This document shows positions 1 through 64,000 of a stretch of 64,000 nt of DNA, piece after piece (the stretch's first letter is position 1; every line of letters starts with the position of its first letter). The DNA lies in NCBI GenBank assembly GCA_024330215.1, contig JANDLU010000002.1:62001-126000 (forward strand). Direction: 5' to 3'. The position numbers and the translations under genes are program-made. The notes beneath the pieces were generated by a model. That model was not told the DNA's origin and made no database searches. It saw nothing but the letters and a program-made list of their open reading frames with translations. Source of the stretch: Candidatus Gaiellasilicea maunaloa. Lineage in GTDB: Bacteria; Actinomycetota; Thermoleophilia; Gaiellales; Gaiellaceae.

Positions 1-369
1 TCCGGGAACGCGACGGCGGGGCGGCCGCCGTTCGGCCCAGGCGAGCGCGGCGGCCGCAAGGGCGACGGTCACGCCGACGACGAGCTTCAACTTCTGCTCG
101 TCGATCGCCCCGAGCGTCCGCGATCCGACCCAGAGCCCGGGGATCGCGCTGCCCACGAGGAGCGCAGCCTGCTGCCAGCGAACGGCGTGCCGCAGCCGCC
201 ACGCGACGGAAACGCGTGTTGCAAGGGTGATCAGCAGATTCACCGTCACGACAAACGCAAGAGAAAAGCCGCTGAGCAACAGAGCGGGGGTCGCGACGAG
301 GCCGAATCCGAACCCGGACGTGCGTGCGAGCAACGCTGCCGCCGCGGCCAGAAATCCACCGAGGATCAC
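1..369 (-). CDS. TauE/SafE (DUF81) family sulfite/anion exporter, partial (runs off window start)
   Basis: Minus-strand translation from GTG at 369: VILGGFLAAAAALLARTSGFGFGLVATPALLLSGFSLAFVVTVNLLITLATRVSVAWRLRHAVRWQQ..., typical GFGxxLVxxPxLLL TauE/SafE start. Confidence 0.75.
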   Translation of the reverse strand, partial: MILGGFLAAAAALLARTSGFGFGLVATPALLLSGFSLAFVVTVNLLITLATRVSVAWRLRHAVRWQQAALLVGSAIPGLWVGSRTLGAIDEQKLKLVVGVTVALAAAALAWAERRPPRRRVPG

Positions 370-466
370 ATCCGACTCCCGACGTTTGCGCGTCGAGCCA
401 CCATCCGCTCGCGCTGTGAGACTGGTCCCGGTGTCCGCAGCGAACGACGCAGGAGGAGGATCGTCT

Positions 467-848
467 ACGAGACGCGCGCTCTCGACAGACGGTGCGTCAA
501 CCCCGGTCGCCCGGTATAGCCAAGGGATCGCGGCGGCCGGCCTCGTCTTCACCGCCGGGCAGGGAGCGCACGATCCATCCGGTCACAGGCGAGTTGCCGG
601 AAGGGATTGAGGCGCAGACCCGGCGGACGCTGGAGAACGTCGAGGCGATTCTACGAGCGGGCGGCGCGTCGCTGGCGTCGACGCTGAAGGTCACGGTTTA
701 CCTCGCGGACCGACGCGACTACGCGGCGATGAACACGACCTATGACGAGTACATGCCCGACACTCCGCCCGTGCGAACGACCGTGCAGGCAGGGCTGGGA
801 AGCGGGATGTTGGTCGAGGTCGACGCAATCGCCCTCGCCTCCTCCTGA
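467..848 (+). pseudogene. RidA/YjgF/YER057c/UK114 family protein, disrupted
   Basis: ALSTDGASTPVARYSQGIAAAGLVFTAGQGAHDP (frame 2) continues as TGELPEGIEAQTRRTLENVEAILRAGGASLASTLKVTVYLADRRDYAAMNTTYDEYM...VEVDAIA (frame 3); ATCC duplication at 573-580; ACG where ATG is expected after AGGAGGAGG. Confidence 0.75.
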
Positions 849-851
849 CGA

Positions 852-2294
852 TCACTCCGCGGGGGCGTCCTGGTAGACCGTGACGAGTTCGGTGTAGAAC
901 TCGATGGCCGCGCGACCCTGCTCGTGCGGCCCCCAGCCTGAGCCCTTGATCCCACCGAAGGGGACGTGCACGTCGGCGCCTGCAGTCTGGGAGTTGACGT
1001 GCAGGATCCCCGCCTCGGCCTCGGTCGTGAAGCGCTGCACCGTGCGCAGGTCACGGGTGAAGATCGCCGCTGACAGACCGAACTCGACCGCGTTCGCCCG
1101 GCGGAGCCCCTCGTCGAGAGTGGAGAAGCGGTAGAGCGACGTCACCGGGCCGAAGACCTCCTCGCAGGAGAGGAATGTGTGATCGGCAACGTCTTCGAAG
1201 ACGGTCGGGGCGATGAGATAGGCATCGTCGTGCGCCCGGTGGCCGCCGGTCAGCAAGGTGCCCCCTTCGTCGCGGCCGCGCTCGATCGCGGCGAGAACGT
1301 CCCGTAGCGCGCTCTCGTTCACGAGCGGCCCGACTTCCGTCCCGGGATCGGCGGGGTCGCCGACCCTACCCGCGGCTACGCGCGCCAAGAAGCGACCGCG
1401 AAACTCGTCGTAGACAGCGTCCTGGACCAGGATCCGCCTCGTCGCAGTGCACTTCTGACCTGCCGACCAGAATGCACCCGCGTACGCCGCCTCGACCGCG
1501 CGGTCGAGCTCGGCGTCGCCCATGACGAGCAGCGGGTTGTGTCCGCCGAGCTCGAGTTGAACGCGGCAGTTGCGTGCGTTCGCCTCGTCACGCAGGCCGT
1601 GGCCGACCGGCACCGATCCGGTGAACGAGATCGCCCGAACGCCGGGGTCGCCGACGAGCGCTGCGCCGACCTCAGAGCCCGATCCGGTGAGCACGTTGAG
1701 CACCCCCGGCGGCAGGCCGGCCTCGGCGAAGCACTCCGCCAGGTGCAGGCCCGTACGTGGCGCCTCGTAGGCGAGCTTGAGGACGACGGTGTTTCCGTAC
1801 ACGAGCGCCGGCGCGAGCTTCCAGACCGGAATCGCGGCGGGAAAGTTCCACGGCGTGATCAACGCGACGACGCCGACGGGCCGCCGGCGCGTGTAGAGCG
1901 TCTGGTCGGGGACGGACGGCTCGTAAACCTCGCCCACCGGCCGCCAGGCCTCACCCGCCGCGAAGCGGAGAATCGTCGCGGCGCGCGCCGCCTCCCCGCG
2001 GGCCTCGCGCAGCGGCTTGCCCGTCTCGGCCGTCATGTCGCGCGCGACATCCTCGGCCCGTGCGTCGAGCGCGGCTGCCGCAATGCGGAAGATCGCGGCG
2101 CGCCGGTCGGCGGGGAGGCTCGACCAAGCCGGAAGCGCGAGCCGTGCCGCCGCGACCGCGTCGGCCGCGTCGGCCGCGCTCGCTGCCGCGTAGACGCCGA
2201 CGACCTCGCTCGGCCGCCACGGGTCTCGCTTCTCGTAGGTACGGCTGGAGCTACTCTCGCGCCACTCGCCTCCGACGTACAGCCGCCCGGTCAT
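852..2294 (-). CDS. NAD(P)-dependent aldehyde dehydrogenase family protein
   Basis: 480 aa; VALITPWNFPAAIPVWKLAPAL, VQLELGGHNPLLV, SAGQKCTATRRILV catalytic Cys region. Confidence 0.95.
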   Translation of the reverse strand: MTGRLYVGGEWRESSSSRTYEKRDPWRPSEVVGVYAAASAADAADAVAAARLALPAWSSLPADRRAAIFRIAAAALDARAEDVARDMTAETGKPLREARGEAARAATILRFAAGEAWRPVGEVYEPSVPDQTLYTRRRPVGVVALITPWNFPAAIPVWKLAPALVYGNTVVLKLAYEAPRTGLHLAECFAEAGLPPGVLNVLTGSGSEVGAALVGDPGVRAISFTGSVPVGHGLRDEANARNCRVQLELGGHNPLLVMGDAELDRAVEAAYAGAFWSAGQKCTATRRILVQDAVYDEFRGRFLARVAAGRVGDPADPGTEVGPLVNESALRDVLAAIERGRDEGGTLLTGGHRAHDDAYLIAPTVFEDVADHTFLSCEEVFGPVTSLYRFSTLDEGLRRANAVEFGLSAAIFTRDLRTVQRFTTEAEAGILHVNSQTAGADVHVPFGGIKGSGWGPHEQGRAAIEFYTELVTVYQDAPAE

Positions 2295-3319
2295 GCCGAC
2301 CCCCGCAGCTGCAGCTCGACCGGAAGCGTTACGCGCTCATTCGTAGCAGGCGGCTCGACGCCGCCGAGCCGGCCGATCAGGCGCTCCGCGCCCACCCGGC
2401 CGAGGTCGTAGCCCGGGACGCGAACGGTCGTCAGCGGCGGGTCGGCGAACTGCGCGAACTCGAAGTCGTTGAAGCCCGTGACCGCAACATCGTCCGGGAT
2501 CCGCAGGCCGAGGAGCCGGGCGGCCCGCATCGCGCCGAGCGCGAGCAGGTCGTTGCCGCACATGATCGCGGTCGGCGGATCGGGTAGCTCGAACAGGCGC
2601 TCGGCCATCCGCGAGCCGTCCGCCGGGTTCCAGACGCCGTAGGTGACCTCGAGCTCCGGTGCCACAACTTCAGCGGCACTCAGCGCCTCGCGGTAACCGC
2701 GCAGCCGCTCCTCGACCATCGGCCACGGGATTCGGGTGGAGATGAACGCGATTCGTCGGTGTCCGCGCGCGAGCAAGTGCTCTGCGAGCTGCCGCGCCCC
2801 GGCCCGGTTCTCGGCGGTGAGGGAGACCACGGGCACGCCCGCCGGGGCCTGTTCGAAGACGACGCAGTTGAAGCCGAGTTCGGCCATCCGCCTGATCGTC
2901 TTTCGCCGTACCGACGGCGCGCCGGAGAGGAAGAGGAACGCCCCGTCCACCCGCTCCTCAAGCAGCGGCGAAAAAAGCCGATCGGCGTCGTCGGGATCGG
3001 GGCGCGCCGCCTGGATCAGGAGCGAGTAGCCGTTGTCGCGCGCGACATCGCCGATGCCGGCGATGATCAGGTCGGTCATCGGGTCTGCGAGGAAGCGGGC
3101 GCCCTCATCGAGGACGAGGAAGCCAAGCGTCATCGTCCGTTTCGCCCGCAGGCTCCGTGCGGCGGCGTTCGGCCAGTAGCCGAGCCGCTCGAGGTCACGG
3201 CCGACGCGCTCCCGCGTCTGCTCGGACATCAGGTTGAAGCGACCGTTGACGTAGTTCGAGACGGTCTGCATCGAGACGCCGGCCTGCTCGGCCACGTCGC
3301 GCATGGTCGGGCGACTCAC
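2291..3319 (-). CDS. LacI family transcriptional regulator
   Basis: N-term HTH MRDVAEQAGVSMQTVSNYVNGRFNLMSEQTRERV plus periplasmic-binding-like domain; 4-nt overlaps with both neighbours. Confidence 0.95.
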   Translation of the reverse strand: MSRPTMRDVAEQAGVSMQTVSNYVNGRFNLMSEQTRERVGRDLERLGYWPNAAARSLRAKRTMTLGFLVLDEGARFLADPMTDLIIAGIGDVARDNGYSLLIQAARPDPDDADRLFSPLLEERVDGAFLFLSGAPSVRRKTIRRMAELGFNCVVFEQAPAGVPVVSLTAENRAGARQLAEHLLARGHRRIAFISTRIPWPMVEERLRGYREALSAAEVVAPELEVTYGVWNPADGSRMAERLFELPDPPTAIMCGNDLLALGAMRAARLLGLRIPDDVAVTGFNDFEFAQFADPPLTTVRVPGYDLGRVGAERLIGRLGGVEPPATNERVTLPVELQLRGSA

Positions 3320-4326
3320 GACCACACCACCGTGACGCCGGCGTACGCGACCGCGGCGACAATCGCCCACGAGGAGAGGCCGAGCACGAGAGGGCGGCCG
3401 CCGACGGCGAGGAGTCGGCGCAGCTTGACGCGCGCGCCGACCGCGAAGAGCGCAAGTGCGAGCAGTACCGTCTTCGTGTCGGCGAGCGGAGGCAAGAGTC
3501 CCGAGGGTACGAGGTCGGCGCTGCGCAGGGCGGCGGCGCCGACGAACGCGAGCACGAAGGGCGGTACGAGTTGCGCGCGTGCGGCTCCGGCGCTTCGCCC
3601 CTTCGTCCAGGCGATCCAGGCAATGAGCGGGCCGAGTAGGAGCACGCGCGTCAGCTTGACGACGACCGCCGTCGCGACGGCGACGCCGCCGACCGCGGAC
3701 GACGTTGCTACGACCTGCGCGATGTCGTGGACGCTCGCGCCGACCCAGACGCCGTAGTCGTGGTCATCGAGCCCGAGGATCCCGCGCACCGCCGGGAGGA
3801 GCACGATCGCAAGGCTGCCGAAGAGCGTGACGAGTGCGATCGCGTAGGTGACCTCCTCCTCGTCCGCGTTGCTGACGCCGCGCGCCGCCGCGATCGCGGA
3901 GACGCCGCAGATCGAGAACCCGGTCGCGACGAGCAGCGAGAGTCCCTCCGAGACGCCCAGCCGTCGCCCGGCCCAGAGCGTGCCGAAAAACGTCGCGAGG
4001 ACGACTGCGACGACGACAACGAGGCCGCGCGCGCCGAGGGCGAGAATGTCCTGGAGGACGAGCTCGAAGCCGAGCACCACGATCCCAACGCGGAGGAGCG
4101 CTCCCGACGCGAGTGCGAGACCGGGACGGGCTGCGACGGGGACGCCCCGGACGTTCGCGACAAGCAGGCCGAGTGCGATCGCCACGAGGACCACCGGCAC
4201 GCCCGGCAGCAGCGCGTGCGTGAGGAAACCTGCGCCTGCACCGGCGAACGCGAGCGCGAGACCCGGCGCGACGACGCGCAGGGCGGCTGCAACCTGGCCG
4301 AGGAAGGACAGACGGGGGCTGGACAC
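3316..4326 (-). CDS. YeiH/UPF0324 (COG2855-type) putative sulfite/sulfate exporter membrane protein
   Basis: VVLVAIALGLLVANVRGVP...LRVGIVVLGFELVLQDILALG...GFSICGVSAIAAARGV...VGASVHDIAQVVATSSAVG...VKLTRVLLLGPLIAW. Confidence 0.88.
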   Translation of the reverse strand: MSSPRLSFLGQVAAALRVVAPGLALAFAGAGAGFLTHALLPGVPVVLVAIALGLLVANVRGVPVAARPGLALASGALLRVGIVVLGFELVLQDILALGARGLVVVVAVVLATFFGTLWAGRRLGVSEGLSLLVATGFSICGVSAIAAARGVSNADEEEVTYAIALVTLFGSLAIVLLPAVRGILGLDDHDYGVWVGASVHDIAQVVATSSAVGGVAVATAVVVKLTRVLLLGPLIAWIAWTKGRSAGAARAQLVPPFVLAFVGAAALRSADLVPSGLLPPLADTKTVLLALALFAVGARVKLRRLLAVGGRPLVLGLSSWAIVAAVAYAGVTVVWS

Positions 4327-4340
4327 TTGAACGATCAAGT
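4325..4340. promoter_or_regulatory. 16-bp operator-like palindrome ACTTGAACGATCAAGT (copy 1)
   Basis: Inverted repeat ACTTGA-ACGA-TCAAGT with central CG, in divergent intergenic region; identical 16-mer at 20893-20908. Confidence 0.7.
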
Positions 4341-4372
4341 ACGAGCCAGTATCGCATGTTAGGGTCGCACCC

Positions 4373-5374
4373 GTGAGTGACGCGATCCTCCGGATCGGGC
4401 TCGTCGGTTTCGGCGACATCGCCGTTCGCGCGCACCTGCCCGCGCTCGAGCGCAACCCGCGCACGTCGGTCGTCGTGGGCGCCGACCAGGACGCCGAGCG
4501 TCTCGCCGTTGCGCCGACGGGCGTGCGCACGACGACGGATGCAGCCTCGGTGCTCGCGGACCCGGACGTGGACGCGGTCGTGATCGCGACGCCGCCCTCG
4601 GCCACGCCCGCGCTCGTCCTCGCCGCGCTTGAGGCGGGCAAGTACGTGCTCGCGGAGAAGCCGCTCGGGCGCTCGGTCGCCGCGACCGCCGAGGTCCGCG
4701 ACGCCCCGGGTGCCGCCGAGCGGTTGCAGATCGGACTCACCTACCGCCACCACCCTGCCGTCGACCGACTGCGCGAGCTGATCGCAGCCGGCGCGTTCGG
4801 GCGCCCTTTCCTGATCCAGGCGGCGATCTGCGACGAGCCTGCGAACCCCGACGTCGATCCGCGTGGCTACGCCCGCCGACTGCGCTCGCTCGAGCGGGTC
4901 CCACCGGTCATCTCGGACGGCGTCCACGCCTGCGACCGGCTCAACTACCTCCTCGGCGAGGCCCCGGTCGACGTCATCGGCTGGAGCCTCTGCACCGACC
5001 CCGCCTACCCGACCGCGAACGTCAACGGCGGCGTCCTCACCTACGCGGACGGCACCGTCGCGCGCCTCGAGGTCGTGTGGCTCACGCCGCTACTGCCGCG
5101 GAGCCAGTTCGTCGTTACCGGCCCGAAGGGGCTGGCGACGCTCGACCCGCCTACCTTCGGGCTCACGGTCGAGCTCGCGGACGGGACGACCGAGATCCTC
5201 GAGCCGCCGGGCGACAAGACGGAAGTCTGCTTCGCACTCCAGCTCGAGCGCTTCGTCGATGCCTGTCTCGCAGGCACCGCGCCCGTCCCCGGTCTCGACG
5301 AGGCGATCGCGAGCCTCGAGCTAGCCGAGCGGATCGCCCAGGCTGCCGGCGTCGCACGCCTGGTGCCGGCGTGA
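4373..5374 (+). CDS. Gfo/Idh/MocA family oxidoreductase
   Basis: LRIGLVGFGDIAVRAHLPALERNP...DAVVIATPPSATPALVLAALEAGKYVLAEKPLGRSV. Confidence 0.93.
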   Translation: MSDAILRIGLVGFGDIAVRAHLPALERNPRTSVVVGADQDAERLAVAPTGVRTTTDAASVLADPDVDAVVIATPPSATPALVLAALEAGKYVLAEKPLGRSVAATAEVRDAPGAAERLQIGLTYRHHPAVDRLRELIAAGAFGRPFLIQAAICDEPANPDVDPRGYARRLRSLERVPPVISDGVHACDRLNYLLGEAPVDVIGWSLCTDPAYPTANVNGGVLTYADGTVARLEVVWLTPLLPRSQFVVTGPKGLATLDPPTFGLTVELADGTTEILEPPGDKTEVCFALQLERFVDACLAGTAPVPGLDEAIASLELAERIAQAAGVARLVPA

Positions 5375-6102
5375 TCGACTTCCACGTCCACCAGCCGGCT
5401 GCGGCCGCGTACGGACCTGACGAGTACCTCGCCGCGATGGACGAGCTCGGCGTCGACGTCTCGGTCGTCTTCACCTACGAGGGCCTGCTACGCCCGAGCG
5501 CGGCAGCCAACGACTCGCTTGCCGCCTGGGTCGCCCCGACGCCGGAACGGCTTGTCGCGTTCGCGACCGTCGACCCGAGGGATCCCGGGGCCGGCGAGGA
5601 GATAGAGCGCTGCGTCCACGAGCACGGGATGCGCGGCGTCAAGCTCCACCCCTGGCTGCAGGGCTTCTCGACGCACGAACCGGGCCTGAAGCGCGTCTGC
5701 GAGACGGCTGGACGGATCGGGATTCCGATCCTGTTCCACGACGGCACGCCACCGTTCTCGACGCCGCTCCAGCTCGCCGCACTCGCGCGTCGCCATCCTC
5801 GGACGCAGATCGTGCTCGGCCACGGCGGCCTGCACGACCTCTGGCGCGAGGCGATCGAAGCCGTCCTGACGACCGTGAACGTCCACCTCTGCATGTCCGG
5901 CACGCCCGGCTACGCGATGCGCGCGATCGTCGCACGCTGCCCGCTCGAGCGGCTCCTCTTTGGCACAGACGCGGGCCTCCGCCCCGAACCTCTCCAGCGC
6001 TACGCCGTGCTTCGCGTCCGCCAGCTCGATGAGCTCGCTCTCGACGGCGCGCAACGCGAGGCGATCCTCGTCACGAACCCGCGCCGACTGCTCGCCGCAT
6101 GA
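5371..6102 (+). CDS. amidohydrolase family (TIM-barrel) protein
   Basis: GTG start at 5371: VIDFHVHQPAAAAYGPDEYLAAMDELGVDVSVVF...GVKLHPWLQGFS...IVLGHGGLHDLW...RLLFGTDAG. Confidence 0.88.
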   Translation: MIDFHVHQPAAAAYGPDEYLAAMDELGVDVSVVFTYEGLLRPSAAANDSLAAWVAPTPERLVAFATVDPRDPGAGEEIERCVHEHGMRGVKLHPWLQGFSTHEPGLKRVCETAGRIGIPILFHDGTPPFSTPLQLAALARRHPRTQIVLGHGGLHDLWREAIEAVLTTVNVHLCMSGTPGYAMRAIVARCPLERLLFGTDAGLRPEPLQRYAVLRVRQLDELALDGAQREAILVTNPRRLLAA

Positions 6103-6953
6103 TCGACATCCACTCGCACGTCCCGACGCACCGCGAACACGTCCCGCACGACGAGCTCGTCGTCAACGACAAGTGGCGGCCCGACCGGCCGGTCGCGGCA
6201 ACGACGACCTGGGCCGACTATGCCGAGGCATTCGCGGACGTCGAGGTATCCGCCGCGTTCACGATCGCCCGGAACCGGAGGAAGGTTGACCCTGCCCTAA
6301 ACGACGCGGTCGCCGCCTTCGTCGCGGACGCCCCCACGCGCCGGATCGGCTTCCTCTCGATCCACCCCGAGGTCGACGGCGCCCTCGACGAGCTCGAGCG
6401 CGCGCGTGCCAGCCTCGGCCTGAGCGGAATCAAGCTCGGCCCGAATTATCAGGTCTTCGACCCGCTCGGCGACGCAGCTCTGCGCGTCTACGAGCTCGCG
6501 GAGCGGTACGGCCTCCCGATCCTCTTCCACCAGGGTGCCTCGCCGGTGCAGGACGCGCCGCTCCGTTACGCCCATCCGCTTCTGATGGACGAGATCGCGA
6601 TCCGCTTCCCCGAGCTGCGGGTCGTGATGGCCCACATGGGCCACCCGTGGCAGCGGGAGACGATCGTGACGATTCGCAAGCACCCGCACGTCTACGCCGA
6701 CATCTCGGCGCTCTTCTACCGACCGTGGAGCTTTTACGAGGCGCTGCGGCTCGCCACCGAGTGGGGTGCGCTCGACAAGCTCCTCTTCGGCTCGGACTTC
6801 CCGATTGCAACGCCGACAGAGACAGCCGCGGGGCTGCGGAGGGTGAACGATCCAATCGAGGGAACCAAGTTCCCCCCGGTGCCGCTCGAGAAAGTCGAGG
6901 AGCTGATCGAGCGGGATCCGCTTCCGCTCCTCGGCCTCGAGCGGCCTAGCTGA
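6099..6953 (+). CDS. amidohydrolase family (TIM-barrel) protein
   Basis: MIDIHSHVPTHREHV...GIKLGPNYQVFDP...LPILFHQG...VVMAHMGHPW...KLLFGSDFPIATP. Confidence 0.9.
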   Translation: MIDIHSHVPTHREHVPHDELVVNDKWRPDRPVAATTTWADYAEAFADVEVSAAFTIARNRRKVDPALNDAVAAFVADAPTRRIGFLSIHPEVDGALDELERARASLGLSGIKLGPNYQVFDPLGDAALRVYELAERYGLPILFHQGASPVQDAPLRYAHPLLMDEIAIRFPELRVVMAHMGHPWQRETIVTIRKHPHVYADISALFYRPWSFYEALRLATEWGALDKLLFGSDFPIATPTETAAGLRRVNDPIEGTKFPPVPLEKVEELIERDPLPLLGLERPS

Positions 6954-7641
6954 GTCGCTCCCGCGCATAGGAGCAGCGGTAGCACGCGCGATCAGTGCAG
7001 AGGAGCGCCGTCCGGTCGGCGCGGAGGAGCGCAACCGTCTCCTCAACCACGACGCGACATGGCACGAGCTGGGCCAGCGCCCGGCCGACGTTGCCGTCGC
7101 GGATCGCGCCCCGCTCGCGCAGCGGCCGCTCGAGGAACCCGAACGCGCGGCTACAGCCCGGGAAGCGGTCGTAGCCATGGGTCGGCCAGGCGGGGTCGAA
7201 GGGGATCTCGAGGTACGGCGCGTCCGCCTCGAACTCGCCCACGTGAACGGTCGTGTTCGACGTGTGGCCGACGCCGAGCAGCAGGACGAGGCCGCCGGAT
7301 GCTGCAAGGCGGCCGAGCGGGCTCTCGACATCGGTCGCCGCGACGCGCTCGTGCCCTTCGAGCAGCTCGGCAGCGCCTGACCCGATCGCCGCCACCGAGT
7401 AGGTCGGGTGCAGCGAGCGCAGGGCCTCGGGTCGGCGGCGGAACACATCGGTGAGCGCGCCCGTGCGACTCGGTGTGTCGGGAGTGAACGTCTCGTTGTC
7501 GTACGTGAAGGTCGGCATCACGACGAGCCCTCGCGGGCCGACCGCCGCGAGCAGCTCGTCGATCAGCTCGTCCGCGTCGAGACCGACGGCGCGAAGCGAC
7601 GAATGGACGAGAACGCGATCACCTGGCCCGAGACCGATCAC
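6946..7641 (-). CDS. AAC(3)/YokD-like N-acetyltransferase
   Basis: MIGLGPGDRVLVHSSLRAVGLDADELIDELLAAVGPRGLVVMPTFTYDN...HPTYSVAAIGSGAAELLEGHE. Confidence 0.85.
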   Translation of the reverse strand: MIGLGPGDRVLVHSSLRAVGLDADELIDELLAAVGPRGLVVMPTFTYDNETFTPDTPSRTGALTDVFRRRPEALRSLHPTYSVAAIGSGAAELLEGHERVAATDVESPLGRLAASGGLVLLLGVGHTSNTTVHVGEFEADAPYLEIPFDPAWPTHGYDRFPGCSRAFGFLERPLRERGAIRDGNVGRALAQLVPCRVVVEETVALLRADRTALLCTDRACYRCSYARERLS

Positions 7642-8366
7642 AGTCCGAGCAGGCGCCCGAGCGTGCCACCGAGGATCGCGGCTCGGACGTCGGCCCCGTA
7701 GGGCGCCTCGGTCACCCGGGCAAGCTCGATCACCGGGTCGCCAAACGGCGCGTCGGTGGAGAAGAAGACACGCCCGCCCCGGCCCTCAGGGTCGGCGGCG
7801 GCGAGCGCGGTGGGCCACTCGACATAGACGCTGTCGGCGAAGACGTTTGCGGTGGCCGCGAGGGTGGCCGGGCCGTCGTGCGAGAAGTCCGTCGCCCCGG
7901 ACTTGCCGAGCAGGAAGCTGCCCTCTGGAAAACGCGCGGCGAGCCACGCGACCTGAAGCGGCAGCGCGTGCGGAGGGGTGCCGGTGCGGATGTAGACCGG
8001 CCAGCCGGACTCGATCGCGAAGGAGACGAGCGGCTCGCTCTGGCCGTCGAGGAGGTCGAAGCCCTGGAGCGCGGAGTCGAGCTTGAGCGCCCGGGCGCCC
8101 GCATCGCGCGCCCGTCGCAGCTCCTCGAGCGCGTCGGCGCCCAGCCACGGCGTCGCCACGGCGTAGGCGAGCAGGCGGCCCCCGGACGCCGCCGCGGCAG
8201 CAGCGGCGAACTCGTTCCCCTCGCGGTTGCGCACCGGTAGGAACCCCTCCGCGGGCGAGACGAGGGCGCGGTCGATCCGGAGCCGCTCCATCGTTTCGAG
8301 CAGCTGCTCGGCGGTGAGCGTCGCGTCGCGCCCGGCGCCGAGCATGACGTGGCCGTCGAGCACCAT
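7638..8366 (-). CDS. amidohydrolase-like TIM-barrel protein
   Basis: MVLDGHVMLGAGRDATLTAEQLLETMERLRIDRALVSPAEG...ALKLDSALQGFD...FFSTDAPFGDP; upstream part of ORF 7638..8897 overlaps next gene and is not supported. Confidence 0.8.
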   Translation of the reverse strand: MVLDGHVMLGAGRDATLTAEQLLETMERLRIDRALVSPAEGFLPVRNREGNEFAAAAAAASGGRLLAYAVATPWLGADALEELRRARDAGARALKLDSALQGFDLLDGQSEPLVSFAIESGWPVYIRTGTPPHALPLQVAWLAARFPEGSFLLGKSGATDFSHDGPATLAATANVFADSVYVEWPTALAAADPEGRGGRVFFSTDAPFGDPVIELARVTEAPYGADVRAAILGGTLGRLLGL

Positions 8367-9466
8367 CAGGCCGGCACCGCCCCCCGGAATGCCTGCGCGG
8401 CGGCACGGAACGCCTCGAGACCGGCCTCGGGCACGAGCGAGAGGTTGTAGAGCGCGAGCCCTTCCGCACCGGCGGCGACGAGCCGCTCGACGTCGGCGAC
8501 CAGCGCAGTCCGCCCGCGGATCCAGTTGGTCGAGACCGAGCCCGAGCGGCCGGCGAGCGTGCGCAGGTCGGCAAAGCGGCTGAGAAGCTCGTCGCCCGCA
8601 AGCGGCCCGCAGCCGAAGAGGAGTGCGTCGGCGGCCGCCACCGACTCGGGCGCCACCCCCTGGAGCGCGGCCTGCTCTGGAGGGCCGGAGGCGAAGACGC
8701 GGAGGAGACTTCCCTCGGCGTGAACGGACGCGGCGGTGGCCGCGACGAGCTGCGCCGCGCTCGCCGCGCGAGCGGCGGCGAGCTCCGCGAGGATGCCCTC
8801 GTCGTCCGCTCCGGCGCCGAACGGCGGGCCGGCGGCGGCGTACGCTCGCGCCTGCGCCTCTGCCCCGAGGAAGACCCGGCAGGACTCGCAGAAGCACTGC
8901 GCACCGAGCAGCCGGGCGCGCTCGGAGAGCGGCTCGAGCGCGAGCGTCAGCGTGTACGACGGCTCCCAGGCGGGATAGAAGCCGGCCTCCAGGTCGACGG
9001 CTTCCGGGCTGAGCTGCGCGGCGACGTCGCCGGCGAGCGCGGCGAGGTACTCCACCGCCTCGGGCGCCGACGGACAGAGGCTGTGCCCGGCGGGCGAACC
9101 GTCGAGCAGTCGCGCCGCCGCGTGGGGGTGCGCCGCTGCGAGCTCGCCGTTGTGTAGGCCCACGATCCAGGCCCGAAAGCGTAGACCGGCCAGGTCACAC
9201 GCCTCGCGGAAGCGCAGTAGCCCCTCCCACGGGACGCCGGTCGGCACGACGGAGCCGTAGCGGCTCCGCTCAGGCTCGAGGTAGAGCGTGCTCCGCGTGA
9301 GCACGCTAACGCGCCGGTGCCGGGGGAAGACGCGGCGTGCTGGGTGGTACGCGACCGCGACGGAGACAGCATCGCAGCCTAGCTCGAGCACCTGCGCCGC
9401 GAGGTCGCTCGGCCCGGTGTGGTCGAGCTCCTCCGGGTAGACGAAGACCTGGACGCCTGCGTTCAC
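8366..9466 (-). CDS. uncharacterised protein, barrel-like, with CFCESC motif
   Basis: VNAGVQVFVYPEELDHTGPSDLAAQVLELGCDAVSVAVAYHPARRVFPRHRRVSVL...LGAQCFCESCRVFLG; 366 aa in operon with 4-nt overlap style. Confidence 0.7.
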   Translation of the reverse strand: MNAGVQVFVYPEELDHTGPSDLAAQVLELGCDAVSVAVAYHPARRVFPRHRRVSVLTRSTLYLEPERSRYGSVVPTGVPWEGLLRFREACDLAGLRFRAWIVGLHNGELAAAHPHAAARLLDGSPAGHSLCPSAPEAVEYLAALAGDVAAQLSPEAVDLEAGFYPAWEPSYTLTLALEPLSERARLLGAQCFCESCRVFLGAEAQARAYAAAGPPFGAGADDEGILAELAAARAASAAQLVAATAASVHAEGSLLRVFASGPPEQAALQGVAPESVAAADALLFGCGPLAGDELLSRFADLRTLAGRSGSVSTNWIRGRTALVADVERLVAAGAEGLALYNLSLVPEAGLEAFRAAAQAFRGAVPA

Positions 9467-9530
9467 GACGGGAATCCCAGCGATTCGCAATCCATATCCA
9501 CAGCGACCTCCTCTATATGATTTCGTCAGA

Positions 9531-10997
9531 GTGGGCGAGGCGAGGACCGACACGGCTTCGGGCGGTCTCGTCGTGGCGGCCCACCAGGCGGCGGCCGATG
9601 CGGGCGCAAGCGCGCTGGCGCGAGGAGGAACCGCCGTCGACGCCGCGATCGCGACCGCGTTCGCACTGACCGTGGTGGATCCGGCGAGCTGTGGGCTCGG
9701 CGGGTACGGCGGCTTCCTCGTGTACGCACCGCCGGCCGGACCGCCCGTCCAGGTCGATTTCAACACCTGGGCGCCTCGACGGCTCGACCCCGCGCTCCTG
9801 CGTATCCCCGGTGACACCACCCACCGCCGCGACGGCGGCCCCTCGGTCGCGCCCCCCGCGGTCGTGCCGGGGCTCCTGGCCGCGCATGGGCTGCTCGGCC
9901 GGTGCCCGCTGGCCGAGGTGGTCGCCCCGGCCATCCGGTTGGCCCGCGACGGATTCGCGATCGGGCGCGACCTCACGAGCGCGCTCTCCGACCACTGGGA
10001 GAGGACGGAGGGCGGCGAGCCGGCGTTCGCGGCGATCTTCCTCCCGTCCGGCGGGCCGCCGGAGCGTGGAAGCCTGCTCGTCCAGCCAGATCTGGCAGTC
10101 ACGCTGGAGACGATCGCGCGCGACGGAGTCGAGCCGTTCCGCACCGGGCCGATCGTCGACGCTATGTGCGCAACCGCGCTGGCGGACGGCGGCTTCCTCG
10201 AGCCCGGGGACCTCGACCACGACGGCGTCCTGTTCGGGGCACCCGAGCAGGAGGCCTTCGGCCCCGCGAGGCTGTACGGGCCGTCGCGTGAGACCAGCGG
10301 TGCCGGCGTCCTCTTCTCCGCGCTCGGCCACCTCGAGACGAGCCGGCTCGGACGTGATCGCGGGCGCGAGTACGTCTCCGAGCTCGCCCGTGCGCTGCGT
10401 CTCGCCTGGGACGAGCGCACGCGCGCGGCGAAAGCGGCGCTGAGCTCGCAGCACACGACCCACCTCTGCGCCGCCGACGCCGAGGGCGGGCTCGCGTCGC
10501 TGACTCTCACGCACGGTCACCGGCGGTTCGGCTCCGGGCTCGTGGCGGCCGGCACCGGGATCGTCCTCAACTCCGGGATCAATCTCTTCGCGCCCACTGC
10601 GGCAGGCCCGCTGGCCGTCACGAACATGACGCCGGTCATCGTCGAGGAGGCGAACGGCGACCGGCACGCGATCGGCAGCGTCGGCGGCCCGCGCATTCCC
10701 GGGATCATGCTCTGCGCCGTGGTCGATCTCGTGCATTACGGCGCGTCGATCGCCGATGCCATCGCCGCTCCCAACCTCGCCGTGCGCCCGGTCGACGGGG
10801 CGCTCGAAGCCGAGGCGGAGCTCCTGGCGCTGATGGACGCCGGCGAGAATGGCCTCCCGCTCGTCGCGGCGGTGTCCTTCGGGACCACCTGCGGGATCAC
10901 GACCACGTCTGCGGGTGCGATTCCGGGCCCGGATCATCGGTTCGAATACGGCGTCGCACGCGCGCCTAGGGCCTCCCCGCCTCGACGCGAAGGGTGA
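9531..10997 (+). CDS. gamma-glutamyltransferase family (Ntn hydrolase) protein
   Basis: GGLVVAAHQAAADAGASALARGGTAVDAAIATAFALTVVDPASCGLGGYGGFLV and conserved autoprocessing region SSQHTTHLCAADAEGGLASLTLTHGHRRFGSG. Confidence 0.9.
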   Translation: MGEARTDTASGGLVVAAHQAAADAGASALARGGTAVDAAIATAFALTVVDPASCGLGGYGGFLVYAPPAGPPVQVDFNTWAPRRLDPALLRIPGDTTHRRDGGPSVAPPAVVPGLLAAHGLLGRCPLAEVVAPAIRLARDGFAIGRDLTSALSDHWERTEGGEPAFAAIFLPSGGPPERGSLLVQPDLAVTLETIARDGVEPFRTGPIVDAMCATALADGGFLEPGDLDHDGVLFGAPEQEAFGPARLYGPSRETSGAGVLFSALGHLETSRLGRDRGREYVSELARALRLAWDERTRAAKAALSSQHTTHLCAADAEGGLASLTLTHGHRRFGSGLVAAGTGIVLNSGINLFAPTAAGPLAVTNMTPVIVEEANGDRHAIGSVGGPRIPGIMLCAVVDLVHYGASIADAIAAPNLAVRPVDGALEAEAELLALMDAGENGLPLVAAVSFGTTCGITTTSAGAIPGPDHRFEYGVARAPRASPPRREG

Positions 10998-11424
10998 ATG
11001 GGCCCTCGCGGCGTGCCCGCTTGCTCGCGGCTAGAAAGGCCTCCGCGCCCTCGGGCCTCAGCGTCGCGAAGAGGTTGACCCAGCTGTCGTGCCCCTCGGC
11101 GCCCTTGATCGCCGCACCGCGGTCGTAGACGTACACCAGCTCCGCGACCTCGTGCGGCGAAGAGGCGTAGAGGCCCGGATCCTGGTGGAAGTACCCGACG
11201 TCTCCGGGAAGCGGTCGGCTCACCTGGTTCTCGGGTCCGACCCCGGGAAACCCGTCGAGGACGATGAACAGCTCCGGGCCGGAGTACATGCCGTGGACGA
11301 GGCGTTCTTCGAGCGGGAGCCGCTCCCAGATCAGCTCGCAGGTCCTCGGTGCCCGGTCTTCGAGGAGGTCGGCGACCGCTTTCGCTTCGAGCTCGACGAT
11401 GTGAAAGGTCAGTGTCTTTGGCAT
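10966..11424 (-). CDS. DUF3830 (cyclophilin-like) family protein
   Basis: CELIWERLPLEERLVHGMYSGPELFIVLDGFPGVGPENQVSRPLPGDVGYFH. Confidence 0.7.
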   Translation of the reverse strand: MPKTLTFHIVELEAKAVADLLEDRAPRTCELIWERLPLEERLVHGMYSGPELFIVLDGFPGVGPENQVSRPLPGDVGYFHQDPGLYASSPHEVAELVYVYDRGAAIKGAEGHDSWVNLFATLRPEGAEAFLAASKRARREGPFTLRVEAGRP

Positions 11425-11477
11425 GGCTCCCTTGGTCGAACCTCGACGAATGGCCGTTGGCTCGTTGCTCACGACGG

Positions 11478-12599
11478 TCACGAGGAAAAGCGGATCCGAA
11501 CCTCATCGGCGAGCTCGACGCCGAGGCCGGGGCCATCGGGCAGCCGCGCCCGGAGACCGTCGATGTCGAGCGGCGTCTTCAGCGTCGGCTCGTCCTCGTA
11601 GAAGTGGTGGCCGATGATGCCGTGCGGGATCTCGCTGATCCGCTCGCAGGCGCAGGCGACTTGCAGTTGGGCGGCCGCGCCGATCCCCATCTCCCCGTTC
11701 GCCCCGATCACGACGTCCATCCCGAGCTCGTTCGCGAGCCGCGCGGACTCGACCGCCCGTTCGAGCGCAGAGCTCTTGCCGACGTAGACGCTGACGATGT
11801 CCGCCGCGCCCAGCCGCGCGATTCGCCCGACGTCCGCGGGCGAGTAGACCGATTCGTCGGCGATCAGCGGAATGCCGAGCGAGCGCACGTCGCGCAGCCC
11901 TTCGAGATCGTCGGGGTGGACAGGCTGCTCGATGAAGGCGATCCCCGACTCGGCCAGGCGGGGCACCGTTTCGAGCGCGACCGCCAGCGTCCAGCCGCCG
12001 TTCGCGTCCGCTCCGAGGAGCGCATCGTCGCCGGCCAGATCGCGCGCGAGCGCGAGCCGGGCCACGTCGGCGTCCGGATCGCGGCCGACCTTCACCTTGA
12101 ATGACCGGAAGCCCAGCGCGAACGCGGTCTCGTAGCCCACCCGCAGCTCGTCGTCGTCGCCGCTAAGCGAGATCTTGACCGGCACCTCGCGCCGGTACGG
12201 CCCGCCGAGCAGCTCGGCCACCGTGACACCGCGCGTGCGTCCGAGCGCGTCCCAGAGCGCCGTGCTCACCCCCGCTTTGGTGAACCAGTTGCCTCGGAGC
12301 ACACGGTCGAACTCGGTTGCGTGCGCGTCGATCGGCGCGAGCGGCTTGCCGACCAGGGCGGGGCCGAGCAGGTCACGGACGAAGTGCGTCGCGGTGACCG
12401 CGTCCTCGCCGCTCCAGGCGGCAGTCGCGCTCACCTCGCCGAAGCCCTCGACGCCCTCGTCGGTGACGACTCGCACGAGGGTGAACGTCGAGGCGTCGTG
12501 CGTGACGCGCTGACCGCGCACCTTCAGGCCCGGCTTGGCGCGCCCGCTGACTGTCGTCGTCTCGACGGCCGTGATCGTCGGCCCGAGTACGTCAGGCAC
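11478..12599 (-). CDS. mandelate racemase/muconate lactonizing enzyme (enolase superfamily)
   Basis: FRSFKVKVGRDPDADVARLALARDLAGDDALLGADANGGWTLAVALETVPRLAESGIAFIEQPV...IPLIADESVYS. Confidence 0.93.
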   Translation of the reverse strand: MPDVLGPTITAVETTTVSGRAKPGLKVRGQRVTHDASTFTLVRVVTDEGVEGFGEVSATAAWSGEDAVTATHFVRDLLGPALVGKPLAPIDAHATEFDRVLRGNWFTKAGVSTALWDALGRTRGVTVAELLGGPYRREVPVKISLSGDDDELRVGYETAFALGFRSFKVKVGRDPDADVARLALARDLAGDDALLGADANGGWTLAVALETVPRLAESGIAFIEQPVHPDDLEGLRDVRSLGIPLIADESVYSPADVGRIARLGAADIVSVYVGKSSALERAVESARLANELGMDVVIGANGEMGIGAAAQLQVACACERISEIPHGIIGHHFYEDEPTLKTPLDIDGLRARLPDGPGLGVELADEVRIRFSS

Positions 12600-13332
12600 C
12601 GGTGCCGGCAAGCTGCTCGAAGGCCGCCGCGACGGCGGCAACGCACACCGCGAGCGCCTGCTCGCCGCGCTCGCGCGACGCCTCGTCGGGGCGGTCGGTG
12701 AAGCCGTCGAGCTCCTGCCAGCGTCCGGGCTCCGCGACGACCAGTCCGCGCGGCCACGTGCGCGCGGCCCCGCCGGGCGACGGCTTCGCGAGGTCGGGCC
12801 GGACGCGGTCGGGGTGGAGCGCCAGCATCAGCGACGTCTCGAAGCTCCCGGCGTGGCCGTGCACCGGCCCCTCGATCTCCTTCGGATCGACGAGATCCGA
12901 GGGCATCGCGGTGGCCGCGACGAGGCCGTGCTGGCGCGATGCCTCCACGACCGCAGTCGCACACGCGGCGGAGTTGCCGCCGTGCCCGTTCAGGACGAAC
13001 AGGCGCCGGCACCCCGCCTGCGCCGCGGACGACAACACGTCGCCCAGGACGTGCTGGAACGTCGCCGCACGGAGTGAGATCGTGCCGCCGAAGGGGAGGT
13101 GATGGTCGGAGGCTCCGTACGCGAGCGTGGGCGCGAGCAGGATCGTGTCCGGCCGGGAGGCCGCCGCGGCGGCCTGCTCGGCGATCGCGGTGACGAGGGC
13201 TGCATCGGTGCCGGTCGCGAGGTGCAGGCCGTGCTGCTCGGTCGACCCGACCGGCAGCACCGTCAATGCCTCCGGAGCGAGCTCGCCGATCTCTTCGCGC
13301 GTGAGCTGCGCCCAGGGACGGACCGCGCTCAT
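12592..13332 (-). CDS. creatininase family amidohydrolase
   Basis: VLPVGSTEQHGLHLATGTDAALV...LAPTLAYGASDHHLPFGGTISL...LFVLNGHGGN. Confidence 0.95.
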   Translation of the reverse strand: MSAVRPWAQLTREEIGELAPEALTVLPVGSTEQHGLHLATGTDAALVTAIAEQAAAAASRPDTILLAPTLAYGASDHHLPFGGTISLRAATFQHVLGDVLSSAAQAGCRRLFVLNGHGGNSAACATAVVEASRQHGLVAATAMPSDLVDPKEIEGPVHGHAGSFETSLMLALHPDRVRPDLAKPSPGGAARTWPRGLVVAEPGRWQELDGFTDRPDEASRERGEQALAVCVAAVAAAFEQLAGTGA

Positions 13333-14405
13333 GCCGTGGCTGCAGCGTCGGCGGCCGCTTGTGCGGCGAGGCTCTCCGCGGACTGGGGAAAGTGGCACGC
13401 GGCTCGTTGGCCGGACCCGACCGGGTTCAGCCCCGGCTCGATGGCCCGGCAACGCTCACGGGAGCCGAGTGGGCAGCGAGGATGGAAACGACAACCCTCC
13501 ACCCGGCCGTCGGTGACGACCTCCTCTCGGATCAGATCGTGCTCTCGACGTCGCGTGTCGAGCGGTTCCGGCGCCGGAATCGACGCGAGCAGCGCGTGCG
13601 TGCACGGATGCTGCGGGCTCGAGAACAGCTGCTCGCGCGAGCCAAGTTCGACGATCCGGCCGCCGTACATCACGCCGATCGAGTTCGACATGTAGCGGAC
13701 GACCGCGAGGTCGTGGCTGACGAACAGGTACGTGAGGCCGAGCTTCTCCTGCAGGCTCCGCAGGAGGTTCAGGATCTGAGCCTGGATCGAGACGTCGATG
13801 GACGAGACCGCCTCATCGAGCACGACGAAGTCGGCCCCGAGGGCGAGCGCCCGCGCGATCGAGACGCGCTGGCACTGCCCACCGGAGAGCTGGCGCGGGT
13901 AGGCGCCGGCGTGCGTGGCCCGCAGGCCGACGAGGTCGAGCAGTTCGCGCACGCGTGCCGCCCTGGCGGCGGAGCCGAGCTCGGGCTTGTGAACCCGCAG
14001 CGGCAGCGCGATCGTCTGCCCCGCGGTCTTGCGCCTGTTCAGCGACGCGTAGGGGTCCTGGAAGACCATCTGCATCCGGGGCCGCACCCGCCGACGGTGC
14101 GCACGTGCCGGCATCGAGAAGACCTCGTCGCCGTCGAAGAGCACTCGGCCGGACGTCGGGCGATCCAGCCTCAAAAGCAGGCGTGCGAGCGTCGACTTCC
14201 CAGAGCCGGACTCGCCGACGAGACCGAACGTCTCGCCGCGCCGGATCTGGAACGAGACGTCGTCCACCGCGCGCACCGCCCGGTCCGGGTGGCGGCGACC
14301 ACCGCCGAAATGGCGCGCTAGCCGGTCCACGACGACGAGCGCTTCACGCTGCTCCTGAACGGGAGCGTGCGAGTCGGCGTCGACAGCCGAGAGGGCGCCG
14401 CTCAC
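13329..14405 (-). CDS. ABC transporter ATP-binding protein, oligopeptide/dipeptide type (DppF/OppF-like)
   Basis: GLVGESGSGKSTLARLLLRL, LSGGQCQRVSIARALAL, C-term CRFHPRCPLGSRERC. Confidence 0.95.
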   Translation of the reverse strand: MSGALSAVDADSHAPVQEQREALVVVDRLARHFGGGRRHPDRAVRAVDDVSFQIRRGETFGLVGESGSGKSTLARLLLRLDRPTSGRVLFDGDEVFSMPARAHRRRVRPRMQMVFQDPYASLNRRKTAGQTIALPLRVHKPELGSAARAARVRELLDLVGLRATHAGAYPRQLSGGQCQRVSIARALALGADFVVLDEAVSSIDVSIQAQILNLLRSLQEKLGLTYLFVSHDLAVVRYMSNSIGVMYGGRIVELGSREQLFSSPQHPCTHALLASIPAPEPLDTRRREHDLIREEVVTDGRVEGCRFHPRCPLGSRERCRAIEPGLNPVGSGQRAACHFPQSAESLAAQAAADAAATA

Positions 14406-15418
14406 GCGGCTCCCCCTGCACGCTGCTCCGCGAAGTGACATGCGGCCAGCCGCCCGTCCGAGAACACGTGCGACGCCGGCTCTTCGCTCGCGCAGCGCGC
14501 GACCGCGTGCGGGCACCGCGGATGGAACGCGCACCCTGACGGAAGCGACTGCGGCAGCGGCGGCTGGCCTGGAATCGCCGCGATCGGCTCGTCGACGTCG
14601 AAGTCGAGGCGGCAGATCGCGTTCAGGAGTGCCTCCGTGTACGGGTGCAGGGGCTGGGCGAACAGCGGCGCGGGCCGACTGCGCTCGACGATCCGGCCTG
14701 CGTACATGACCTGGATGTCGTCGCAGAAGCTGGCGGCGAGCCCCAGGTCGTGCGTGATCAGGATCACGGCCATCTCCCGTTCTTCCACCAGCCCCGAGAG
14801 CAGGTCGATGATCCGTGCCTGCGTCGTCACGTCGAGGGCGGTCGTCGGCTCGTCCGCGATCAGCACGTCGGGGTTCGCCGAGATCGCCATTGCGATCATC
14901 ACGCGCTGCCGCATCCCTCCCGAGAACTGGTGCGGATAGCTATCGAAGCGCTGTGCCGGGTTTGGCAGCCCGACCTGGCCGAGCAGGTCGACCGCGCGTT
15001 CGCGCGCCACCCGCTGCGAGACGCTCTCGTGGGCGCGGATCGCCTCGACGATCTGCTCGCCAACCGAATGAACTGGGTTCAGCGACGACATCGGGTCCTG
15101 CCCGATCAGCGCGATCCGCCCGCCCCGCACGCGAGCCATCTGCCGCTCCGGCAGCTGCGCCAGGTCGAGGCCGCGGAGCAGGACCTGACCGGCGGCTATC
15201 CGGCCGGGAGGCGGCAGCAGCCGCATCAACGAGAGCGCCGTCAGGGACTTGCCGGACCCGGACTCGCCCACGAGGCCGAGCCGCTGACGCGGCGCGAGCG
15301 TGAACGACGCGCCGCGCACGGGTCGCACCAGCCCTCCCTGGTGCGGGAACTCGACCGCGAGGTCACGCACGTTCAGGAGGGTCTCCTGCGCGACACTCGG
15401 AGGGGCAACCTCGATCAT
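14402..15418 (-). CDS. ABC transporter ATP-binding protein, oligopeptide/dipeptide type (DppD/OppD-like)
   Basis: GLVGESGSGKSLTALSLMRLLPPPGRI, FSGGMRQRVMIAMAISANPDVLIADEPTTALDV, GCAFHPRCPHAV. Confidence 0.95.
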   Translation of the reverse strand: MIEVAPPSVAQETLLNVRDLAVEFPHQGGLVRPVRGASFTLAPRQRLGLVGESGSGKSLTALSLMRLLPPPGRIAAGQVLLRGLDLAQLPERQMARVRGGRIALIGQDPMSSLNPVHSVGEQIVEAIRAHESVSQRVARERAVDLLGQVGLPNPAQRFDSYPHQFSGGMRQRVMIAMAISANPDVLIADEPTTALDVTTQARIIDLLSGLVEEREMAVILITHDLGLAASFCDDIQVMYAGRIVERSRPAPLFAQPLHPYTEALLNAICRLDFDVDEPIAAIPGQPPLPQSLPSGCAFHPRCPHAVARCASEEPASHVFSDGRLAACHFAEQRAGGAA

Positions 15419-16293
15419 CTGCGTGAGGGGTCGAGGGCGTACTGGAGGCTGTTGCCGAGGGTGTTGAGCGCGAGAACCGTGACGACGATCACGACTCCCG
15501 GGAAGATCGAGTACCAGTAGGAGCTGTAGAGGGACGCATAGCCGATCTGGAGGAGGGTGCCCCACGAGGCCGCGGGCGGCTGGACGCCGAGCCCGAGGAA
15601 GCTGAGGCTCGCCTCGACGAAGATCGCGGCGGCCGCGACGATCGAGGCCCGCGCGAGCAGCACCGGCACCGTATTCGGCAGCAGCTCCCCGAAGATGATC
15701 CGCCAGGGCGGAGCGCCGACCGACGTCGCGGCGAGGTAGTAGTCCGACTCGAGTTCGGACAGGATCGCCGAGCGAGCGAGCCGCGCGGTCGCCGGCGCGA
15801 AGAGAAAGCCCAGGATGAGCACCAGGCTGAGGATCGACGAGCCGAACGCCGCGACGAGCACGAGGCCGATCAGGATCACCGGCATGCCGAGCGTCACGTC
15901 CACCGCCCGCATCATCATCTCGCCGACCCAGCCGCTCCTGAAGGCCGCGACGAAGCCCCAGACCGCGCCGGACACCATCGAGATCAGGGTCGCGAGGGCG
16001 GCGATCCAGAGTGACGTCCGGCCGCCGTGAAGGACGCGCGACAGGAGATCCCGCCCGAGCTCGTCTGTCCCGAACGGATGGTCCCAGGAGGGCCCCGCGA
16101 AGAGGCGCTCGTAGTCGAACTCCGTCGGCGAGTGGGGGGCCAGCACGGGCGCAGCGAGAACTCCCACCACGATCAGGACGACAATGAGTGCGGCGATCGC
16201 CCCGGCCGGCCGACGCAAGAGGCGAAGGATGGTCTCCCCGCGCCGGCCACCCGATCTGGGCAACTCCATGGCCGCGACCTCGGTCACGTTCAC
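15415..16293 (-). CDS. ABC transporter permease (DppC/OppC-like)
   Basis: HPFGTDELGRDLLSRVLHGGRTSLWIAALATLISMVSGAVWG...EASLSFLGLGVQPPAASWGTLL. Confidence 0.94.
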   Translation of the reverse strand: MNVTEVAAMELPRSGGRRGETILRLLRRPAGAIAALIVVLIVVGVLAAPVLAPHSPTEFDYERLFAGPSWDHPFGTDELGRDLLSRVLHGGRTSLWIAALATLISMVSGAVWGFVAAFRSGWVGEMMMRAVDVTLGMPVILIGLVLVAAFGSSILSLVLILGFLFAPATARLARSAILSELESDYYLAATSVGAPPWRIIFGELLPNTVPVLLARASIVAAAAIFVEASLSFLGLGVQPPAASWGTLLQIGYASLYSSYWYSIFPGVVIVVTVLALNTLGNSLQYALDPSRR

Positions 16294-17255
16294 GCCTCCT
16301 GGCCGCGAACGCGCAGCCGCGGGTCGAGGACGCCGTAAAGCAGGTCGACGATGAAGCTCGTGACGATGAACGCGGCTGCCGCGAGCAGCACGAGCGCCTG
16401 CAGCACCTCGTAGTCCCGCTGGTACACCGCGTCGACCATGAGCGAGCCGAGCCCCGGCCGGGCGAAGACGTACTCGACGATCACCGTGCCGCCGAGCAAG
16501 TCGCCGACGATGACACCCACCATCGTCAGCGTCGGAATCGTCGCGTTCGGAAGGAGGTGCCCCAGGACGATCCGGCGCCGGAGCAACCCCTTCCCTTGGG
16601 CGGTCCTGATGTACGGCGCCGAGGCGACGTCGTCGAGCGACGAGCGGAGGATCAGCACGATCGGCGCCGCGATCGCGACGGCGAGCGTGACCGCGGGCAG
16701 GAGCACCGTCTTCACACTCTCCACCGGATCCTCTCCAAATGGGACGTATCCCTGGGTCGGCAGGAGGTCGAGCTTGACCCCGAAGATCACGATCAGCACG
16801 ATCCCCGTCACGAACGACGGCGTCGCCATTCCGAGCGCGGTACCCCCGGAGAGCAGCGAGTCGAAGACACGGTTCCGCCAGACCGCGCCGAGCGTCGCCG
16901 CGGGAACGGCGATCAGGAGCCCCAGCAGGAGCGAGACCAACGCCAGCTGGAATGTCGCTCCGGCTCGGTCCGTAATCAGCGTCGTGACCGGGTACTGGCT
17001 GAAGTAGGACAGCCCGAAGTCCCAGTGCAGGATGCCGTCGATCCAATGCACGTACTGATAGGCCAGCGACCGGTCGAGGCCGAGCTCGTGCCGGAGCGCT
17101 TCGAAAGCGCGGGGGTCCACGTCCGTCCCCGAGCCGCCCAGCTTGAGGACGGTCGGGTCCCCGGGGATCAGCCGGAGGACGACGAAGATGAGCATCGAGC
17201 TGAGCACGAGCAGACCGACGCTCGTGACGGCTCGCCTCAGGACGTACGTGGCCAT
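16290..17255 (-). CDS. ABC transporter permease (DppB/OppB-like)
   Basis: MATYVLRRAVTSVGLLVLSSMLIFVVLRLIPGDP...LPAVTLAVAIAAPIVLILRSSLDDV. Confidence 0.94.
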   Translation of the reverse strand: MATYVLRRAVTSVGLLVLSSMLIFVVLRLIPGDPTVLKLGGSGTDVDPRAFEALRHELGLDRSLAYQYVHWIDGILHWDFGLSYFSQYPVTTLITDRAGATFQLALVSLLLGLLIAVPAATLGAVWRNRVFDSLLSGGTALGMATPSFVTGIVLIVIFGVKLDLLPTQGYVPFGEDPVESVKTVLLPAVTLAVAIAAPIVLILRSSLDDVASAPYIRTAQGKGLLRRRIVLGHLLPNATIPTLTMVGVIVGDLLGGTVIVEYVFARPGLGSLMVDAVYQRDYEVLQALVLLAAAAFIVTSFIVDLLYGVLDPRLRVRGQEA

Positions 17256-17303
17256 CGACCCCCGCGCTTCCTTTTGGACGTCACTGGTTCGAGTTGCTCC
17301 CGG

Positions 17304-18899
17304 TTAGGGGACTATCCGGGCGCTCTCCAGGTGCATGTTGCCGCTGGGATCCTCCCAGGCTCCGTTCACGGACTTGTGGGCGGCCACCAGGTTCGACTGG
17401 TGTGCGATCACCATGAACGGCGACTCCTGGTTGAACATCGACTGCAACCGGTCGTAGAGCCCCTGGCGTTTGGCCGGGTCGGGGACGCCGAGGGACTGCA
17501 GCACCATCGAGTAGTACCTCGGATACGGCGTGCCAGGGACGAGGCCCCAGTTGCAGTCGCAGCCCTTCAGCGCGGCGCTCAGGCCGAGGGCCGGAGCCGG
17601 CTGCAGCGAGAGGAACGTCGCCACGATCAGGTTCGGGAACTTCTTCGGGGACGGGTTGAACTTCGCCACCCACGTGGCGGGATCGGCCTGCTCGATCTCG
17701 AGGTTGATCCCGATCTTGCGGAGATCCTGCTGCAGGATCTGCCCGTTCGTGATCCACTCGGGCCGCTTGCCGGCCTGCGCCCAGTAGGTGAACTTCGTGC
17801 CCGGCTTGATGCCGGCTTGGGTGAACAGCTGCCGTGCCCGGTTGAGGTTGAAGGTGTGCTTGGGCAGCTTCTTGTTGTACGCGGGGCTCGTAACGCTGAT
17901 CGGGCTGTTCGCAACCGATGCCTGCGCCTCGCCCAGGAACGCGGCCCGGACCATCGCCGTCCTGTTCATGGCGTACGAGAGCGCCCGCCTGGCGACCGGG
18001 TTGTCGAACGGCGGCGACGTCGTGTCGACCTCGAGGACGTGCGCCGTCGAGACCGTCCTCGGCTTGATGATGACGGCGTCCCGCGTTCCCTGGATCGCCG
18101 AGACGGCGGTCGCCGGGAACTGCCAGATCATGTCGAGCTTCCTGCTCCTGAACGCGGTGACCATCGAGGTCGTATCGGGCTGAGCGATGATGGTGATGCT
18201 CCTCAGGCACGGCTTCGGCCCGAAGTAGAACGGGTTCGGGACGAGCGTCAGCGTGTTGTTGGGCACGTAGCGGGCGACCTTGTAGGGCCCCGGGCCATTG
18301 CCCTGCGTCGCGAGCCTGCTCACGTCGCTGACGTCGACCATCTTCACCAGGTACAGCGCGTCGGGCAGGATCGCGGACGGGGAGCCCAGCTTGAACCGGA
18401 CCTGATACTTCGTGATCGCCCGGACCGAGCGGATGTCGTTGATGAACCGCCGCGCGCCCGAGCCCACCTTCGGATCGAGGTTCCGCAGGACGTTCGCGAC
18501 CACGTCGTCGGCGTCGAACTGCCGGCCGTCGGCGTAGCGGATGTTGCGCTTCAGGTAGAACCACCACGTCTTCAGATCCGCCGAGTGGCGCCATTTGGTG
18601 GCGAGGTCGGGCACGACCGTCCCGTCCTGACGGAGCTTCGTCAGCGACGGATAGAGGAGCGGCATGATCACGACGCGGTTGGCCAAGTTGCTGATGGCCG
18701 GATCGAGATTGTTGACTCCTCCACCTGCGAGCCCGTACCTCAGCGCGCCCTGCTGCTTGCAGGTCTGGGCCTGCACCGTTGTGCCGGTCGACGCGTTGAG
18801 CGCACCGTCGGACGACGAGGCGCCGATCGAGCCGAACGTGAGCGCGCTCGCGGCGAGCGCCAGCATGGCGACCCTGAGCCGCCTGTCAAAGCGATGCAT
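17304..18899 (-). CDS. ABC transporter substrate-binding protein, family 5 (peptide/nickel type)
   Basis: ATKWRHSADLKTWWFYLKRNIRYADGRQFDADDVVANVLRNLDPKVGSGARRFIN...GPGPYKVARYVPNNTLTLVPNPFYFG. Confidence 0.93.
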   Translation of the reverse strand: MHRFDRRLRVAMLALAASALTFGSIGASSSDGALNASTGTTVQAQTCKQQGALRYGLAGGGVNNLDPAISNLANRVVIMPLLYPSLTKLRQDGTVVPDLATKWRHSADLKTWWFYLKRNIRYADGRQFDADDVVANVLRNLDPKVGSGARRFINDIRSVRAITKYQVRFKLGSPSAILPDALYLVKMVDVSDVSRLATQGNGPGPYKVARYVPNNTLTLVPNPFYFGPKPCLRSITIIAQPDTTSMVTAFRSRKLDMIWQFPATAVSAIQGTRDAVIIKPRTVSTAHVLEVDTTSPPFDNPVARRALSYAMNRTAMVRAAFLGEAQASVANSPISVTSPAYNKKLPKHTFNLNRARQLFTQAGIKPGTKFTYWAQAGKRPEWITNGQILQQDLRKIGINLEIEQADPATWVAKFNPSPKKFPNLIVATFLSLQPAPALGLSAALKGCDCNWGLVPGTPYPRYYSMVLQSLGVPDPAKRQGLYDRLQSMFNQESPFMVIAHQSNLVAAHKSVNGAWEDPSGNMHLESARIVP

Positions 18900-19914
18900 G
18901 TCTCTCCTCCTCCTCGTGGATTCCTATCGGGGTAGGACTGCGTCCGCCCGAGTTAGTTGCCTTACCGTCGTAGGGAGCGGCGCCCGTGGCCACCACCGCC
19001 GGCACGCGGATTCCTTCCGCTCCAGGTGCGGACTGGCGCAGCGTCGGGTCCAGACGCCCCAGCCACTCGAGCGCAACCGCGGCTCGGCGAACTTTCTCGC
19101 GGCCGATCGCCGATGCTTCGTCGACGAGGTGTTCGCCGGCGGGATAGAGCGGGCGGGAGTTGCGGAGGCCGAACTTCGCGTAGAGCGGTGCGCCGACGGC
19201 GACCAGGTCAGCCAGCTCGTTTCCGCGCACGACGCCGCCGAGATTGTCCGGCGACTCGACATAGAGGTCGATCGGCAGCGACGTCGCCGCGCGCATCTCG
19301 GCGAGTTCAGCAGTCGTGATATCGGAGGGGATGTTGATCGTCGTCGCGCCGAGCCCGGCGAGCACCATCAGCGCGGCCGGGTTCGACGGCGCCATCGCTA
19401 CGGAGATCTTCCAGCCGCACTCCGCCGGCAACTCGCCGGCTTCCTGCATGTCGCGGAGGAGGATCAGGAGTCCCGTGTCGGCAATCAGGAAGCTGCGGAT
19501 CCCGGCTTCGACGGCACGCGCTACGTCCTCGATCGCGTACGAGAGTCCGCGCAGCCCGCGCAGCTGGCCGGCATGCGCGGCTCCGTCGGCTGAGCGCGCG
19601 TGCGCGCCCACCCCGTAACCCTCGCGCGGGCCTACGAAGAGAGACACCTCGACGCCCGCCTCGGCGGCGAGGAACGCCATCTCGCGCAGCTCGGCTTCGG
19701 AGAGCAGCATCGCTCCGCTCCCTTGCGAGACCCGGTTGACGACGATCTCGTGCTCGCGGGCTGCGTCGAGCACGGCTTCGAGTACGCGCTGTCCCTCGAC
19801 GCTTGGAATCTCGACCCGGTAATGGGCGCCGTCCGGGAACCGCTGGTCACTGGGTGCGGGTCCGGCTACGGTCGAGTTGAGGCCGAGCCTGCCGAGCGCC
19901 TCATTAGCCTTCAT
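18886..19914 (-). CDS. U32-peptidase-like TIM-barrel protein (tentative family)
   Basis: MKANEALGRLGLNSTV...GIRSFLIADTGLLILLRDMQEAGELPAECGWKISVAMAPSNPAALMVLAGLGATTINIPSDITTAELAEMRAATSLPIDLYVES. Confidence 0.55.
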   Translation of the reverse strand: MKANEALGRLGLNSTVAGPAPSDQRFPDGAHYRVEIPSVEGQRVLEAVLDAAREHEIVVNRVSQGSGAMLLSEAELREMAFLAAEAGVEVSLFVGPREGYGVGAHARSADGAAHAGQLRGLRGLSYAIEDVARAVEAGIRSFLIADTGLLILLRDMQEAGELPAECGWKISVAMAPSNPAALMVLAGLGATTINIPSDITTAELAEMRAATSLPIDLYVESPDNLGGVVRGNELADLVAVGAPLYAKFGLRNSRPLYPAGEHLVDEASAIGREKVRRAAVALEWLGRLDPTLRQSAPGAEGIRVPAVVATGAAPYDGKATNSGGRSPTPIGIHEEEERHASL

Positions 19915-19952
19915 GCGAGGCCGCTTGCTTTCCAAGCTGCGTTTCCAATATT

Positions 19953-19969
19953 GTTCGGCTGTGCCGAAC
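19953..19969. promoter_or_regulatory. candidate IclR operator GTTCGGC-TGT-GCCGAAC
   Basis: Perfect 7-bp inverted repeat with 3-nt spacer in the divergent region upstream of the IclR gene. Confidence 0.55.
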
Positions 19970-20004
19970 GTTGATGCGCTGTACACAACACGGGGCAGTT
20001 CTAA

Positions 20005-20823
20005 GTGAGCGCGGTGGAAAAGTCAAGCAGCACCGACGGGCACGAGCGCTACCGTGTCCGCAGCGTCGAGCGCGCTCTCGACGTGCTCGAGGTGCTCGCC
20101 GAGACCGACTCGCACGGGCTCCGGCTCTCGGAGCTCGCACGCCTGCTCGACACGTCGAAGAGCACCGTTCTCGCCGTGCTCCGGACTCTCACCGCGCGAG
20201 GCTTCGTCGCCGAGCTCGGCGAGGGGCGCGCGCGCCGGTACCGGCTGGGCCTGACGCTCGCGCGCCTCGGCGACCAGGTGCTCGGGCAGATTGACCTGCT
20301 CGATCTGGCGTTGCCGTCGCTGCGGGCGATGACCGAGGAGACGGGCTGGACATCGCGCTTCGGTGTCCTCGACGAGGCTTTCGCCGTAATGATCGGCCGC
20401 GTCGACGGCCCCGGGCTAATCCGCTTCCAAAGCAACCTCGCGCGCCGCGAGCTGCCGCACTGCAGCGCGATCGGCAAGGCACTCCTCTCGCACCTCCCCG
20501 AGGAACACGTCCGTTCGATCGTCGCCCGCACCGGCCTGCCGGCGCGAACCGCGACGACGATCACCGATATCGAGCACCTCCTCCGTGAGCTTGCCGGCGT
20601 CCGGGCGAAGGAGTTCGCCGTCGACGATGAGGAGGACAACGAGGGCGTCTTCTGCGTCGGCGCGGCTGTGTTCGACCATCGCCAGTCGTGCGTGGCGGCG
20701 ATCAGCCTCACGGGGCTGAAGCTGACGCTGCCGGCCGGCGGTATCGACGGGCTGGGTGAGGTCGTCCGCCGCTACGCGGCCGAGATCTCGGCGACGCTTG
20801 GTGCGGTTCCGGCACCCGTCTAG
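20005..20823 (+). CDS. IclR family transcriptional regulator
   Basis: YRVRSVERALDVLEVLAETDSHGLRLSELARLLDTSKSTVLAVLRTLTARGFVAE...HCSAIGKALLSHLPEE. Confidence 0.95.
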   Translation: MSAVEKSSSTDGHERYRVRSVERALDVLEVLAETDSHGLRLSELARLLDTSKSTVLAVLRTLTARGFVAELGEGRARRYRLGLTLARLGDQVLGQIDLLDLALPSLRAMTEETGWTSRFGVLDEAFAVMIGRVDGPGLIRFQSNLARRELPHCSAIGKALLSHLPEEHVRSIVARTGLPARTATTITDIEHLLRELAGVRAKEFAVDDEEDNEGVFCVGAAVFDHRQSCVAAISLTGLKLTLPAGGIDGLGEVVRRYAAEISATLGAVPAPV

Positions 20824-20892
20824 AGATTCAATATCTATTGCTTATAGATGCGTTGGGCTTGACAGCGATGATACGAATACGTCCGTGAACTA

Positions 20893-20908
20893 CTTGAACG
20901 ATCAAGTC
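20893..20908. promoter_or_regulatory. 16-bp operator-like palindrome ACTTGAACGATCAAGT (copy 2)
   Basis: Exact copy of 4325-4340, 5 nt upstream of GTG at 20914. Confidence 0.7.
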
Positions 20909-20913
20909 GATCG

Positions 20914-21597
20914 GTGACGGCGCTCGCGGTTGAGATCGAGCGCAGCGACAGCGAGGCTCGCCGCCACTTCACGGTCGAGGTCGGCGAACCCACGATGGTG
21001 CTCGATGTCCTGCTCGCCCTGCAGCGCACCGACGCCTCGCTCGCCTTTCGCTATTCCTGCCGCGTCGCGATGTGCGGCACCTGCACGATTCGCGTCGACG
21101 GCCGACCCGTGCTCGCCTGCCGCACCCCCGTACTCCTCGGCGCAGACGGGTTGTTGCTCGAGCCGCTCGCCGGCCTGCCGGTCGTGCGCGACCTCATCGT
21201 CGACACGACGCCGTTCTCAACCGCGTGGCGGAGCGTGGAGCCGTGGTTCACGCCGCGCGCCGACGCGGAGCCGCGCGTCCTGGCCGCGGACGACCCGAGC
21301 CGCGAGGCGATCGAGTCCGGGCTCGACTGCATCTCGTGCGGCGCGTGCTGGACTGCCTGTGATCTCGCCGGTGCCGAGCACCGGTTCCTCGGGCCTGCTG
21401 CGCTCAACCGCGCGATGACGCTCGCAGCCGACGCGCGCGACGGGGCGCGTGATCGCAGGCTGCGACTCGTCTCGCAGGAGGGCGGCGTCACGCGCTGCCA
21501 CTACATCCACGGCTGCAGCGGCGCGTGCCCGAAGGGGATCGACCCGGCCGCCTCGATTCGCCGGCTGCGCCGGTGGAGCATCGGTGCCGGGCGCTGA
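20914..21597 (+). CDS. succinate dehydrogenase/fumarate reductase iron-sulfur subunit
   Basis: FRYSCRVAMCGTCTIRVDGRPVLACRT ([2Fe-2S]) and CISCGACWTACDLAG / CHYIHGCSGACPKGIDP cluster ligands. Confidence 0.88.
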   Translation: MTALAVEIERSDSEARRHFTVEVGEPTMVLDVLLALQRTDASLAFRYSCRVAMCGTCTIRVDGRPVLACRTPVLLGADGLLLEPLAGLPVVRDLIVDTTPFSTAWRSVEPWFTPRADAEPRVLAADDPSREAIESGLDCISCGACWTACDLAGAEHRFLGPAALNRAMTLAADARDGARDRRLRLVSQEGGVTRCHYIHGCSGACPKGIDPAASIRRLRRWSIGAGR

Positions 21598-23317
21598 CGC
21601 ACCCCTGCCGGTGCTCGAGACCGACGTCGCCATCATCGGCAGCGGTGGTGCCGGGCTCATGTGCGCACTCCACGCCGCCGCGGCCGACCCACGTCTCTCG
21701 ATCACGATCGTCTCGAAGGGCGCCGTGGGCCGCTCAGGCTGCACGCGCATGGTTCAGGGCGGCTTCAACGCCGTGCTCGGCGAGGGGGACTCACTCGAGT
21801 CCCACTTCCGCGACACGCTCGAGGGCGGCCACTACCTCAACGATCAAGAGCTCGCATGGACGCTCGTCAACGAAGCGCCGCGGGTGATCCAGGAGCTCGA
21901 GGAGCAGTTCGGCTGCCTCTTCGACCGCACCGCGACGGGCGAGCTCGACCTGAAGCCCTTCGGCGGCCAGAGCTTCGACCGTACGGTGCACCGTGCCGAC
22001 CAGACGGGGCTCGAGATCATGAGCCGCCTCCGCGACCAGGTGTTCCGGATCGGCGCGCGCGAGCTCGAGGACTGGCGCGCGCTCGACCTCCTCTTCGACC
22101 AGCACGGAGAGCTCTCCGGCCTGACGGTGCTCGACACCCGCTCCGGGCAAGCGGCCGTGATGCTCGCGCGCGTCGTTGTCGTCGCCACGGGCGGCTCGGC
22201 GACGATGTACCGGATCGCTGCGCCGGCACGCGAGAAGACGGGCGACGGCGTGGCGATGTGCTATCGCGCTGGGTTGGAGCTGCGGGACATGGAGATGCTC
22301 CAGTTCCACCCGACAGGCTTGGTTGCCGGGACTTCCGCGCTGACAGGGACGGTGCTCGAGGAGGGCCTTCGCGGCGCAGGCGCCCAACTGAGGAACCGGC
22401 TCGGCGAGCGTTACATGGAGCGCGTGGACCCCGAGCGGCTCGAACGCTCGACCCGGGACGTCGTCGCCCGCGCTTCCTACACCGAGATAGTCGAGGGTCG
22501 CGGCACGCCGGCGGGTGGAGTGTTGCTCGACATCTCCCATCTCGGCGCGGCGGAGGTGGAGCGGCGCTTCGGCGAGATGGCCGCACGTACGCGGCTGATC
22601 GGAGCCGACCTCGCGGTTGGGCCGGTCGAGGTCTCGCCGACCGCCCACTTCCACATGGGCGGGGTCGTGATCGACCCGGACTGCCTCACATCTGTGCATG
22701 GCCTGCTCGTCGCCGGCGAGGACTCGGGCGGGACGCACGGCGCGAACCGGCTCGGTGGGAACGGCGTCGCCGAGTCGACCGTCTTCGGCGCGCGCGCGGG
22801 CGAGACGGCCGCCGCGATCATCGGGGGCCGCGGCCTCTACATGCCCGAACCCGAGCTCGTCGCCGCGTCGGTCGAGCGCGCCTACGCGCCGCTCCGCCGC
22901 GAAGGAGGACAGCCGCCGTTCGCGCTCACCGACCGCCTGAAGGACACGATGTGGGTGCACTGCGGCCTCGTGCGCACGCGCGAGGGGCTGCTGCAGGCGC
23001 GGGAGCAGCTAGCGGAGCTTGCGAAGGAGTCCTCCCGCGTCGCAGTCGCGGGCCCGCGGGATGCGAATCCCGCGTGGCAGCAGGCGATCGACCTCGAGAG
23101 CCAGCTGACGGTCGCGCGGCTGATCGTCGAGTCGGCGCTCGTCCGCGAGGAGTCGCGAGGCGCCCACTTCCGCGCGGACTTCCCCGAGCGTGACGACGAG
23201 AGCTGGCTGCGTGCCATCGTCGTCGAGCGCGGCCGCGACGGCGAGCCGGAGTTGACGACTCGGCCGGTAGAGCTGACCCGCCTTGCGACGGGCGGCCGCA
23301 TGCTGGAGCAGGCGTGA
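21584..23317 (+). CDS. FAD-binding subunit of succinate dehydrogenase/fumarate reductase-like complex
   Basis: GTG at 21584; DVAIIGSGGAGLMCALHAAA, RSGCTRMVQGGFNAVLGEGDSLESHFRDTLEGG, HFHMGGVVIDP, GEDSGGTHGANRLGGNGVAESTVFG. Confidence 0.92.
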   Translation: MPGADAPLPVLETDVAIIGSGGAGLMCALHAAAADPRLSITIVSKGAVGRSGCTRMVQGGFNAVLGEGDSLESHFRDTLEGGHYLNDQELAWTLVNEAPRVIQELEEQFGCLFDRTATGELDLKPFGGQSFDRTVHRADQTGLEIMSRLRDQVFRIGARELEDWRALDLLFDQHGELSGLTVLDTRSGQAAVMLARVVVVATGGSATMYRIAAPAREKTGDGVAMCYRAGLELRDMEMLQFHPTGLVAGTSALTGTVLEEGLRGAGAQLRNRLGERYMERVDPERLERSTRDVVARASYTEIVEGRGTPAGGVLLDISHLGAAEVERRFGEMAARTRLIGADLAVGPVEVSPTAHFHMGGVVIDPDCLTSVHGLLVAGEDSGGTHGANRLGGNGVAESTVFGARAGETAAAIIGGRGLYMPEPELVAASVERAYAPLRREGGQPPFALTDRLKDTMWVHCGLVRTREGLLQAREQLAELAKESSRVAVAGPRDANPAWQQAIDLESQLTVARLIVESALVREESRGAHFRADFPERDDESWLRAIVVERGRDGEPELTTRPVELTRLATGGRMLEQA

Positions 23318-23808
23318 GTGCGCTCCAGGTCGTCTTCGTCGCCGCGCTGACCGCGCTCCTCCTCGGTGTCGTCCTCTTCTCGGCGTTCACCGTTCGCGCC
23401 GCGCTCGTCGTCCGCCCGACGACCGCCCGGGGGAGCTGGCTCGTGCGAATCGGCCGCGCGAGCAACCGCGATGTCCAGCGCTGGGCGTTCGTCGCGCACC
23501 GTGCGACCGGCGTCGCTGTCTTCGCGTTCCTCCTCCTCCACGTCTTCGACGTCGCGCTCTTCACGCTCTCGCCGGCCCGGTTCGACGATGTGCACGAGCT
23601 CTACGGGACGGCGCCGATGCGTGTGTTCGAGTGCCTGCTCTTCTTCGCGATCCTCTTCCACACGTTCAACGGCCTGCGGCTCGTGTTGCTCGACGTCGCC
23701 GAGATCCGTCTCTCGACCGCACGGCGGCTGCTGCACGTCGCGGTGGCGCTGACGGCGGTGGCGGGCACCGCTGCGTCTGTCGTGATCCTGAAGCCGGTGG
23801 TCGCGTGA
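23314..23808 (+). CDS. succinate dehydrogenase cytochrome b subunit-like (SdhC)
   Basis: FVAHRATGVAVFAFLLLHVFDVALF...FFAILFHTFNGLRLVLLD; 4-nt overlap with flavoprotein gene. Confidence 0.82.
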   Translation: MSALQVVFVAALTALLLGVVLFSAFTVRAALVVRPTTARGSWLVRIGRASNRDVQRWAFVAHRATGVAVFAFLLLHVFDVALFTLSPARFDDVHELYGTAPMRVFECLLFFAILFHTFNGLRLVLLDVAEIRLSTARRLLHVAVALTAVAGTAASVVILKPVVA

Positions 23809-24149
23809 CGCAGCCACGCATCGTTGCCTTCCTCGTCATGCGCACCACCGCCGTCGTCCTGGCCGTGCTCGTGGTCGGGCACTTCGCCGTCACGCACCTC
23901 GTCAACGACGTGGCGGAGACGGGCTCCAGCTTCGTGATGCAGCGCTGGTCGTCGGCGCTCTGGCTCGCCTGGGACTGGACGATGCTCGCCGCGGCGTTGG
24001 CCCATGCGGGCGCAGGGATCTGGCTGATGATCGACGAGCAGGCTCCGGCGACGCGCCCGCGGCGGCTCTACCACGCGGCGCTCGTGGTGACTATCGGCGT
24101 GCTCCTCGCCGTGGGCACGGCCGCACTCACAATCGCAGGGACCCGATGA
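23805..24149 (+). CDS. succinate dehydrogenase membrane anchor-like (SdhD)
   Basis: VLVVGHFAVTHLVNDVAETGSSFVMQRWSSALWLAWDWTMLAAALAHAGAGIW; overlaps SdhC gene. Confidence 0.75.
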   Translation: MTQPRIVAFLVMRTTAVVLAVLVVGHFAVTHLVNDVAETGSSFVMQRWSSALWLAWDWTMLAAALAHAGAGIWLMIDEQAPATRPRRLYHAALVVTIGVLLAVGTAALTIAGTR

Positions 24150-24177
24150 GACAGGCAAGCGAAAGGAGAACGGCACG

Positions 24178-24456
24178 ATGCACAAGGCGCTCGCGCACAA
24201 CCAAGGCGACGACGTCGCCGTCGCGGTGGCGGCGATCTCGGCCGGAGAGGAGATCCTCGTCGTTTACATCGACGACGACGTGGAACAGACGATCCGTGCG
24301 CGGGCGGATGTCCCGTACGGGCACAAGCTCGCTCTGCAGCCACTCTCAGCGGGTGCGCCGGTGACCGAGTACAGCACTCAGGTCGGCGTCGCGCGCACGG
24401 ACATCGAGCTCGGCGACTACGTCCACACGCACAACGTGAAGACGGCGAGGTGGTAG
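24178..24456 (+). CDS. SAF-domain small subunit, UxaA family / SuyA-like
   Basis: [92 protein letters not shown]. Confidence 0.8.
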
Positions 24457-25610
24457 GGATGGAGCTCTACGGCTACCGTCGCTCGGACGGCTCGGTCGGA
24501 GTCCGCAACCACGTGATCGTCCTCCCGGTCGACGACATCTCGAACGCCGCCTGCGAGGCGGTCGCCTCGAAGATCGCCGGCACGGTGGCGCTCCCACATG
24601 CGTACGGGCGGCTCCAGTACGGTAAGGACCTCGACCTGCACTTCCGCACCATGATCGGTACAGGTGCGAACCCGAACGTCGCAGCCGCGATCGTAATCGG
24701 GATCGAGCCGACCTGGACCGAGCGGATCGTCGAGGGGATCGCCGCGACGGGAAAGCCGGTCGCCGGCTTCTCGATCGAGAGGAACGGGGAGCTCGAGATC
24801 GTGCGGCAGGCGTGCTGGACAGCGATCGACTTTGTCCAGCAGGCGTCCGAGCAGCGGCGCGAACGAATCGAGCTCGCGGAGCTAACCGTCAGCATCAAGT
24901 GCGGCGAGTCGGACACGACCACCGGCCTCGGCTCCTGCCCAACCGTGGGAGCGGTCGTCGACCGACTCGTCAGCGCGGGCGCGACTGTTCTCTTCGGTGA
25001 GACGTCCGAGCTGACGGGTGGTGAGCACCTCGTCGCCGCGCGGATGGCGACCGAAGAGCTCCGTGAGGCGTTCCTCGCCGCGTACGACGGCTACGTCTCC
25101 GAGATCGCCGCGGGTGGGGTAGACCTACTCGGCTCGCAGCCGACGCAGGGAAACATCGCTGGCGGGCTCTCCACGATCGAGGAGAAGGCGCTCGGGAACA
25201 TCCAGAAGACCGGCACCTTTCCCGTGGTGGGCGTCCTGGAGCCAGCCGGACGGCCGTCGGGCGACCGCGGTCTCTACTTCATGGACACGTCCTCGGCTGC
25301 GGCGGAGTGCATAACGCTGATGGCGGCGGCGGGCGCGGTCGTTCACTTCTTCCCGACCGGGCAGGGCAACATCATCGGCAACCCGATCGAGCCGGTGATC
25401 AAGCTGACGGCGAACAGCCTGACCGCGGCGACGATGAGCGAGCACATCGACCTCGATGTAAGCGGGCTGCTCACGCGCGACCTCCGGCTCTCCGAGGCCG
25501 CGGATCAGTTGCTCGAGCTCCTTTGCCGGACGGTGAACGGGCGCCTCACCGCGGCCGAGGCTCTCGGCCACCGCGAGTTCGTGATGACGAAGCTCTACCG
25601 GAGCGCGTAG
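24450..25610 (+). CDS. UxaA-family hydro-lyase large subunit, SuyB (sulfolactate sulfo-lyase)-like
   Basis: [52 protein letters not shown]...[20 protein letters not shown]...[27 protein letters not shown]; family certain, SuyB assignment from memory. Confidence 0.78.
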
Positions 25611-25643
25611 CCTCGCACGGCTCCGAGTAGCGTACGGTCGCGC

Positions 25644-26267
25644 ATGGCCACCAATATCTACGTCGACGCCTTCAACCTCTACTACGGCAGCTTGAAAGGA
25701 TCGCCGTACCGGTGGCTCGACCTCGGCGCCCTCTGTGCTCGCCTGCTGCCCAAGGACCGGATCAATCGGATCCGCTACTTCACTGCCACCGTCAGCGCGC
25801 GGCCCGACAACCCGGACGCGCCGCAGCGGCAGCAGGTGTACCTGCGCGCGCTCGAAACGATCCCCGGCCTCTCGATCCACTACGGCCACTACCTCTCCCA
25901 CGTCACGCGGATGCCGCTCGCGAACCCGCCGCGGCGAGGCGCGCGCACGGTCGAGGTCGTGAAGACCGAGGAGAAGGGCTCCGACGTCAATCTCGCCACC
26001 TACCTGCTGCTCGACGCCTTCCAGCGCAACTGCACAGTTGCGGTCGTGATCTCCAACGACTCCGATCTCAAGCTCCCGATCGAGATCGCCCAAACCGAGC
26101 TCGGGATCAGGGTCGGCGTCGTCAACCCGCACCCGCCCGCGCGCAGAAGCCGTGCGCTTCAACCGACCTTCTTCAAGCAACTCCGCACGCCGACGCTCGG
26201 CGCGTGCCAGTTCCCCTCCCTGCTCACTGACGCGAAGGGTGAGATCCGCAAGCCGGCGCACTGGTAG
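25644..26267 (+). CDS. NYN domain (LabA/DUF88-type) protein
   Basis: NIYVDAFNLYYGSLKGSPYRWLDL...EEKGSDVNLATYLLLDAFQRNCTVAVVISNDSDLKLPIEIA. Confidence 0.88.
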   Translation: MATNIYVDAFNLYYGSLKGSPYRWLDLGALCARLLPKDRINRIRYFTATVSARPDNPDAPQRQQVYLRALETIPGLSIHYGHYLSHVTRMPLANPPRRGARTVEVVKTEEKGSDVNLATYLLLDAFQRNCTVAVVISNDSDLKLPIEIAQTELGIRVGVVNPHPPARRSRALQPTFFKQLRTPTLGACQFPSLLTDAKGEIRKPAHW

Positions 26268-26292
26268 CCGCCCGCTCGGTCCCAGAAACGCA

Positions 26293-26314
26293 GAGACCCG
26301 CCGAAGCGGGTCTC
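26293..26314 (+). terminator. intrinsic-terminator-like hairpin after NYN gene
   Basis: GAGACCCGC-CGAA-GCGGGTCTC, 9-bp perfect stem, no clear U tract. Confidence 0.5.
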
Positions 26315-26499
26315 GCACCCAGCCACCGAAGCGACTGGGGGAATACACGGACTCTAGCGACTCGGCGGACGGACTGCGAGTTCGCGACTCCTACGAGACG
26401 CGTACCATCGCCGCGCAATGGCGGGTTCACGGCGGGTTCAGGCCCGCTCGCGAATGCGAGAAACGCTGATTTGCAGGGCTGTTCCGCCCTCGCCATCAT

Positions 26500-26526
26500 C
26501 ACTCGTAATGAAGGGGTCATCCTCGG
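26500..26526. other. tRNA-Thr-like 3' fragment / possible integration att scar
   Basis: CACTCGTAATGAAGGGGTCATCCTCGG resembles anticodon-arm to T-arm of tRNA-Thr(CGT) but no complete tRNA around it. Confidence 0.35.
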
Positions 26527-26667
26527 AGCCGGGTCAAAAGGCGACCCGGTCGCGACCGGCAATACGTCGATCAGGGCGAGGTGCTGATACGCGCATCGGC
26601 CGGGGCGTGACGGCAGGAAGCAGGACTGACTGGCGCATTGGCGGTCGCACCGAATCGAAAAAAGCCT

Positions 26668-26762
26668 GGAAATCGGCATGTTCCGATGTTCCGGCTGGTC
26701 TTCAAGACCGGCGAAACCGGAGTAGCCCGTCGGTGGGTAGGTTCGACTCCTACGCCGCTCCG
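26668..26762 (+). pseudogene. selenocysteine tRNA (selC)-like sequence, anticodon TCA, degenerate 5' half
   Basis: CTGGT-CTTCAAG-ACCGG anticodon arm, extra arm, GTAGG-TTCGACT-CCTAC T-arm, then GCCGCTCC(G); the 5' strand reads GGAAATCGGC rather than the GGAGCGGC needed to pair. Confidence 0.45.
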
Positions 26763-26932
26763 CTCGGAAACAGGCTTTGAGGCGATCGCGATGGCCTTCG
26801 GATCGGCAAGGACGCGCTGATTCCGCCGGTCTTCCGAATCTGCGCGGCGCTCGATCTACCCCACCGCATGCCGCGTGAGACTGCGACAGAGCGACGCAAT
26901 CTCTGGTGACCACGAGAGTCGCTTCCTGATCC

Positions 26933-26952
26933 GACTGGCGCACGAATGGCGC
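26933..26952. repeat. 20-bp direct repeat GACTGGCGCACGAATGGCGC, copy 1
   Basis: Identical 20-mer at 32115-32134, similarity continues downstream (CCGGAGGATCACCGC vs ACAGAGGAGCACCGC). Confidence 0.75.
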
Positions 26953-27260
26953 CCGGAGGATCACCGCTGACGTCGCCGCACCGGATCCCAGCGGCCCAAC
27001 GTCCCCAGTGGATGCATTCCTACCGGGCCCGCCGCAGGCGCGCCGCGAGTGAGCGTTGCCTCAGGAGGAGGCGCGTCGGCATTTCGGGTTACCGGCTTCG
27101 GCACACTTCGCGCACCGGCCGTTCAACGAGCGTCTGAGCCGGTCGAGATCGTCGAGGGAGGTTGTCCCGTAGCTCGTGAACTTGAGGTGGCGGTCCTCCC
27201 GCCCTTGTCCGGTCGCTTCGCGACCGTGGCGAGTGCGAAATCGTCAATCGACAGGAGGAG

Positions 27261-27830
27261 GAACCGCCTGAAGACCGTATCGCTTGCGCAGGTTGGACAG
27301 GAGGAGCTGGCGCTGCCGCCGCGTGTGCAGGAGGCGCTGGGTGAGCTGGTGGGCTCGGCGAAGGAGGGGCTGCTGGCGCTGAGCGTGGGTGTCGGGCTCG
27401 GCGTGCTGGCGGAGCTGCTCGAGGAAGAGGTCGGCAAGGTGGGGCAGAAGGGCAAGCACGACCCGGAGCGCACGGCGGTCCGTCACGGTCATGAGGCGGG
27501 CGACGTGACGCTCAGCGGCCGGCGCGTCGGGATCGAGCGGCCGCGGGTGCGCAGCGCCGACGGCCGCGCGGAGGTCCGGTTGCAGACGTACGAGTACTTC
27601 GCCGACCGGGGATCCGCTGTCACGGTCGGTGCTGGAGCGGATGCTCGCCAGCGTCTCGACGCGGCGCTACCGGCGCACGCAGGAGCCGGTCGGCGCCGAG
27701 CTCGAGCGGGCAGCGCGGTCGACGTCGCGCTCGTCGGTCTCGCGCACCTTCATCGAGCGGAGACGGGCGTCGCTCTCCGAGCTGATGAGCCGAAGGGTCG
27801 ACGACGTGCGCCTGGCGGTGATACTACGCC
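27261..27830 (+). pseudogene. IS256/mutator-type transposase N-terminal remnant
   Basis: HGHEAGDVTLSGRRVGIERPRVRSADGRAEVRLQTYEYFADR then frame shift to SVLERMLASVSTRRYRRTQEPVGAELERAARSTSRSSVSRTFIERRRASLSELMSRRVDDVRLAVIL; extra G near 27609. Confidence 0.75.
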
Positions 27831-27888
27831 GAACGCTCCTGAGAGACTTCGCGCGTTCTGCACTGAACCAAGTTTTGGCCTCACGAGG

Positions 27889-28262
27889 TACCTCCGGAGA
27901 AGCGGCGAAGCCGCAGTGAGTTAGTGACGACGAAGACCGACGAGAAGGCCATCGCCCCGGCGGCGACAATCGGGTTGAGCAAGCCAGCGGCGGCGACCGG
28001 GATTGCGGCGACGTTGTAGGCGAACGCCCAGAAGAGGTTGCCCTTGATCGTTTGGAGCGTTCTGCGGGAGAGACGGATGCCGGCGGCGGCGGCGCGGAGG
28101 TCGCCGGAGACGAGGGTGAGGTCGCTGGCTTCGATTGCGATGTCGGTGCTGGTGCCGATCGCGAGGCCGAGATCGGCCTGGGCGAGCGCGGGTTACGTCG
28201 TTGACGCCGTCGCCGACCATGGCGACGAGCTCGCCCTGTTCCTGGCCGCGCCCATTGCCGAC
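27889..28262 (-). pseudogene. heavy-metal (copper) P1B-type ATPase C-terminal remnant
   Basis: Minus strand: VAMVGDGVND then, in another frame, a typical ...[56 protein letters not shown]-terminus. Confidence 0.75.
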
Positions 28263-28327
28263 TTCCACTTCTCTCGCTAACATCCCACTGAGAGAACGAC
28301 GGTCAACAGAGAGCACAGAAGCGAGCG

Positions 28328-29596
28328 GTGACGGATCTCAACGGTGGGAATGGCGTCGATGCGGAGGCAGGCGGGCCTCTACCGCTGGAAGGGGTCCGGG
28401 TTCTCGACTTGACGCGTGTGCTGGCCGGACCGTTCTGCACGCAGATTCTCGGCGACCTGGGCGCCGACGTGATCAAGATCGAGGCGCCCGGAACGGGAGA
28501 CGAAGTGCGGTCAATCCCGCCCTACTATCCCGGTCGCGAAAGCCACTACTTCCTCGCGATCAACCGCAACAAGCGGAGCGTCGTCGTGGACATGAAGCAC
28601 GAGGACGGCCGCCAGGTCATCCTCGATCTCGCCGAGAAGTGCGACGTCGTGATTGAGAACTTCCGCCCGCGGGTCATGGACCGGCTCGGCATCGGCTTCG
28701 AGACGCTGAAGCAGCGCAATCCTTCGGTCATTCTCGTCTCGATAAGCGGCTACGGGAGCGACGGCCCGCTCGCCGAGAAGCCCGCGTTTGACCTCGTTAC
28801 ACAAGCGCGCAGCGGGATCATGAGCATGAACGGCGACCCCGACGGGTTGCCGACGAAGCTTGGGATTCCGATGGGAGACCTAGCCGGGGGCCTGTGGGGC
28901 ACGATTGCGGTGCTTGCCGCCCGGCATCGGCGGACGCTCAGCTCCGAGCCACAGCACGTCGACCTCAGTCTCCTCGAGGGGTTGATGGGCCTCCTCGGCT
29001 ATCTCGCTCAGTACTCGATGCTGACGAACACGTCGCCCGAGCGAGTCGGGAGCAGCCACCATCACATCGTCCCCTACGGACGGTTCGCGGTGAAGGACGG
29101 GCACATCGTTCTCGCGCTGCACGTCGGGTCGTTCTGGCGGCGCTTCTGCAGGGCGGTCGCCCGCGAGGATTTGCTTGAGGACGACCGCTTTCGGACAACC
29201 GATGACCGCCGCGACAATCGCGAGGCGCTGGAGGACATCGTCGAGCAGATCCTGCTCGAGCGCACGCGCGCCGAGTGGGACGAGATTCTCGATGCCGCCG
29301 ACGTGCCGTACGGGCCGATTCTCGACGTGCCGGAAGCGCTCGCCCAAGAGCAGGTCAAGGCGCGGGACATCATGGCCTCCTTCGACCATCCAGCTGCGGG
29401 CACGGTCGAGGTCGTCCGAAGCCCTGTCCGCTTCAAACATGGCGGCGATACATCCGCCTGCAGCCCGCCGCCACTGCTCGGACAGCACACGCGCGACATC
29501 CTTGCGGATGAGCTCGGCTATGACGATGCGCGCATCGAGAGCCTCCTGGCCGGCGGCGTGGTGCAGGACGGCGTCACGGTCGAGACGCAGGCATGA
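28328..29596 (+). CDS. CaiB/BaiF family III CoA-transferase
   Basis: LEGVRVLDLTRVLAGPFCTQILGDLGADVIKIEAPGTGDEVRSIPP...NRNKRSVVVDMKHEDGRQVILDLAEKCDVVIENFRP. Confidence 0.96.
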   Translation: MTDLNGGNGVDAEAGGPLPLEGVRVLDLTRVLAGPFCTQILGDLGADVIKIEAPGTGDEVRSIPPYYPGRESHYFLAINRNKRSVVVDMKHEDGRQVILDLAEKCDVVIENFRPRVMDRLGIGFETLKQRNPSVILVSISGYGSDGPLAEKPAFDLVTQARSGIMSMNGDPDGLPTKLGIPMGDLAGGLWGTIAVLAARHRRTLSSEPQHVDLSLLEGLMGLLGYLAQYSMLTNTSPERVGSSHHHIVPYGRFAVKDGHIVLALHVGSFWRRFCRAVAREDLLEDDRFRTTDDRRDNREALEDIVEQILLERTRAEWDEILDAADVPYGPILDVPEALAQEQVKARDIMASFDHPAAGTVEVVRSPVRFKHGGDTSACSPPPLLGQHTRDILADELGYDDARIESLLAGGVVQDGVTVETQA

Positions 29597-30429
29597 CCAA
29601 CGGCATGGCCGAGGCAGACGGGGGCGCTGACAGCGAGAAGGCGCCAGCGGTGGTCCGTGTGGTCAGGATCCTCGAGTACCTCGCCGAGGTGCGCCCCGAG
29701 GCGTCGCTGGCCGAGATCGCCTCGGCGCTCGCGCTCAACAAGAGCTCTTGCTTCAACATCCTCAAGGCACTGACGAACTCGGGCGTGGTCGTACGCGACG
29801 CCCGCTACCCGGTCTATCGGCTCGGTCCCAAGCTGGTCGCGCTGGGCGCTTCCGCGCGACGCAACTACTCCACGCGCGAGCTCGTCCGTCGCGAGCTGGC
29901 GCCCGTCGTCGAGGCGTACGGGCTCGCCTGCCTCGTCGCCCAGCTGCTGCCCAACGAGGCCGGCATCGTCGTGACCGAGCAGATCCTGCCGGCTGGCACC
30001 ATTGCGCGCACGGTCGAGGATGAGCCCCTGCCGGGCACGGTCATCACCGCGCCCATCGGACAGGTTCGGCCACTATCCGTGCCGGCGATGGGCCGTGCCG
30101 TTCTCGCGACGCGGCCGTTCGCTGCAGTCGTCGGGCTCATGAGCAACCTCGGGATCGGCGAAGGCCCTGAACTCCATGACCTGGCGGCGCAGCTCCAAAA
30201 AGTGCGGGCCGACGGGTTTGCAACTTCGATCGAAGAGTATCGGCCGGGAATAAACGCCGTGGCCACGACGGTCGCCGGTTGGGATCACGAGATCATCCTC
30301 ATTCTCTGCATGCTCGGGCCAGCCGACGTCTTCCTCGAGCCGCGCGTCTACGAGGCCGGCAGCGATCTCCATCAGGTCGCCAAAGGCCTCGAGTGGGCCT
30401 TGAACCAGAGCTACGCGGCGACCACGTGA
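29593..30429 (+). CDS. IclR family transcriptional regulator
   Basis: VVRVVRILEYLAEVRPEASLAEIASALALNKSSCFNILKALTNSGVVVRD plus IclR ligand domain. Confidence 0.93.
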   Translation: MTNGMAEADGGADSEKAPAVVRVVRILEYLAEVRPEASLAEIASALALNKSSCFNILKALTNSGVVVRDARYPVYRLGPKLVALGASARRNYSTRELVRRELAPVVEAYGLACLVAQLLPNEAGIVVTEQILPAGTIARTVEDEPLPGTVITAPIGQVRPLSVPAMGRAVLATRPFAAVVGLMSNLGIGEGPELHDLAAQLQKVRADGFATSIEEYRPGINAVATTVAGWDHEIILILCMLGPADVFLEPRVYEAGSDLHQVAKGLEWALNQSYAATT

Positions 30430-31718
30430 CCGACGCGACACGCATCCAGCGCGGACGAGCGCGAGCATCCGCACTTGCTCAGCTCGTTCACGACGGGGAC
30501 GGCATCTTCGTTTCGACAGGCACGGCGGAGCCCGCCCGCTTGCTCGAGGAACTCGTGACGGACGTCGCACCGGTGCGCCGAAACCTGCACCTGTTCCAGG
30601 TGCTGACGGGCTCGCGTGGACGTGTGCTCGATGCCCTGTCCCACGGGCACCGGCTGTCGAGCCCCGCGCCCGGACGTTTCCACGCGAGCGTTGACGGTCG
30701 CACCGTTGCGGCCGTCGAGCTCTCGATGCGCGAGTGCGCGGACGCGATCGAGCAGGGAGCGATCCGCATCGATGGGGCGCTCCTGACCGCCGTGCGAATC
30801 GGCGACGAAGGCTGGCCCGTACCCGCGACCGATCTCGCGGTAGCGGCGTTCGAGCATGCGCGGTTCCGCGCAGTCGAGGTGCTCGGCGGCTGGAGCGCGC
30901 GCCCAACCGGCCCCTCGTTCTCGTTCGCGGACGTCGACTACCTCGTGACGAGCGACGGCGCCGTCGGCGAACTCACGCCTGCTCCCAAGACGCCCGTGTC
31001 GCGCGTGATCGGGGAGTGCGTCGCCGAGCTCGTCCCCGACAACGCCGTGATCGAGCTCGGGGTCGGAGCAGCGCTCGCGTCGGTCGCCGAGTGCCTCGTC
31101 GAGTCAGGGCGCCCGCTCGGCATCCACACCGGACTCGCATCCGACTGGGTGCGCGAACTCGTCGAAGGGGGCGTCGCGACGCGGCTGCTTTCGTGCGCCT
31201 GCAACACGCCTGCAGTCGCCGCCGTTGCGATGGGATCGGGCGCGTTCGACGAGTGGCTGCGGCGCACAGGAGCGGTTTCGTTCGCGGATTCGCGGCACAC
31301 GCACGATGCGCAGCATTTGATGACGCTACGGCCGTTCGTCGCGATCAACTCCGCAGCGGCGGTCGCACTTGACGGGCGCGTCGGGCTGCCCGCGGGCACG
31401 ACGGCCACACATCCGCCCGGAGGACTGCGCGACTTCGCGCTCGCCGGCATGAATGCGGGGCTCTCGATCATCGCGATGACCGCGCGGTCGCGCGACGGAC
31501 GATCCCGGATCGTGGACGACCTCGGGCGGGTCCATCTGCCGGCGGGCCTCGTCACACATGTCGTCACCGAGCACGGCGTCGCCAACCTGCGCGGGAAGCC
31601 GCGCGAAGAGGCACGCGCTGCGCTGCTGGCGATTGCGGGCCCTCCGTTCGATTCGGACGTCCATGGCTCGCCGGGTCTGACGGGTTCCGCCATCGACACC
31701 GCGGAGGTGAAAGCGTGA
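30426..31718 (+). CDS. acetyl-CoA hydrolase/transferase family (4-hydroxybutyrate CoA-transferase-like)
   Basis: GTG at 30426; GDGIFVSTGTAEPARLLEELV...GLASDWVRELVEGGVATRLLSCACNTPAVAAVAMGS...INSAAAVALDGRVGLPAGTTATHPPGGLRDFALAGMNAG. Confidence 0.85.
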   Translation: MTDATRIQRGRARASALAQLVHDGDGIFVSTGTAEPARLLEELVTDVAPVRRNLHLFQVLTGSRGRVLDALSHGHRLSSPAPGRFHASVDGRTVAAVELSMRECADAIEQGAIRIDGALLTAVRIGDEGWPVPATDLAVAAFEHARFRAVEVLGGWSARPTGPSFSFADVDYLVTSDGAVGELTPAPKTPVSRVIGECVAELVPDNAVIELGVGAALASVAECLVESGRPLGIHTGLASDWVRELVEGGVATRLLSCACNTPAVAAVAMGSGAFDEWLRRTGAVSFADSRHTHDAQHLMTLRPFVAINSAAAVALDGRVGLPAGTTATHPPGGLRDFALAGMNAGLSIIAMTARSRDGRSRIVDDLGRVHLPAGLVTHVVTEHGVANLRGKPREEARAALLAIAGPPFDSDVHGSPGLTGSAIDTAEVKA

Positions 31719-32005
31719 AGGCTTCGGCACCACTAGACGGGCCGCTCGTCGACCCGCAGGATCTCGAGAAGCTCCGCTCGCGCATCGGGCAGCGAATGAC
31801 CGTCAGCGCCGAGCCCTATTTGACCGAGGCGACACGCGACTCAGCTCGACGCTGGGCCGCCGCGACGGGGGATCGAAACCCGCTCTGGCACGACGGGGAC
31901 TACGCACGCCGCTTCGGCTATGAAGACTCGCTCGCGCCGCCGACGATCCTCTACGCCTTCGACAAGCAGTCGATCGGCTACCGCGGGGGTCTCCCCGGCC
32001 AGTAA
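31715..32005 (+). pseudogene. MaoC-like (FAS1-type) dehydratase N-terminal fragment, truncated
   Basis: LTEATRDSARRWAAATGDRNPLWHDGDYARRFGYEDSLAPPTILYAFDKQSIGYRGGLPGQ* ends abruptly where the hot-dog fold should continue. Confidence 0.7.
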
Positions 32006-32114
32006 CCCTGCCGGTTTTATCTTCTGTGCGACGCTTGGTCCTCCGGGCCACGGTCCAGCAGTTTTGCACCGTAGAGTCGCAACGTCTGTGCGCACGCGGG
32101 GCGTACGTCAAGCT

Positions 32115-32134
32115 GACTGGCGCACGAATGGCGC
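32115..32134. repeat. 20-bp direct repeat GACTGGCGCACGAATGGCGC, copy 2
   Basis: Identical to 26933-26952. Confidence 0.75.
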
Positions 32135-32203
32135 ACAGAGGAGCACCGCCCAATTGCCCTGTCGTCGAAGAGTTCACCTGCGCTTTGGACGACGTGCGGC
32201 TGT

Positions 32204-32401
32204 CTACGAGGCGGCCGCACGCGGGCGGCGGCCGCGACGCGCCACCGAGTGACCACCAATCGACTCCGCCTCTGCGTCCGTAACGTCGAGTTCTCGAACA
32301 CCCTTGCGCGCATCACGGAACGTGATCCGAATCGTCGCACGCTTGCCGTCCGGAATTTCATCGCCACTTGTGTCGGACACCAGAACCGTCTTCTTCGCCA
32401 C
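32204..32401 (-). CDS. small basic protein with Lsr2-like/AT-hook-like C-terminus (tentative)
   Basis: VAKKTVLVSDTSGDEIPDGKRATIRITFRDARKGVRELDVTDAEAESIGGHSVARRGRRPRAAAS. Confidence 0.55.
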   Translation of the reverse strand: MAKKTVLVSDTSGDEIPDGKRATIRITFRDARKGVRELDVTDAEAESIGGHSVARRGRRPRAAAS

Positions 32402-32451
32402 CAGCTCCTCCTCGTTCGTCGATTCCCGATCGAGCTTCTGCATTCGAGGCC

Positions 32452-32733
32452 CTACGCAAGCCCGAGCCAGGTGGACGATTTTTGCGGCGCAGAGACGGCA
32501 AGCATGCGATCGCCGGGCGAACAGAGATTGACGATCGCAGACTCGAAGGCGCCGGTCCCCGAGCAGCACCTCCGCAGTCGTGCGATGCACCTCTCTGCAG
32601 CCGCCCGAGGACACCCTCGTAGACGATCCGGAAGTTGGGCTCCCGATGATGCAACACCGGCTCCGAGAGCGCAGCCAGCACCTGCGGCGCACGGGCGTCG
32701 CCCCGGCGTGAACAGGTACCGCTTCCGCGCCAT
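32452..32733 (-). pseudogene. class-V aminotransferase N-terminal remnant with frameshifts
   Basis: MARKRYLFTPG / PQVLAALSEPVLHHREPNFRIVYEGVLGRLQ / REVHRTTAEVLL / GTGAFESAIVNLCSPGDRMLAVSAPQ distributed across three minus frames. Confidence 0.75.
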
Positions 32734-32740
32734 CCGCGCG

Positions 32741-33058
32741 TTATCCGTGGAGATCGTGCACCGGGCCTCGATTCACTTGCGCCTCGGCTGGCGGCCAAAT
32801 GCCTACCGCTGAAGCCCGAACGAAACGCCCGGTTGCCGGGCATCGGGTCCGTGACCACCGCCGTCGAACCTCGCCCTGACCGCGAGAAAGGAGCCCCGCC
32901 GCGCGAATCGCAGCGTTCCAGCTCCCGAAAACGCGTTGAACGGTCTGACGCGTGGGGTGATCGTCAGCGGCGCGTGCCCAATCGAAGACGGTGGGCGCGG
33001 CTGAGCTTGCGTCGATGCCAGAGGCTCGATCGCGTACACGATGTTTTCGTGCGTCCAC
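32741..33058 (-). pseudogene. homing-endonuclease-associated repeat (HTH)-type fragment
   Basis: PTVFDWARAADDHPTRQTVQRVFGSWNAAIRAAGL. Confidence 0.55.
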
Positions 33059-33119
33059 TGGAATCCATGTCGCTGTCCTGACCTCGTCTGGCTCGGGGCT
33101 CTCGTGTGGACCAGACGGC

Positions 33120-34025
33120 TCACGCCTCGGCGACCGCCCCGAGCTCGACCAGGTCGAGCCAATGCCGCCAGCGTTCGTTCACGCCGCGCACGGTGTCGAG
33201 GTACGCCTTCTGCAGCGTCAACGTCACGGGGCCGATCCCGAGCTCGTGGTCGTCGATCGAGCGAACGGGCGTCACCTCCGCGGCGGTGCCGGTCATGAAG
33301 ACCTCGTCCGCGAGATAGAGCTCGGAGCGAATCACGTTCGTCTCCTCGACGATGTAGCCGAGGGCCTGCGCGAGCTGGATCACCGTGTCTCGGGTGATCC
33401 CGGGAAGGATCGAGCTCGAGAGCGGCGGCGTCGCGATCCTGCCGTCTTGATGACGAAGACATTTTCGCCGGAGCCGTCCGCGACGTAACCGGCGTCGGTG
33501 AGGAGGATCGCCTCGTCGTAGCCCGCGCGTTGCGCCTCGACGACCGCGAGCATCGAGTTCAGGTAGATGCCGGTTGCTTTCGCGGCGTGGGGGATCGTGT
33601 TGGCGCCGACGCGCTTCCAGGTCGAGATAGTGGCCCGGATCCCCTGCGTCAGCCCCTGGTCGCCGAGGTAGGCGCCCCACGGCCAGCTCAGGACGGCGAC
33701 CTCCACCGGATTGCCGCACGGGGCGACGCCGAGCGCGCCCGCGCCTGAGAACGCGATCGGTCGGATGTAGCACTCCGGCAGGCCGTTCGCGGCGACGAGC
33801 TCGAGGATGCCCGCCCGAACCTCGTCGACCGAGTAGGGGAGGGTGAGCGACACGAGCTGGGCCGAACGGGCAAGTCGCTCCAGATGCTCCCGCAGCCGGA
33901 AGACGGCCGTGCCCGCCGGCGTTTCGTACGCCCGGATCCCCTCGAAGACGCCGGTGCCGTAATGCAGTCCGTGCGCACCGACGTGGACCTTCGCGTCGTC
34001 CCACGCGACCAGGCCGCCGTTCATC
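33120..34025 (-). CDS. ilvE: branched-chain amino acid aminotransferase, with apparent 1-nt deletion near 33445
   Basis: MNGGLVAWDDAKVHVGAHGLHYGTGVFEGIRAYETPAG...AILLTDAGYVADGSGENVFVIK // DGRIATPPLSSSILPGITRDTVIQLAQALGY...EVFMTGTAAEVTPVRSIDDHELG. Confidence 0.85.
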   Translation of the reverse strand, partial: DERRPGRVGRREGPRRCARTALRHRRLRGDPGVRNAGGHGRLPAAGASGATCPFGPARVAHPPLLGRRGSGGHPRARRRERPAGVLHPTDRVLRRGRARRRPVRQSGGGRRPELAVGRLPRRPGADAGDPGHYLDLEARRRQHDPPRRESNRHLPELDARGRRGATRGLRRGDPPHRRRLRRGRLRRKCLRHQDGRIATPPLSSSILPGITRDTVIQLAQALGYIVEETNVIRSELYLADEVFMTGTAAEVTPVRSIDDHELGIGPVTLTLQKAYLDTVRGVNERWRHWLDLVELGAVAEA

Positions 34026-34069
34026 CAGATGAAAGACGTGGGCTCGCTCTTCCCACTATGACACAAGAC

Positions 34070-34083
34070 TTTACGTTTGCATG
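34070..34083. promoter_or_regulatory. CTTTAC element half-site between ilvE and the PII gene; overlaps candidate -35 TTGCAT (34078-34083)
   Basis: CAAGACTTTACGTTTGCAT; TTGCAT-17-TACTGT (34101-34106). Confidence 0.4.
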
Positions 34084-34148
34084 TGGTAGCAGGATCGTCT
34101 ACTGTGTCGCCAGTGTCGCGCTGGCGTAGGCGCGGCCGGAGGCATCGG

Positions 34149-34181
34149 CGCCTCGAGAGCTTGCTCTCGGGCGCTTTTTTC
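34149..34181 (+). terminator. strong intrinsic terminator in the leader of the PII-amt operon (attenuator candidate)
   Basis: GCGCC-T-CGAGAGC-TT-GCTCTCG-GGCGC-TTTTTT on + strand, with no + gene upstream until 32005. Confidence 0.8.
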
Positions 34182-34201
34182 GTGGACCGATTGGAGGAGG
34201 A

Positions 34202-34552
34202 ATGGTGAAAGTCGAGGCAGTGGTCCTGCGCGAGCGGGTGGAGACGGTCATGGATGCCGTCGAGGAGCACACCGGTCACATCGGCGTCACCGTGATCGAG
34301 GCAGTCGGCCACGGCCGTCAGCGCGGGATCACACACGAGTACCGGGGCCGCGTGTTCGAGTCGCGGTTCCTACCGAAGGCGCACCTCATGTTCGTGGTCG
34401 ACGACGGGATCGCCGACCAGGTGATCGAGGCGATCGCCGACGCGGCGAGGACGGGACACTCCTCCGGCGACGGCATCTGCTGGACGAGCTCGGTCGCCAA
34501 CGTGACGCACAACCGAACCGGTAAGAGGCTCGAGGAGGTGGAATCGGCATGA
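34202..34552 (+). CDS. P-II family nitrogen regulatory protein, divergent T-loop
   Basis: VKVEAVVLRERVETVMDAVEEH...TVIEAVGHGRQRGITHEYRGRVFESRFLPKAHLMFVV...AARTGHSSGDGICWTSSVANVTHNRTGKR. Confidence 0.88.
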   Translation: MVKVEAVVLRERVETVMDAVEEHTGHIGVTVIEAVGHGRQRGITHEYRGRVFESRFLPKAHLMFVVDDGIADQVIEAIADAARTGHSSGDGICWTSSVANVTHNRTGKRLEEVESA

Positions 34553-35940
34553 CGACCAAGGACCTCGCAATCGCTACGAGCACGATCTGGGTCGTGCTCG
34601 CCGCAGTCCTCGTGATGTTCATGCAGGCCGGATTCGCCTTCCTCGAGGCGGGTCTGACCCGGATGAAGAACGTCGGCCACATCGCGGCGAAGAACGTGCT
34701 GATCCTGGCGCTCGCGTCGGTCGTCTACTACCTCGTCGGCTTCGGGATCGCGTTCGGCGACGGCGGCAACGGACTCTGGGGCGGCTCCGGTTTCCTGCCC
34801 TCGACGGATGAGCTGCTGACGGTTGGACAGGCGCCCTTCAGCTGGTTCGGGGCGATCCCGGCGGCGGCCGGCTACCTGTTCCAGGTCGTGTTCGCGGCAG
34901 TCTCGCTCGCGATCGTCTGGGGCGCGATGGCGGAGCGGACGCGGCTCTGGGTCTATTTCGCGTTCGGCACCGTCTTCACGCTGATCTACTCGCTCGTCTC
35001 GCACTGGATCTGGAGCCCGGACGGCTGGCTCTTCGCAAAGGGGATGCAGGACTTCGCCGGCTCGACCGTCGTCCACTACCAGGGGGCGCTCGCCGGCCTC
35101 GCCGGGGCGATCCTGCTCGGGCCGCGGATCGGCAAGTTCGGCGCGGACAAGAAGCCGAACGCGATCCCGGGCCACAACATGGCGTTCACGACGCTCGGCG
35201 TGATCATCCTCTGGTTCGGCTGGTTCGGCTTCAACGCGGGCTCGACGCTCTCGGTCGACTTCGGCGGGGTCGGCTTCTCCGCGTACGTCGCTCTCAATAC
35301 GAACCTCGCGGCGGCGTCGGGTGTGCTCGGCGCCATCGTCACCTCATGGCTCGTGATCAAGAAGCCAGACCTCTCGATGATGCTGAACGGGGCGATCGCA
35401 GCGCTCGTCGCGATCACCGCGGCGTGCGCGTTCGTCGCCCCGTGGGCCGCGATCGTGATCGGCTTCGTTGCCGGCGTGATCGTCGTCTTCGGCATCCTCG
35501 CGGTCGAGAAGATCGGGCTCGACGATCCGGTCGGCGCGATCGCTGCGCACGGGATGTCGGGCGTCTGGGGCACGCTCTCGCTCGGGTTCCTGACCGTGCC
35601 GTCGCTTGCGGACAGGCTCGCGACCGGCAAGGGCGGGCTCTTCTACGGCGGTGGGCTGCACCAGCTCGGCGTCCAGGCTCTCGGCCTGGCCGCGGTGGGC
35701 GCGTTCACGTTCAGCGCCTCGTTCCTCGTCCTCTATCTGTTCAAGAAGACGGTCGGGATCCGCACCGAGCCAGAGGACGAGAACGCCGGCCTGGACATCT
35801 CCGAGCACGGCATGTGGGGCTACCCCGAGTTCTACATTCCCGTACCCGGCGGCTACGGCACGGACGAGCCCGAGCCCGTGCATTCGCCGCAGAACGCCCC
35901 CGGACCGGCCGCACTGCTGCGCGCGCGGCCCGAAAGCTGA
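34549..35940 (+). CDS. amt: ammonium transporter (Amt family)
   Basis: MQAGFAFLEAGLTRMKNVGHIAAKNVL...AIVWGAMAERTRLWVYF...GSTVVHYQGALAGLAGAILLGPRIGKF...DDPVGAIAAHGMSGVWGTLSLG. Confidence 0.97.
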   Translation: MTTKDLAIATSTIWVVLAAVLVMFMQAGFAFLEAGLTRMKNVGHIAAKNVLILALASVVYYLVGFGIAFGDGGNGLWGGSGFLPSTDELLTVGQAPFSWFGAIPAAAGYLFQVVFAAVSLAIVWGAMAERTRLWVYFAFGTVFTLIYSLVSHWIWSPDGWLFAKGMQDFAGSTVVHYQGALAGLAGAILLGPRIGKFGADKKPNAIPGHNMAFTTLGVIILWFGWFGFNAGSTLSVDFGGVGFSAYVALNTNLAAASGVLGAIVTSWLVIKKPDLSMMLNGAIAALVAITAACAFVAPWAAIVIGFVAGVIVVFGILAVEKIGLDDPVGAIAAHGMSGVWGTLSLGFLTVPSLADRLATGKGGLFYGGGLHQLGVQALGLAAVGAFTFSASFLVLYLFKKTVGIRTEPEDENAGLDISEHGMWGYPEFYIPVPGGYGTDEPEPVHSPQNAPGPAALLRARPES

Positions 35941-35977
35941 GAATGAGGCCGGGAGCGCCAGCCGGCGTTCCCGGCCT

Positions 35978-37159
35978 CTACGACCCTTCCGTCGCGAGCG
36001 CGGCGCGAAGCCCGCGGAGCGCCTGAGCGATTCGGTGCTCGTTCTCGACCAGAGCGAAGCGGACGAAGTCGTCGCCACCCGGGCCGAAGCCTGCCCCTGG
36101 GCTCGCGGAGACCTTCCCCTCGCGCAACAGATGAAGCGCGAACGCGTGTGACCCAAGCGACCGGAACTGTCCCGGGATCGCAGCCCAGACGAACATCGTG
36201 GCGCTGGGGGTCGCCACCGGCCAGCCGATTCGCCTCAGTCCGCCGACGAGGATGTCGCGACGACGCCGGTAGGTGTCGCAGACCGTGGCCACATGGTCGT
36301 CGGCCTCGCGCATCGCGACGATGGCCGCGATCTGGATCGGCTGGAACGTGCCGTAGTCGAGGTAGGACTTGAGGCGGGCGAGCGCAGCGACGACGTCGGC
36401 GTTGCCGACCACGAAGCCGACGCGCCAGCCGGCCATCGAGTAGCCCTTCGTCAGCGAGTAGAGCTCGACTGCGACCTCGCGGGCGCCTTCGGCCTCCAGG
36501 ATGGACGGTGGCCGGTAGCCGTCGAAGGCGATGTCCGCGTAGGCGAAGTCGTGGACGACGACGAGCGAGCGCTCTCGCGCGAAGTCGACGACGCGCTGCC
36601 AGAACGGGAGGTCGACGACGGCAGTGGTGGGGTTGTGAGGAAACGACAGGATCAGGACGCGCGGGCGCGGGCGAGAGCGCTCGAACGCGTCCTGGAGCCC
36701 TTCGAGCACGTCTGAGCCGGCCTCCATCGCCACCTGCGCGACGCTCGCGCCGGCGAGCACGGGCGCGAAGAGGTGGATCGGATAGCTCGGCGAGGGGACG
36801 AGCGCGACGTCCCCGGGTTCCACGAGGACCCACAGCAGGTGCGCGAGTCCCTCCTTGGCCCCGATCGTGACGACGGCCTCACGTTCGGGGTCGAGCTCGA
36901 CCCCGAATCGTCGCGCGTAGAGCTCGGTGATCGCCGCGCGGAGGTTTGGAATCCCGCGGCTGGCCGAGTAGCGGTGGTTACGGGGTCGCGACGCGGCCTC
37001 TTGGAGCTTCGCGACGGCGACGCTCGGCGAGGGGAGATCCGGGTTGCCGAAGCCGAGATCGATGACGTCCTCGTTGGCGCGGCGCAGCTCGAGCTTGAGC
37101 CGATCGATCTCGGCGAACGCGTAGGGCGGGAGCGAGCCGACGCGACGAAGCGGGATCAC
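35978..37159 (-). CDS. class I/II PLP-dependent aminotransferase (AlaC-like)
   Basis: DVIDLGFGNPDLPSPSVAVAKLQEA...SFPHNPTTAVVDLPFWQRVVDFAR...SLTKGYSMAGWRVGFVVGN. Confidence 0.93.
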   Translation of the reverse strand: MIPLRRVGSLPPYAFAEIDRLKLELRRANEDVIDLGFGNPDLPSPSVAVAKLQEAASRPRNHRYSASRGIPNLRAAITELYARRFGVELDPEREAVVTIGAKEGLAHLLWVLVEPGDVALVPSPSYPIHLFAPVLAGASVAQVAMEAGSDVLEGLQDAFERSRPRPRVLILSFPHNPTTAVVDLPFWQRVVDFARERSLVVVHDFAYADIAFDGYRPPSILEAEGAREVAVELYSLTKGYSMAGWRVGFVVGNADVVAALARLKSYLDYGTFQPIQIAAIVAMREADDHVATVCDTYRRRRDILVGGLRRIGWPVATPSATMFVWAAIPGQFRSLGSHAFALHLLREGKVSASPGAGFGPGGDDFVRFALVENEHRIAQALRGLRAALATEGS

Positions 37160-37167
37160 AGCCCAAG

Positions 37168-37182
37168 CTTTACATACAGAAG
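37168..37182. promoter_or_regulatory. CTTTAC-ATA-CAGAAG element in divergent aminotransferase/sir promoter
   Basis: Member of recurrent CTTTAC-n3-STAAAG motif set. Confidence 0.4.
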
Positions 37183-37209
37183 TCGCTTTATTTTTGGTAG
37201 TAATACCGG

Positions 37210-38841
37210 ATGGCCCAGACTCGACCGCGGGAGCCCGCGACGTGGGAGCTCGTGCTCAAGCGCAACCCGGTGGAGCGGCTCAAGCAGGAGAAGAGCCCGC
37301 TCGGGATCCTCGACGAGCTCCCGGCGCTGATCGCCGCCGGCTACGAGCGGGTAGCCGAGGAGGACGTCGTCCGGCTCAAGTGGTGGGGCCTCTACCACGA
37401 CAAGCCGAAGATCGGGACCTTCATGCTTCGGATCAAGCTGCCCGCGGGACGGGCCGAGCCGCACCAGCTGCGGACGATCGGAGAGCTGTCGCAGCGATAC
37501 GGACGAAACGCCGGCGAGCTGACGACCCGGCAAACCGTCCAGCTCCATTACCTCGAGCTCGGAGCGCTCCCGCAGGTGCTCGCGGAGCTCCGGGAGGCCG
37601 GTGTGACGACCGCCGGCGGCTGCGGCGACGCCGTGCGCAACGTCACCGGGTGCCCAGTCCACAGCGTCGACCCGAGCGAGCTCTTCGACGTTACGCCCGT
37701 TGTCGACGAGGTCGTGTCCTTCTTCTACGGGAACCCGGACTACTTCGACCTGCCACGCAAGCACAAGATCACGATCTCGGCCTGCGCCGACCGCTGCAAC
37801 GCGCCCGAGATCAACTGCATAGCGCTGATCGGCGTCCTGCGCGACGGCGAGCCGGGCTTCGCGCTCAAGGTGGGCGGCGGACTCTCGTCGGTGCCCCGGA
37901 TCGCCCGCGACCTCGGCGTCTTTATCCGCCCTGACGAGGCACTGCCCGTCCTGCGCGCGCTGCTCGACGCGTGGAAGGAAGACCTGACCTACCGTGTCTC
38001 GCGAGTCAAGGCGCGGATCAAGTTCATGGTCGACGACTACGGGCCCGACGGCATGCGCGCCGAGCTCGAGCGGCGGCTCGGCTACGCGCTCCCCGATTTC
38101 GAGCTACCCGCCCCCGGCCCGCTCGCCGACCACCTCGGAGTCCACGACGACGGCCTCGCCGGGCACGTCTACGTCGGCGTCCCCGTCCACGTCGGGCTCC
38201 TCTCCGGAGAACAGCTCGTGGCGATCGCCGATCTCGCCGAAGAGCTCGGTCGCGACGTCCGCGTCACACGCCAGCAGAACTTCATCGTCACGGGAATCGC
38301 ACGGGAGCGGCTGGAGGAGGCGCTCGAGCGGCTCGCGGCGATCGGCTTCCCCGTCGAGCTCGACAACGCGCGCGGCACCTCGATCGCCTGCACCGGCGAG
38401 CCGCACTGCAACTTCTCCGTCACGGAGACGAAGACGCGGCTCGACGCCCTGATCCAGCACCTCGAGAGCCGCTTCGGGAGCGCGATCGCGGGCTTGCGGC
38501 TGGCGCTCGACGGCTGCCCGCACGCGTGCGCCCACCACTGGATCGGCGACCTCGGCTTCCAGGGCACCACTGTCCGCGACGAGCAGGGTAAGCGTCGCCA
38601 GGCCTACGACATCTTCCTGCGCGGCGGCCTCGGCCCGCACGCAGCAATTGGCAGGCCCGTGTTTCGGCGCGTGCCCGCTGAGGATCTGGCGGTCGCGGTC
38701 GAAGGCCTTGTCGGCGGCTGGCTCGAGGCTCGCGCGGTGGACGAGAGCTTCGTCGACTTCGCCCTTCAACTCACCAACGACGAGCTCGGGCTGCTGGCGG
38801 GCCTCGAGCCGTCCAAGCCCAGAGAGGTGGCGGCGGTATGA
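37210..38841 (+). CDS. ferredoxin-dependent nitrite/sulfite reductase
   Basis: QRYGRNAGELTTRQTVQLHYL...TTAGGCGDAVRNVTGCPVHSVDP...GEPHCNFSVTETKTRLDAL...LALDGCPHACAHHWIGDLGFQG. Confidence 0.96.
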   Translation: MAQTRPREPATWELVLKRNPVERLKQEKSPLGILDELPALIAAGYERVAEEDVVRLKWWGLYHDKPKIGTFMLRIKLPAGRAEPHQLRTIGELSQRYGRNAGELTTRQTVQLHYLELGALPQVLAELREAGVTTAGGCGDAVRNVTGCPVHSVDPSELFDVTPVVDEVVSFFYGNPDYFDLPRKHKITISACADRCNAPEINCIALIGVLRDGEPGFALKVGGGLSSVPRIARDLGVFIRPDEALPVLRALLDAWKEDLTYRVSRVKARIKFMVDDYGPDGMRAELERRLGYALPDFELPAPGPLADHLGVHDDGLAGHVYVGVPVHVGLLSGEQLVAIADLAEELGRDVRVTRQQNFIVTGIARERLEEALERLAAIGFPVELDNARGTSIACTGEPHCNFSVTETKTRLDALIQHLESRFGSAIAGLRLALDGCPHACAHHWIGDLGFQGTTVRDEQGKRRQAYDIFLRGGLGPHAAIGRPVFRRVPAEDLAVAVEGLVGGWLEARAVDESFVDFALQLTNDELGLLAGLEPSKPREVAAV

Positions 38842-39686
38842 GCGGCGTAGGCTCGACGGAGCCGAGCGGAGGTGCCGGCCTTGCCGGCGCCGGAGCGGGA
38901 GGAACAGTCGAGATCTTGGACGAGCTCGAAGCTGGAGAGCTCTCGATCGAGTTCGAGGGAGCGGAGCCGCAGGAGCTCCTCGGCTGGGCGCTCGAGCGCT
39001 TCGCGCCGCGGCTCGCGCTCTCGACCGCCTTTCAGGCGGGCGACGTCGTCCTGATCGACATGGTGCACGAGCTCGACGGCCAGGCGCGCGTCTTCTCGGT
39101 CGACACCGGGCGGCTTCCCGCCGAGACGCACGAGCTGATCGAGGAGCTCCGCCGGCGCTACCCCGGCCTTCAGCTCGATCTGCTGGCGCCCGACGCGGGT
39201 CAGCTCCAGCGGATGGTCGGCACGCACGGCCCGAACCTCTTCCACCAATCGGTCGAGCGGCGGCTGCTCTGCTGCAACGTCCGCAAGGTGCAGCCGCTGA
39301 CGAAGCACCTCGCGAGTCTCGACGCATGGTTCACCGGGCTCCGGCGCGACCAGTGGGCGAGCCGCTCCGACATCCGCAAGATCGAGATCGACCACGACCA
39401 CGGCGCGATCGTGAAGCTCAACCCCCTTGCCGAATGGACCGAGGAGGAGTGCTGGGACTACGTGCGCGAACACGACCTGCCCACGCACGGCCTCTACGCG
39501 AAGGGCTACACCTCGATCGGCTGCGCGCCGTGCACGCGCGCGATCGCGCCGGGCGAGGACACGCGCGCCGGACGCTGGTGGTGGGAGACAGGAGCGCCGA
39601 AGGAGTGCGGGATCCACTGCGCGGTCGAGACCGGAGGCCTCGAGCACGAGCTGCACGCGATCCTCGGCGAGGACGCCGATGCCTGA
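38838..39686 (+). CDS. cysH: phosphoadenylyl/adenylyl-sulfate reductase
   Basis: LALSTAFQAGDVVLIDMVHELDGQARVFSVDTGRLPAETHELIEEL...RRLLCCNVRKVQPL...LYAKGYTSIGCAPCTRAIAPGEDTRAGRWWWE...KECGIHC. Confidence 0.95.
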   Translation: MSGVGSTEPSGGAGLAGAGAGGTVEILDELEAGELSIEFEGAEPQELLGWALERFAPRLALSTAFQAGDVVLIDMVHELDGQARVFSVDTGRLPAETHELIEELRRRYPGLQLDLLAPDAGQLQRMVGTHGPNLFHQSVERRLLCCNVRKVQPLTKHLASLDAWFTGLRRDQWASRSDIRKIEIDHDHGAIVKLNPLAEWTEEECWDYVREHDLPTHGLYAKGYTSIGCAPCTRAIAPGEDTRAGRWWWETGAPKECGIHCAVETGGLEHELHAILGEDADA

Positions 39687-40152
39687 GTCGGTCCGGCCCG
39701 AGACGGTCAAGCTGCGCGACATGGAGCGCGACGTCGCGCTCGCGGAGGCCCAGGCGGTCTACATCCTCGCCTCCGAGCCCGGCTACCGTGACGACCTCGC
39801 GGCCCTCCTCGCAGCCATCGACGAAGGTGAGCTCGACTCGCCGGACGTGACGACGCTCGAGCGAGTGCTCGAGCTGGCTCTCCAGACGGGACGGGTCCGC
39901 GCCATCTACGGACCCGGAGGCGAGCAGGCCGCGCTGCGGCTCTACCGGCGGCTCCCTCGCGGGAGTGAGCTGGGCGCAAGCGCCGCAGCGGTGACGGGCG
40001 CGTTGACCGCGCTCGTCGGGAGACGGCTCGATTCGGTCCGCCTCGAGGCGACGGGGCCGGGTAGCTTCGCGCTCGCGTTCTCGCTTGAGGGCGCCGACGT
40101 GTCGATCCGGCTCGACCGTCAGGGCGCACGGCTTACGAGCCTCGCGACGTGA
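39679..40152 (+). CDS. conserved hypothetical protein downstream of cysH
   Basis: MPESVRPETVKLRDMERDVALAEAQAVYILASEPGYRDDLAALLAAIDEGELDSPDVTTLERVLELALQTGRVRAIYGPGGEQAALRLYRRLP; overlaps cysH stop. Confidence 0.75.
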   Translation: MPESVRPETVKLRDMERDVALAEAQAVYILASEPGYRDDLAALLAAIDEGELDSPDVTTLERVLELALQTGRVRAIYGPGGEQAALRLYRRLPRGSELGASAAAVTGALTALVGRRLDSVRLEATGPGSFALAFSLEGADVSIRLDRQGARLTSLAT

Positions 40153-40165
40153 CCCTAGATCAAGA

Positions 40166-40180
40166 CTTTACTTTCTAAAT
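40166..40180. promoter_or_regulatory. CTTTAC-TTT-CTAAAT element upstream of leuCD
   Basis: Overlaps a possible -35 (TTTACT-17-TAGGCT). Confidence 0.4.
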
Positions 40181-40217
40181 CGCAATCGATAGGCTCCGGA
40201 AGCTGGACTCCCTCCCC

Positions 40218-40254
40218 GGTCAGCGCGGGCGTCACACCGCCGCCCGCGCTGACC
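40218..40254 (+). other. perfect 14-bp hairpin in leuC leader
   Basis: GGTCAGCGCGGGCG-TCACACCGC-CGCCCGCGCTGACC; no U tract follows. Confidence 0.7.
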
Positions 40255-40285
40255 CACCCAGTCCCTCGGGCACGACACGACGCAC

Positions 40286-41695
40286 ATGAGGACATCAAAA
40301 ACCCTGTTCGAGCGAATCTGGGAGAGCCACCTGGTGGCGCATCCCGACGGTGAGCCGGCGCTGCTCTATGTCGATCTCCATCTCGTGCACGAGGTGACGT
40401 CGCCGCAGGCGTTCGAGGGGCTGCGGCTCGCGAGCCGCCGGGTTCGCCGCCCGGAGTTGACGCTCGCGACCATGGATCACAATGTGCCCACGACGGAGGG
40501 GCCGGTGGACGATCCGCTTGCCCGCCAGCAACTCGACGCGCTCCGCGACAACTGTGCGGCGTTCGGTGTTCCGCTCTTCGCGACCGGGAGCGGGCGTGAG
40601 GGGATCGTCCACGTGATCGGGCCGGAGCTAGGGCTGACCCAGCCGGGAATGACAATCGTCTGCGGCGACAGCCACACCTCGACGCACGGCGCGTTCGGCG
40701 CGCTTGCCTTCGGGATCGGTACGTCCGAGGTCGAGCATGTCCTCGCCACGCAGACGCTGCCGCAGTCGCCCCCCCGGACCATGCGGGTCGTCTTCGAGGG
40801 CGACCCGCCAGAAGGTGTCAGCGCCAAGGATCTCATTCTTGCTGCGATCGGCGAGGCGGGGGTCGCGGGCGGTGTTGGCCACGTCGTCGAGTACGCCGGT
40901 CGCGTGATCGAGCAGCTCTCGATGGAGAATCGCATGACCATCTGCAACATGTCGATCGAGTGGGGTGCCCGTGCGGGGATGGTGGCCCCCGACGACACGA
41001 CATTCGCGTACCTCGAGGGCCGAGCGGGAGCGCCGCGCGGTCGCGCGTGGGAGCGGGCCCTCGACGAGTGGCGCGCGCTACCCACGGATGCCGGGGCGCG
41101 ATTCGACCAAGAGGTCGTCGTCGACGTCTCGGCGCTCGCGCCGCAGGTCACCTGGGGAACGAATCCGGCGATGGTCGCGCCGCTGGACGGCTCGGTTCCG
41201 GATCCCGCCGACTACGACGATCCCGACCAGCGCGCCGCCGTCGAGCGCGCGCTGACGTACATGGGGCTCGACCCGGGGACGCCGATCGGCGAGATCTCGG
41301 TCGATCGAGTCTTCATCGGCTCCTGCACGAACTCCCGGATCGAGGATCTCCGATCCGCGGCCGCGATCATCGCGGGACGCCGGATCCATCCGAGGGTGCG
41401 CGCGCTCGTCGTTCCGGGCTCCGCGAGCGTCAAGCGCCAGGCCGAGGAGGAGGGGCTCGACCGCATCTTCGCCGCGGCCGGCTTCGAATGGCGCCGCGCG
41501 GGGTGCTCGATGTGCCTGGGGATGAACCCCGACATCCTCCAGGCCGGCGAACGTTGTGCGTCGACCTCGAATCGCAACTTCGAGGGCCGGCAGGGCGCCG
41601 GCGGCAGGACGCACCTCGTCTCGCCCACCGTCGCCGCCGCGACGGCTTTGGCCGGTCATTTCGTCCACCCTCAGGAGCTGGAGCCGGTGGCATGA
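40286..41695 (+). CDS. leuC: 3-isopropylmalate dehydratase large subunit
   Basis: [38 protein letters not shown]...[32 protein letters not shown]...[17 protein letters not shown]. Confidence 0.97.
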
Positions 41696-42279
41696 AGCGG
41701 TTCGAGAAGGTGACGGCGCGCGTCGCCGTGCTCGACCGTGCCGACGTGGACACCGACCAGATCATCCCGAAGCAGTTCCTCAAGCGGATCGAGCGGACCG
41801 GCTATGGCGAGTTCCTCTTCTTCGATTGGGCCAAGGATCCAGGTTTCGAGCTCCACCGACCGCAGTTCGCGGGGGCACGGATCCTCCTCACGGGGCGCAA
41901 CTTCGGTTGCGGCTCGTCTCGCGAGCACGCGGCGTGGGCGCTTCAGGATGCGGGCTACGACGCTGTCATCGCTCCGTCCTTCGGCGACATCTTCAGGACG
42001 AACTCGCTGAAGATAGGGCTTCTGCCCGTCGCTCTCCCTGCGGCCGAGATTCGGGTGCTGATGGAGGTCGCGAACGATGGGGGCGAGATGACGATCGATC
42101 TGGAGGCGCTCGAGTTGATCGCGCCGGACAGGCCCCGGATTCCCTTCCAACTCGACGCGTTCGAGCGCGAGCGCCTGCTCGGGGGCCTCGACGATATCGC
42201 CCTGACCCTGAGGAGAGACCCCGAGATCACCGCGTACGAGGCCGCACACCCCGCGCGCGTCGCGACGATCTCCCTCTAG
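41692..42279 (+). CDS. leuD: 3-isopropylmalate dehydratase small subunit
   Basis: [46 protein letters not shown]...[46 protein letters not shown]. Confidence 0.97.
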
Positions 42280-43130
42280 CGTCCCTCCGCGTTGCCGGCC
42301 GCCTCTCCCGAGAAGATCCGACGATACGCTCGCGGGGTCGTCTCTCGTAGTTCCCTGAATCGCCGATTGAAGTTGGCGAGGTTCGTGAAGCCGGATTCCG
42401 CCGCGACGCGTGCGATCGGAAGATCGGTGCCGGAGAGCAAAGCGCAGGCTCGAGCCACTCTGAGCTCGTTGAGATAACCCGTGAAGGAGCGGCCCATCGC
42501 TCGGCGGAAGAAGCGGCTGAACGAGCCTGGGGTCATGTGCGCCACCTCGGCCGCTTTGGCGATGGGGAGGGGTTGCGTGCAGTTTTCGTGCAGGAAGCCA
42601 CACACGTCGTCGATCCGGCGACGAGTGTGCTCGTGCGGTCGTGACCCGGCTGGGCCACAGAGTGCCCGGCGCTGCGCACGACTCAGCTCGAGCAGGATGT
42701 CGAGGAGCCGGAGCAGTCGGTGGAGTCCGGCGGCGGCTTCGAGGTCGTTGAAGGCGCGCACGGCCGCTCCCGATGCCCGGAAGCCGAGCGCTCCGTGTGA
42801 CGGTTCGAGGAGCTCCCGAAGCGCATGCGCATCAGCCCGAGCCAGGAGCGGCTCGCCGACGAAGTCGCGCGTGAAGTGAACGACCATTCCGGCTCCTGCA
42901 GGCACCGGCGTATTGGACGCCCACGTGTGCGAGACGTTCGACCCGATCAGCACGAGGTCGCGCGGGCCGAACTCGTCCACGCGGTCTCCCATGAAACGCG
43001 TCCCGCTGCCCTCGGTGATCAACGAGAGCTCGTATTCCGGGTGGTAGTGCCGGTTGAAGCCGAACGACTCGTCGACGAGCCGCAGAAATCCAAACCCGGT
43101 CGTCGGCAGACGCTCCCGCACGGCATCCAT
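42276..43130 (-). CDS. AraC family transcriptional regulator with cupin-like sensor
   Basis: FNRHYHPEYELSLITEGSGTRFMGDRVDEFGPRDLVLIG...RRIDDVCGFLHENCTQPLPIAKAAEVAHMTPGSFSRFFRRAMGRSFTGYLNELRVARACALL. Confidence 0.93.
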   Translation of the reverse strand: MDAVRERLPTTGFGFLRLVDESFGFNRHYHPEYELSLITEGSGTRFMGDRVDEFGPRDLVLIGSNVSHTWASNTPVPAGAGMVVHFTRDFVGEPLLARADAHALRELLEPSHGALGFRASGAAVRAFNDLEAAAGLHRLLRLLDILLELSRAQRRALCGPAGSRPHEHTRRRIDDVCGFLHENCTQPLPIAKAAEVAHMTPGSFSRFFRRAMGRSFTGYLNELRVARACALLSGTDLPIARVAAESGFTNLANFNRRFRELRETTPRAYRRIFSGEAAGNAEGR

Positions 43131-43372
43131 GCGGGAAACGATACGTCTCGGTCGGCGTCGGCGGGATAGGTTACCGCAGAGCTGCTCTCTGAGTACCAGT
43201 TCTGGACGACTCTGACGGAGCACGAACGTCCCCGGCCAGCCAGACTCGAACCATGCCCACGCGGCGCCCATCCGGCCATCGAGGTCGCGGTCGGCGCCTC
43301 CGAGTTCCGTTTCCTCGATACCGAGACACGGCTCGTCATCCGTGGAAACGGCTCGCAACCGAAAGGAGTCTC

Positions 43373-44677
43373 ATGAGTATCCTCAGCAGGCATCGCCTGG
43401 GTGCCTCGGTGTTCCTCACCCTTGGGGTGCTTGCCGCCGGCGCCATTGCGGCAAGCGCGAAGAGCGACGTCCGACTGGCAGGCGACCTATCCGTCGTCGC
43501 AGTCTGGTCGGGTGCCGAGCAGGCCAGCTTCAATGCCGTCCTGGCCGGATTCGAGCAGCGAAACCCGGGAGTGAAGGTCACGTACGCCTCCGCCGGCGCT
43601 CAACTCCCCACAGTGCTCGCAACGGCCGTCCAGGGAGGCAATCCCCCCGATGTCGCAGTGCTCCCGCAGCCGGGTCTGATGAAGGACTTCGTCGGGAAGG
43701 GCGCGCTGAAGCCGATCGACTTCGCCAAGTCGACGATCGCGAGAAACTTCTCCTCGGACTGGACGAAGCTCGGAACCGTGAACGGCAAGCTCTACGGCGT
43801 CTTCTTCAAGGGTGCGAACAAGTCGATCGTGTGGTTCAACACGAGCGTCTTCAAGCAGGCCGGGATCGCGAAGCCGCCGAAGACGTGGGCAGGCTTCCTG
43901 AAGATCGCGAAGACGCTTCGCGCGTCGGGCACGAAGGCCTACTCGATCGACGGCGCCGACGGTTGGGCGCTCACGGACTGGTTCGAGAACGTCTACCTCC
44001 GCCAGGCGGGTGCGGCAAAGTACGACCTCCTCAGCACGCACAGGATCAAGTGGACAGACCCATCCGTGAAAGCAGCACTACGGACACTGGCGCAGGTGTT
44101 CGGCGATCGAGGCAACATCGTGGGAGGCGTCTCCGGTTCGCTCCAGACCGGCTTCACCACGGCGCTGGCGCAGCTCTTCACCGACCCCCCGAACGGGGCG
44201 ATGTTCATGGAGGGGGACTTCGTGCCCTCGTTCGTGCCGGCAAAGGCCGTGGCCGGCAGGGACTACGGGTTCTTCGCCTTCCCGTCGATCAACAAGTCGG
44301 CGCCCGCCGTCGTGGGAGGTGGCGACGTTGCGGTGATGTTCAAGGACAGCGCCGCCGCGCGAGCGTTGATGACGTACCTCGCCGGTCCGGAGGCGGCAGA
44401 GATCTGGGTCCGCAGAGGCGGGTTCTCGTCGCCGAACAAGAATGTGCCGGCGAGCGCGTACCCGGACCCGACCACGCGGCGAACCGCAGCGGCGCTGGCC
44501 AACGCACGAACCTTCCGTTTCGACATGTCCGACCTCCAACCGGGGTCGTTCGGCGCCACCGTCGGCCAGGGCCAATGGAAGCTCTTCCAGGACTTCCTTG
44601 CGAACCCGAAGAACCTGGACCGCATCGCGGCGAGGCTCGAGGCAGCGGCGACCGCGGCGTACAAGGCCGGCAAATAG
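43373..44677 (+). CDS. extracellular solute-binding protein (carbohydrate ABC, family 1)
   Basis: RBS GAAAGGAG; GDLSVVAVWSGAEQASFNAVLAGFEQRNPGVKVTYASAGAQLPTVLATAVQGGNPPDVAVLPQPGLMKDF. Confidence 0.93.
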   Translation: MSILSRHRLGASVFLTLGVLAAGAIAASAKSDVRLAGDLSVVAVWSGAEQASFNAVLAGFEQRNPGVKVTYASAGAQLPTVLATAVQGGNPPDVAVLPQPGLMKDFVGKGALKPIDFAKSTIARNFSSDWTKLGTVNGKLYGVFFKGANKSIVWFNTSVFKQAGIAKPPKTWAGFLKIAKTLRASGTKAYSIDGADGWALTDWFENVYLRQAGAAKYDLLSTHRIKWTDPSVKAALRTLAQVFGDRGNIVGGVSGSLQTGFTTALAQLFTDPPNGAMFMEGDFVPSFVPAKAVAGRDYGFFAFPSINKSAPAVVGGGDVAVMFKDSAAARALMTYLAGPEAAEIWVRRGGFSSPNKNVPASAYPDPTTRRTAAALANARTFRFDMSDLQPGSFGATVGQGQWKLFQDFLANPKNLDRIAARLEAAATAAYKAGK

Positions 44678-44681
44678 GAAC

Positions 44682-46025
44682 GTGACGATAGAGCAGCGGG
44701 TGATGGCGGATCCACTGGCGACAGGGGCTCCGCCATCACCCAGGGCCAGCGATCGACGCCGACACGCTGTTTCGGCCGCGTTCCTCGCGCCCCTTGTGAT
44801 CTCGGTTGGGATCTGGATCGTCTACCCGGCAATCAGGACTTTCGCGCGCAGCTTCTTCGATCGGTCCGGCACAGACTTCGTCTGGTTCGACAACTACCGA
44901 ACGGTCTTCACCAGCAGCACTCTTCTGACTGCGATCAAGAACAACGCCATCTGGGTCGGCGTCGTTCCCGCGCTCGTGACGTCGATCGGCCTCGTCCTGG
45001 CCGTTCTCACCGAACGCGTCCGTTTTGCGGTCGCCTTTCGCATCGCCATCTTCATGCCAATGGCCATCTCGCTCTTCGCCGCCGGCGTGATCTGGCGCAT
45101 CGAGTACGACCAAGCGCCCGAGCGCGGGGCGATCAACGCGGTCATCGCCGGGGTCCACGACGCGATCGTTCCTCCCGGTGCGCTTCCGAGCGCGTTGCCG
45201 TCGACAACCGCACTCGCGGGCTCGCCGCGGCAAGGGTTCGTCCTGCGCACGCCGACGGAGCCGGGCGAGCTCGCTCTCCTGGGCTTGACCGGGATCTTGC
45301 CGCAAGACGTCGCTCGGAGCGCCAAGCAGGCCACGCTGCCCCAGCCACAGCCGGGGGCGATCGCCGGAGTCGCGTGGCGAGACTTCCGTCCCGGCGGCGG
45401 TACCTCCGGCGTGGTCGAGCGAGAGGAGCTCGGTCTCCCGGGGTTGACGGTCGAGTTGCGCGACCGTGCGGGGCGGAAGGTCGGGACAACCTCGACCGGC
45501 GCGAACGGCACCTTCCGCTTCCCGAAGCTGGAGAGCGGCGAGTACGAAGTCGCGATCGGTGCTGCGAGCTTCAGACAGCCGTTCGGCGGACTCTCGTGGC
45601 TCGGCCCGAAGCTCATCACTCCGGCCGTCATCGCCGCCTACACCTGGATCTGGGCGGGTTTCGCCCTGGTGATCATCGCCGCCGGCCTCGCGGCAATTCC
45701 CCGCGACCTGCTCGACGCCGCGCGCACCGACGGTGCGACCGAATGGCAGGTCTTCCGTCGAATCACGGTCCCGCTGCTCGCGCCGGTCTTGACCGTCGTC
45801 TTCGTCACGATGCTGATCAACGTTCTCAAGGTCTTCGACATCATCCTGGCCGTCGCACCGGACTCGGTTCAGGCTGACGCCAACGTGATCGCGCTTGCGA
45901 TGTGGCGGGCGTCGTTCGGCGGTGTCAACGACTTCGGCCTCGGCTCGGCGATCGCGGTCGTGCTGTTCCTGATGGTCGTTCCGATCCTCGCGCTCAACGT
46001 CCGTCGCTTCCGAAGGGAGCTCTAG
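44682..46025 (+). CDS. carbohydrate ABC transporter permease (MalF-type) with large extracytoplasmic insert
   Basis: AAFLAPLVISVGIWIVYPAIRTFARSF...ITPAVIAAYTWIWAGFALVIIAAGLAAIPRDLLDAARTDGATEWQVFRRITVPLLAPVL; inserted GLTVELRDRAGRKVGTTSTGANGTFRFPKLESGEYEVAI. Confidence 0.92.
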   Translation: MTIEQRVMADPLATGAPPSPRASDRRRHAVSAAFLAPLVISVGIWIVYPAIRTFARSFFDRSGTDFVWFDNYRTVFTSSTLLTAIKNNAIWVGVVPALVTSIGLVLAVLTERVRFAVAFRIAIFMPMAISLFAAGVIWRIEYDQAPERGAINAVIAGVHDAIVPPGALPSALPSTTALAGSPRQGFVLRTPTEPGELALLGLTGILPQDVARSAKQATLPQPQPGAIAGVAWRDFRPGGGTSGVVEREELGLPGLTVELRDRAGRKVGTTSTGANGTFRFPKLESGEYEVAIGAASFRQPFGGLSWLGPKLITPAVIAAYTWIWAGFALVIIAAGLAAIPRDLLDAARTDGATEWQVFRRITVPLLAPVLTVVFVTMLINVLKVFDIILAVAPDSVQADANVIALAMWRASFGGVNDFGLGSAIAVVLFLMVVPILALNVRRFRREL

Positions 46026-46026
46026 C

Positions 46027-46917
46027 GTGGACAGCACTCTGCCCGTGGGCAAGGCGCCCACGGCCCTCGGGCGTGGGCTCGCCGCACGCGTGTTCCGGAT
46101 CGCTCGCGTCCTTCCGATCCAGGTCGGCCTGGCGGCCGTCGCAGTGCTCTGGATGTTGCCGACCGTCGGGTTGCTGCTGACCTCGCTGCTCGCTCGGGAC
46201 GACTTCAACAGCATCGGCTGGTGGAAGATCTTCACCGAACCGAGCCTGGCGACGTTCGAGAACTATCGCGCGCTGTTCGCAAACCACGCGATCACGTCGT
46301 CACTCGTCACGACGACGGTGGTCGCAGTTGGGGGAACCATCCTGCCTCTCCTGATCGCCGCGGCGGGCGCATATGCCTTCGCGTGGCTCGACTTTCCGGG
46401 CCGCGACTGGCTCTTCGTCGGTCTCGTCGGTCTGATGGTCGTTCCGGTGCAGATGGCGCTGATCCCGATCTTTCAGCTCTACAACGTCACCGGTCTCTTC
46501 GATACCGCCGCGGGTTTGATCCTGTTCCACACGGCGTTCGGGCTGCCGTTCGCGACCTTCCTGTTACGCAACTACATGATCGGAATTCCGGGAGAGCTCC
46601 TGGACGCGGCTCGGATCGACGGTGCCTCGGAGCTCCGCGTATTTCTCTGGCTGATCCTTCCGCTCGCCAAGCCGGCCCTCGCCTCGCTCGCGGTCTTCCA
46701 GTTTCTCTGGGTCTGGAACGACCTGCTCGTCGCGCTCGTCTTCGGCCGCCGAACCCAACCGATCACCGTCGCAATCTTCACCCAGTTGAGCCAGTTCGAC
46801 GCGAACATCGCGATCATCTCGACGGGCGCCTTCGTCTCACTCGTCGTGCCGCTGACGGTGTTCCTCGCGTTTCAGCGGTACTTCGTGCGCGGGCTCCTGG
46901 CTGGGGCGGTCAAATGA
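46027..46917 (+). CDS. carbohydrate ABC transporter permease (MalG-type)
   Basis: DWLFVGLVGLMVVPVQMALIPIFQLYNVTGLFDTAAGLILFHTAFGLPFATFLLRNYMIGIPGELLDAARIDGASELRVF. Confidence 0.95.
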   Translation: MDSTLPVGKAPTALGRGLAARVFRIARVLPIQVGLAAVAVLWMLPTVGLLLTSLLARDDFNSIGWWKIFTEPSLATFENYRALFANHAITSSLVTTTVVAVGGTILPLLIAAAGAYAFAWLDFPGRDWLFVGLVGLMVVPVQMALIPIFQLYNVTGLFDTAAGLILFHTAFGLPFATFLLRNYMIGIPGELLDAARIDGASELRVFLWLILPLAKPALASLAVFQFLWVWNDLLVALVFGRRTQPITVAIFTQLSQFDANIAIISTGAFVSLVVPLTVFLAFQRYFVRGLLAGAVK

Positions 46918-46924
46918 GCTCGCG

Positions 46925-47893
46925 ATGATCGAGGTTCGGCCGGTGCTGGATGCCGAGATCGCGGCGGCGCTGAACGCGCTCCCGCTGGATCCGCCGGCGA
47001 CGCTCGAGAGCATCCCCGCTCTCCGCACTGCGTCAAGGGCGATGGAGGACCGGGTGGATTTGTGCGGTTCCGTCGAGCGAAGGGACCACGTGGTGCCGAG
47101 CGATCCGGATGCGATCGTCGGGGTTCACCGACCGCGGCGAGGCGATCGTGTCTCTCGGGCCGGCATCTACTGGGTCCACGGCGGCGGCTACATCCTCGGC
47201 AGCTATCGAGAGTGCGACCGGCAACTCCAGCGGTGGTGCAGGCTGCTCGATTGCGTCGCGGTCTCCGTGGAATACCGGCTTGCCCCCGAGCACCCCTATC
47301 CCGCTGCTCTCGAGGATTGCTACGCCGGCTTGAAATGGACCTACGAGCATGCCGCCGAGCTGGGCCTCGACGCGGCCAGGCTCGGGGTCGGCGGGACGAG
47401 CGCCGGGGCAGGACTGGCCGCGGCTCTGGCGCTGATCGCGCGCGATCGGGGTGAGATCCCACTCGCGTTCCAGCTCCTGGTCGCCCCGATGCTCGACGAC
47501 CGCAAGCTCACCGTTTCGAGTCGATGGGACGCTCCGATCTGGCCGCCGGCATCGAACGAGCTCGGTTGGAGGTCGTATCTCGGCGAGCTGCGCGGTCACG
47601 TCGTGCCCCCGTACGCGGCAGCGGCTCGCGCCGAGCACCTCTCGGGCTTGCCGCCCACCCTGGTCGTGGTGGGCGGCGTCGACGGGTTCCTCGACGAGAG
47701 CATCGCCTATGCCCAGCGCCTGCTGCACGCCGGCATCTCCACTCAGCTGAACGTCTATTCAGGAGCCCCTCACGGCTTCCTCGAGTTGGCGCCTGCATCC
47801 AGGCTGGCCAACCTCGCGAATCGCGACATCGAGGACTGGCTCGGGCCTTTCTGCGGGGAGAGCTCGCAGGCGCCGGTTTCAGATCGACGTTGA
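46925..47893 (+). CDS. alpha/beta hydrolase (HSL-type esterase)
   Basis: IYWVHGGGYILGSYRECDRQLQRWCRLLDCVAVSVEYRLAPEHPYPAALEDCYAGLKW...RLGVGGTSAGAGLAAALALIARD. Confidence 0.94.
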   Translation: MIEVRPVLDAEIAAALNALPLDPPATLESIPALRTASRAMEDRVDLCGSVERRDHVVPSDPDAIVGVHRPRRGDRVSRAGIYWVHGGGYILGSYRECDRQLQRWCRLLDCVAVSVEYRLAPEHPYPAALEDCYAGLKWTYEHAAELGLDAARLGVGGTSAGAGLAAALALIARDRGEIPLAFQLLVAPMLDDRKLTVSSRWDAPIWPPASNELGWRSYLGELRGHVVPPYAAAARAEHLSGLPPTLVVVGGVDGFLDESIAYAQRLLHAGISTQLNVYSGAPHGFLELAPASRLANLANRDIEDWLGPFCGESSQAPVSDRR

Positions 47894-48058
47894 GGAGCTC
47901 CGAGCTAGCTGCGGCCGGCGCAGCGACACGGGCAGCCCACATCGTGCGCAGATCGTCTGTGAGGCGCCCTTCTGAACCGCGCGCTCCTTCGGTAGCGGCT
48001 CCTCGCAGACGCAGATCGACGCGAGGCCGGGGCTGCGAGGTGGAGGAGTCGGGTCACG

Positions 48059-48073
48059 CTTTACAGAGTAAAG
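48059..48073. promoter_or_regulatory. perfect CTTTAC-AGA-GTAAAG palindrome
   Basis: Best copy of the recurrent motif; lies downstream of chorismate mutase-like gene and upstream of a candidate small minus-strand ORF. Confidence 0.45.
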
Positions 48074-48096
48074 TTAAGTTGCCGGGCGCGCAAGTC

Positions 48097-48414
48097 TCAC
48101 ATCGGATCGAGCCTGCGCTCGAGCTCACGCTTCGTGAGCACCAACAGCGCCGCATGGAGGTCGGACAGCCCGGCGGCGCTCAGTCGGCCGTCGTTTGCGA
48201 TTCGGAGCTCGCTGAGCAGCTCGACCTCCCGCGCGGGATCGAGAAGTGCGATCTGCCGGCCGAGCTTGCGCTCCCAGATGTGTCGCGCCAGGTCGACCCG
48301 CTGGATCACGAGCTCGAGGATCGCGCGTTCGATTCTCGAGATTTCGGTCCGCAGCCGTACAACCTCCGAATCGACTCCGGCAGCTTGGTCCTCAGCAGAC
48401 GGGTGCGCGCTCAT
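48097..48414 (-). CDS. chorismate mutase type II-like protein
   Basis: LRTEISRIERAILELVIQRVDLARHIWERKLGRQIALLDPAREVELLSELR. Confidence 0.75.
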   Translation of the reverse strand: MSAHPSAEDQAAGVDSEVVRLRTEISRIERAILELVIQRVDLARHIWERKLGRQIALLDPAREVELLSELRIANDGRLSAAGLSDLHAALLVLTKRELERRLDPM

Positions 48415-48433
48415 TCAGCCCGTGAGCGGAGAA

Positions 48434-49654
48434 TCACAGCACGACGCCCAGCTCAGCGAGCAGCGCATCCGCGTCCGGTGCGATCTCGGTCGGGTCGAAG
48501 CGGTCAGTGACCGGTCCGGGCGTCTTGAGGCCGTCGCCCGTCACGAGGAGTACGACGCGGTCCGAGCGCTGCACGGTTCCGTCGCGCGCGGCCTGTCGAA
48601 GGGCGCCGAGTGTGACGCCGGCAGCCGTCTCGCCGAAGACGCCGGTTGCGGCTGCGAGGGCGGCCATCTCGACGCCGACGTCGGTCTCCGGGACCGCGTA
48701 GATCGCACCGCCGGACTGGCGCACCGCGTCCACTGCGGCGTCTCCGTCGGCGGGACTGCCGATCGCGAGCGAGCGCACGATCGTGCTCGGCCGGATCGGC
48801 CTGACCCGGCCGCCGTCGGCGAACGCGGCGGCCACGGGTGCGCAGCCGGCTGCCTGTGCGCCGACGAGCCGCGGCCGCAGGCCGGTCACGAGACCGAGCT
48901 CGAGGAAGTCGTCGAAGCCTCTTCCGACCTTCGAGATGAGCGATCCCGAAGCAATCGGTGAGACGACGACGTCCGGAAGCTCCCAGCCGAGCTGCTCGGA
49001 GATCTCGTAGGCGACCGTCTTCGAGCCTTCGGCATAGTAGGAGCGGAGACCCACGTTGACGAAGCCCCAGGGAAGCTCGAACGAGAGCTCGACCGTGAGG
49101 CGGCTGCAGTCGTCGTAGCTGCCCCGGACCGCGAAGAGCTTCGCCCCGTACGCCGCGGTCGCGACGAGCTTCTCGCGCTCGAGGTCGTAGGGGCAGAAGA
49201 CGACGGCGTCCATGCCCTCGGCCGCTGCGCGCGCTGCGACGGCGTTGGCGAGGTTGCCCGTCGACGAGCAGGCGAGGGTGTCCAGGCCCAGCTCCTGCGC
49301 CTTCGCGCAGGCGACTGCGACGACGCGATCCTTGAACGAGTGGGTCGGGTTCGCCGTGTCCAGCTTCAACCAGAGCTCGGCCAGGCCGAGCTCGGCCGCG
49401 AGCCTCGGTGCAGTTACGAGCGGCGTCAGGCCAGGGGAGAGCCGATCGTCGGCCGGCGGTGCGACGGGAAGGAGTGGCGCGTAGCGCCACAGCGAGTCTG
49501 GCCCGGCCTCGATCTGCTCGCGCGTGGCGGAGCGATGGAGCTCGCCTTTGTCGTAGATCGGGTCGAGGGGCGCGAAGCAGGCCGGACAGGTGCCGATCCC
49601 GGCGAGGGGTTGGTCTCTACCGCAGCGGCGGCAGGAGAGGTGTGTTGCGGACAT
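48434..49654 (-). CDS. threonine synthase with N-terminal zinc ribbon
   Basis: LSCRRCGRDQPLAGIGTCPACFAPLDPIYD...ELWLKLDTANPTHSFKDRVVAVACAKAQELGLDTLACSSTGNLANAVAARAA. Confidence 0.9.
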   Translation of the reverse strand: MSATHLSCRRCGRDQPLAGIGTCPACFAPLDPIYDKGELHRSATREQIEAGPDSLWRYAPLLPVAPPADDRLSPGLTPLVTAPRLAAELGLAELWLKLDTANPTHSFKDRVVAVACAKAQELGLDTLACSSTGNLANAVAARAAAEGMDAVVFCPYDLEREKLVATAAYGAKLFAVRGSYDDCSRLTVELSFELPWGFVNVGLRSYYAEGSKTVAYEISEQLGWELPDVVVSPIASGSLISKVGRGFDDFLELGLVTGLRPRLVGAQAAGCAPVAAAFADGGRVRPIRPSTIVRSLAIGSPADGDAAVDAVRQSGGAIYAVPETDVGVEMAALAAATGVFGETAAGVTLGALRQAARDGTVQRSDRVVLLVTGDGLKTPGPVTDRFDPTEIAPDADALLAELGVVL

Positions 49655-49835
49655 CTGGGCGGGCCTCCTTGTCGTTGTCTCGCTCTACATCGCCCGAGCG
49701 AGCCTGCTGCTCGGCCGGCTTGGCACCTTGCCGCCACAATCGGGTGCGACGGGCAGGTTGCCGAGGCGTCGACGGGCCGGTTCCCTCAGCCTCTCTTGAT
49801 GCGGAGCGGGACGGGTGCCCGCTGCCATTGCGCAG

Positions 49836-49847
49836 TATAAAGTAAAG
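49836..49847 (+). promoter_or_regulatory. TATAAA -10-like box plus GTAAAG half-site immediately at proA start (leaderless promoter candidate)
   Basis: GCAGTATAAAGTAAAGTGGTGGAC. Confidence 0.45.
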
Positions 49848-51133
49848 TGGTGGACGGCGCGGGCAGATCGGTGGTCGCAGACGGCCCGCTGCTCGAGCTC
49901 GTCCGCGACGAAGCGCTCGCGGCGCGGACCGCTCTACGAAGGGTCGTGCCTGCTGCTGTCGACGCCGCGCTCGGACGCGTCGCGCAGTTGTTGGCCGAGC
50001 GGCGTGCGGACTTGCTCGAGGCGAACGCGAACGACCTCGCCGCGGCGAAAGGGCGGCTCGACGCGGGCGCGCTCGACCGCTTGCGCCTCGACGCCGCACG
50101 GCTCGATGCGATGACACACGGGGTCAAGGCGACGGCGGCACTCGACTCGATCGAGCGCGAGGTGCGGTCGTGGACACTGCCGAACGGGCTCGAGGTTTCG
50201 GAGCGCCGAATCCCGGTCGGTGTGGTCGGCGCGAACTTCGAGGCTCGCCCGAACGTTGCCGTGGACATCGCGGCTCAGGTGCTGAAGAGCGGCAACGCGG
50301 TCTTGCTCCGCACCGGCGCTGCGGCGCTGGGGACGGTGACCGCGCTCGTCGACGGCGTCCTGCGACCGGCGTTCGAGGAGCACGGACTGCCCGGCGCCGC
50401 GGTCGGTCTCGTGCGCTCGGCCGACCGCGCCGGCGCGGAGGCGCTGGTCTCGCTGCCCGAGCTCGTGCCGCTCGTGATTCTCCGCGGCAGCGGAGCCTCG
50501 ACCGCTGCCCTCGCCCGGATTGCGGCGGCGAACGGGGTCGGAACGCTCGCGCACGCCGAGGGTGGTGGCGTCCTCTACGCCCACGCCGCCGCGTCGGCTG
50601 AGTCGCTCGCTGCGGTCGCACGGGCGAGCCTCGACCGGCTCGGGGTCTGCAACCGCCTCAACCTCGCGTTGGTCGACCGCGGCGCGCCGGAGCTCGCTCA
50701 CGTCCTCGTTGATGTGTGCGCCCAGCTCGGGATCGAGGCTCGAAGCACCGCCGACTTGCGTGGGACGCTGCCGCTCGACCGATCGCGGGGATACGAGTGG
50801 GCGGCGGACGCGGAGCGGGTGGCGACCGTCACCATCGAGCTCGTGGACGGCCTCGACGAGGCGGTCAGGATCGCGAACGAGGAAACCTCGGGGCTCGCGG
50901 CGACGATCGTGACAGCGGACGAGGAGGCTGCAGGCCGATTCCTCGACGACTACCGCGGAACGGCCGCGTTCTGGAACGCGACCACCAGGTTCACGGACGG
51001 ATTCGAGCTCCTGGGGATTCCGGAGACGGGCGTCAATGTCGACCGACTGCCCGGCCCGCGCGGCCCGGTCACGTATCGCGACCTCTTTCTGCGCCAGTAC
51101 CGCGTCGTCGGCGACGGCAAGCAAAGGCGATGA
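49847..51133 (+). CDS. proA: glutamate-5-semialdehyde dehydrogenase (gamma-glutamyl phosphate reductase)
   Basis: RRIPVGVVGANFEARPNVAVDIAAQVLKSGNAVLLRTGAAALGTV...DGFELLGIPETGVNVDRLPGPRGPVTYRDLFLRQYRVVGDG. Confidence 0.95.
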   Translation: MVDGAGRSVVADGPLLELVRDEALAARTALRRVVPAAVDAALGRVAQLLAERRADLLEANANDLAAAKGRLDAGALDRLRLDAARLDAMTHGVKATAALDSIEREVRSWTLPNGLEVSERRIPVGVVGANFEARPNVAVDIAAQVLKSGNAVLLRTGAAALGTVTALVDGVLRPAFEEHGLPGAAVGLVRSADRAGAEALVSLPELVPLVILRGSGASTAALARIAAANGVGTLAHAEGGGVLYAHAAASAESLAAVARASLDRLGVCNRLNLALVDRGAPELAHVLVDVCAQLGIEARSTADLRGTLPLDRSRGYEWAADAERVATVTIELVDGLDEAVRIANEETSGLAATIVTADEEAAGRFLDDYRGTAAFWNATTRFTDGFELLGIPETGVNVDRLPGPRGPVTYRDLFLRQYRVVGDGKQRR

Positions 51134-52266
51134 CCGTCGTCGTCAAGCTCGGCTCGTCGCTCGTCGCCGACGGGCAAGGCCGCGTGCGGCGGGGACTGCT
51201 AGGGGAGCGCGCCGCCGAGATCGGCACGCTGGCGCGCGCCGGAGAGCACGTCTGCGTCGTCTCCTCGGGCGCGATCGCGCTCGGACTCCGCCAACTCGGG
51301 GTCACGCGGCGACCGCGGGCGACGCCACGGCTTCAGGCTGCCTCTGCGGTCGGCCAGCTGCGACTCCAGCTCGCGTGGGTCAACGCGCTGAGGGCGGAGC
51401 AGCTCCAGGCGGCACAGCTCCTGCTCTCGGCGGGCGACTTCGCCGAGCGGGCCACGTATCTCAACGTCCGCAACGCGCTCATGGCGCTGCTGCGGCTCGG
51501 GATCGTCCCCGTCGTGAACGAGAACGACGCAACCGCCACTGACGAGATCACGTTCGGCGACAACGACGCGCTCGCGGCGCAGGTCGCGGTGCTCGTCGGG
51601 GCGAGATTGCTCGTGCTCCTCACCGAGGTTGAAGGCGTCTACACCTCTCATCCTGCCGATCCCGAGGCGCAACTCCTTGCCGAAGGTGGCTCCCTCGAAG
51701 GGATCCGGCTCGGCTCCGGCAGCGAGCACGGTCGAGGCGGCATGGAGAGCAAGATCGCGTCCGCACGGCTCGCGGCTGCCGCCGGGATTCCGACGGTGAT
51801 CGCCTCCGGCCGCGGCCCGCGCGTCCTCACGGCGATCGTCGCGGGGGAGACGCGGGGTACGCGCTTCGCGCCGACCGCAACTCCCGCCAGCGCCTTCCGG
51901 CTCTGGCTCCGTTACGCCAAGCCGACCCGCGGGAGCATCGTCGTCGACGACGGGGCTCGCGTCGCGCTCACCGACCACGGCCGCAGCCTGCTTGCCGTCG
52001 GCATTGTCAGCTGCGACGGCTCGTTCGAGCCGGGCGACGCGGTCGAGCTCGTCGCGCTCGACGGGACGGCGCTCGGGAAGGGACTGGTCGCGACCGGCGC
52101 TGCCGAGCTGCGCCGGCGGTCGCGTGGGGTCGAGGCAGTCCACCGCGACCGGCTCGTCCTCTACGAACGAGCGGACGCCGCGACCAGGCCGGGTGGTCGC
52201 GTGACGGCGCCCTCCGACGCCGAGGAGACAAGCGCCGCGTACTTCGCGAGCACCCCCGATGTGTAG
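51130..52266 (+). CDS. proB: glutamate 5-kinase with PUA domain
   Basis: [19 protein letters not shown]...[18 protein letters not shown]...[43 protein letters not shown]. Confidence 0.96.
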
Positions 52267-53891
52267 CGCGGCACCGGCGGCAACCAGGCCTCGAGCCGTC
52301 GCTCGAGCTCGTCCTCCGTCAGCTCGACCCGAAGCTCGCGTCCCGCGACGTCGATGACCACGATGTCGCCTTCCTCGAGCGCCGCGAGCGGACCTCCCTG
52401 CCAAGCCTCCGGCGCCACATGGCCGACCATGAGCCCGCGGGTTGCGCCAGAGAACCGGCCGTCGGTGACGAGTGCGATCGCGTCGCCGAGGCCGGCGCCG
52501 ACGAGCGCGGCCGTGACGTGGAGCATCTCCCGCATTCCCGGGCCGCCCGCGGGGCCTTCGTAGCGGATGACGACGACGTCGCCGGCGGTGATCGCGTTCG
52601 CTGCGACAGCCTCGAAGCACGCCTCCTCCGAGTCGAAGACGCGCGCAGGACCGGAGTGGAGCAGCCGCTCGTGGCCGACGAGCTTCACGACGCACCCTTC
52701 GGGAGCGAGGTTGCCGCGCAGGACGGCGATGCCGCCGCTCGCCTTGAGCGGCCGGCCGATGGGGACGACGACCTCCTGGCCGGCTGCCTCGCGTGCGCCC
52801 GCGGCGATCTCGCCGAGCGTGCGCCCGTCGACATTCCGTGCGTCGGGAGCCACGAGGCCGCCGGCGACGAGCTCCCGAGCTACGAGCGCGAGCCCGCCGG
52901 CGCGGTGAAGGTCGGTGGCGACGAAGCGGCCTCCCGGCTTGAGATCGGCGAGCAGCGGCGTTCGCGCTGCGATCTCGTCGAAATCCTCCAACTCGAGCGG
53001 GAGCCCGAGCTCCCGTGCGATCGCGAGCAGGTGGAGGACACCGTTCGTCGAGCCTCCGGTCGCCTCGAGCGCGACGATCGCATTCCGGAATGCCGCCGGC
53101 GTCAGGATCGCCGACGGACGGAGGTCGTTCCGCACGAGCTCGAGAACGAGACGGCCCGCCTGCTCCGCCGCGGCGGGCTTTGCCGGGTCGAGCGCCGGGA
53201 TGTCGTTCAGGCCCGCAGGGCTGATCCCGAGGAACTCGAGCAGCGTCGCCATCGTGTTCGCAGTGAACTGGCCCCCACAGGCACCCGCGCCGGGGCAGGC
53301 GACGCCCTCGAGCTCGTGGACGTCGGTCGCGCTCATCGTGCCCGCCGCGTGGGCGCCGACGGCCTCGAAGACGTCCTGGATCGTGACGTCGCGACCGCGG
53401 AACCGCCCGGGCGCGATCGAGCCGTTGTACAGGACGAGCCCCGGCAAGTCCATGCGCGCGAGCGCCATCACGGCCGCGGGGATCGTCTTGTCGCAGCCGA
53501 CGAGGCAGACGAGCCCGTCGAAATGATGACCACGTGCGACGAGCTCGATCGAGTCGGCGATCACCTCGCGCGAGACCAGCGACGCGCGCATCCCCTCGGC
53601 GCCCATCGAGACGCCGTCCGAGATGGCGATCGTGTTGAACTCCATCGGCGTGCCCCCCGCCGCGCGGATTCCGCGCTTCACGTCCTGGGCGAGCCTCCGC
53701 TGGTTCAAGTTGCACGGCATCGTCTCGATCCAGCTCGTCGCGACGCCGACGAGCGGCCGGGCGAGGTCGTCGTCGGTGAAGCCGGTGCCCTTGAGCATCG
53801 CGCGGGCTGCGGCGCGCTCGACCCCGTCGGTCAGCGCCGCGCTGTGGCGCTTCGCGGGGTCGGTGGGACGGTCGTACGGGTTGTCGCTCAT
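52161..53891 (-). CDS. ilvD: dihydroxy-acid dehydratase
   Basis: [73 protein letters not shown]...[30 protein letters not shown]. Confidence 0.97.
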
Positions 53892-54703
53892 ACCTGGCCG
53901 GCTCCTGTCGTCGAGATCGAGAGAGTGAGCACGTCGGCGTCGGGAAACGCGAGGCGTAGCTCGTCCGCGCATGCAGCGGCCGTCTCGCGCTGCGCCCACA
54001 CGATGACGCTCGGGCCTGAGCCGGAGAGCGTCGCGGCGATCATGCCGGCCGGGGGGTGCTCGCGTACCGCTCCGAGCAGCGGTGCCCAGCCGGCGCGATA
54101 GGGCTCGTGCAGGCGGTCGTCGGCCGCCGCGGCGAAGAGCGTGACGGAGCCGGTGGCGAGCGAAGCGCCGAGGACGGCGGCGCGCGCGACGTTGTGCGCG
54201 GCGTCGGCGTGGCTGATGAACGACGGTAACGCCTCGCGCGCGGCCCTCGTCCCCACCCGCTCGGCCGGAACGAGCGCGATCGGCGTTGCCGGCGCATCGT
54301 TGGCGATCCGCGCGATCGCGCCGTTCCACGTCAGGCATACGCCGCCGGCGAGCGCTGCCGCGAGGTTGTCGGGGTGGCCTTCGAGGTCGACCCCAATCGC
54401 GAGCAGCTCCTCCGGATCGAGGTCGCGGCCGGCGACGAGCGCGCCGGCGACGAGCCCGAGCGCGATCGTGGCCGCGCTCGAGCCGAGTCCGCGCTCGCGC
54501 GGAATCCGGTCGGTAAACGAAAAGCCGAGGCCCTCGAGCGGCGCGATCCGCTCGAACGCACGCACGGCGAGATGGTCGCGATCCGGTGGCGGCGCGCTCT
54601 CCGAGATCTCGACCTCGTTCCAGAGGTCGAGCGCGGCCGCAGCGCAGTCGAAGGCGGGGCCGATGTTCGCCGTGGTCGCGGGCGCGCGGACGCGGATGCT
54701 CAT
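53888..54703 (-). CDS. thrB: homoserine kinase (GHMP family)
   Basis: [31 protein letters not shown]...[25 protein letters not shown]. Confidence 0.95.
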
Positions 54704-55551
54704 CGAACCGCGTCGGGATCTTTCAGGCCGTGGCCCGTGACAACGCACACGACGAGCGCGTCGCGCAGGCCCGCCGCCTCGACGGCGGCGAGCCCTGCCG
54801 CGCTCGCTGGCTCGCAGAAGATCCCCTCCTCACGCGCCAGCGCGTGCCAGGCGCTCGCGAGCCGCTTTTCAGAAAGCGAGACCACCTCTCCGGCGCATCG
54901 CTCGACCACTCGCCGGACCTCTTCGCGGTGGACGGGCTCGGCGATGCGGATCGCCGACGCGAAGGTGTCGCACCGCCGGGCTGCCTCACCGAGTACGAAG
55001 CGCGGCTGCGTCTCGCCGAAGCCGCGCGAGTACGCCACGGTGTTGCCGCCGCCGCCGAACGGAAGGGCGAGGACGTCTGGCGCGCCGCCGAGCTGCTCGA
55101 GCACCTCGCGCGCCGCCGAGCTCTGCCCCTCGATCCGGTCCGGGTTGATCGAGTTGACGTTGACGAGCTCCTCCTGGTCGGCGAGTCGCTGTGCCTCGTG
55201 GTGCGCGTCGTTGAAGGTGCCGTCGATCTCGCGCAGCTCGGCGCCGGCCGCGCGCACCTGCGCGAGCTTCGAGCGGGCCACCGCGCCGCCGCTCGTCACG
55301 ACGACGGCTCGCAGCCCCGCGCGGGCGGCGTAGGCCGCCGCCGCCGCCGCGGTGTTCCCGGTCGACGCGCAGACGACCCCGGCAGCGCCGCGCTCGACGG
55401 CGCGGGAGACCGCGAGCGCCATGCCTCGATCCTTGAACGACCCTGTTGGATTCGCGCCCTCCCACTTCACCCACAGCTCGAGCCCGAGCGTCTCCGAGAG
55501 ACGCGGCGCGTGGAGAAGTGGTGTCGAGCCTTCTCCGAGCGTGACCCTCAT
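54700..55551 (-). CDS. thrC: threonine synthase
   Basis: [77 protein letters not shown]. Confidence 0.94.
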
Positions 55552-55567
55552 CGTTCGATCAAAGCAG

Positions 55568-56857
55568 CTAGATCCCCCGCTCGTCGATCACGCGGAGCGC
55601 GTCGGGGAGGCCGTGAACCTCCGGGAGCCGGGCGATCGCGTCGAGCGCGGTCGCGACGCGGCCGGACGGAGCCGTGTGCGTGACGACGTCGAGGGCCGCG
55701 CTGCCGTTGACGACGTGCTGCGCGAGCCGCGCAATCGAGACGCCCTCGTCGGCGAAGCGCGCGGCGACGTGCGCCAACACGCCGGGCCGATCGGCGACCT
55801 CGATGTGGACGTAGTACGGCGCCGGCAGCTCGCCCGGCGGCAGCTTCGGCAGCGACCGCCAGCAGGCGTCGCCCTGGAGGAATCCTGTTCCCGTCGTTCC
55901 GAGCACGCTCACCATGTCCGCGACGACCGCCGAAGCCGTCTCGAGACCGCCTGCGCCCGGGCCCTCGAGCATGAGCTCGCGAATCGCGTCGCCCTGCAGC
56001 ATCACGGCGTTGAACGGCCCCTCGACCGAGGCGAGCGGGTGGTGTCGGTCGACGAGTGCCGGCCCGACGCGGACGTCGACTGCGCCGTCCACCAGCGTGG
56101 CGGTGCCGACGAGCCGCACGACCGCCCCGAGGGATCGCGCCGCCTCGACGTGCTCGGGCCGGAGCCGGTCGATGCCCTCGTACGAGACGTCGGCCAGCTC
56201 GACACGCGAACCGAAGGCGACGCTCGCGAGGATGGCCATCTTCGCCGCCGAATCGGCGCCCGAGACGTCGTCGGTCGGGTCGGCTTCCGCGTAGCCCAGC
56301 CGCTGTGCCTCGGCGAGCGCATCCTGGTACGCGGCGCCGGACTCCATCCTCGTGAGGATGAAGTTCGTCGTGCCGTTGACGATTCCGAGCACGCGGTGGA
56401 CGTTGGTGACCACGAGCGACTCGCGCAGGACCTTGATCACGGGGATGGCCGCGCAGACCGAGGCCTCGAAGCGCATCTGGACCCCGGCCTCGGCGGCGGT
56501 CGCGAAGAGCTCGGTGCTGCGCCGGGCAAGGAGTTGCTTGTTGGCCGTCACGACCGGCTTGCCGGCCCGGAGGAGGTCGAGGACGTAGCCACCGGTCGGC
56601 TCGACGCCGCCCATGACCTCGGCAACGAGGGTCACCGATTCGTCCTCGAGGATCGAGGCGAAGTCGGTGGTCAGCACCCCCTCTCCCGCAGCGAAGCCGC
56701 GCTCCTTGCCCGGATCGCGGACGAGTGCGTGCACGACGCGAAGGCGGTGTCCGGTGGCCCGCTCGATGTCCTCGGCGTTCTGCTCGAGGAGCCTGTGCAC
56801 GGCCGCGCCCACGGTGCCGTACCCGAGGAGCGCGACGGGAACGTCAACCGACGCCAT
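55568..56857 (-). CDS. hom: homoserine dehydrogenase with C-terminal ACT domain
   Basis: [20 protein letters not shown]...[34 protein letters not shown]...[14 protein letters not shown]...[27 protein letters not shown]. Confidence 0.96.
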
Positions 56858-57854
56858 GCACGTCCGCGCCGAGGAGTCCCCGTTTGCCGGCGAGCTCGCG
56901 CAGCTCGCTTCCGACCTGCTCGAGCTGCCCGCCCGTCTGCTCGCGCCGCAGGTGCTCGAACCGCGGCCGGCCGGCGTCGTCGTCCTCGAAGAGCTCGCGC
57001 GCGAACGCGCCACTTCGGATCTCCGCGAGGATCTCGCGCATCGTCTCCTTCACGCCCGCGTCGACGACGCGAGGGCCGCGCGTCAGGTCGCCGTACTCGG
57101 CGACGTCCGAGATCGAGTAACGCATGTACTCGAAGCCGCCCTCGTAGATCAGGTCGACGATCAGCTTCAGCTCGTTTACGACCTCGTAGTAGGCGATCTC
57201 GGGCTGGTACCCCGCCTCGACCAGCGTCTCGAAGCCCGCCTTGATCAGCGCCGTCGCGCCGCCGCAGAGCACGGCCTGCTCGCCGAAGAGGTCGCTCTCG
57301 GTCTCTTCGGCGAACGTCGTCTCGAGCAGCCCCACGCGACCGCAGCCGATCGCCGTCCCGTAGGCGATCGCGAGCTCGAGCGCCTGGCCGCTCGCGTCCT
57401 GGTGCACAGCGACGAGCCCGGGCGTTCCGGCTCCGGCCTCGTAGAGCTCGCGGACGCGGTGCCCGGGTGCCTTGGGTGCCACCATCACGACGTCGTGCCC
57501 GGCGGGTGGGACGACGCGGCCGAAGTGGACGTTGAGCCCGTGGGCGAAGAGGAGCGCGGCGCCGTCCGCGAGGCTGGGCTCGATCTCGCCTTCGTAGACC
57601 GGCTTCTGGACGTGGTCGGGAAGAAGGATCGCCACGACCTGCGCGCCGCTGACCGCGTCGGCGATCTCCTTGACGACGAGTCCGGCGTCCTCGGCCAGCT
57701 CGCGGGACGGGCTCCCGGGTCGCAGGCCGACTTCGACGTCGACGCCGGAGTCGCGCAGGTTCAGTGCATGAGCGTGTCCCTGGCTGCCGTAACCGATCAC
57801 GGCGACCTTGCCTGAGAGCAGATCGAGATTCCCGTCGGTGTGGATCCTGGCCAT
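56844..57854 (-). CDS. ilvC: ketol-acid reductoisomerase
   Basis: [34 protein letters not shown]...[56 protein letters not shown]. Confidence 0.97.
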
Positions 57855-57874
57855 TTCCTGCTCCTTCTAGTAGG

Positions 57875-58390
57875 TCAGCGGAGAACGTACTGGGGACGGC
57901 CGTCCGGTACCGGCGCGGCCGCGCGAGCCAGCCCGATCCGGCCTGTTCGGACGAGCTCCTTGACGCCGTGGGGGCGGACGAGCTCCTCGAAGGCGTCGAC
58001 CTCTCCGGGCGCTCCCACGATCTCGAACACGATCGCGTCGGGGCCGAGATCGGCGACGCGGGCACGGAAGGCCTCGGCGAGCGCGAGTAGCTCCGCGCGG
58101 CGTGAGGGAGGCGCCGCGACGTTGATCAGAGCCAGCTCGCGCTCGACGGATTCACCCGGCGGAAGCTCGTTCACCCGGAGGACGTCCACCAGCTTGTGAA
58201 TCTGTTTCTCGATCTGCGAGAGCGCGTGGTCGGCGCAGTCGACTCGGAGCGTGATCCGCGAGACGTCGCGACGCTCGGTCGGCCCGACAGCGAGGCTGTC
58301 GATGTTGAAGCTGCGGCGCCGGAACATGCTCACGACTCGCGCGAGCGCTCCAGGTCTGTTCTCGACCAGGATCGAGAGCGTGTGCTTCAC
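57875..58390 (-). CDS. ilvN: acetolactate synthase small subunit
   Basis: MKHTLSILVENRPGALARVVSMFRRRSFNIDSLAVGPTERRDVSRITLRVD. Confidence 0.96.
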   Translation of the reverse strand: MKHTLSILVENRPGALARVVSMFRRRSFNIDSLAVGPTERRDVSRITLRVDCADHALSQIEKQIHKLVDVLRVNELPPGESVERELALINVAAPPSRRAELLALAEAFRARVADLGPDAIVFEIVGAPGEVDAFEELVRPHGVKELVRTGRIGLARAAAPVPDGRPQYVLR

Positions 58391-60096
58391 GCGGGCACCG
58401 CTTGCCCGTCCGGGTACTCGACGAGCTGGAGCGCGGACGCGCCGGCCGGAATCATCGGGAAGCAGTGCTCGCGCGCGTCGACCCTGCAGTCCACGACCGC
58501 GGTTCGCCCGCAGGCGAGCGCCTCCTCGAGAGCCGGTCGCAGCTCATCGTCGCTCTCGACCGTGAAGCCGCGCGCGCCGTAGGCCTCGGCGAGGGCCGCG
58601 TAGTCGGGCAGGTGGTGGGTCAGCTCGATCTGGGAGAAGCGCTCGCCGAAGAACATGTCCTGCCACTGCCGGACCATCCCGAGGGAGCCGTTGTTGACGA
58701 GCACCACGACGATGGGCAGATCCTCGAGCACGGACGTCGCCAACTCCTGGCAGGTCATCTGGAAGCAGCCGTCGCCGTCCACACAGACGACGGTTGCCTC
58801 GGGCCGAGCGGCCTTCGCTCCGATCGCGGCGGGAATTCCGTACCCCATCGTTCCGAGCCCGCCCGACGTGATGAACGTGCGGGGGCGGTCGCAAAGCAGA
58901 TACTGCATCGCCCACATCTGGTGCTGCCCGACGCCTGTCGTGAAGACAACGTCGCTTCCGACCGTCAGCTCCTGGAGCGCCTCGAGCACCGGCTGCGGCT
59001 TGAGCATCTCGCCCTCGTTTCCGTACCGAAGCGGGAACTGTTCCCGCCACTCGCGGAGCTGCGCGAGCCACGGCTCGGTCGAGCCGGGGACCGCTACCTC
59101 GCGCAGCTCGCGGGTGAGCTCGGCGAGGACAGGTTTCAGCGGCCCCACGACCGGGACGTCGGCGTAGCGGAGCTTGTCGATCTCGGCCGAGTCGACATCG
59201 AGATGGATCACCGTGGCACCGGGTGCGAATGCGGACAGCTTCCCGGTGACGCGATCGTCGAAGCGAGAGCCGACCGCGACGAGCACGTCGCACTTGTTCA
59301 TGGCCCAGTTCGACCACTTCGGCCCATGCATGCCAGGCCAGCCGAAATGGAGCTCATGCGTCTCCGGGAATGCGCTCTTCGCCATCAGCGTCGTCACGAC
59401 GGGGAGCCGGGCCGCCTGGGCGAGCTCGAGCAGCTCGTCCGTGGCGTGCGCGTTGAGCACGCCGCCGCCGACGTAGAGGACCGGGCGCTCGGCCTCTGCA
59501 AGCTGGCGGGCGGCCTCGCGCACCTGCCGAGCGTGCACGCGCTTGGGCGGACGCCAGCCGGGGAGGTCGACGACGTCGGGGTAGGTGAACTCGAGGAGCG
59601 CTTCCTGGATGTCGCGAGGAATGTCGACGAGCACGGGCCCGCAGCGACCGGTGCCGGCGACGTGGAAGGCGGCCTTGATGATCGCGGGAATCTCCGCCAC
59701 GTCCTGCACGAGCCAGGAGTGCTTGACGATCGGGATCGTGATCCCGGTGATGTCGCATTCCTGGAAGGCATCGGTCCCGATCAGGTGCGAGCGGACCTGA
59801 CCGGTGATGCACACGAGTGGCGTCGAGTCCATCCACGCGTCGGCGATCGGAGTAACAAGGTTCGTTGCGCCCGGCCCCGAGGTCGCGAACGCAACCCCGA
59901 TCCGGCCGGAGGCGCGTGCGTAGCCCTCGGCCATGTGCCCGGCGCCCTGCTCGTGCCGGGCGAGCACGTGATGGATGCTCGTCCCGCGCGCGAGCGCGTC
60001 GTAGATCGGCAGGATCGCGCCGCCCGGGATGCCGAAGACGACGTCGACCCCCTCGGCCTCGAGCGACCGAAGGACTGCGTCGGCGCCGTTCGTCAC
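58387..60096 (-). CDS. ilvB: acetolactate synthase large subunit
   Basis: GADAVLRSLEAEGVDVVFGIPGGAILPIYDALA...GVAFATSGPGATNLVTPIADAWMDSTPLVCITGQV...VVCVDGDGCFQMTCQELATSV. Confidence 0.97.
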   Translation of the reverse strand: MTNGADAVLRSLEAEGVDVVFGIPGGAILPIYDALARGTSIHHVLARHEQGAGHMAEGYARASGRIGVAFATSGPGATNLVTPIADAWMDSTPLVCITGQVRSHLIGTDAFQECDITGITIPIVKHSWLVQDVAEIPAIIKAAFHVAGTGRCGPVLVDIPRDIQEALLEFTYPDVVDLPGWRPPKRVHARQVREAARQLAEAERPVLYVGGGVLNAHATDELLELAQAARLPVVTTLMAKSAFPETHELHFGWPGMHGPKWSNWAMNKCDVLVAVGSRFDDRVTGKLSAFAPGATVIHLDVDSAEIDKLRYADVPVVGPLKPVLAELTRELREVAVPGSTEPWLAQLREWREQFPLRYGNEGEMLKPQPVLEALQELTVGSDVVFTTGVGQHQMWAMQYLLCDRPRTFITSGGLGTMGYGIPAAIGAKAARPEATVVCVDGDGCFQMTCQELATSVLEDLPIVVVLVNNGSLGMVRQWQDMFFGERFSQIELTHHLPDYAALAEAYGARGFTVESDDELRPALEEALACGRTAVVDCRVDAREHCFPMIPAGASALQLVEYPDGQAVPA

Positions 60097-60995
60097 GATG
60101 CTTCCCGGACGAACTCGAACGCGAGCCCCCGAGGGAGCTCGGCGAGGACCGCATCGGTGGCGCCCCGCGTCGAGACGTCGCGTGGCTCCGTTCGGGTCTG
60201 GCCGACGGCCCGCGCGAGCGTGTCGGCGGCGCTCCTCTCCCCCAGGCCGTCGCCGAGCGTCAAAGCGGCGGCGAGCAGGAGCGGAGCGGGATCGGCCACG
60301 CCGTGGCCCGCATGATCGTGACCGTCGTCATGGGACGTTCCGAAGATGCTCGGCCCGTTCTCGGCAAGCCGGCCCCACGCGGCGATCCGGTTGGGCGCGG
60401 TGCAGGCAGCCACGGCGGCGACGGAGGTGGCGAGGTCGGGAGGAACGACCACGACGTCGAAGTGGCGCGGTGCCGTGACGAGGGCCGACATCGCCGCCCC
60501 GATCGGCATCCGCTCGACCTGAAAACCGGGGTGTGCCGCCTCTGCCGCGGCGGTGTCCGCCTCGTACACGGCCGGCACGCCGACGAGCGTGACGCGCGCC
60601 CGGCTTGCGCGCGCAATGTCGAAGGCGCGGTCGAGAGTCCACTGCCAGGCCTCGTTATGCAACGGCGCCACGATCGATAGCTCGCAGCGGCCCTCGTAGC
60701 GGACGCGGGTGATCGAGGCGCGAAGGTCGAGCTCGGCCTCGATCGCGTCGAGCGGCCCGTCAACGCCCGGCGCGACGAGGACGACGTCGGCGGCAAGCAC
60801 CGCACCGCGTGACGAGTTCGGGTACGGGTGCCCGTAGCGCATGAGCGCGTCCACGCCGAACGGCACGAACTCCTGCTCGACCTCGAACCCGTGCAACCGC
60901 GACGCTGCTGCGACAGCGCGACTGGTGGCCGCCACGAGCTCGGGCCCGACGCCGTGACCGGCGATGCACGCGAGCGTGTAGCGCTTGCCCGTCAC
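60093..60995 (-). CDS. LeuB/isocitrate dehydrogenase-fold protein, apparently lacking catalytic and metal residues
   Basis: CIAGHGVGPELVAATSRAVAAAS...RVTLVGVPAVYEADTAAAEAAHPGFQVERMPIGAAMSALVTAPRHFDVVVVPPDLATSVAAVA...GPSIFGTSHDDGHDHAGHGVADPAPLLLAAALTL. Confidence 0.75.
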   Translation of the reverse strand: MTGKRYTLACIAGHGVGPELVAATSRAVAAASRLHGFEVEQEFVPFGVDALMRYGHPYPNSSRGAVLAADVVLVAPGVDGPLDAIEAELDLRASITRVRYEGRCELSIVAPLHNEAWQWTLDRAFDIARASRARVTLVGVPAVYEADTAAAEAAHPGFQVERMPIGAAMSALVTAPRHFDVVVVPPDLATSVAAVAACTAPNRIAAWGRLAENGPSIFGTSHDDGHDHAGHGVADPAPLLLAAALTLGDGLGERSAADTLARAVGQTRTEPRDVSTRGATDAVLAELPRGLAFEFVREAS

Positions 60996-62143
60996 TGGAC
61001 GGTCACCTGCGCCGTGAGAACATCGTGAATCGTGAGCGGGCTCCCCGAGTCGGCAAGAGCCTTGAAGCGGGCGAAAGCGTCGGCCAGCTCGGCGGTCTCC
61101 AGGTGGAAGCCGGCGTCCGTACAGGCGAGCGCGAAGGCGTGCCGGCCGGAGTGCTTCCCGAGCGGGAGCGTCATCGCAAGACCGAGCTCGGCCGGCTCGA
61201 TGATCTGATACGTGGACACGTCCTTGAGCAGGCCGTCCTGGTGGATCCCTGCCTCATGCGCGAACGCGTTTGCGCCGACGATCGCCTTGTTCGGGGGCAC
61301 GTCGTAGCCGGTGGCGAGCTCGACGAGCCTCGACGTCGCCGCGAGCTCGCTCGTGTCGATGCCGGTATCGACCCCGAAGTAGTCCCGCCGGACGTGCAAC
61401 GCCATCACGATCTCCTCGAGGGAGGCGTTTCCGGCGCGCTCGCCGATTCCGTTGACCGTGCACTCGACCTGCCCGACGCCCGCCTCGACGGCCGAGAGCG
61501 AGTTGGCGACCGCGAGACCGAGATCGTCGTGGCAGTGGGCGGAGAGGACGACTCCGCGGAGCTCGGGGCAGCGGCGCCGCACCTCGATCAGAAACGCCGC
61601 GTACTCGGCGGGGAGCATGTAGCCGACAGTGTCCGGAAGGTTGATCACGTCTGCGCCTGCGGCGATGGCTGCGCGGCAGACCTCGGCAACGAAGGCGGGA
61701 TCGGAGCGCGTCGAGTCCTCGCACGAGAACTCGACCTCGTCGACCCGGTCGAGCGCGTAGGCGACCGCAGCGGCCGCCTGCTCGAGGACCTCCGCCGGCT
61801 CGAGGCGGAGCTTCTTCTCCATGTGGATCGGGCTGGTCGCAAGGAAGATGTGCAGCCGCGACCGGCGCGCATCAGCGAGCGCCTCTGCGCCGGCGTCGAG
61901 GTCCTCGCGGCGCGTCCGGCAGAGCGTGGCGACGGTGGCGCGAGACGTGGCACGGGCGACGGCGCGGACGCCCTCGAAGTCGCCGGGCGACGAAGCCGCG
62001 AAGCCCGCTTCGACCACGTCGACGCCGAGACGCTCGAGCTGACCGGCAACCTCGACCTTCTCGTGGGGCTCCAGCGCGATGCCCGGCGATTGCTCGCCGT
62101 CGCGAAGTGTGGTGTCGAAGATGTCGATCCTGCGCGAACTCAC
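60992..62143 (-). CDS. leuA: 2-isopropylmalate synthase, short form without C-terminal LeuA allosteric domain
   Basis: [60 protein letters not shown]...[43 protein letters not shown]...HQDGLL; ends at 383 aa. Confidence 0.88.
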
Positions 62144-62153
62144 GGTTCCTCCT

Positions 62154-62173
62154 TGCGTCGTCGAGACGACGCA
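62154..62173 (-). other. hairpin abutting the leuA Shine-Dalgarno
   Basis: Minus strand TGCGTCGT-CTCG-ACGACGCA followed directly by AGGAGG and the GTG start at 62143. Confidence 0.6.
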
Positions 62174-62227
62174 CCTCTGGCCTGGACGGTGGGTGTGTGC
62201 GCCGAGGCGCGTGTTCGCGTCGCTCCC

Positions 62228-62317
62228 CTAGACGGGGAGAATCAGGATGAGGCCGAGCACGAGCGATGACGCCAGGGAGGCGGCGCGCGCGAAGATCGAT
62301 GGTGTGCTCGTCGGCAT
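62228..62317 (-). CDS. candidate leuA leader peptide, 29 aa, Leu/Ile/Val rich
   Basis: ATG at 62317: MPTSTPSIFARAASLASSLVLGLILILPV*. Confidence 0.5.
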   Translation of the reverse strand: MPTSTPSIFARAASLASSLVLGLILILPV

Positions 62318-62342
62318 CGTGGGACTCAGCGTGCCAGCAACG

Positions 62343-62357
62343 CTTTACGTTGTCAAG
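62343..62357. promoter_or_regulatory. CTTTAC-GTT-GTCAAG element; minus strand reads CTTGACAACGTAAAG overlapping a TTGACA -35-like box for leuA
   Basis: Member of recurrent motif set. Confidence 0.5.
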
Positions 62358-62418
62358 TCACTGTAGAAAGAACATTCTTTTGTATTCAAGCGCTTCGGGT
62401 TGCGCGGCCGAGGCCATT

Positions 62419-62435
62419 GCTTTACTCTCTAAAGC
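62419..62435. promoter_or_regulatory. GCTTTA-CTCTC-TAAAGC inverted repeat upstream of gltB
   Basis: Member of recurrent motif set (CTTTAC-TCT-CTAAAG); contains TACTCT -10-like with TTGCGC 17 nt upstream. Confidence 0.5.
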
Positions 62436-62519
62436 GATGGGCCACTGGCGTGGAACGAAAAAGCGGATCTCGGCGATTGCCGCCTTCGCCGCGCGCCCGC
62501 CCGAGCGCTAGCCGGCCTC

Positions 62520-64000
62520 CTGTTCCCGCCGAACCGGACTAGCGCTCGTCTCCCCGGCGGGAGACCCGAGCGGCAAGGGCTCTACGACCCTGCATACGAG
62601 CACGATGCGTGCGGCGTCGCCTTCGTCGCGCGGCTCTGTGGCGAGGCGTCGCACGACACCGTCCGGCGGGCCCTCCAGGCGCTCGAGAGCCTTGCTCACC
62701 GCGGCGCCGCCGGCGCGGACGCCGACACGGGCGACGGTGCGGGGATCCTCGTCTCCCTTCCCAATGAGTTCCTCCGCGCCGTCGCCCCGGCGGAGCTCCC
62801 CTCGCCCGGTGCGTACGGCGTCGGCGTGCTGTTCCTGCCGCAGGACGAGCAACGCGCCGCCGAGCTCGAGCGGCTCGTCGTCTCGACGGTGGAGGCCGAG
62901 GGACAGGCGGTGGTCGGGTGGCGCGACGTTCCCGTCGACGCGGAGCACGCGGGCTCGGTCGCAGCCGCGTGCGCGCCGCGCGTACGCCACGTCTTCGTCG
63001 TCGCGGCGCCCGACCTGTGTCACGACCAGGACGCCTTCGAGCGAAAGCTCTATGTCATCCGGCGAGTGATCGAGCTGACGGCCGGGACTGAGCTGTCGAT
63101 TCCGAGCTTCTCCTCGCGCACGCTGGTCTACAAGGGGATGCTCACCGCCCCGCAGCTCTCGCGTTACTACCCTGACCTCGACGACCCGCGCTTGAAGACG
63201 CTCGTCGCGCTCGTCCACTCCCGCTACTCGACGAACACGTTCCCGAGCTGGGAGCTCGCTCATCCCTACCGGCTGCTCGCGCACAACGGAGAGATCAACA
63301 CCCTGCGCGGCAACGTCAACTGGATGAAGGCACGCGAGTCGCAGCTCGCCTCCGACCTCTTCGGCGAGGACCTCGCCAAGGTCCTGCCGGTCGTCCGTGC
63401 CGGCGGCTCGGATTCTGCGACCTTCGACAACGTCCTGGAGCTGCTGGTGCTGGCGGGCCGGTCGCTCCCGCACGCGGTCATGATGATGGTGCCGGAGGCC
63501 TACGAAGGTCGTCCCGACCTCCCGCCGGAGCTGAAGGGCTTCTACGCCTATCACGGATGTTTGATGGAGCCGTGGGACGGACCCGCCGCGCTCGCCTTCA
63601 CCGACGGGCGCGTCGTCGGGGCGACCCTCGACCGGAACGGTTTGCGGCCGGGCCGGTGGCTCGAGACGAAGGATGGCTGGGTGGTGCTCGCCTCCGAGGC
63701 CGGGGTGCTCGACGAGCAGGCGGCGAACGTCCTGCGCAAGGGCCGGCTGCAGCCCGGAAAGCTCTTCGTCGTCGACCTCGAGCAGGGCCGGATCCTGGAG
63801 GACGACGACGTCAAGCGCCAGGTCGCGACCCGACGGCCCTACGGCGAATGGTACGAGCGGGAGGTCGTCCGGCTGGCCGACCTCCCGACCCCGCCTCGCC
63901 CACAGGTCGTCTCGACCGAGTCGCTACGCAGGCTCCAGCTGCTCTTCGGCTACACGCAAGAGGACATGAAGGTGATGCTGCAGCCGCTCGCTCAGAACGG
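62520..64000 (+). CDS. gltB: glutamate synthase large subunit (GltB), partial, start codon unresolved
   Basis: GLYDPAYEHDACGVAFVARLCGEASHDTVRRALQALESLAHRGAAGADADTGDGAGILVSLP...RYSTNTFPSWELAHPYRLLAHNGEINTLRGNVNWMKARE; not in ORF track because it is open at the window end. Confidence 0.93.
   Translation, partial: MFPPNRTSARLPGGRPERQGLYDPAYEHDACGVAFVARLCGEASHDTVRRALQALESLAHRGAAGADADTGDGAGILVSLPNEFLRAVAPAELPSPGAYGVGVLFLPQDEQRAAELERLVVSTVEAEGQAVVGWRDVPVDAEHAGSVAAACAPRVRHVFVVAAPDLCHDQDAFERKLYVIRRVIELTAGTELSIPSFSSRTLVYKGMLTAPQLSRYYPDLDDPRLKTLVALVHSRYSTNTFPSWELAHPYRLLAHNGEINTLRGNVNWMKARESQLASDLFGEDLAKVLPVVRAGGSDSATFDNVLELLVLAGRSLPHAVMMMVPEAYEGRPDLPPELKGFYAYHGCLMEPWDGPAALAFTDGRVVGATLDRNGLRPGRWLETKDGWVVLASEAGVLDEQAANVLRKGRLQPGKLFVVDLEQGRILEDDDVKRQVATRRPYGEWYEREVVRLADLPTPPRPQVVSTESLRRLQLLFGYTQEDMKVMLQPLAQN

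Follow-up and report, generated by a model that had tools for sequence, protein, structure and literature searches.

An inverted-repeat operator at sulfur assimilation genes of a Gaiellales family, with an HxlR-type protein as candidate regulator

The Thermoleophilia, including the Gaiellales, are mostly uncultured soil actinobacteria whose gene regulation is almost undescribed, and a literature search for a Gaiellales regulon found none. The window, i.e. the whole 64-kb stretch of DNA analysed here from Candidatus Gaiellasilicea maunaloa (G000), carries short inverted repeats in front of several biosynthetic genes, which raises the question of whether they are operators of a common regulator and, if so, of which one. 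A first-pass annotation had read them as CTTTAC-n3-STAAAG elements of an undescribed global amino-acid/nitrogen regulator. All seven places listed there (34069, 37168, 40166, 48059, 49842, 62343, 62420) are present, at most one base off. They were scored with a weight matrix trained solely on sir upstream regions of other genera, with G000 left out. Five of the seven (37168, 40166, 48059, 62343, 62420) are full sites by this matrix, and another full site, 37186, which was outside the earlier list, forms a tandem with 37168. The places at 34069 and 49842 reach only 3.3 and 6.4 bits.

37168..37182, unstranded: operator 1 of the tandem pair, CTTTACATACAGAAG, 17.2 bits with the matrix built without G000
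37186..37200, unstranded: operator 2 of the tandem pair, CTTTATTTTTGGTAG, 16.2 bits
40166..40180, unstranded: leuCD operator on the -35 box, CTTTACTTTCTAAAT, 13.9 bits
48059..48073, unstranded: perfect palindrome CTTTACAGAGTAAAG, 16.2 bits, with convergent esterase and chorismate mutase genes on either side
62343..62357, unstranded: leuA operator on the -35 box, 13.4 bits
62420..62434, unstranded: operator 5' of the gltB-gltD-hxlR operon, CTTTACTCTCTAAAG, 14.3 bits
49833..49847, unstranded: weak element on the thrC -10 box
34069..34083, unstranded: CTTTAC half-site in the ilvE/PII gap

The specificity of the element is carried by its position. All six full sites (13.4-17.2 bits) are intergenic, the best coding-region match in the window reaches 7.9 bits with the same matrix, and 0.04 sites are expected in shuffled intergenic DNA. 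The hexamers CTTTAC and GTAAAG were checked for being equally common in coding regions, the refutation test proposed with the original claim, and eight of the nine copies in the window are intergenic, with a single coding copy (16335), although intergenic DNA makes up only about 9% of the window. As had also been noticed before, the intergenic regions of the catabolic half contain neither hexamer. With up to three mismatches, CTTTACNNNGTAAAG has 12 matches against 2.16 expected, a number reached in none of 100 shuffles. Genome-wide counts of CTTTACNNNNNNNAG and CTTTACNNNGTNWAG are little or no higher than those of a reversed-pattern control; taken alone they are misleading because real sites can be told from chance ones by position only. 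Searching 40 relatives for the exact 15-mer gave an apparently negative result, since the motif varies from genus to genus; phylogenetic footprinting resolved this.

The sites were also counted on a larger scale. Allowing one mismatch or none, G000 has five copies of the 15-mer in 3.85 Mb, and three of these lie in the window. In the related genome G019, a cut-off of 12.5 bits over 860 kb leaves sites solely at sir and a peroxiredoxin gene, and a cut-off of 10 bits gives no match in 802 kb of coding and five in 58 kb of intergenic DNA. The background sample, unselected G019 stretches comprising 800 kb outside the cluster, holds at most three matches of 9 bits or more, all weak. The regulon is local, and the term global is not supported.

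Conservation identifies the core target. In leave-one-genus-out scans, 22 of 24 family genomes have a site scoring 9 bits or more upstream of sir. Such sites are almost absent upstream of the sir genes in other groups, and among the relatives scanned the motif is confined to one Gaiellales family. The leuA site is conserved in three genera. Targets that were not used for training and carry sites are leuA, leuC, gltB, peroxiredoxin (G002, G006, G019), rhodanese (G012, G082) and metY (L255), and further gltB sites are found in G046 (15.6 bits), G104 and G080. At the conserved core of the regulon stands sulfur assimilation, namely the sir-cysH-siroheme operon, and not nitrogen, which the earlier reading had put forward together with amino acids. 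In some of the genera, leuA, leuC, gltB and perhaps PII have been added to this core.

37210..38841, plus strand: sir, ferredoxin-type nitrite/sulfite reductase and core target; cysH and the gene of a conserved 157-aa protein come next
40286..41695, plus strand: leuC, target, followed by leuD (41692-42279)
60992..62143, minus strand: leuA, target, head of leuA-leuB-ilvBNC-hom-thrC-thrB-ilvD
62560..64000, plus strand: gltB, target, start approximate, continuing past the window end, with gltD and hxlR downstream on the same contig (L089)

The 157-aa protein 3' of cysH has no family match and no known DNA-binding domain. The tandem pair, 18 bp apart, lies inside the 50-bp gap between an aminotransferase gene on the minus strand and sir on the plus strand, the sir ATG (37210) following 9 bp past the second operator. 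An orthologous pair is present in G046, and the 18-bp register recurs in G046, G022, G074 and G049. Across the family the sites occur singly or, often, in tandem at 18 or 23 bp, and they overlap -35 or -10 boxes, as at leuCD, where the promoter reads TTTACT (40167-40172), a 17-bp spacer and TAGGCT (40190-40195). The inverted repeat over amino-acid and nitrogen promoters is confirmed; the original consensus has to be widened and is better given as CTTY-N7-RAAG, a 15-bp element with an A/T centre. The two low-scoring places are not full sites and not equal members of the set. The weak thrC element lies directly 5' of a SAM riboswitch, and CTTTAC in the thrC/proA promoter is kept in G006 and G046. 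The PII promoter orthologue in G046 (CTTTACTCTTTACAG, 7.8 bits) has CTTTAC as well. A reading in which the operator was swapped for the SAM riboswitch in genus g38 was dropped because operator-like sites were found just 5' of the riboswitch there.

As a recurrent, conserved, non-coding inverted repeat on promoters, the element is a transcription-factor operator, a real and highly specific control site. It would be bound by one dimeric transcription factor, most likely of the HxlR/DUF24 type, and as a protein sitting on -35 or -10 boxes, this factor would most likely act as a repressor. Its conserved job in the family would be the control of sir, cysH, the siroheme genes and a 1-Cys peroxiredoxin, with the regulon extended to leuA, leuCD and gltBD in G000 and near relatives. 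The sequence comparisons somewhat favour an HxlR/DUF24 winged-helix protein with a conserved sulfur role and this extension as the reader of the operator. Co-location of site and candidate gene is observed directly. In G000, one hxlR copy closes the gltB-gltD operon, 3' of site 62420; hxlR adjoins gltB in G000, G046 and G006, the order gltB-gltD-hxlR is found in G100 and G107, and hxlR stands in front of ilvB in G020, G108 and G110. In 8 of 41 cases the 120 bp upstream of hxlR contain a site, compared to 6 of 1291 other genes (Fisher, 1e-9); these eight sites, some on a TACAAT -10 box, come from three genera, and relatives are not independent. An HxlR match at E<=1e-8 is present in 95 of 103 genomes, and orthologues in all 35 near-complete family genomes.

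Two forms of the protein can be distinguished. Form A, found in nearly all family members, has an N-terminal Cys 12 residues before KWT (39 of 42 copies), which we take to be at about the position of Cys6 in YodB, and its signal may be thiol or cysteine status. The three copies without this Cys are the gltB-linked paralogues B, in the gltBD operon of G000 and, in two further genera, next to gltB. Several observations count against HxlR. Form A is also found in genomes that lack sir, where it mostly has peptidase and acetamidase genes as neighbours and no site. G049 has strong sites and an HxlR protein of only 38% identity, although two congeners have the orthologue, and G000 encodes three or more close paralogues of HxlR.

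A LysR, Fur/PerR, TetR or MarR type protein encoded elsewhere and reading the same operator is a lesser but real possibility. The 15-bp dyad and its fixed A/T centre are also compatible with LysR T-N11-A and Fur 7-1-7 boxes, and form A hxlR genes lie mostly outside the cluster. In the regions read, however, hxlR is the only regulator gene seen repeatedly at the cluster in different genera or preceded by a site, with one Rrf2 gene in G015 as the single exception. Co-occurrence with sites was compared for HxlR, IclR, Rrf2 and Lrp/AsnC, and the last three were rejected as regulators because they do not co-occur with the sites. Lrp/AsnC, as for the leucine, glt and ser genes of E. coli, has overlapping targets (gltB, leu, serA), and Lrp sites are likewise 15-bp dyads with an AT centre; given that the AsnC-type domain is absent from the site-bearing G020, G046 and G002, it is the most improbable reader of all. 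A cysteine-metabolism regulator of the Rrf2 family, similar to CymR, is improbable: many family genomes have an Rrf2 gene next to the sulfate transporter, and the gene is commoner in genomes with sir, but the sulfate-transporter promoters lack the site and no Rrf2 of this type was found in the site-bearing G000 (97% complete) and G002.

Control by an IclR protein of the NdgR/LtbR type, as in Streptomyces, is quite improbable despite nearly the same targets and a 15-bp imperfect palindrome of similar core, [GT]T[CT]CAC[CA][CTA][TC][GC][TC]GGAC (PMC4340878), since site-bearing G020, G049 and G004 have no IclR_C match and no such gene adjoins leuCD in G000. The view that no dedicated regulator exists, CTTTAC being a -35 box of AT-rich promoters with symmetry by chance, can draw on several copies that are -35 boxes 17-18 bp from TAnnnT. 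It is highly improbable, as different genera share both half-sites and the 18- or 23-bp spacing of tandem sites, nearly all other G019 promoters lack the motif, and other genera have the leuA TTGACA without GTAAAG.

The closest described system is NdgR (IclR family, SCO5552) of Streptomyces coelicolor, whose ChIP-seq regulon comprises ilvBNC, leuB, leuCD, leuA (weakly), cysI-cysH, the siroheme synthase gene cysG, thiosulfate sulfurtransferase and cysM (PMC4340878). Branched-chain amino acid and cysteine targets and a 15-bp imperfect palindrome are shared. The Gaiellales site, however, ends in CTT...AAG instead of KTY...GGAC, gltBD is among its targets, several site-bearing genomes lack IclR while the candidate is HxlR-type, and the IclR gene next to leuCD in actinomycetes is not found there in G000. 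The Gaiellales regulon seems to parallel the Streptomyces leucine/cysteine regulon independently. Tentatively, a thiol-sensing HxlR repressor could have taken over an NdgR-type sulfur and branched-chain regulon in Gaiellales, with the Cys-less gltB-linked paralogue adding glutamate and leucine synthesis.

The HxlR candidate (PF01638, E=1.9e-29, about 115 aa) resembles the HxlR/DUF24 proteins HxlR, HypR/YybR, YodB, CatR and QsrR, and is similar to the YybR (4a5n) and HxlR (7bze) chains. YodB binds DNA as a dimer (PMC8063818), and a literature search for its operator consensus found none. The members described in the literature consulted sense quinones and oxidants, in contrast to the sulfur, glutamate and leucine biosynthesis of the Gaiellales set, and the gltB-linked copy differs from the YodB type in lacking the Cys. 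If HxlR is the reader, two unrelated regulator families would have arrived convergently at one leucine-plus-cysteine regulon. That would point to a common physiological reason (Fe-S, siroheme and thiol supply to these pathways), and the role of HxlR/DUF24 would widen from stress defence to primary biosynthesis. The operator has not been found described. Of the first-pass annotation, the conserved inverted repeat over promoters is supported and the global nitrogen role is not. With a specific operator, defined targets and a named candidate regulator, the system is testable in vitro from sequence.

The region upstream of leuA contains, besides the operator, the following elements.

62351..62356, minus strand: leuA -35 box TTGACA, with a -10 box CACGCT at 62328-62333 and a 17-bp spacer, read from the sequence
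62228..62317, minus strand: leuA leader peptide MPTSTPSIFARAASLASSLVLGLILILPV (with stop), a leader of the LEU-element type

CTTGACAnnGTAAAG at leuA is kept in G006 and G046, G006 has CACACT in the position of the -10 box, and other genera have retained TTGACA and lost GTAAAG. The leucine-rich leader peptide and the CTCCCC...GGGGAG segment that follows it before leuA in the inspected family genomes resemble the LEU element described for actinobacterial leuA upstream regions (PMC1262725). This element acts at the RNA level, separately from the DNA operator described here.

All seven places named in the first-pass annotation, which had described a CTTTAC-n3-STAAAG element and tentatively attributed it to a global amino-acid and nitrogen regulator, are present in the sequence to within one base. 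At up to three mismatches, CTTTACNNNGTAAAG has 12 matches in the window, where 2.2 are expected and the highest count among 100 shuffles was 6. The observation also survives the suggested comparison with coding DNA, since eight of the nine CTTTAC/GTAAAG hexamers in the window are intergenic and intergenic DNA makes up roughly 9 % of it. According to gene calls from a simple codon-usage script with uncurated starts, the right half of the window contains ilvE, PII-amt, an aminotransferase, sir-cysH, leuCD, chorismate mutase, thrC, proAB, ilvD-thrB-thrC-hom-ilvCNB-leuB-leuA and gltB.

The most informative gene for footprinting was sir, encoding a ferredoxin-type nitrite/sulfite reductase. Within the family, which belongs in or near Gaiellaceae (Gaiellales, Thermoleophilia), its upstream regions carry 15-bp palindromes of the form CTTY-N7-RAAG, frequently in tandem, with a spacing of 18 bp in the source genome (G000) and its relatives G046, G022, G049 and G074, and of 23 bp in G019, G100 and G125. 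The tandem pair at the window sir lies at 37168 and 37186, the latter having been missed in the first pass. When trained exclusively on sir sites from other genera, a matrix detected six sites in the window with 13.4-17.2 bits, all of them intergenic, and a top coding match of 7.9 bits, while 2000 dinucleotide-shuffled versions of the intergenic DNA yielded a mean of 0.04 matches at 12 bits. With a leave-one-genus-out matrix, 22 of 24 genomes retained an upstream sir site of 9 bits or more, and for one of the other two just 51 bp of upstream sequence was covered. It is very likely that the element is a real operator. Apart from a lone match of 13.6 bits and a few of around 10 bits, the sir genes of other groups had no comparable sites, and from this near absence the motif looks specific to this Gaiellales family. 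The only perfect palindrome of the window, at 48059-48073, is flanked by convergent genes, with the 3' end of one on either side; it may be a relic alongside an insertion (AraC, sugar transporter, esterase) adjacent to leuD, or else the promoter of an unannotated small RNA.

The background was assessed on 860 kb of G019, 800 kb of which were chosen regardless of the motif. At 10 bits, there were no matches in 802 kb of coding DNA and five in 58 kb of intergenic DNA; sir accounted for two of those above 12.5 bits and a 1-Cys peroxiredoxin for the remaining one. The unselected 800 kb by themselves contained three matches at 9 bits. The regulon is small and local rather than global. Across the family, intergenic matches lie upstream of sir, gltB and leuA, and further ones upstream of peroxiredoxin (G002, G006, G019), a rhodanese-type sulfurtransferase (G012, G082), a 2-oxoacid:ferredoxin oxidoreductase (G046), serA (G020, in a gap shared with sir) and metY (locus L255). 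Many of these loci were retrieved by motif query, so that their counts represent a biased sample; the bias is smaller for the G019 stretches and for contigs that were retrieved through leuA and leuC. A motif-like site of 13.3 bits also occurs in the source genome between argR and a divergent gene (contig C144, L004:1501-1515).

The promoter elements covered by sites at leuC and leuA, and a further control element at thrC, are as follows:

40167-40172, leuC -35 box, covered by the site, 17 bp from TAGGCT
62351-62356, leuA -35 box, covered by the site
49684-49805, minus strand, SAM riboswitch after the thrC (threonine synthase) promoter, upstream of the gene

At sir, the site occupies the final bases before the leaderless-looking start. 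Since the sites cover core promoter elements, either -35 or -10, the factor would act as a repressor. In eight family genomes, a TTGACA...CACRCT-like leuA promoter is kept throughout; the dyad CTTGACAnnGTAAAG over its -35 box is found only in the source genome, G006 and G046. The leuA leader encodes a Leu- and Ile-rich peptide (62228-62317, minus strand) ending in a CTCCCC...GGGGAG segment, as at the leuA loci L044-L051. Leaders of this type are known as the LEU element upstream of leuA in other Actinobacteria (PMC1262725), which this leader extends to the Gaiellales; Rfam gave no match at the leader. Because this leader is present besides the operator, leuA control is probably two-layered. 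In genus g38, a SAM riboswitch lies between operator-like sites and sir (L188, L192, L194).

Among described systems, NdgR of Streptomyces coelicolor comes closest; it binds a 15-bp imperfect palindrome and targets branched-chain amino acid genes, cysIH, cysG, a sulfurtransferase and cysM (PMC4340878). The Gaiellales set works like this regulon. However, the NdgR regulon is defined by an IclR regulator, and it was not adopted as the assignment because IclR is missing from some site-bearing genomes. Lrp/AsnC and Rrf2 are likewise missing from some of them, and any single absence is weak evidence since the metagenome-assembled genomes are incomplete. In many family genomes, the sulfate transporter genes sbp-cysTWA face a convergent Rrf2 gene (L333-L340), whose promoters lack the motif.

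Gene-by-gene reading of the clusters revealed one recurrent regulator, a protein of about 115 AA that belongs to the HxlR family by Pfam (PF01638, E=1.9e-29) and is predicted to bind the 15-bp site. In the source genome, the site at 62420 heads the operon gltB-gltD-hxlR, and hxlR, as its last gene, is located about 4.7 kb outside the window. The hxlR gene is also adjacent to gltB in G046 and G006, follows gltBD with a site about 60 bp ahead of it in G107 and G100, and precedes ilvB in G020, G108 and G110. An HxlR match at E<=1e-8 was obtained in 95 of 103 family genomes, including all 35 near-complete ones. Of 41 hxlR genes, 8 have a site scoring 12.5 bits or more within 120 bp upstream, compared to 6 of 1291 other genes, and these six include several that are targets themselves; the hxlR sites come from three genera, some overlap the -10 box, and the relatives are not independent. 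A Cys 12 residues ahead of the KWT motif is present in 39 of 42 HxlR proteins (form A) and absent in the three copies linked to gltB in G000, G046 and G006 (form B), which fall outside the well-supported form A group (98/100). The genera with a B copy are the same three in which the leuA site covers the -35 box. We lean towards the explanation as a whole, in which the operator would be read by the HxlR-type candidate.

The ilvE gene (33120-34024, minus strand) is broken into two reading frames that overlap, and about 20 family-profile positions are missing in between, due to a frameshift or an assembly error. LeuA (60992-62143, minus strand) has 383 AA and covers the first 375 or so of roughly 516 profile positions, and its C-terminal leucine-feedback domain appears to be absent. 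The leuA operon also encodes a diverged LeuB-like protein (60093-60995, minus strand), and the same contig has another, more typical leuB after the siroheme genes (L132, L089). Within 62382-62600 (plus strand), there is no in-frame ATG, GTG or TTG between the last stop and the N-terminal motif of gltB, which points to an unusual start codon or a base error. The presence of leuA, leuC and sir in only some family genomes, with sir in 26 of the 103 searched, suggests widespread amino-acid and sulfur auxotrophy in the family.
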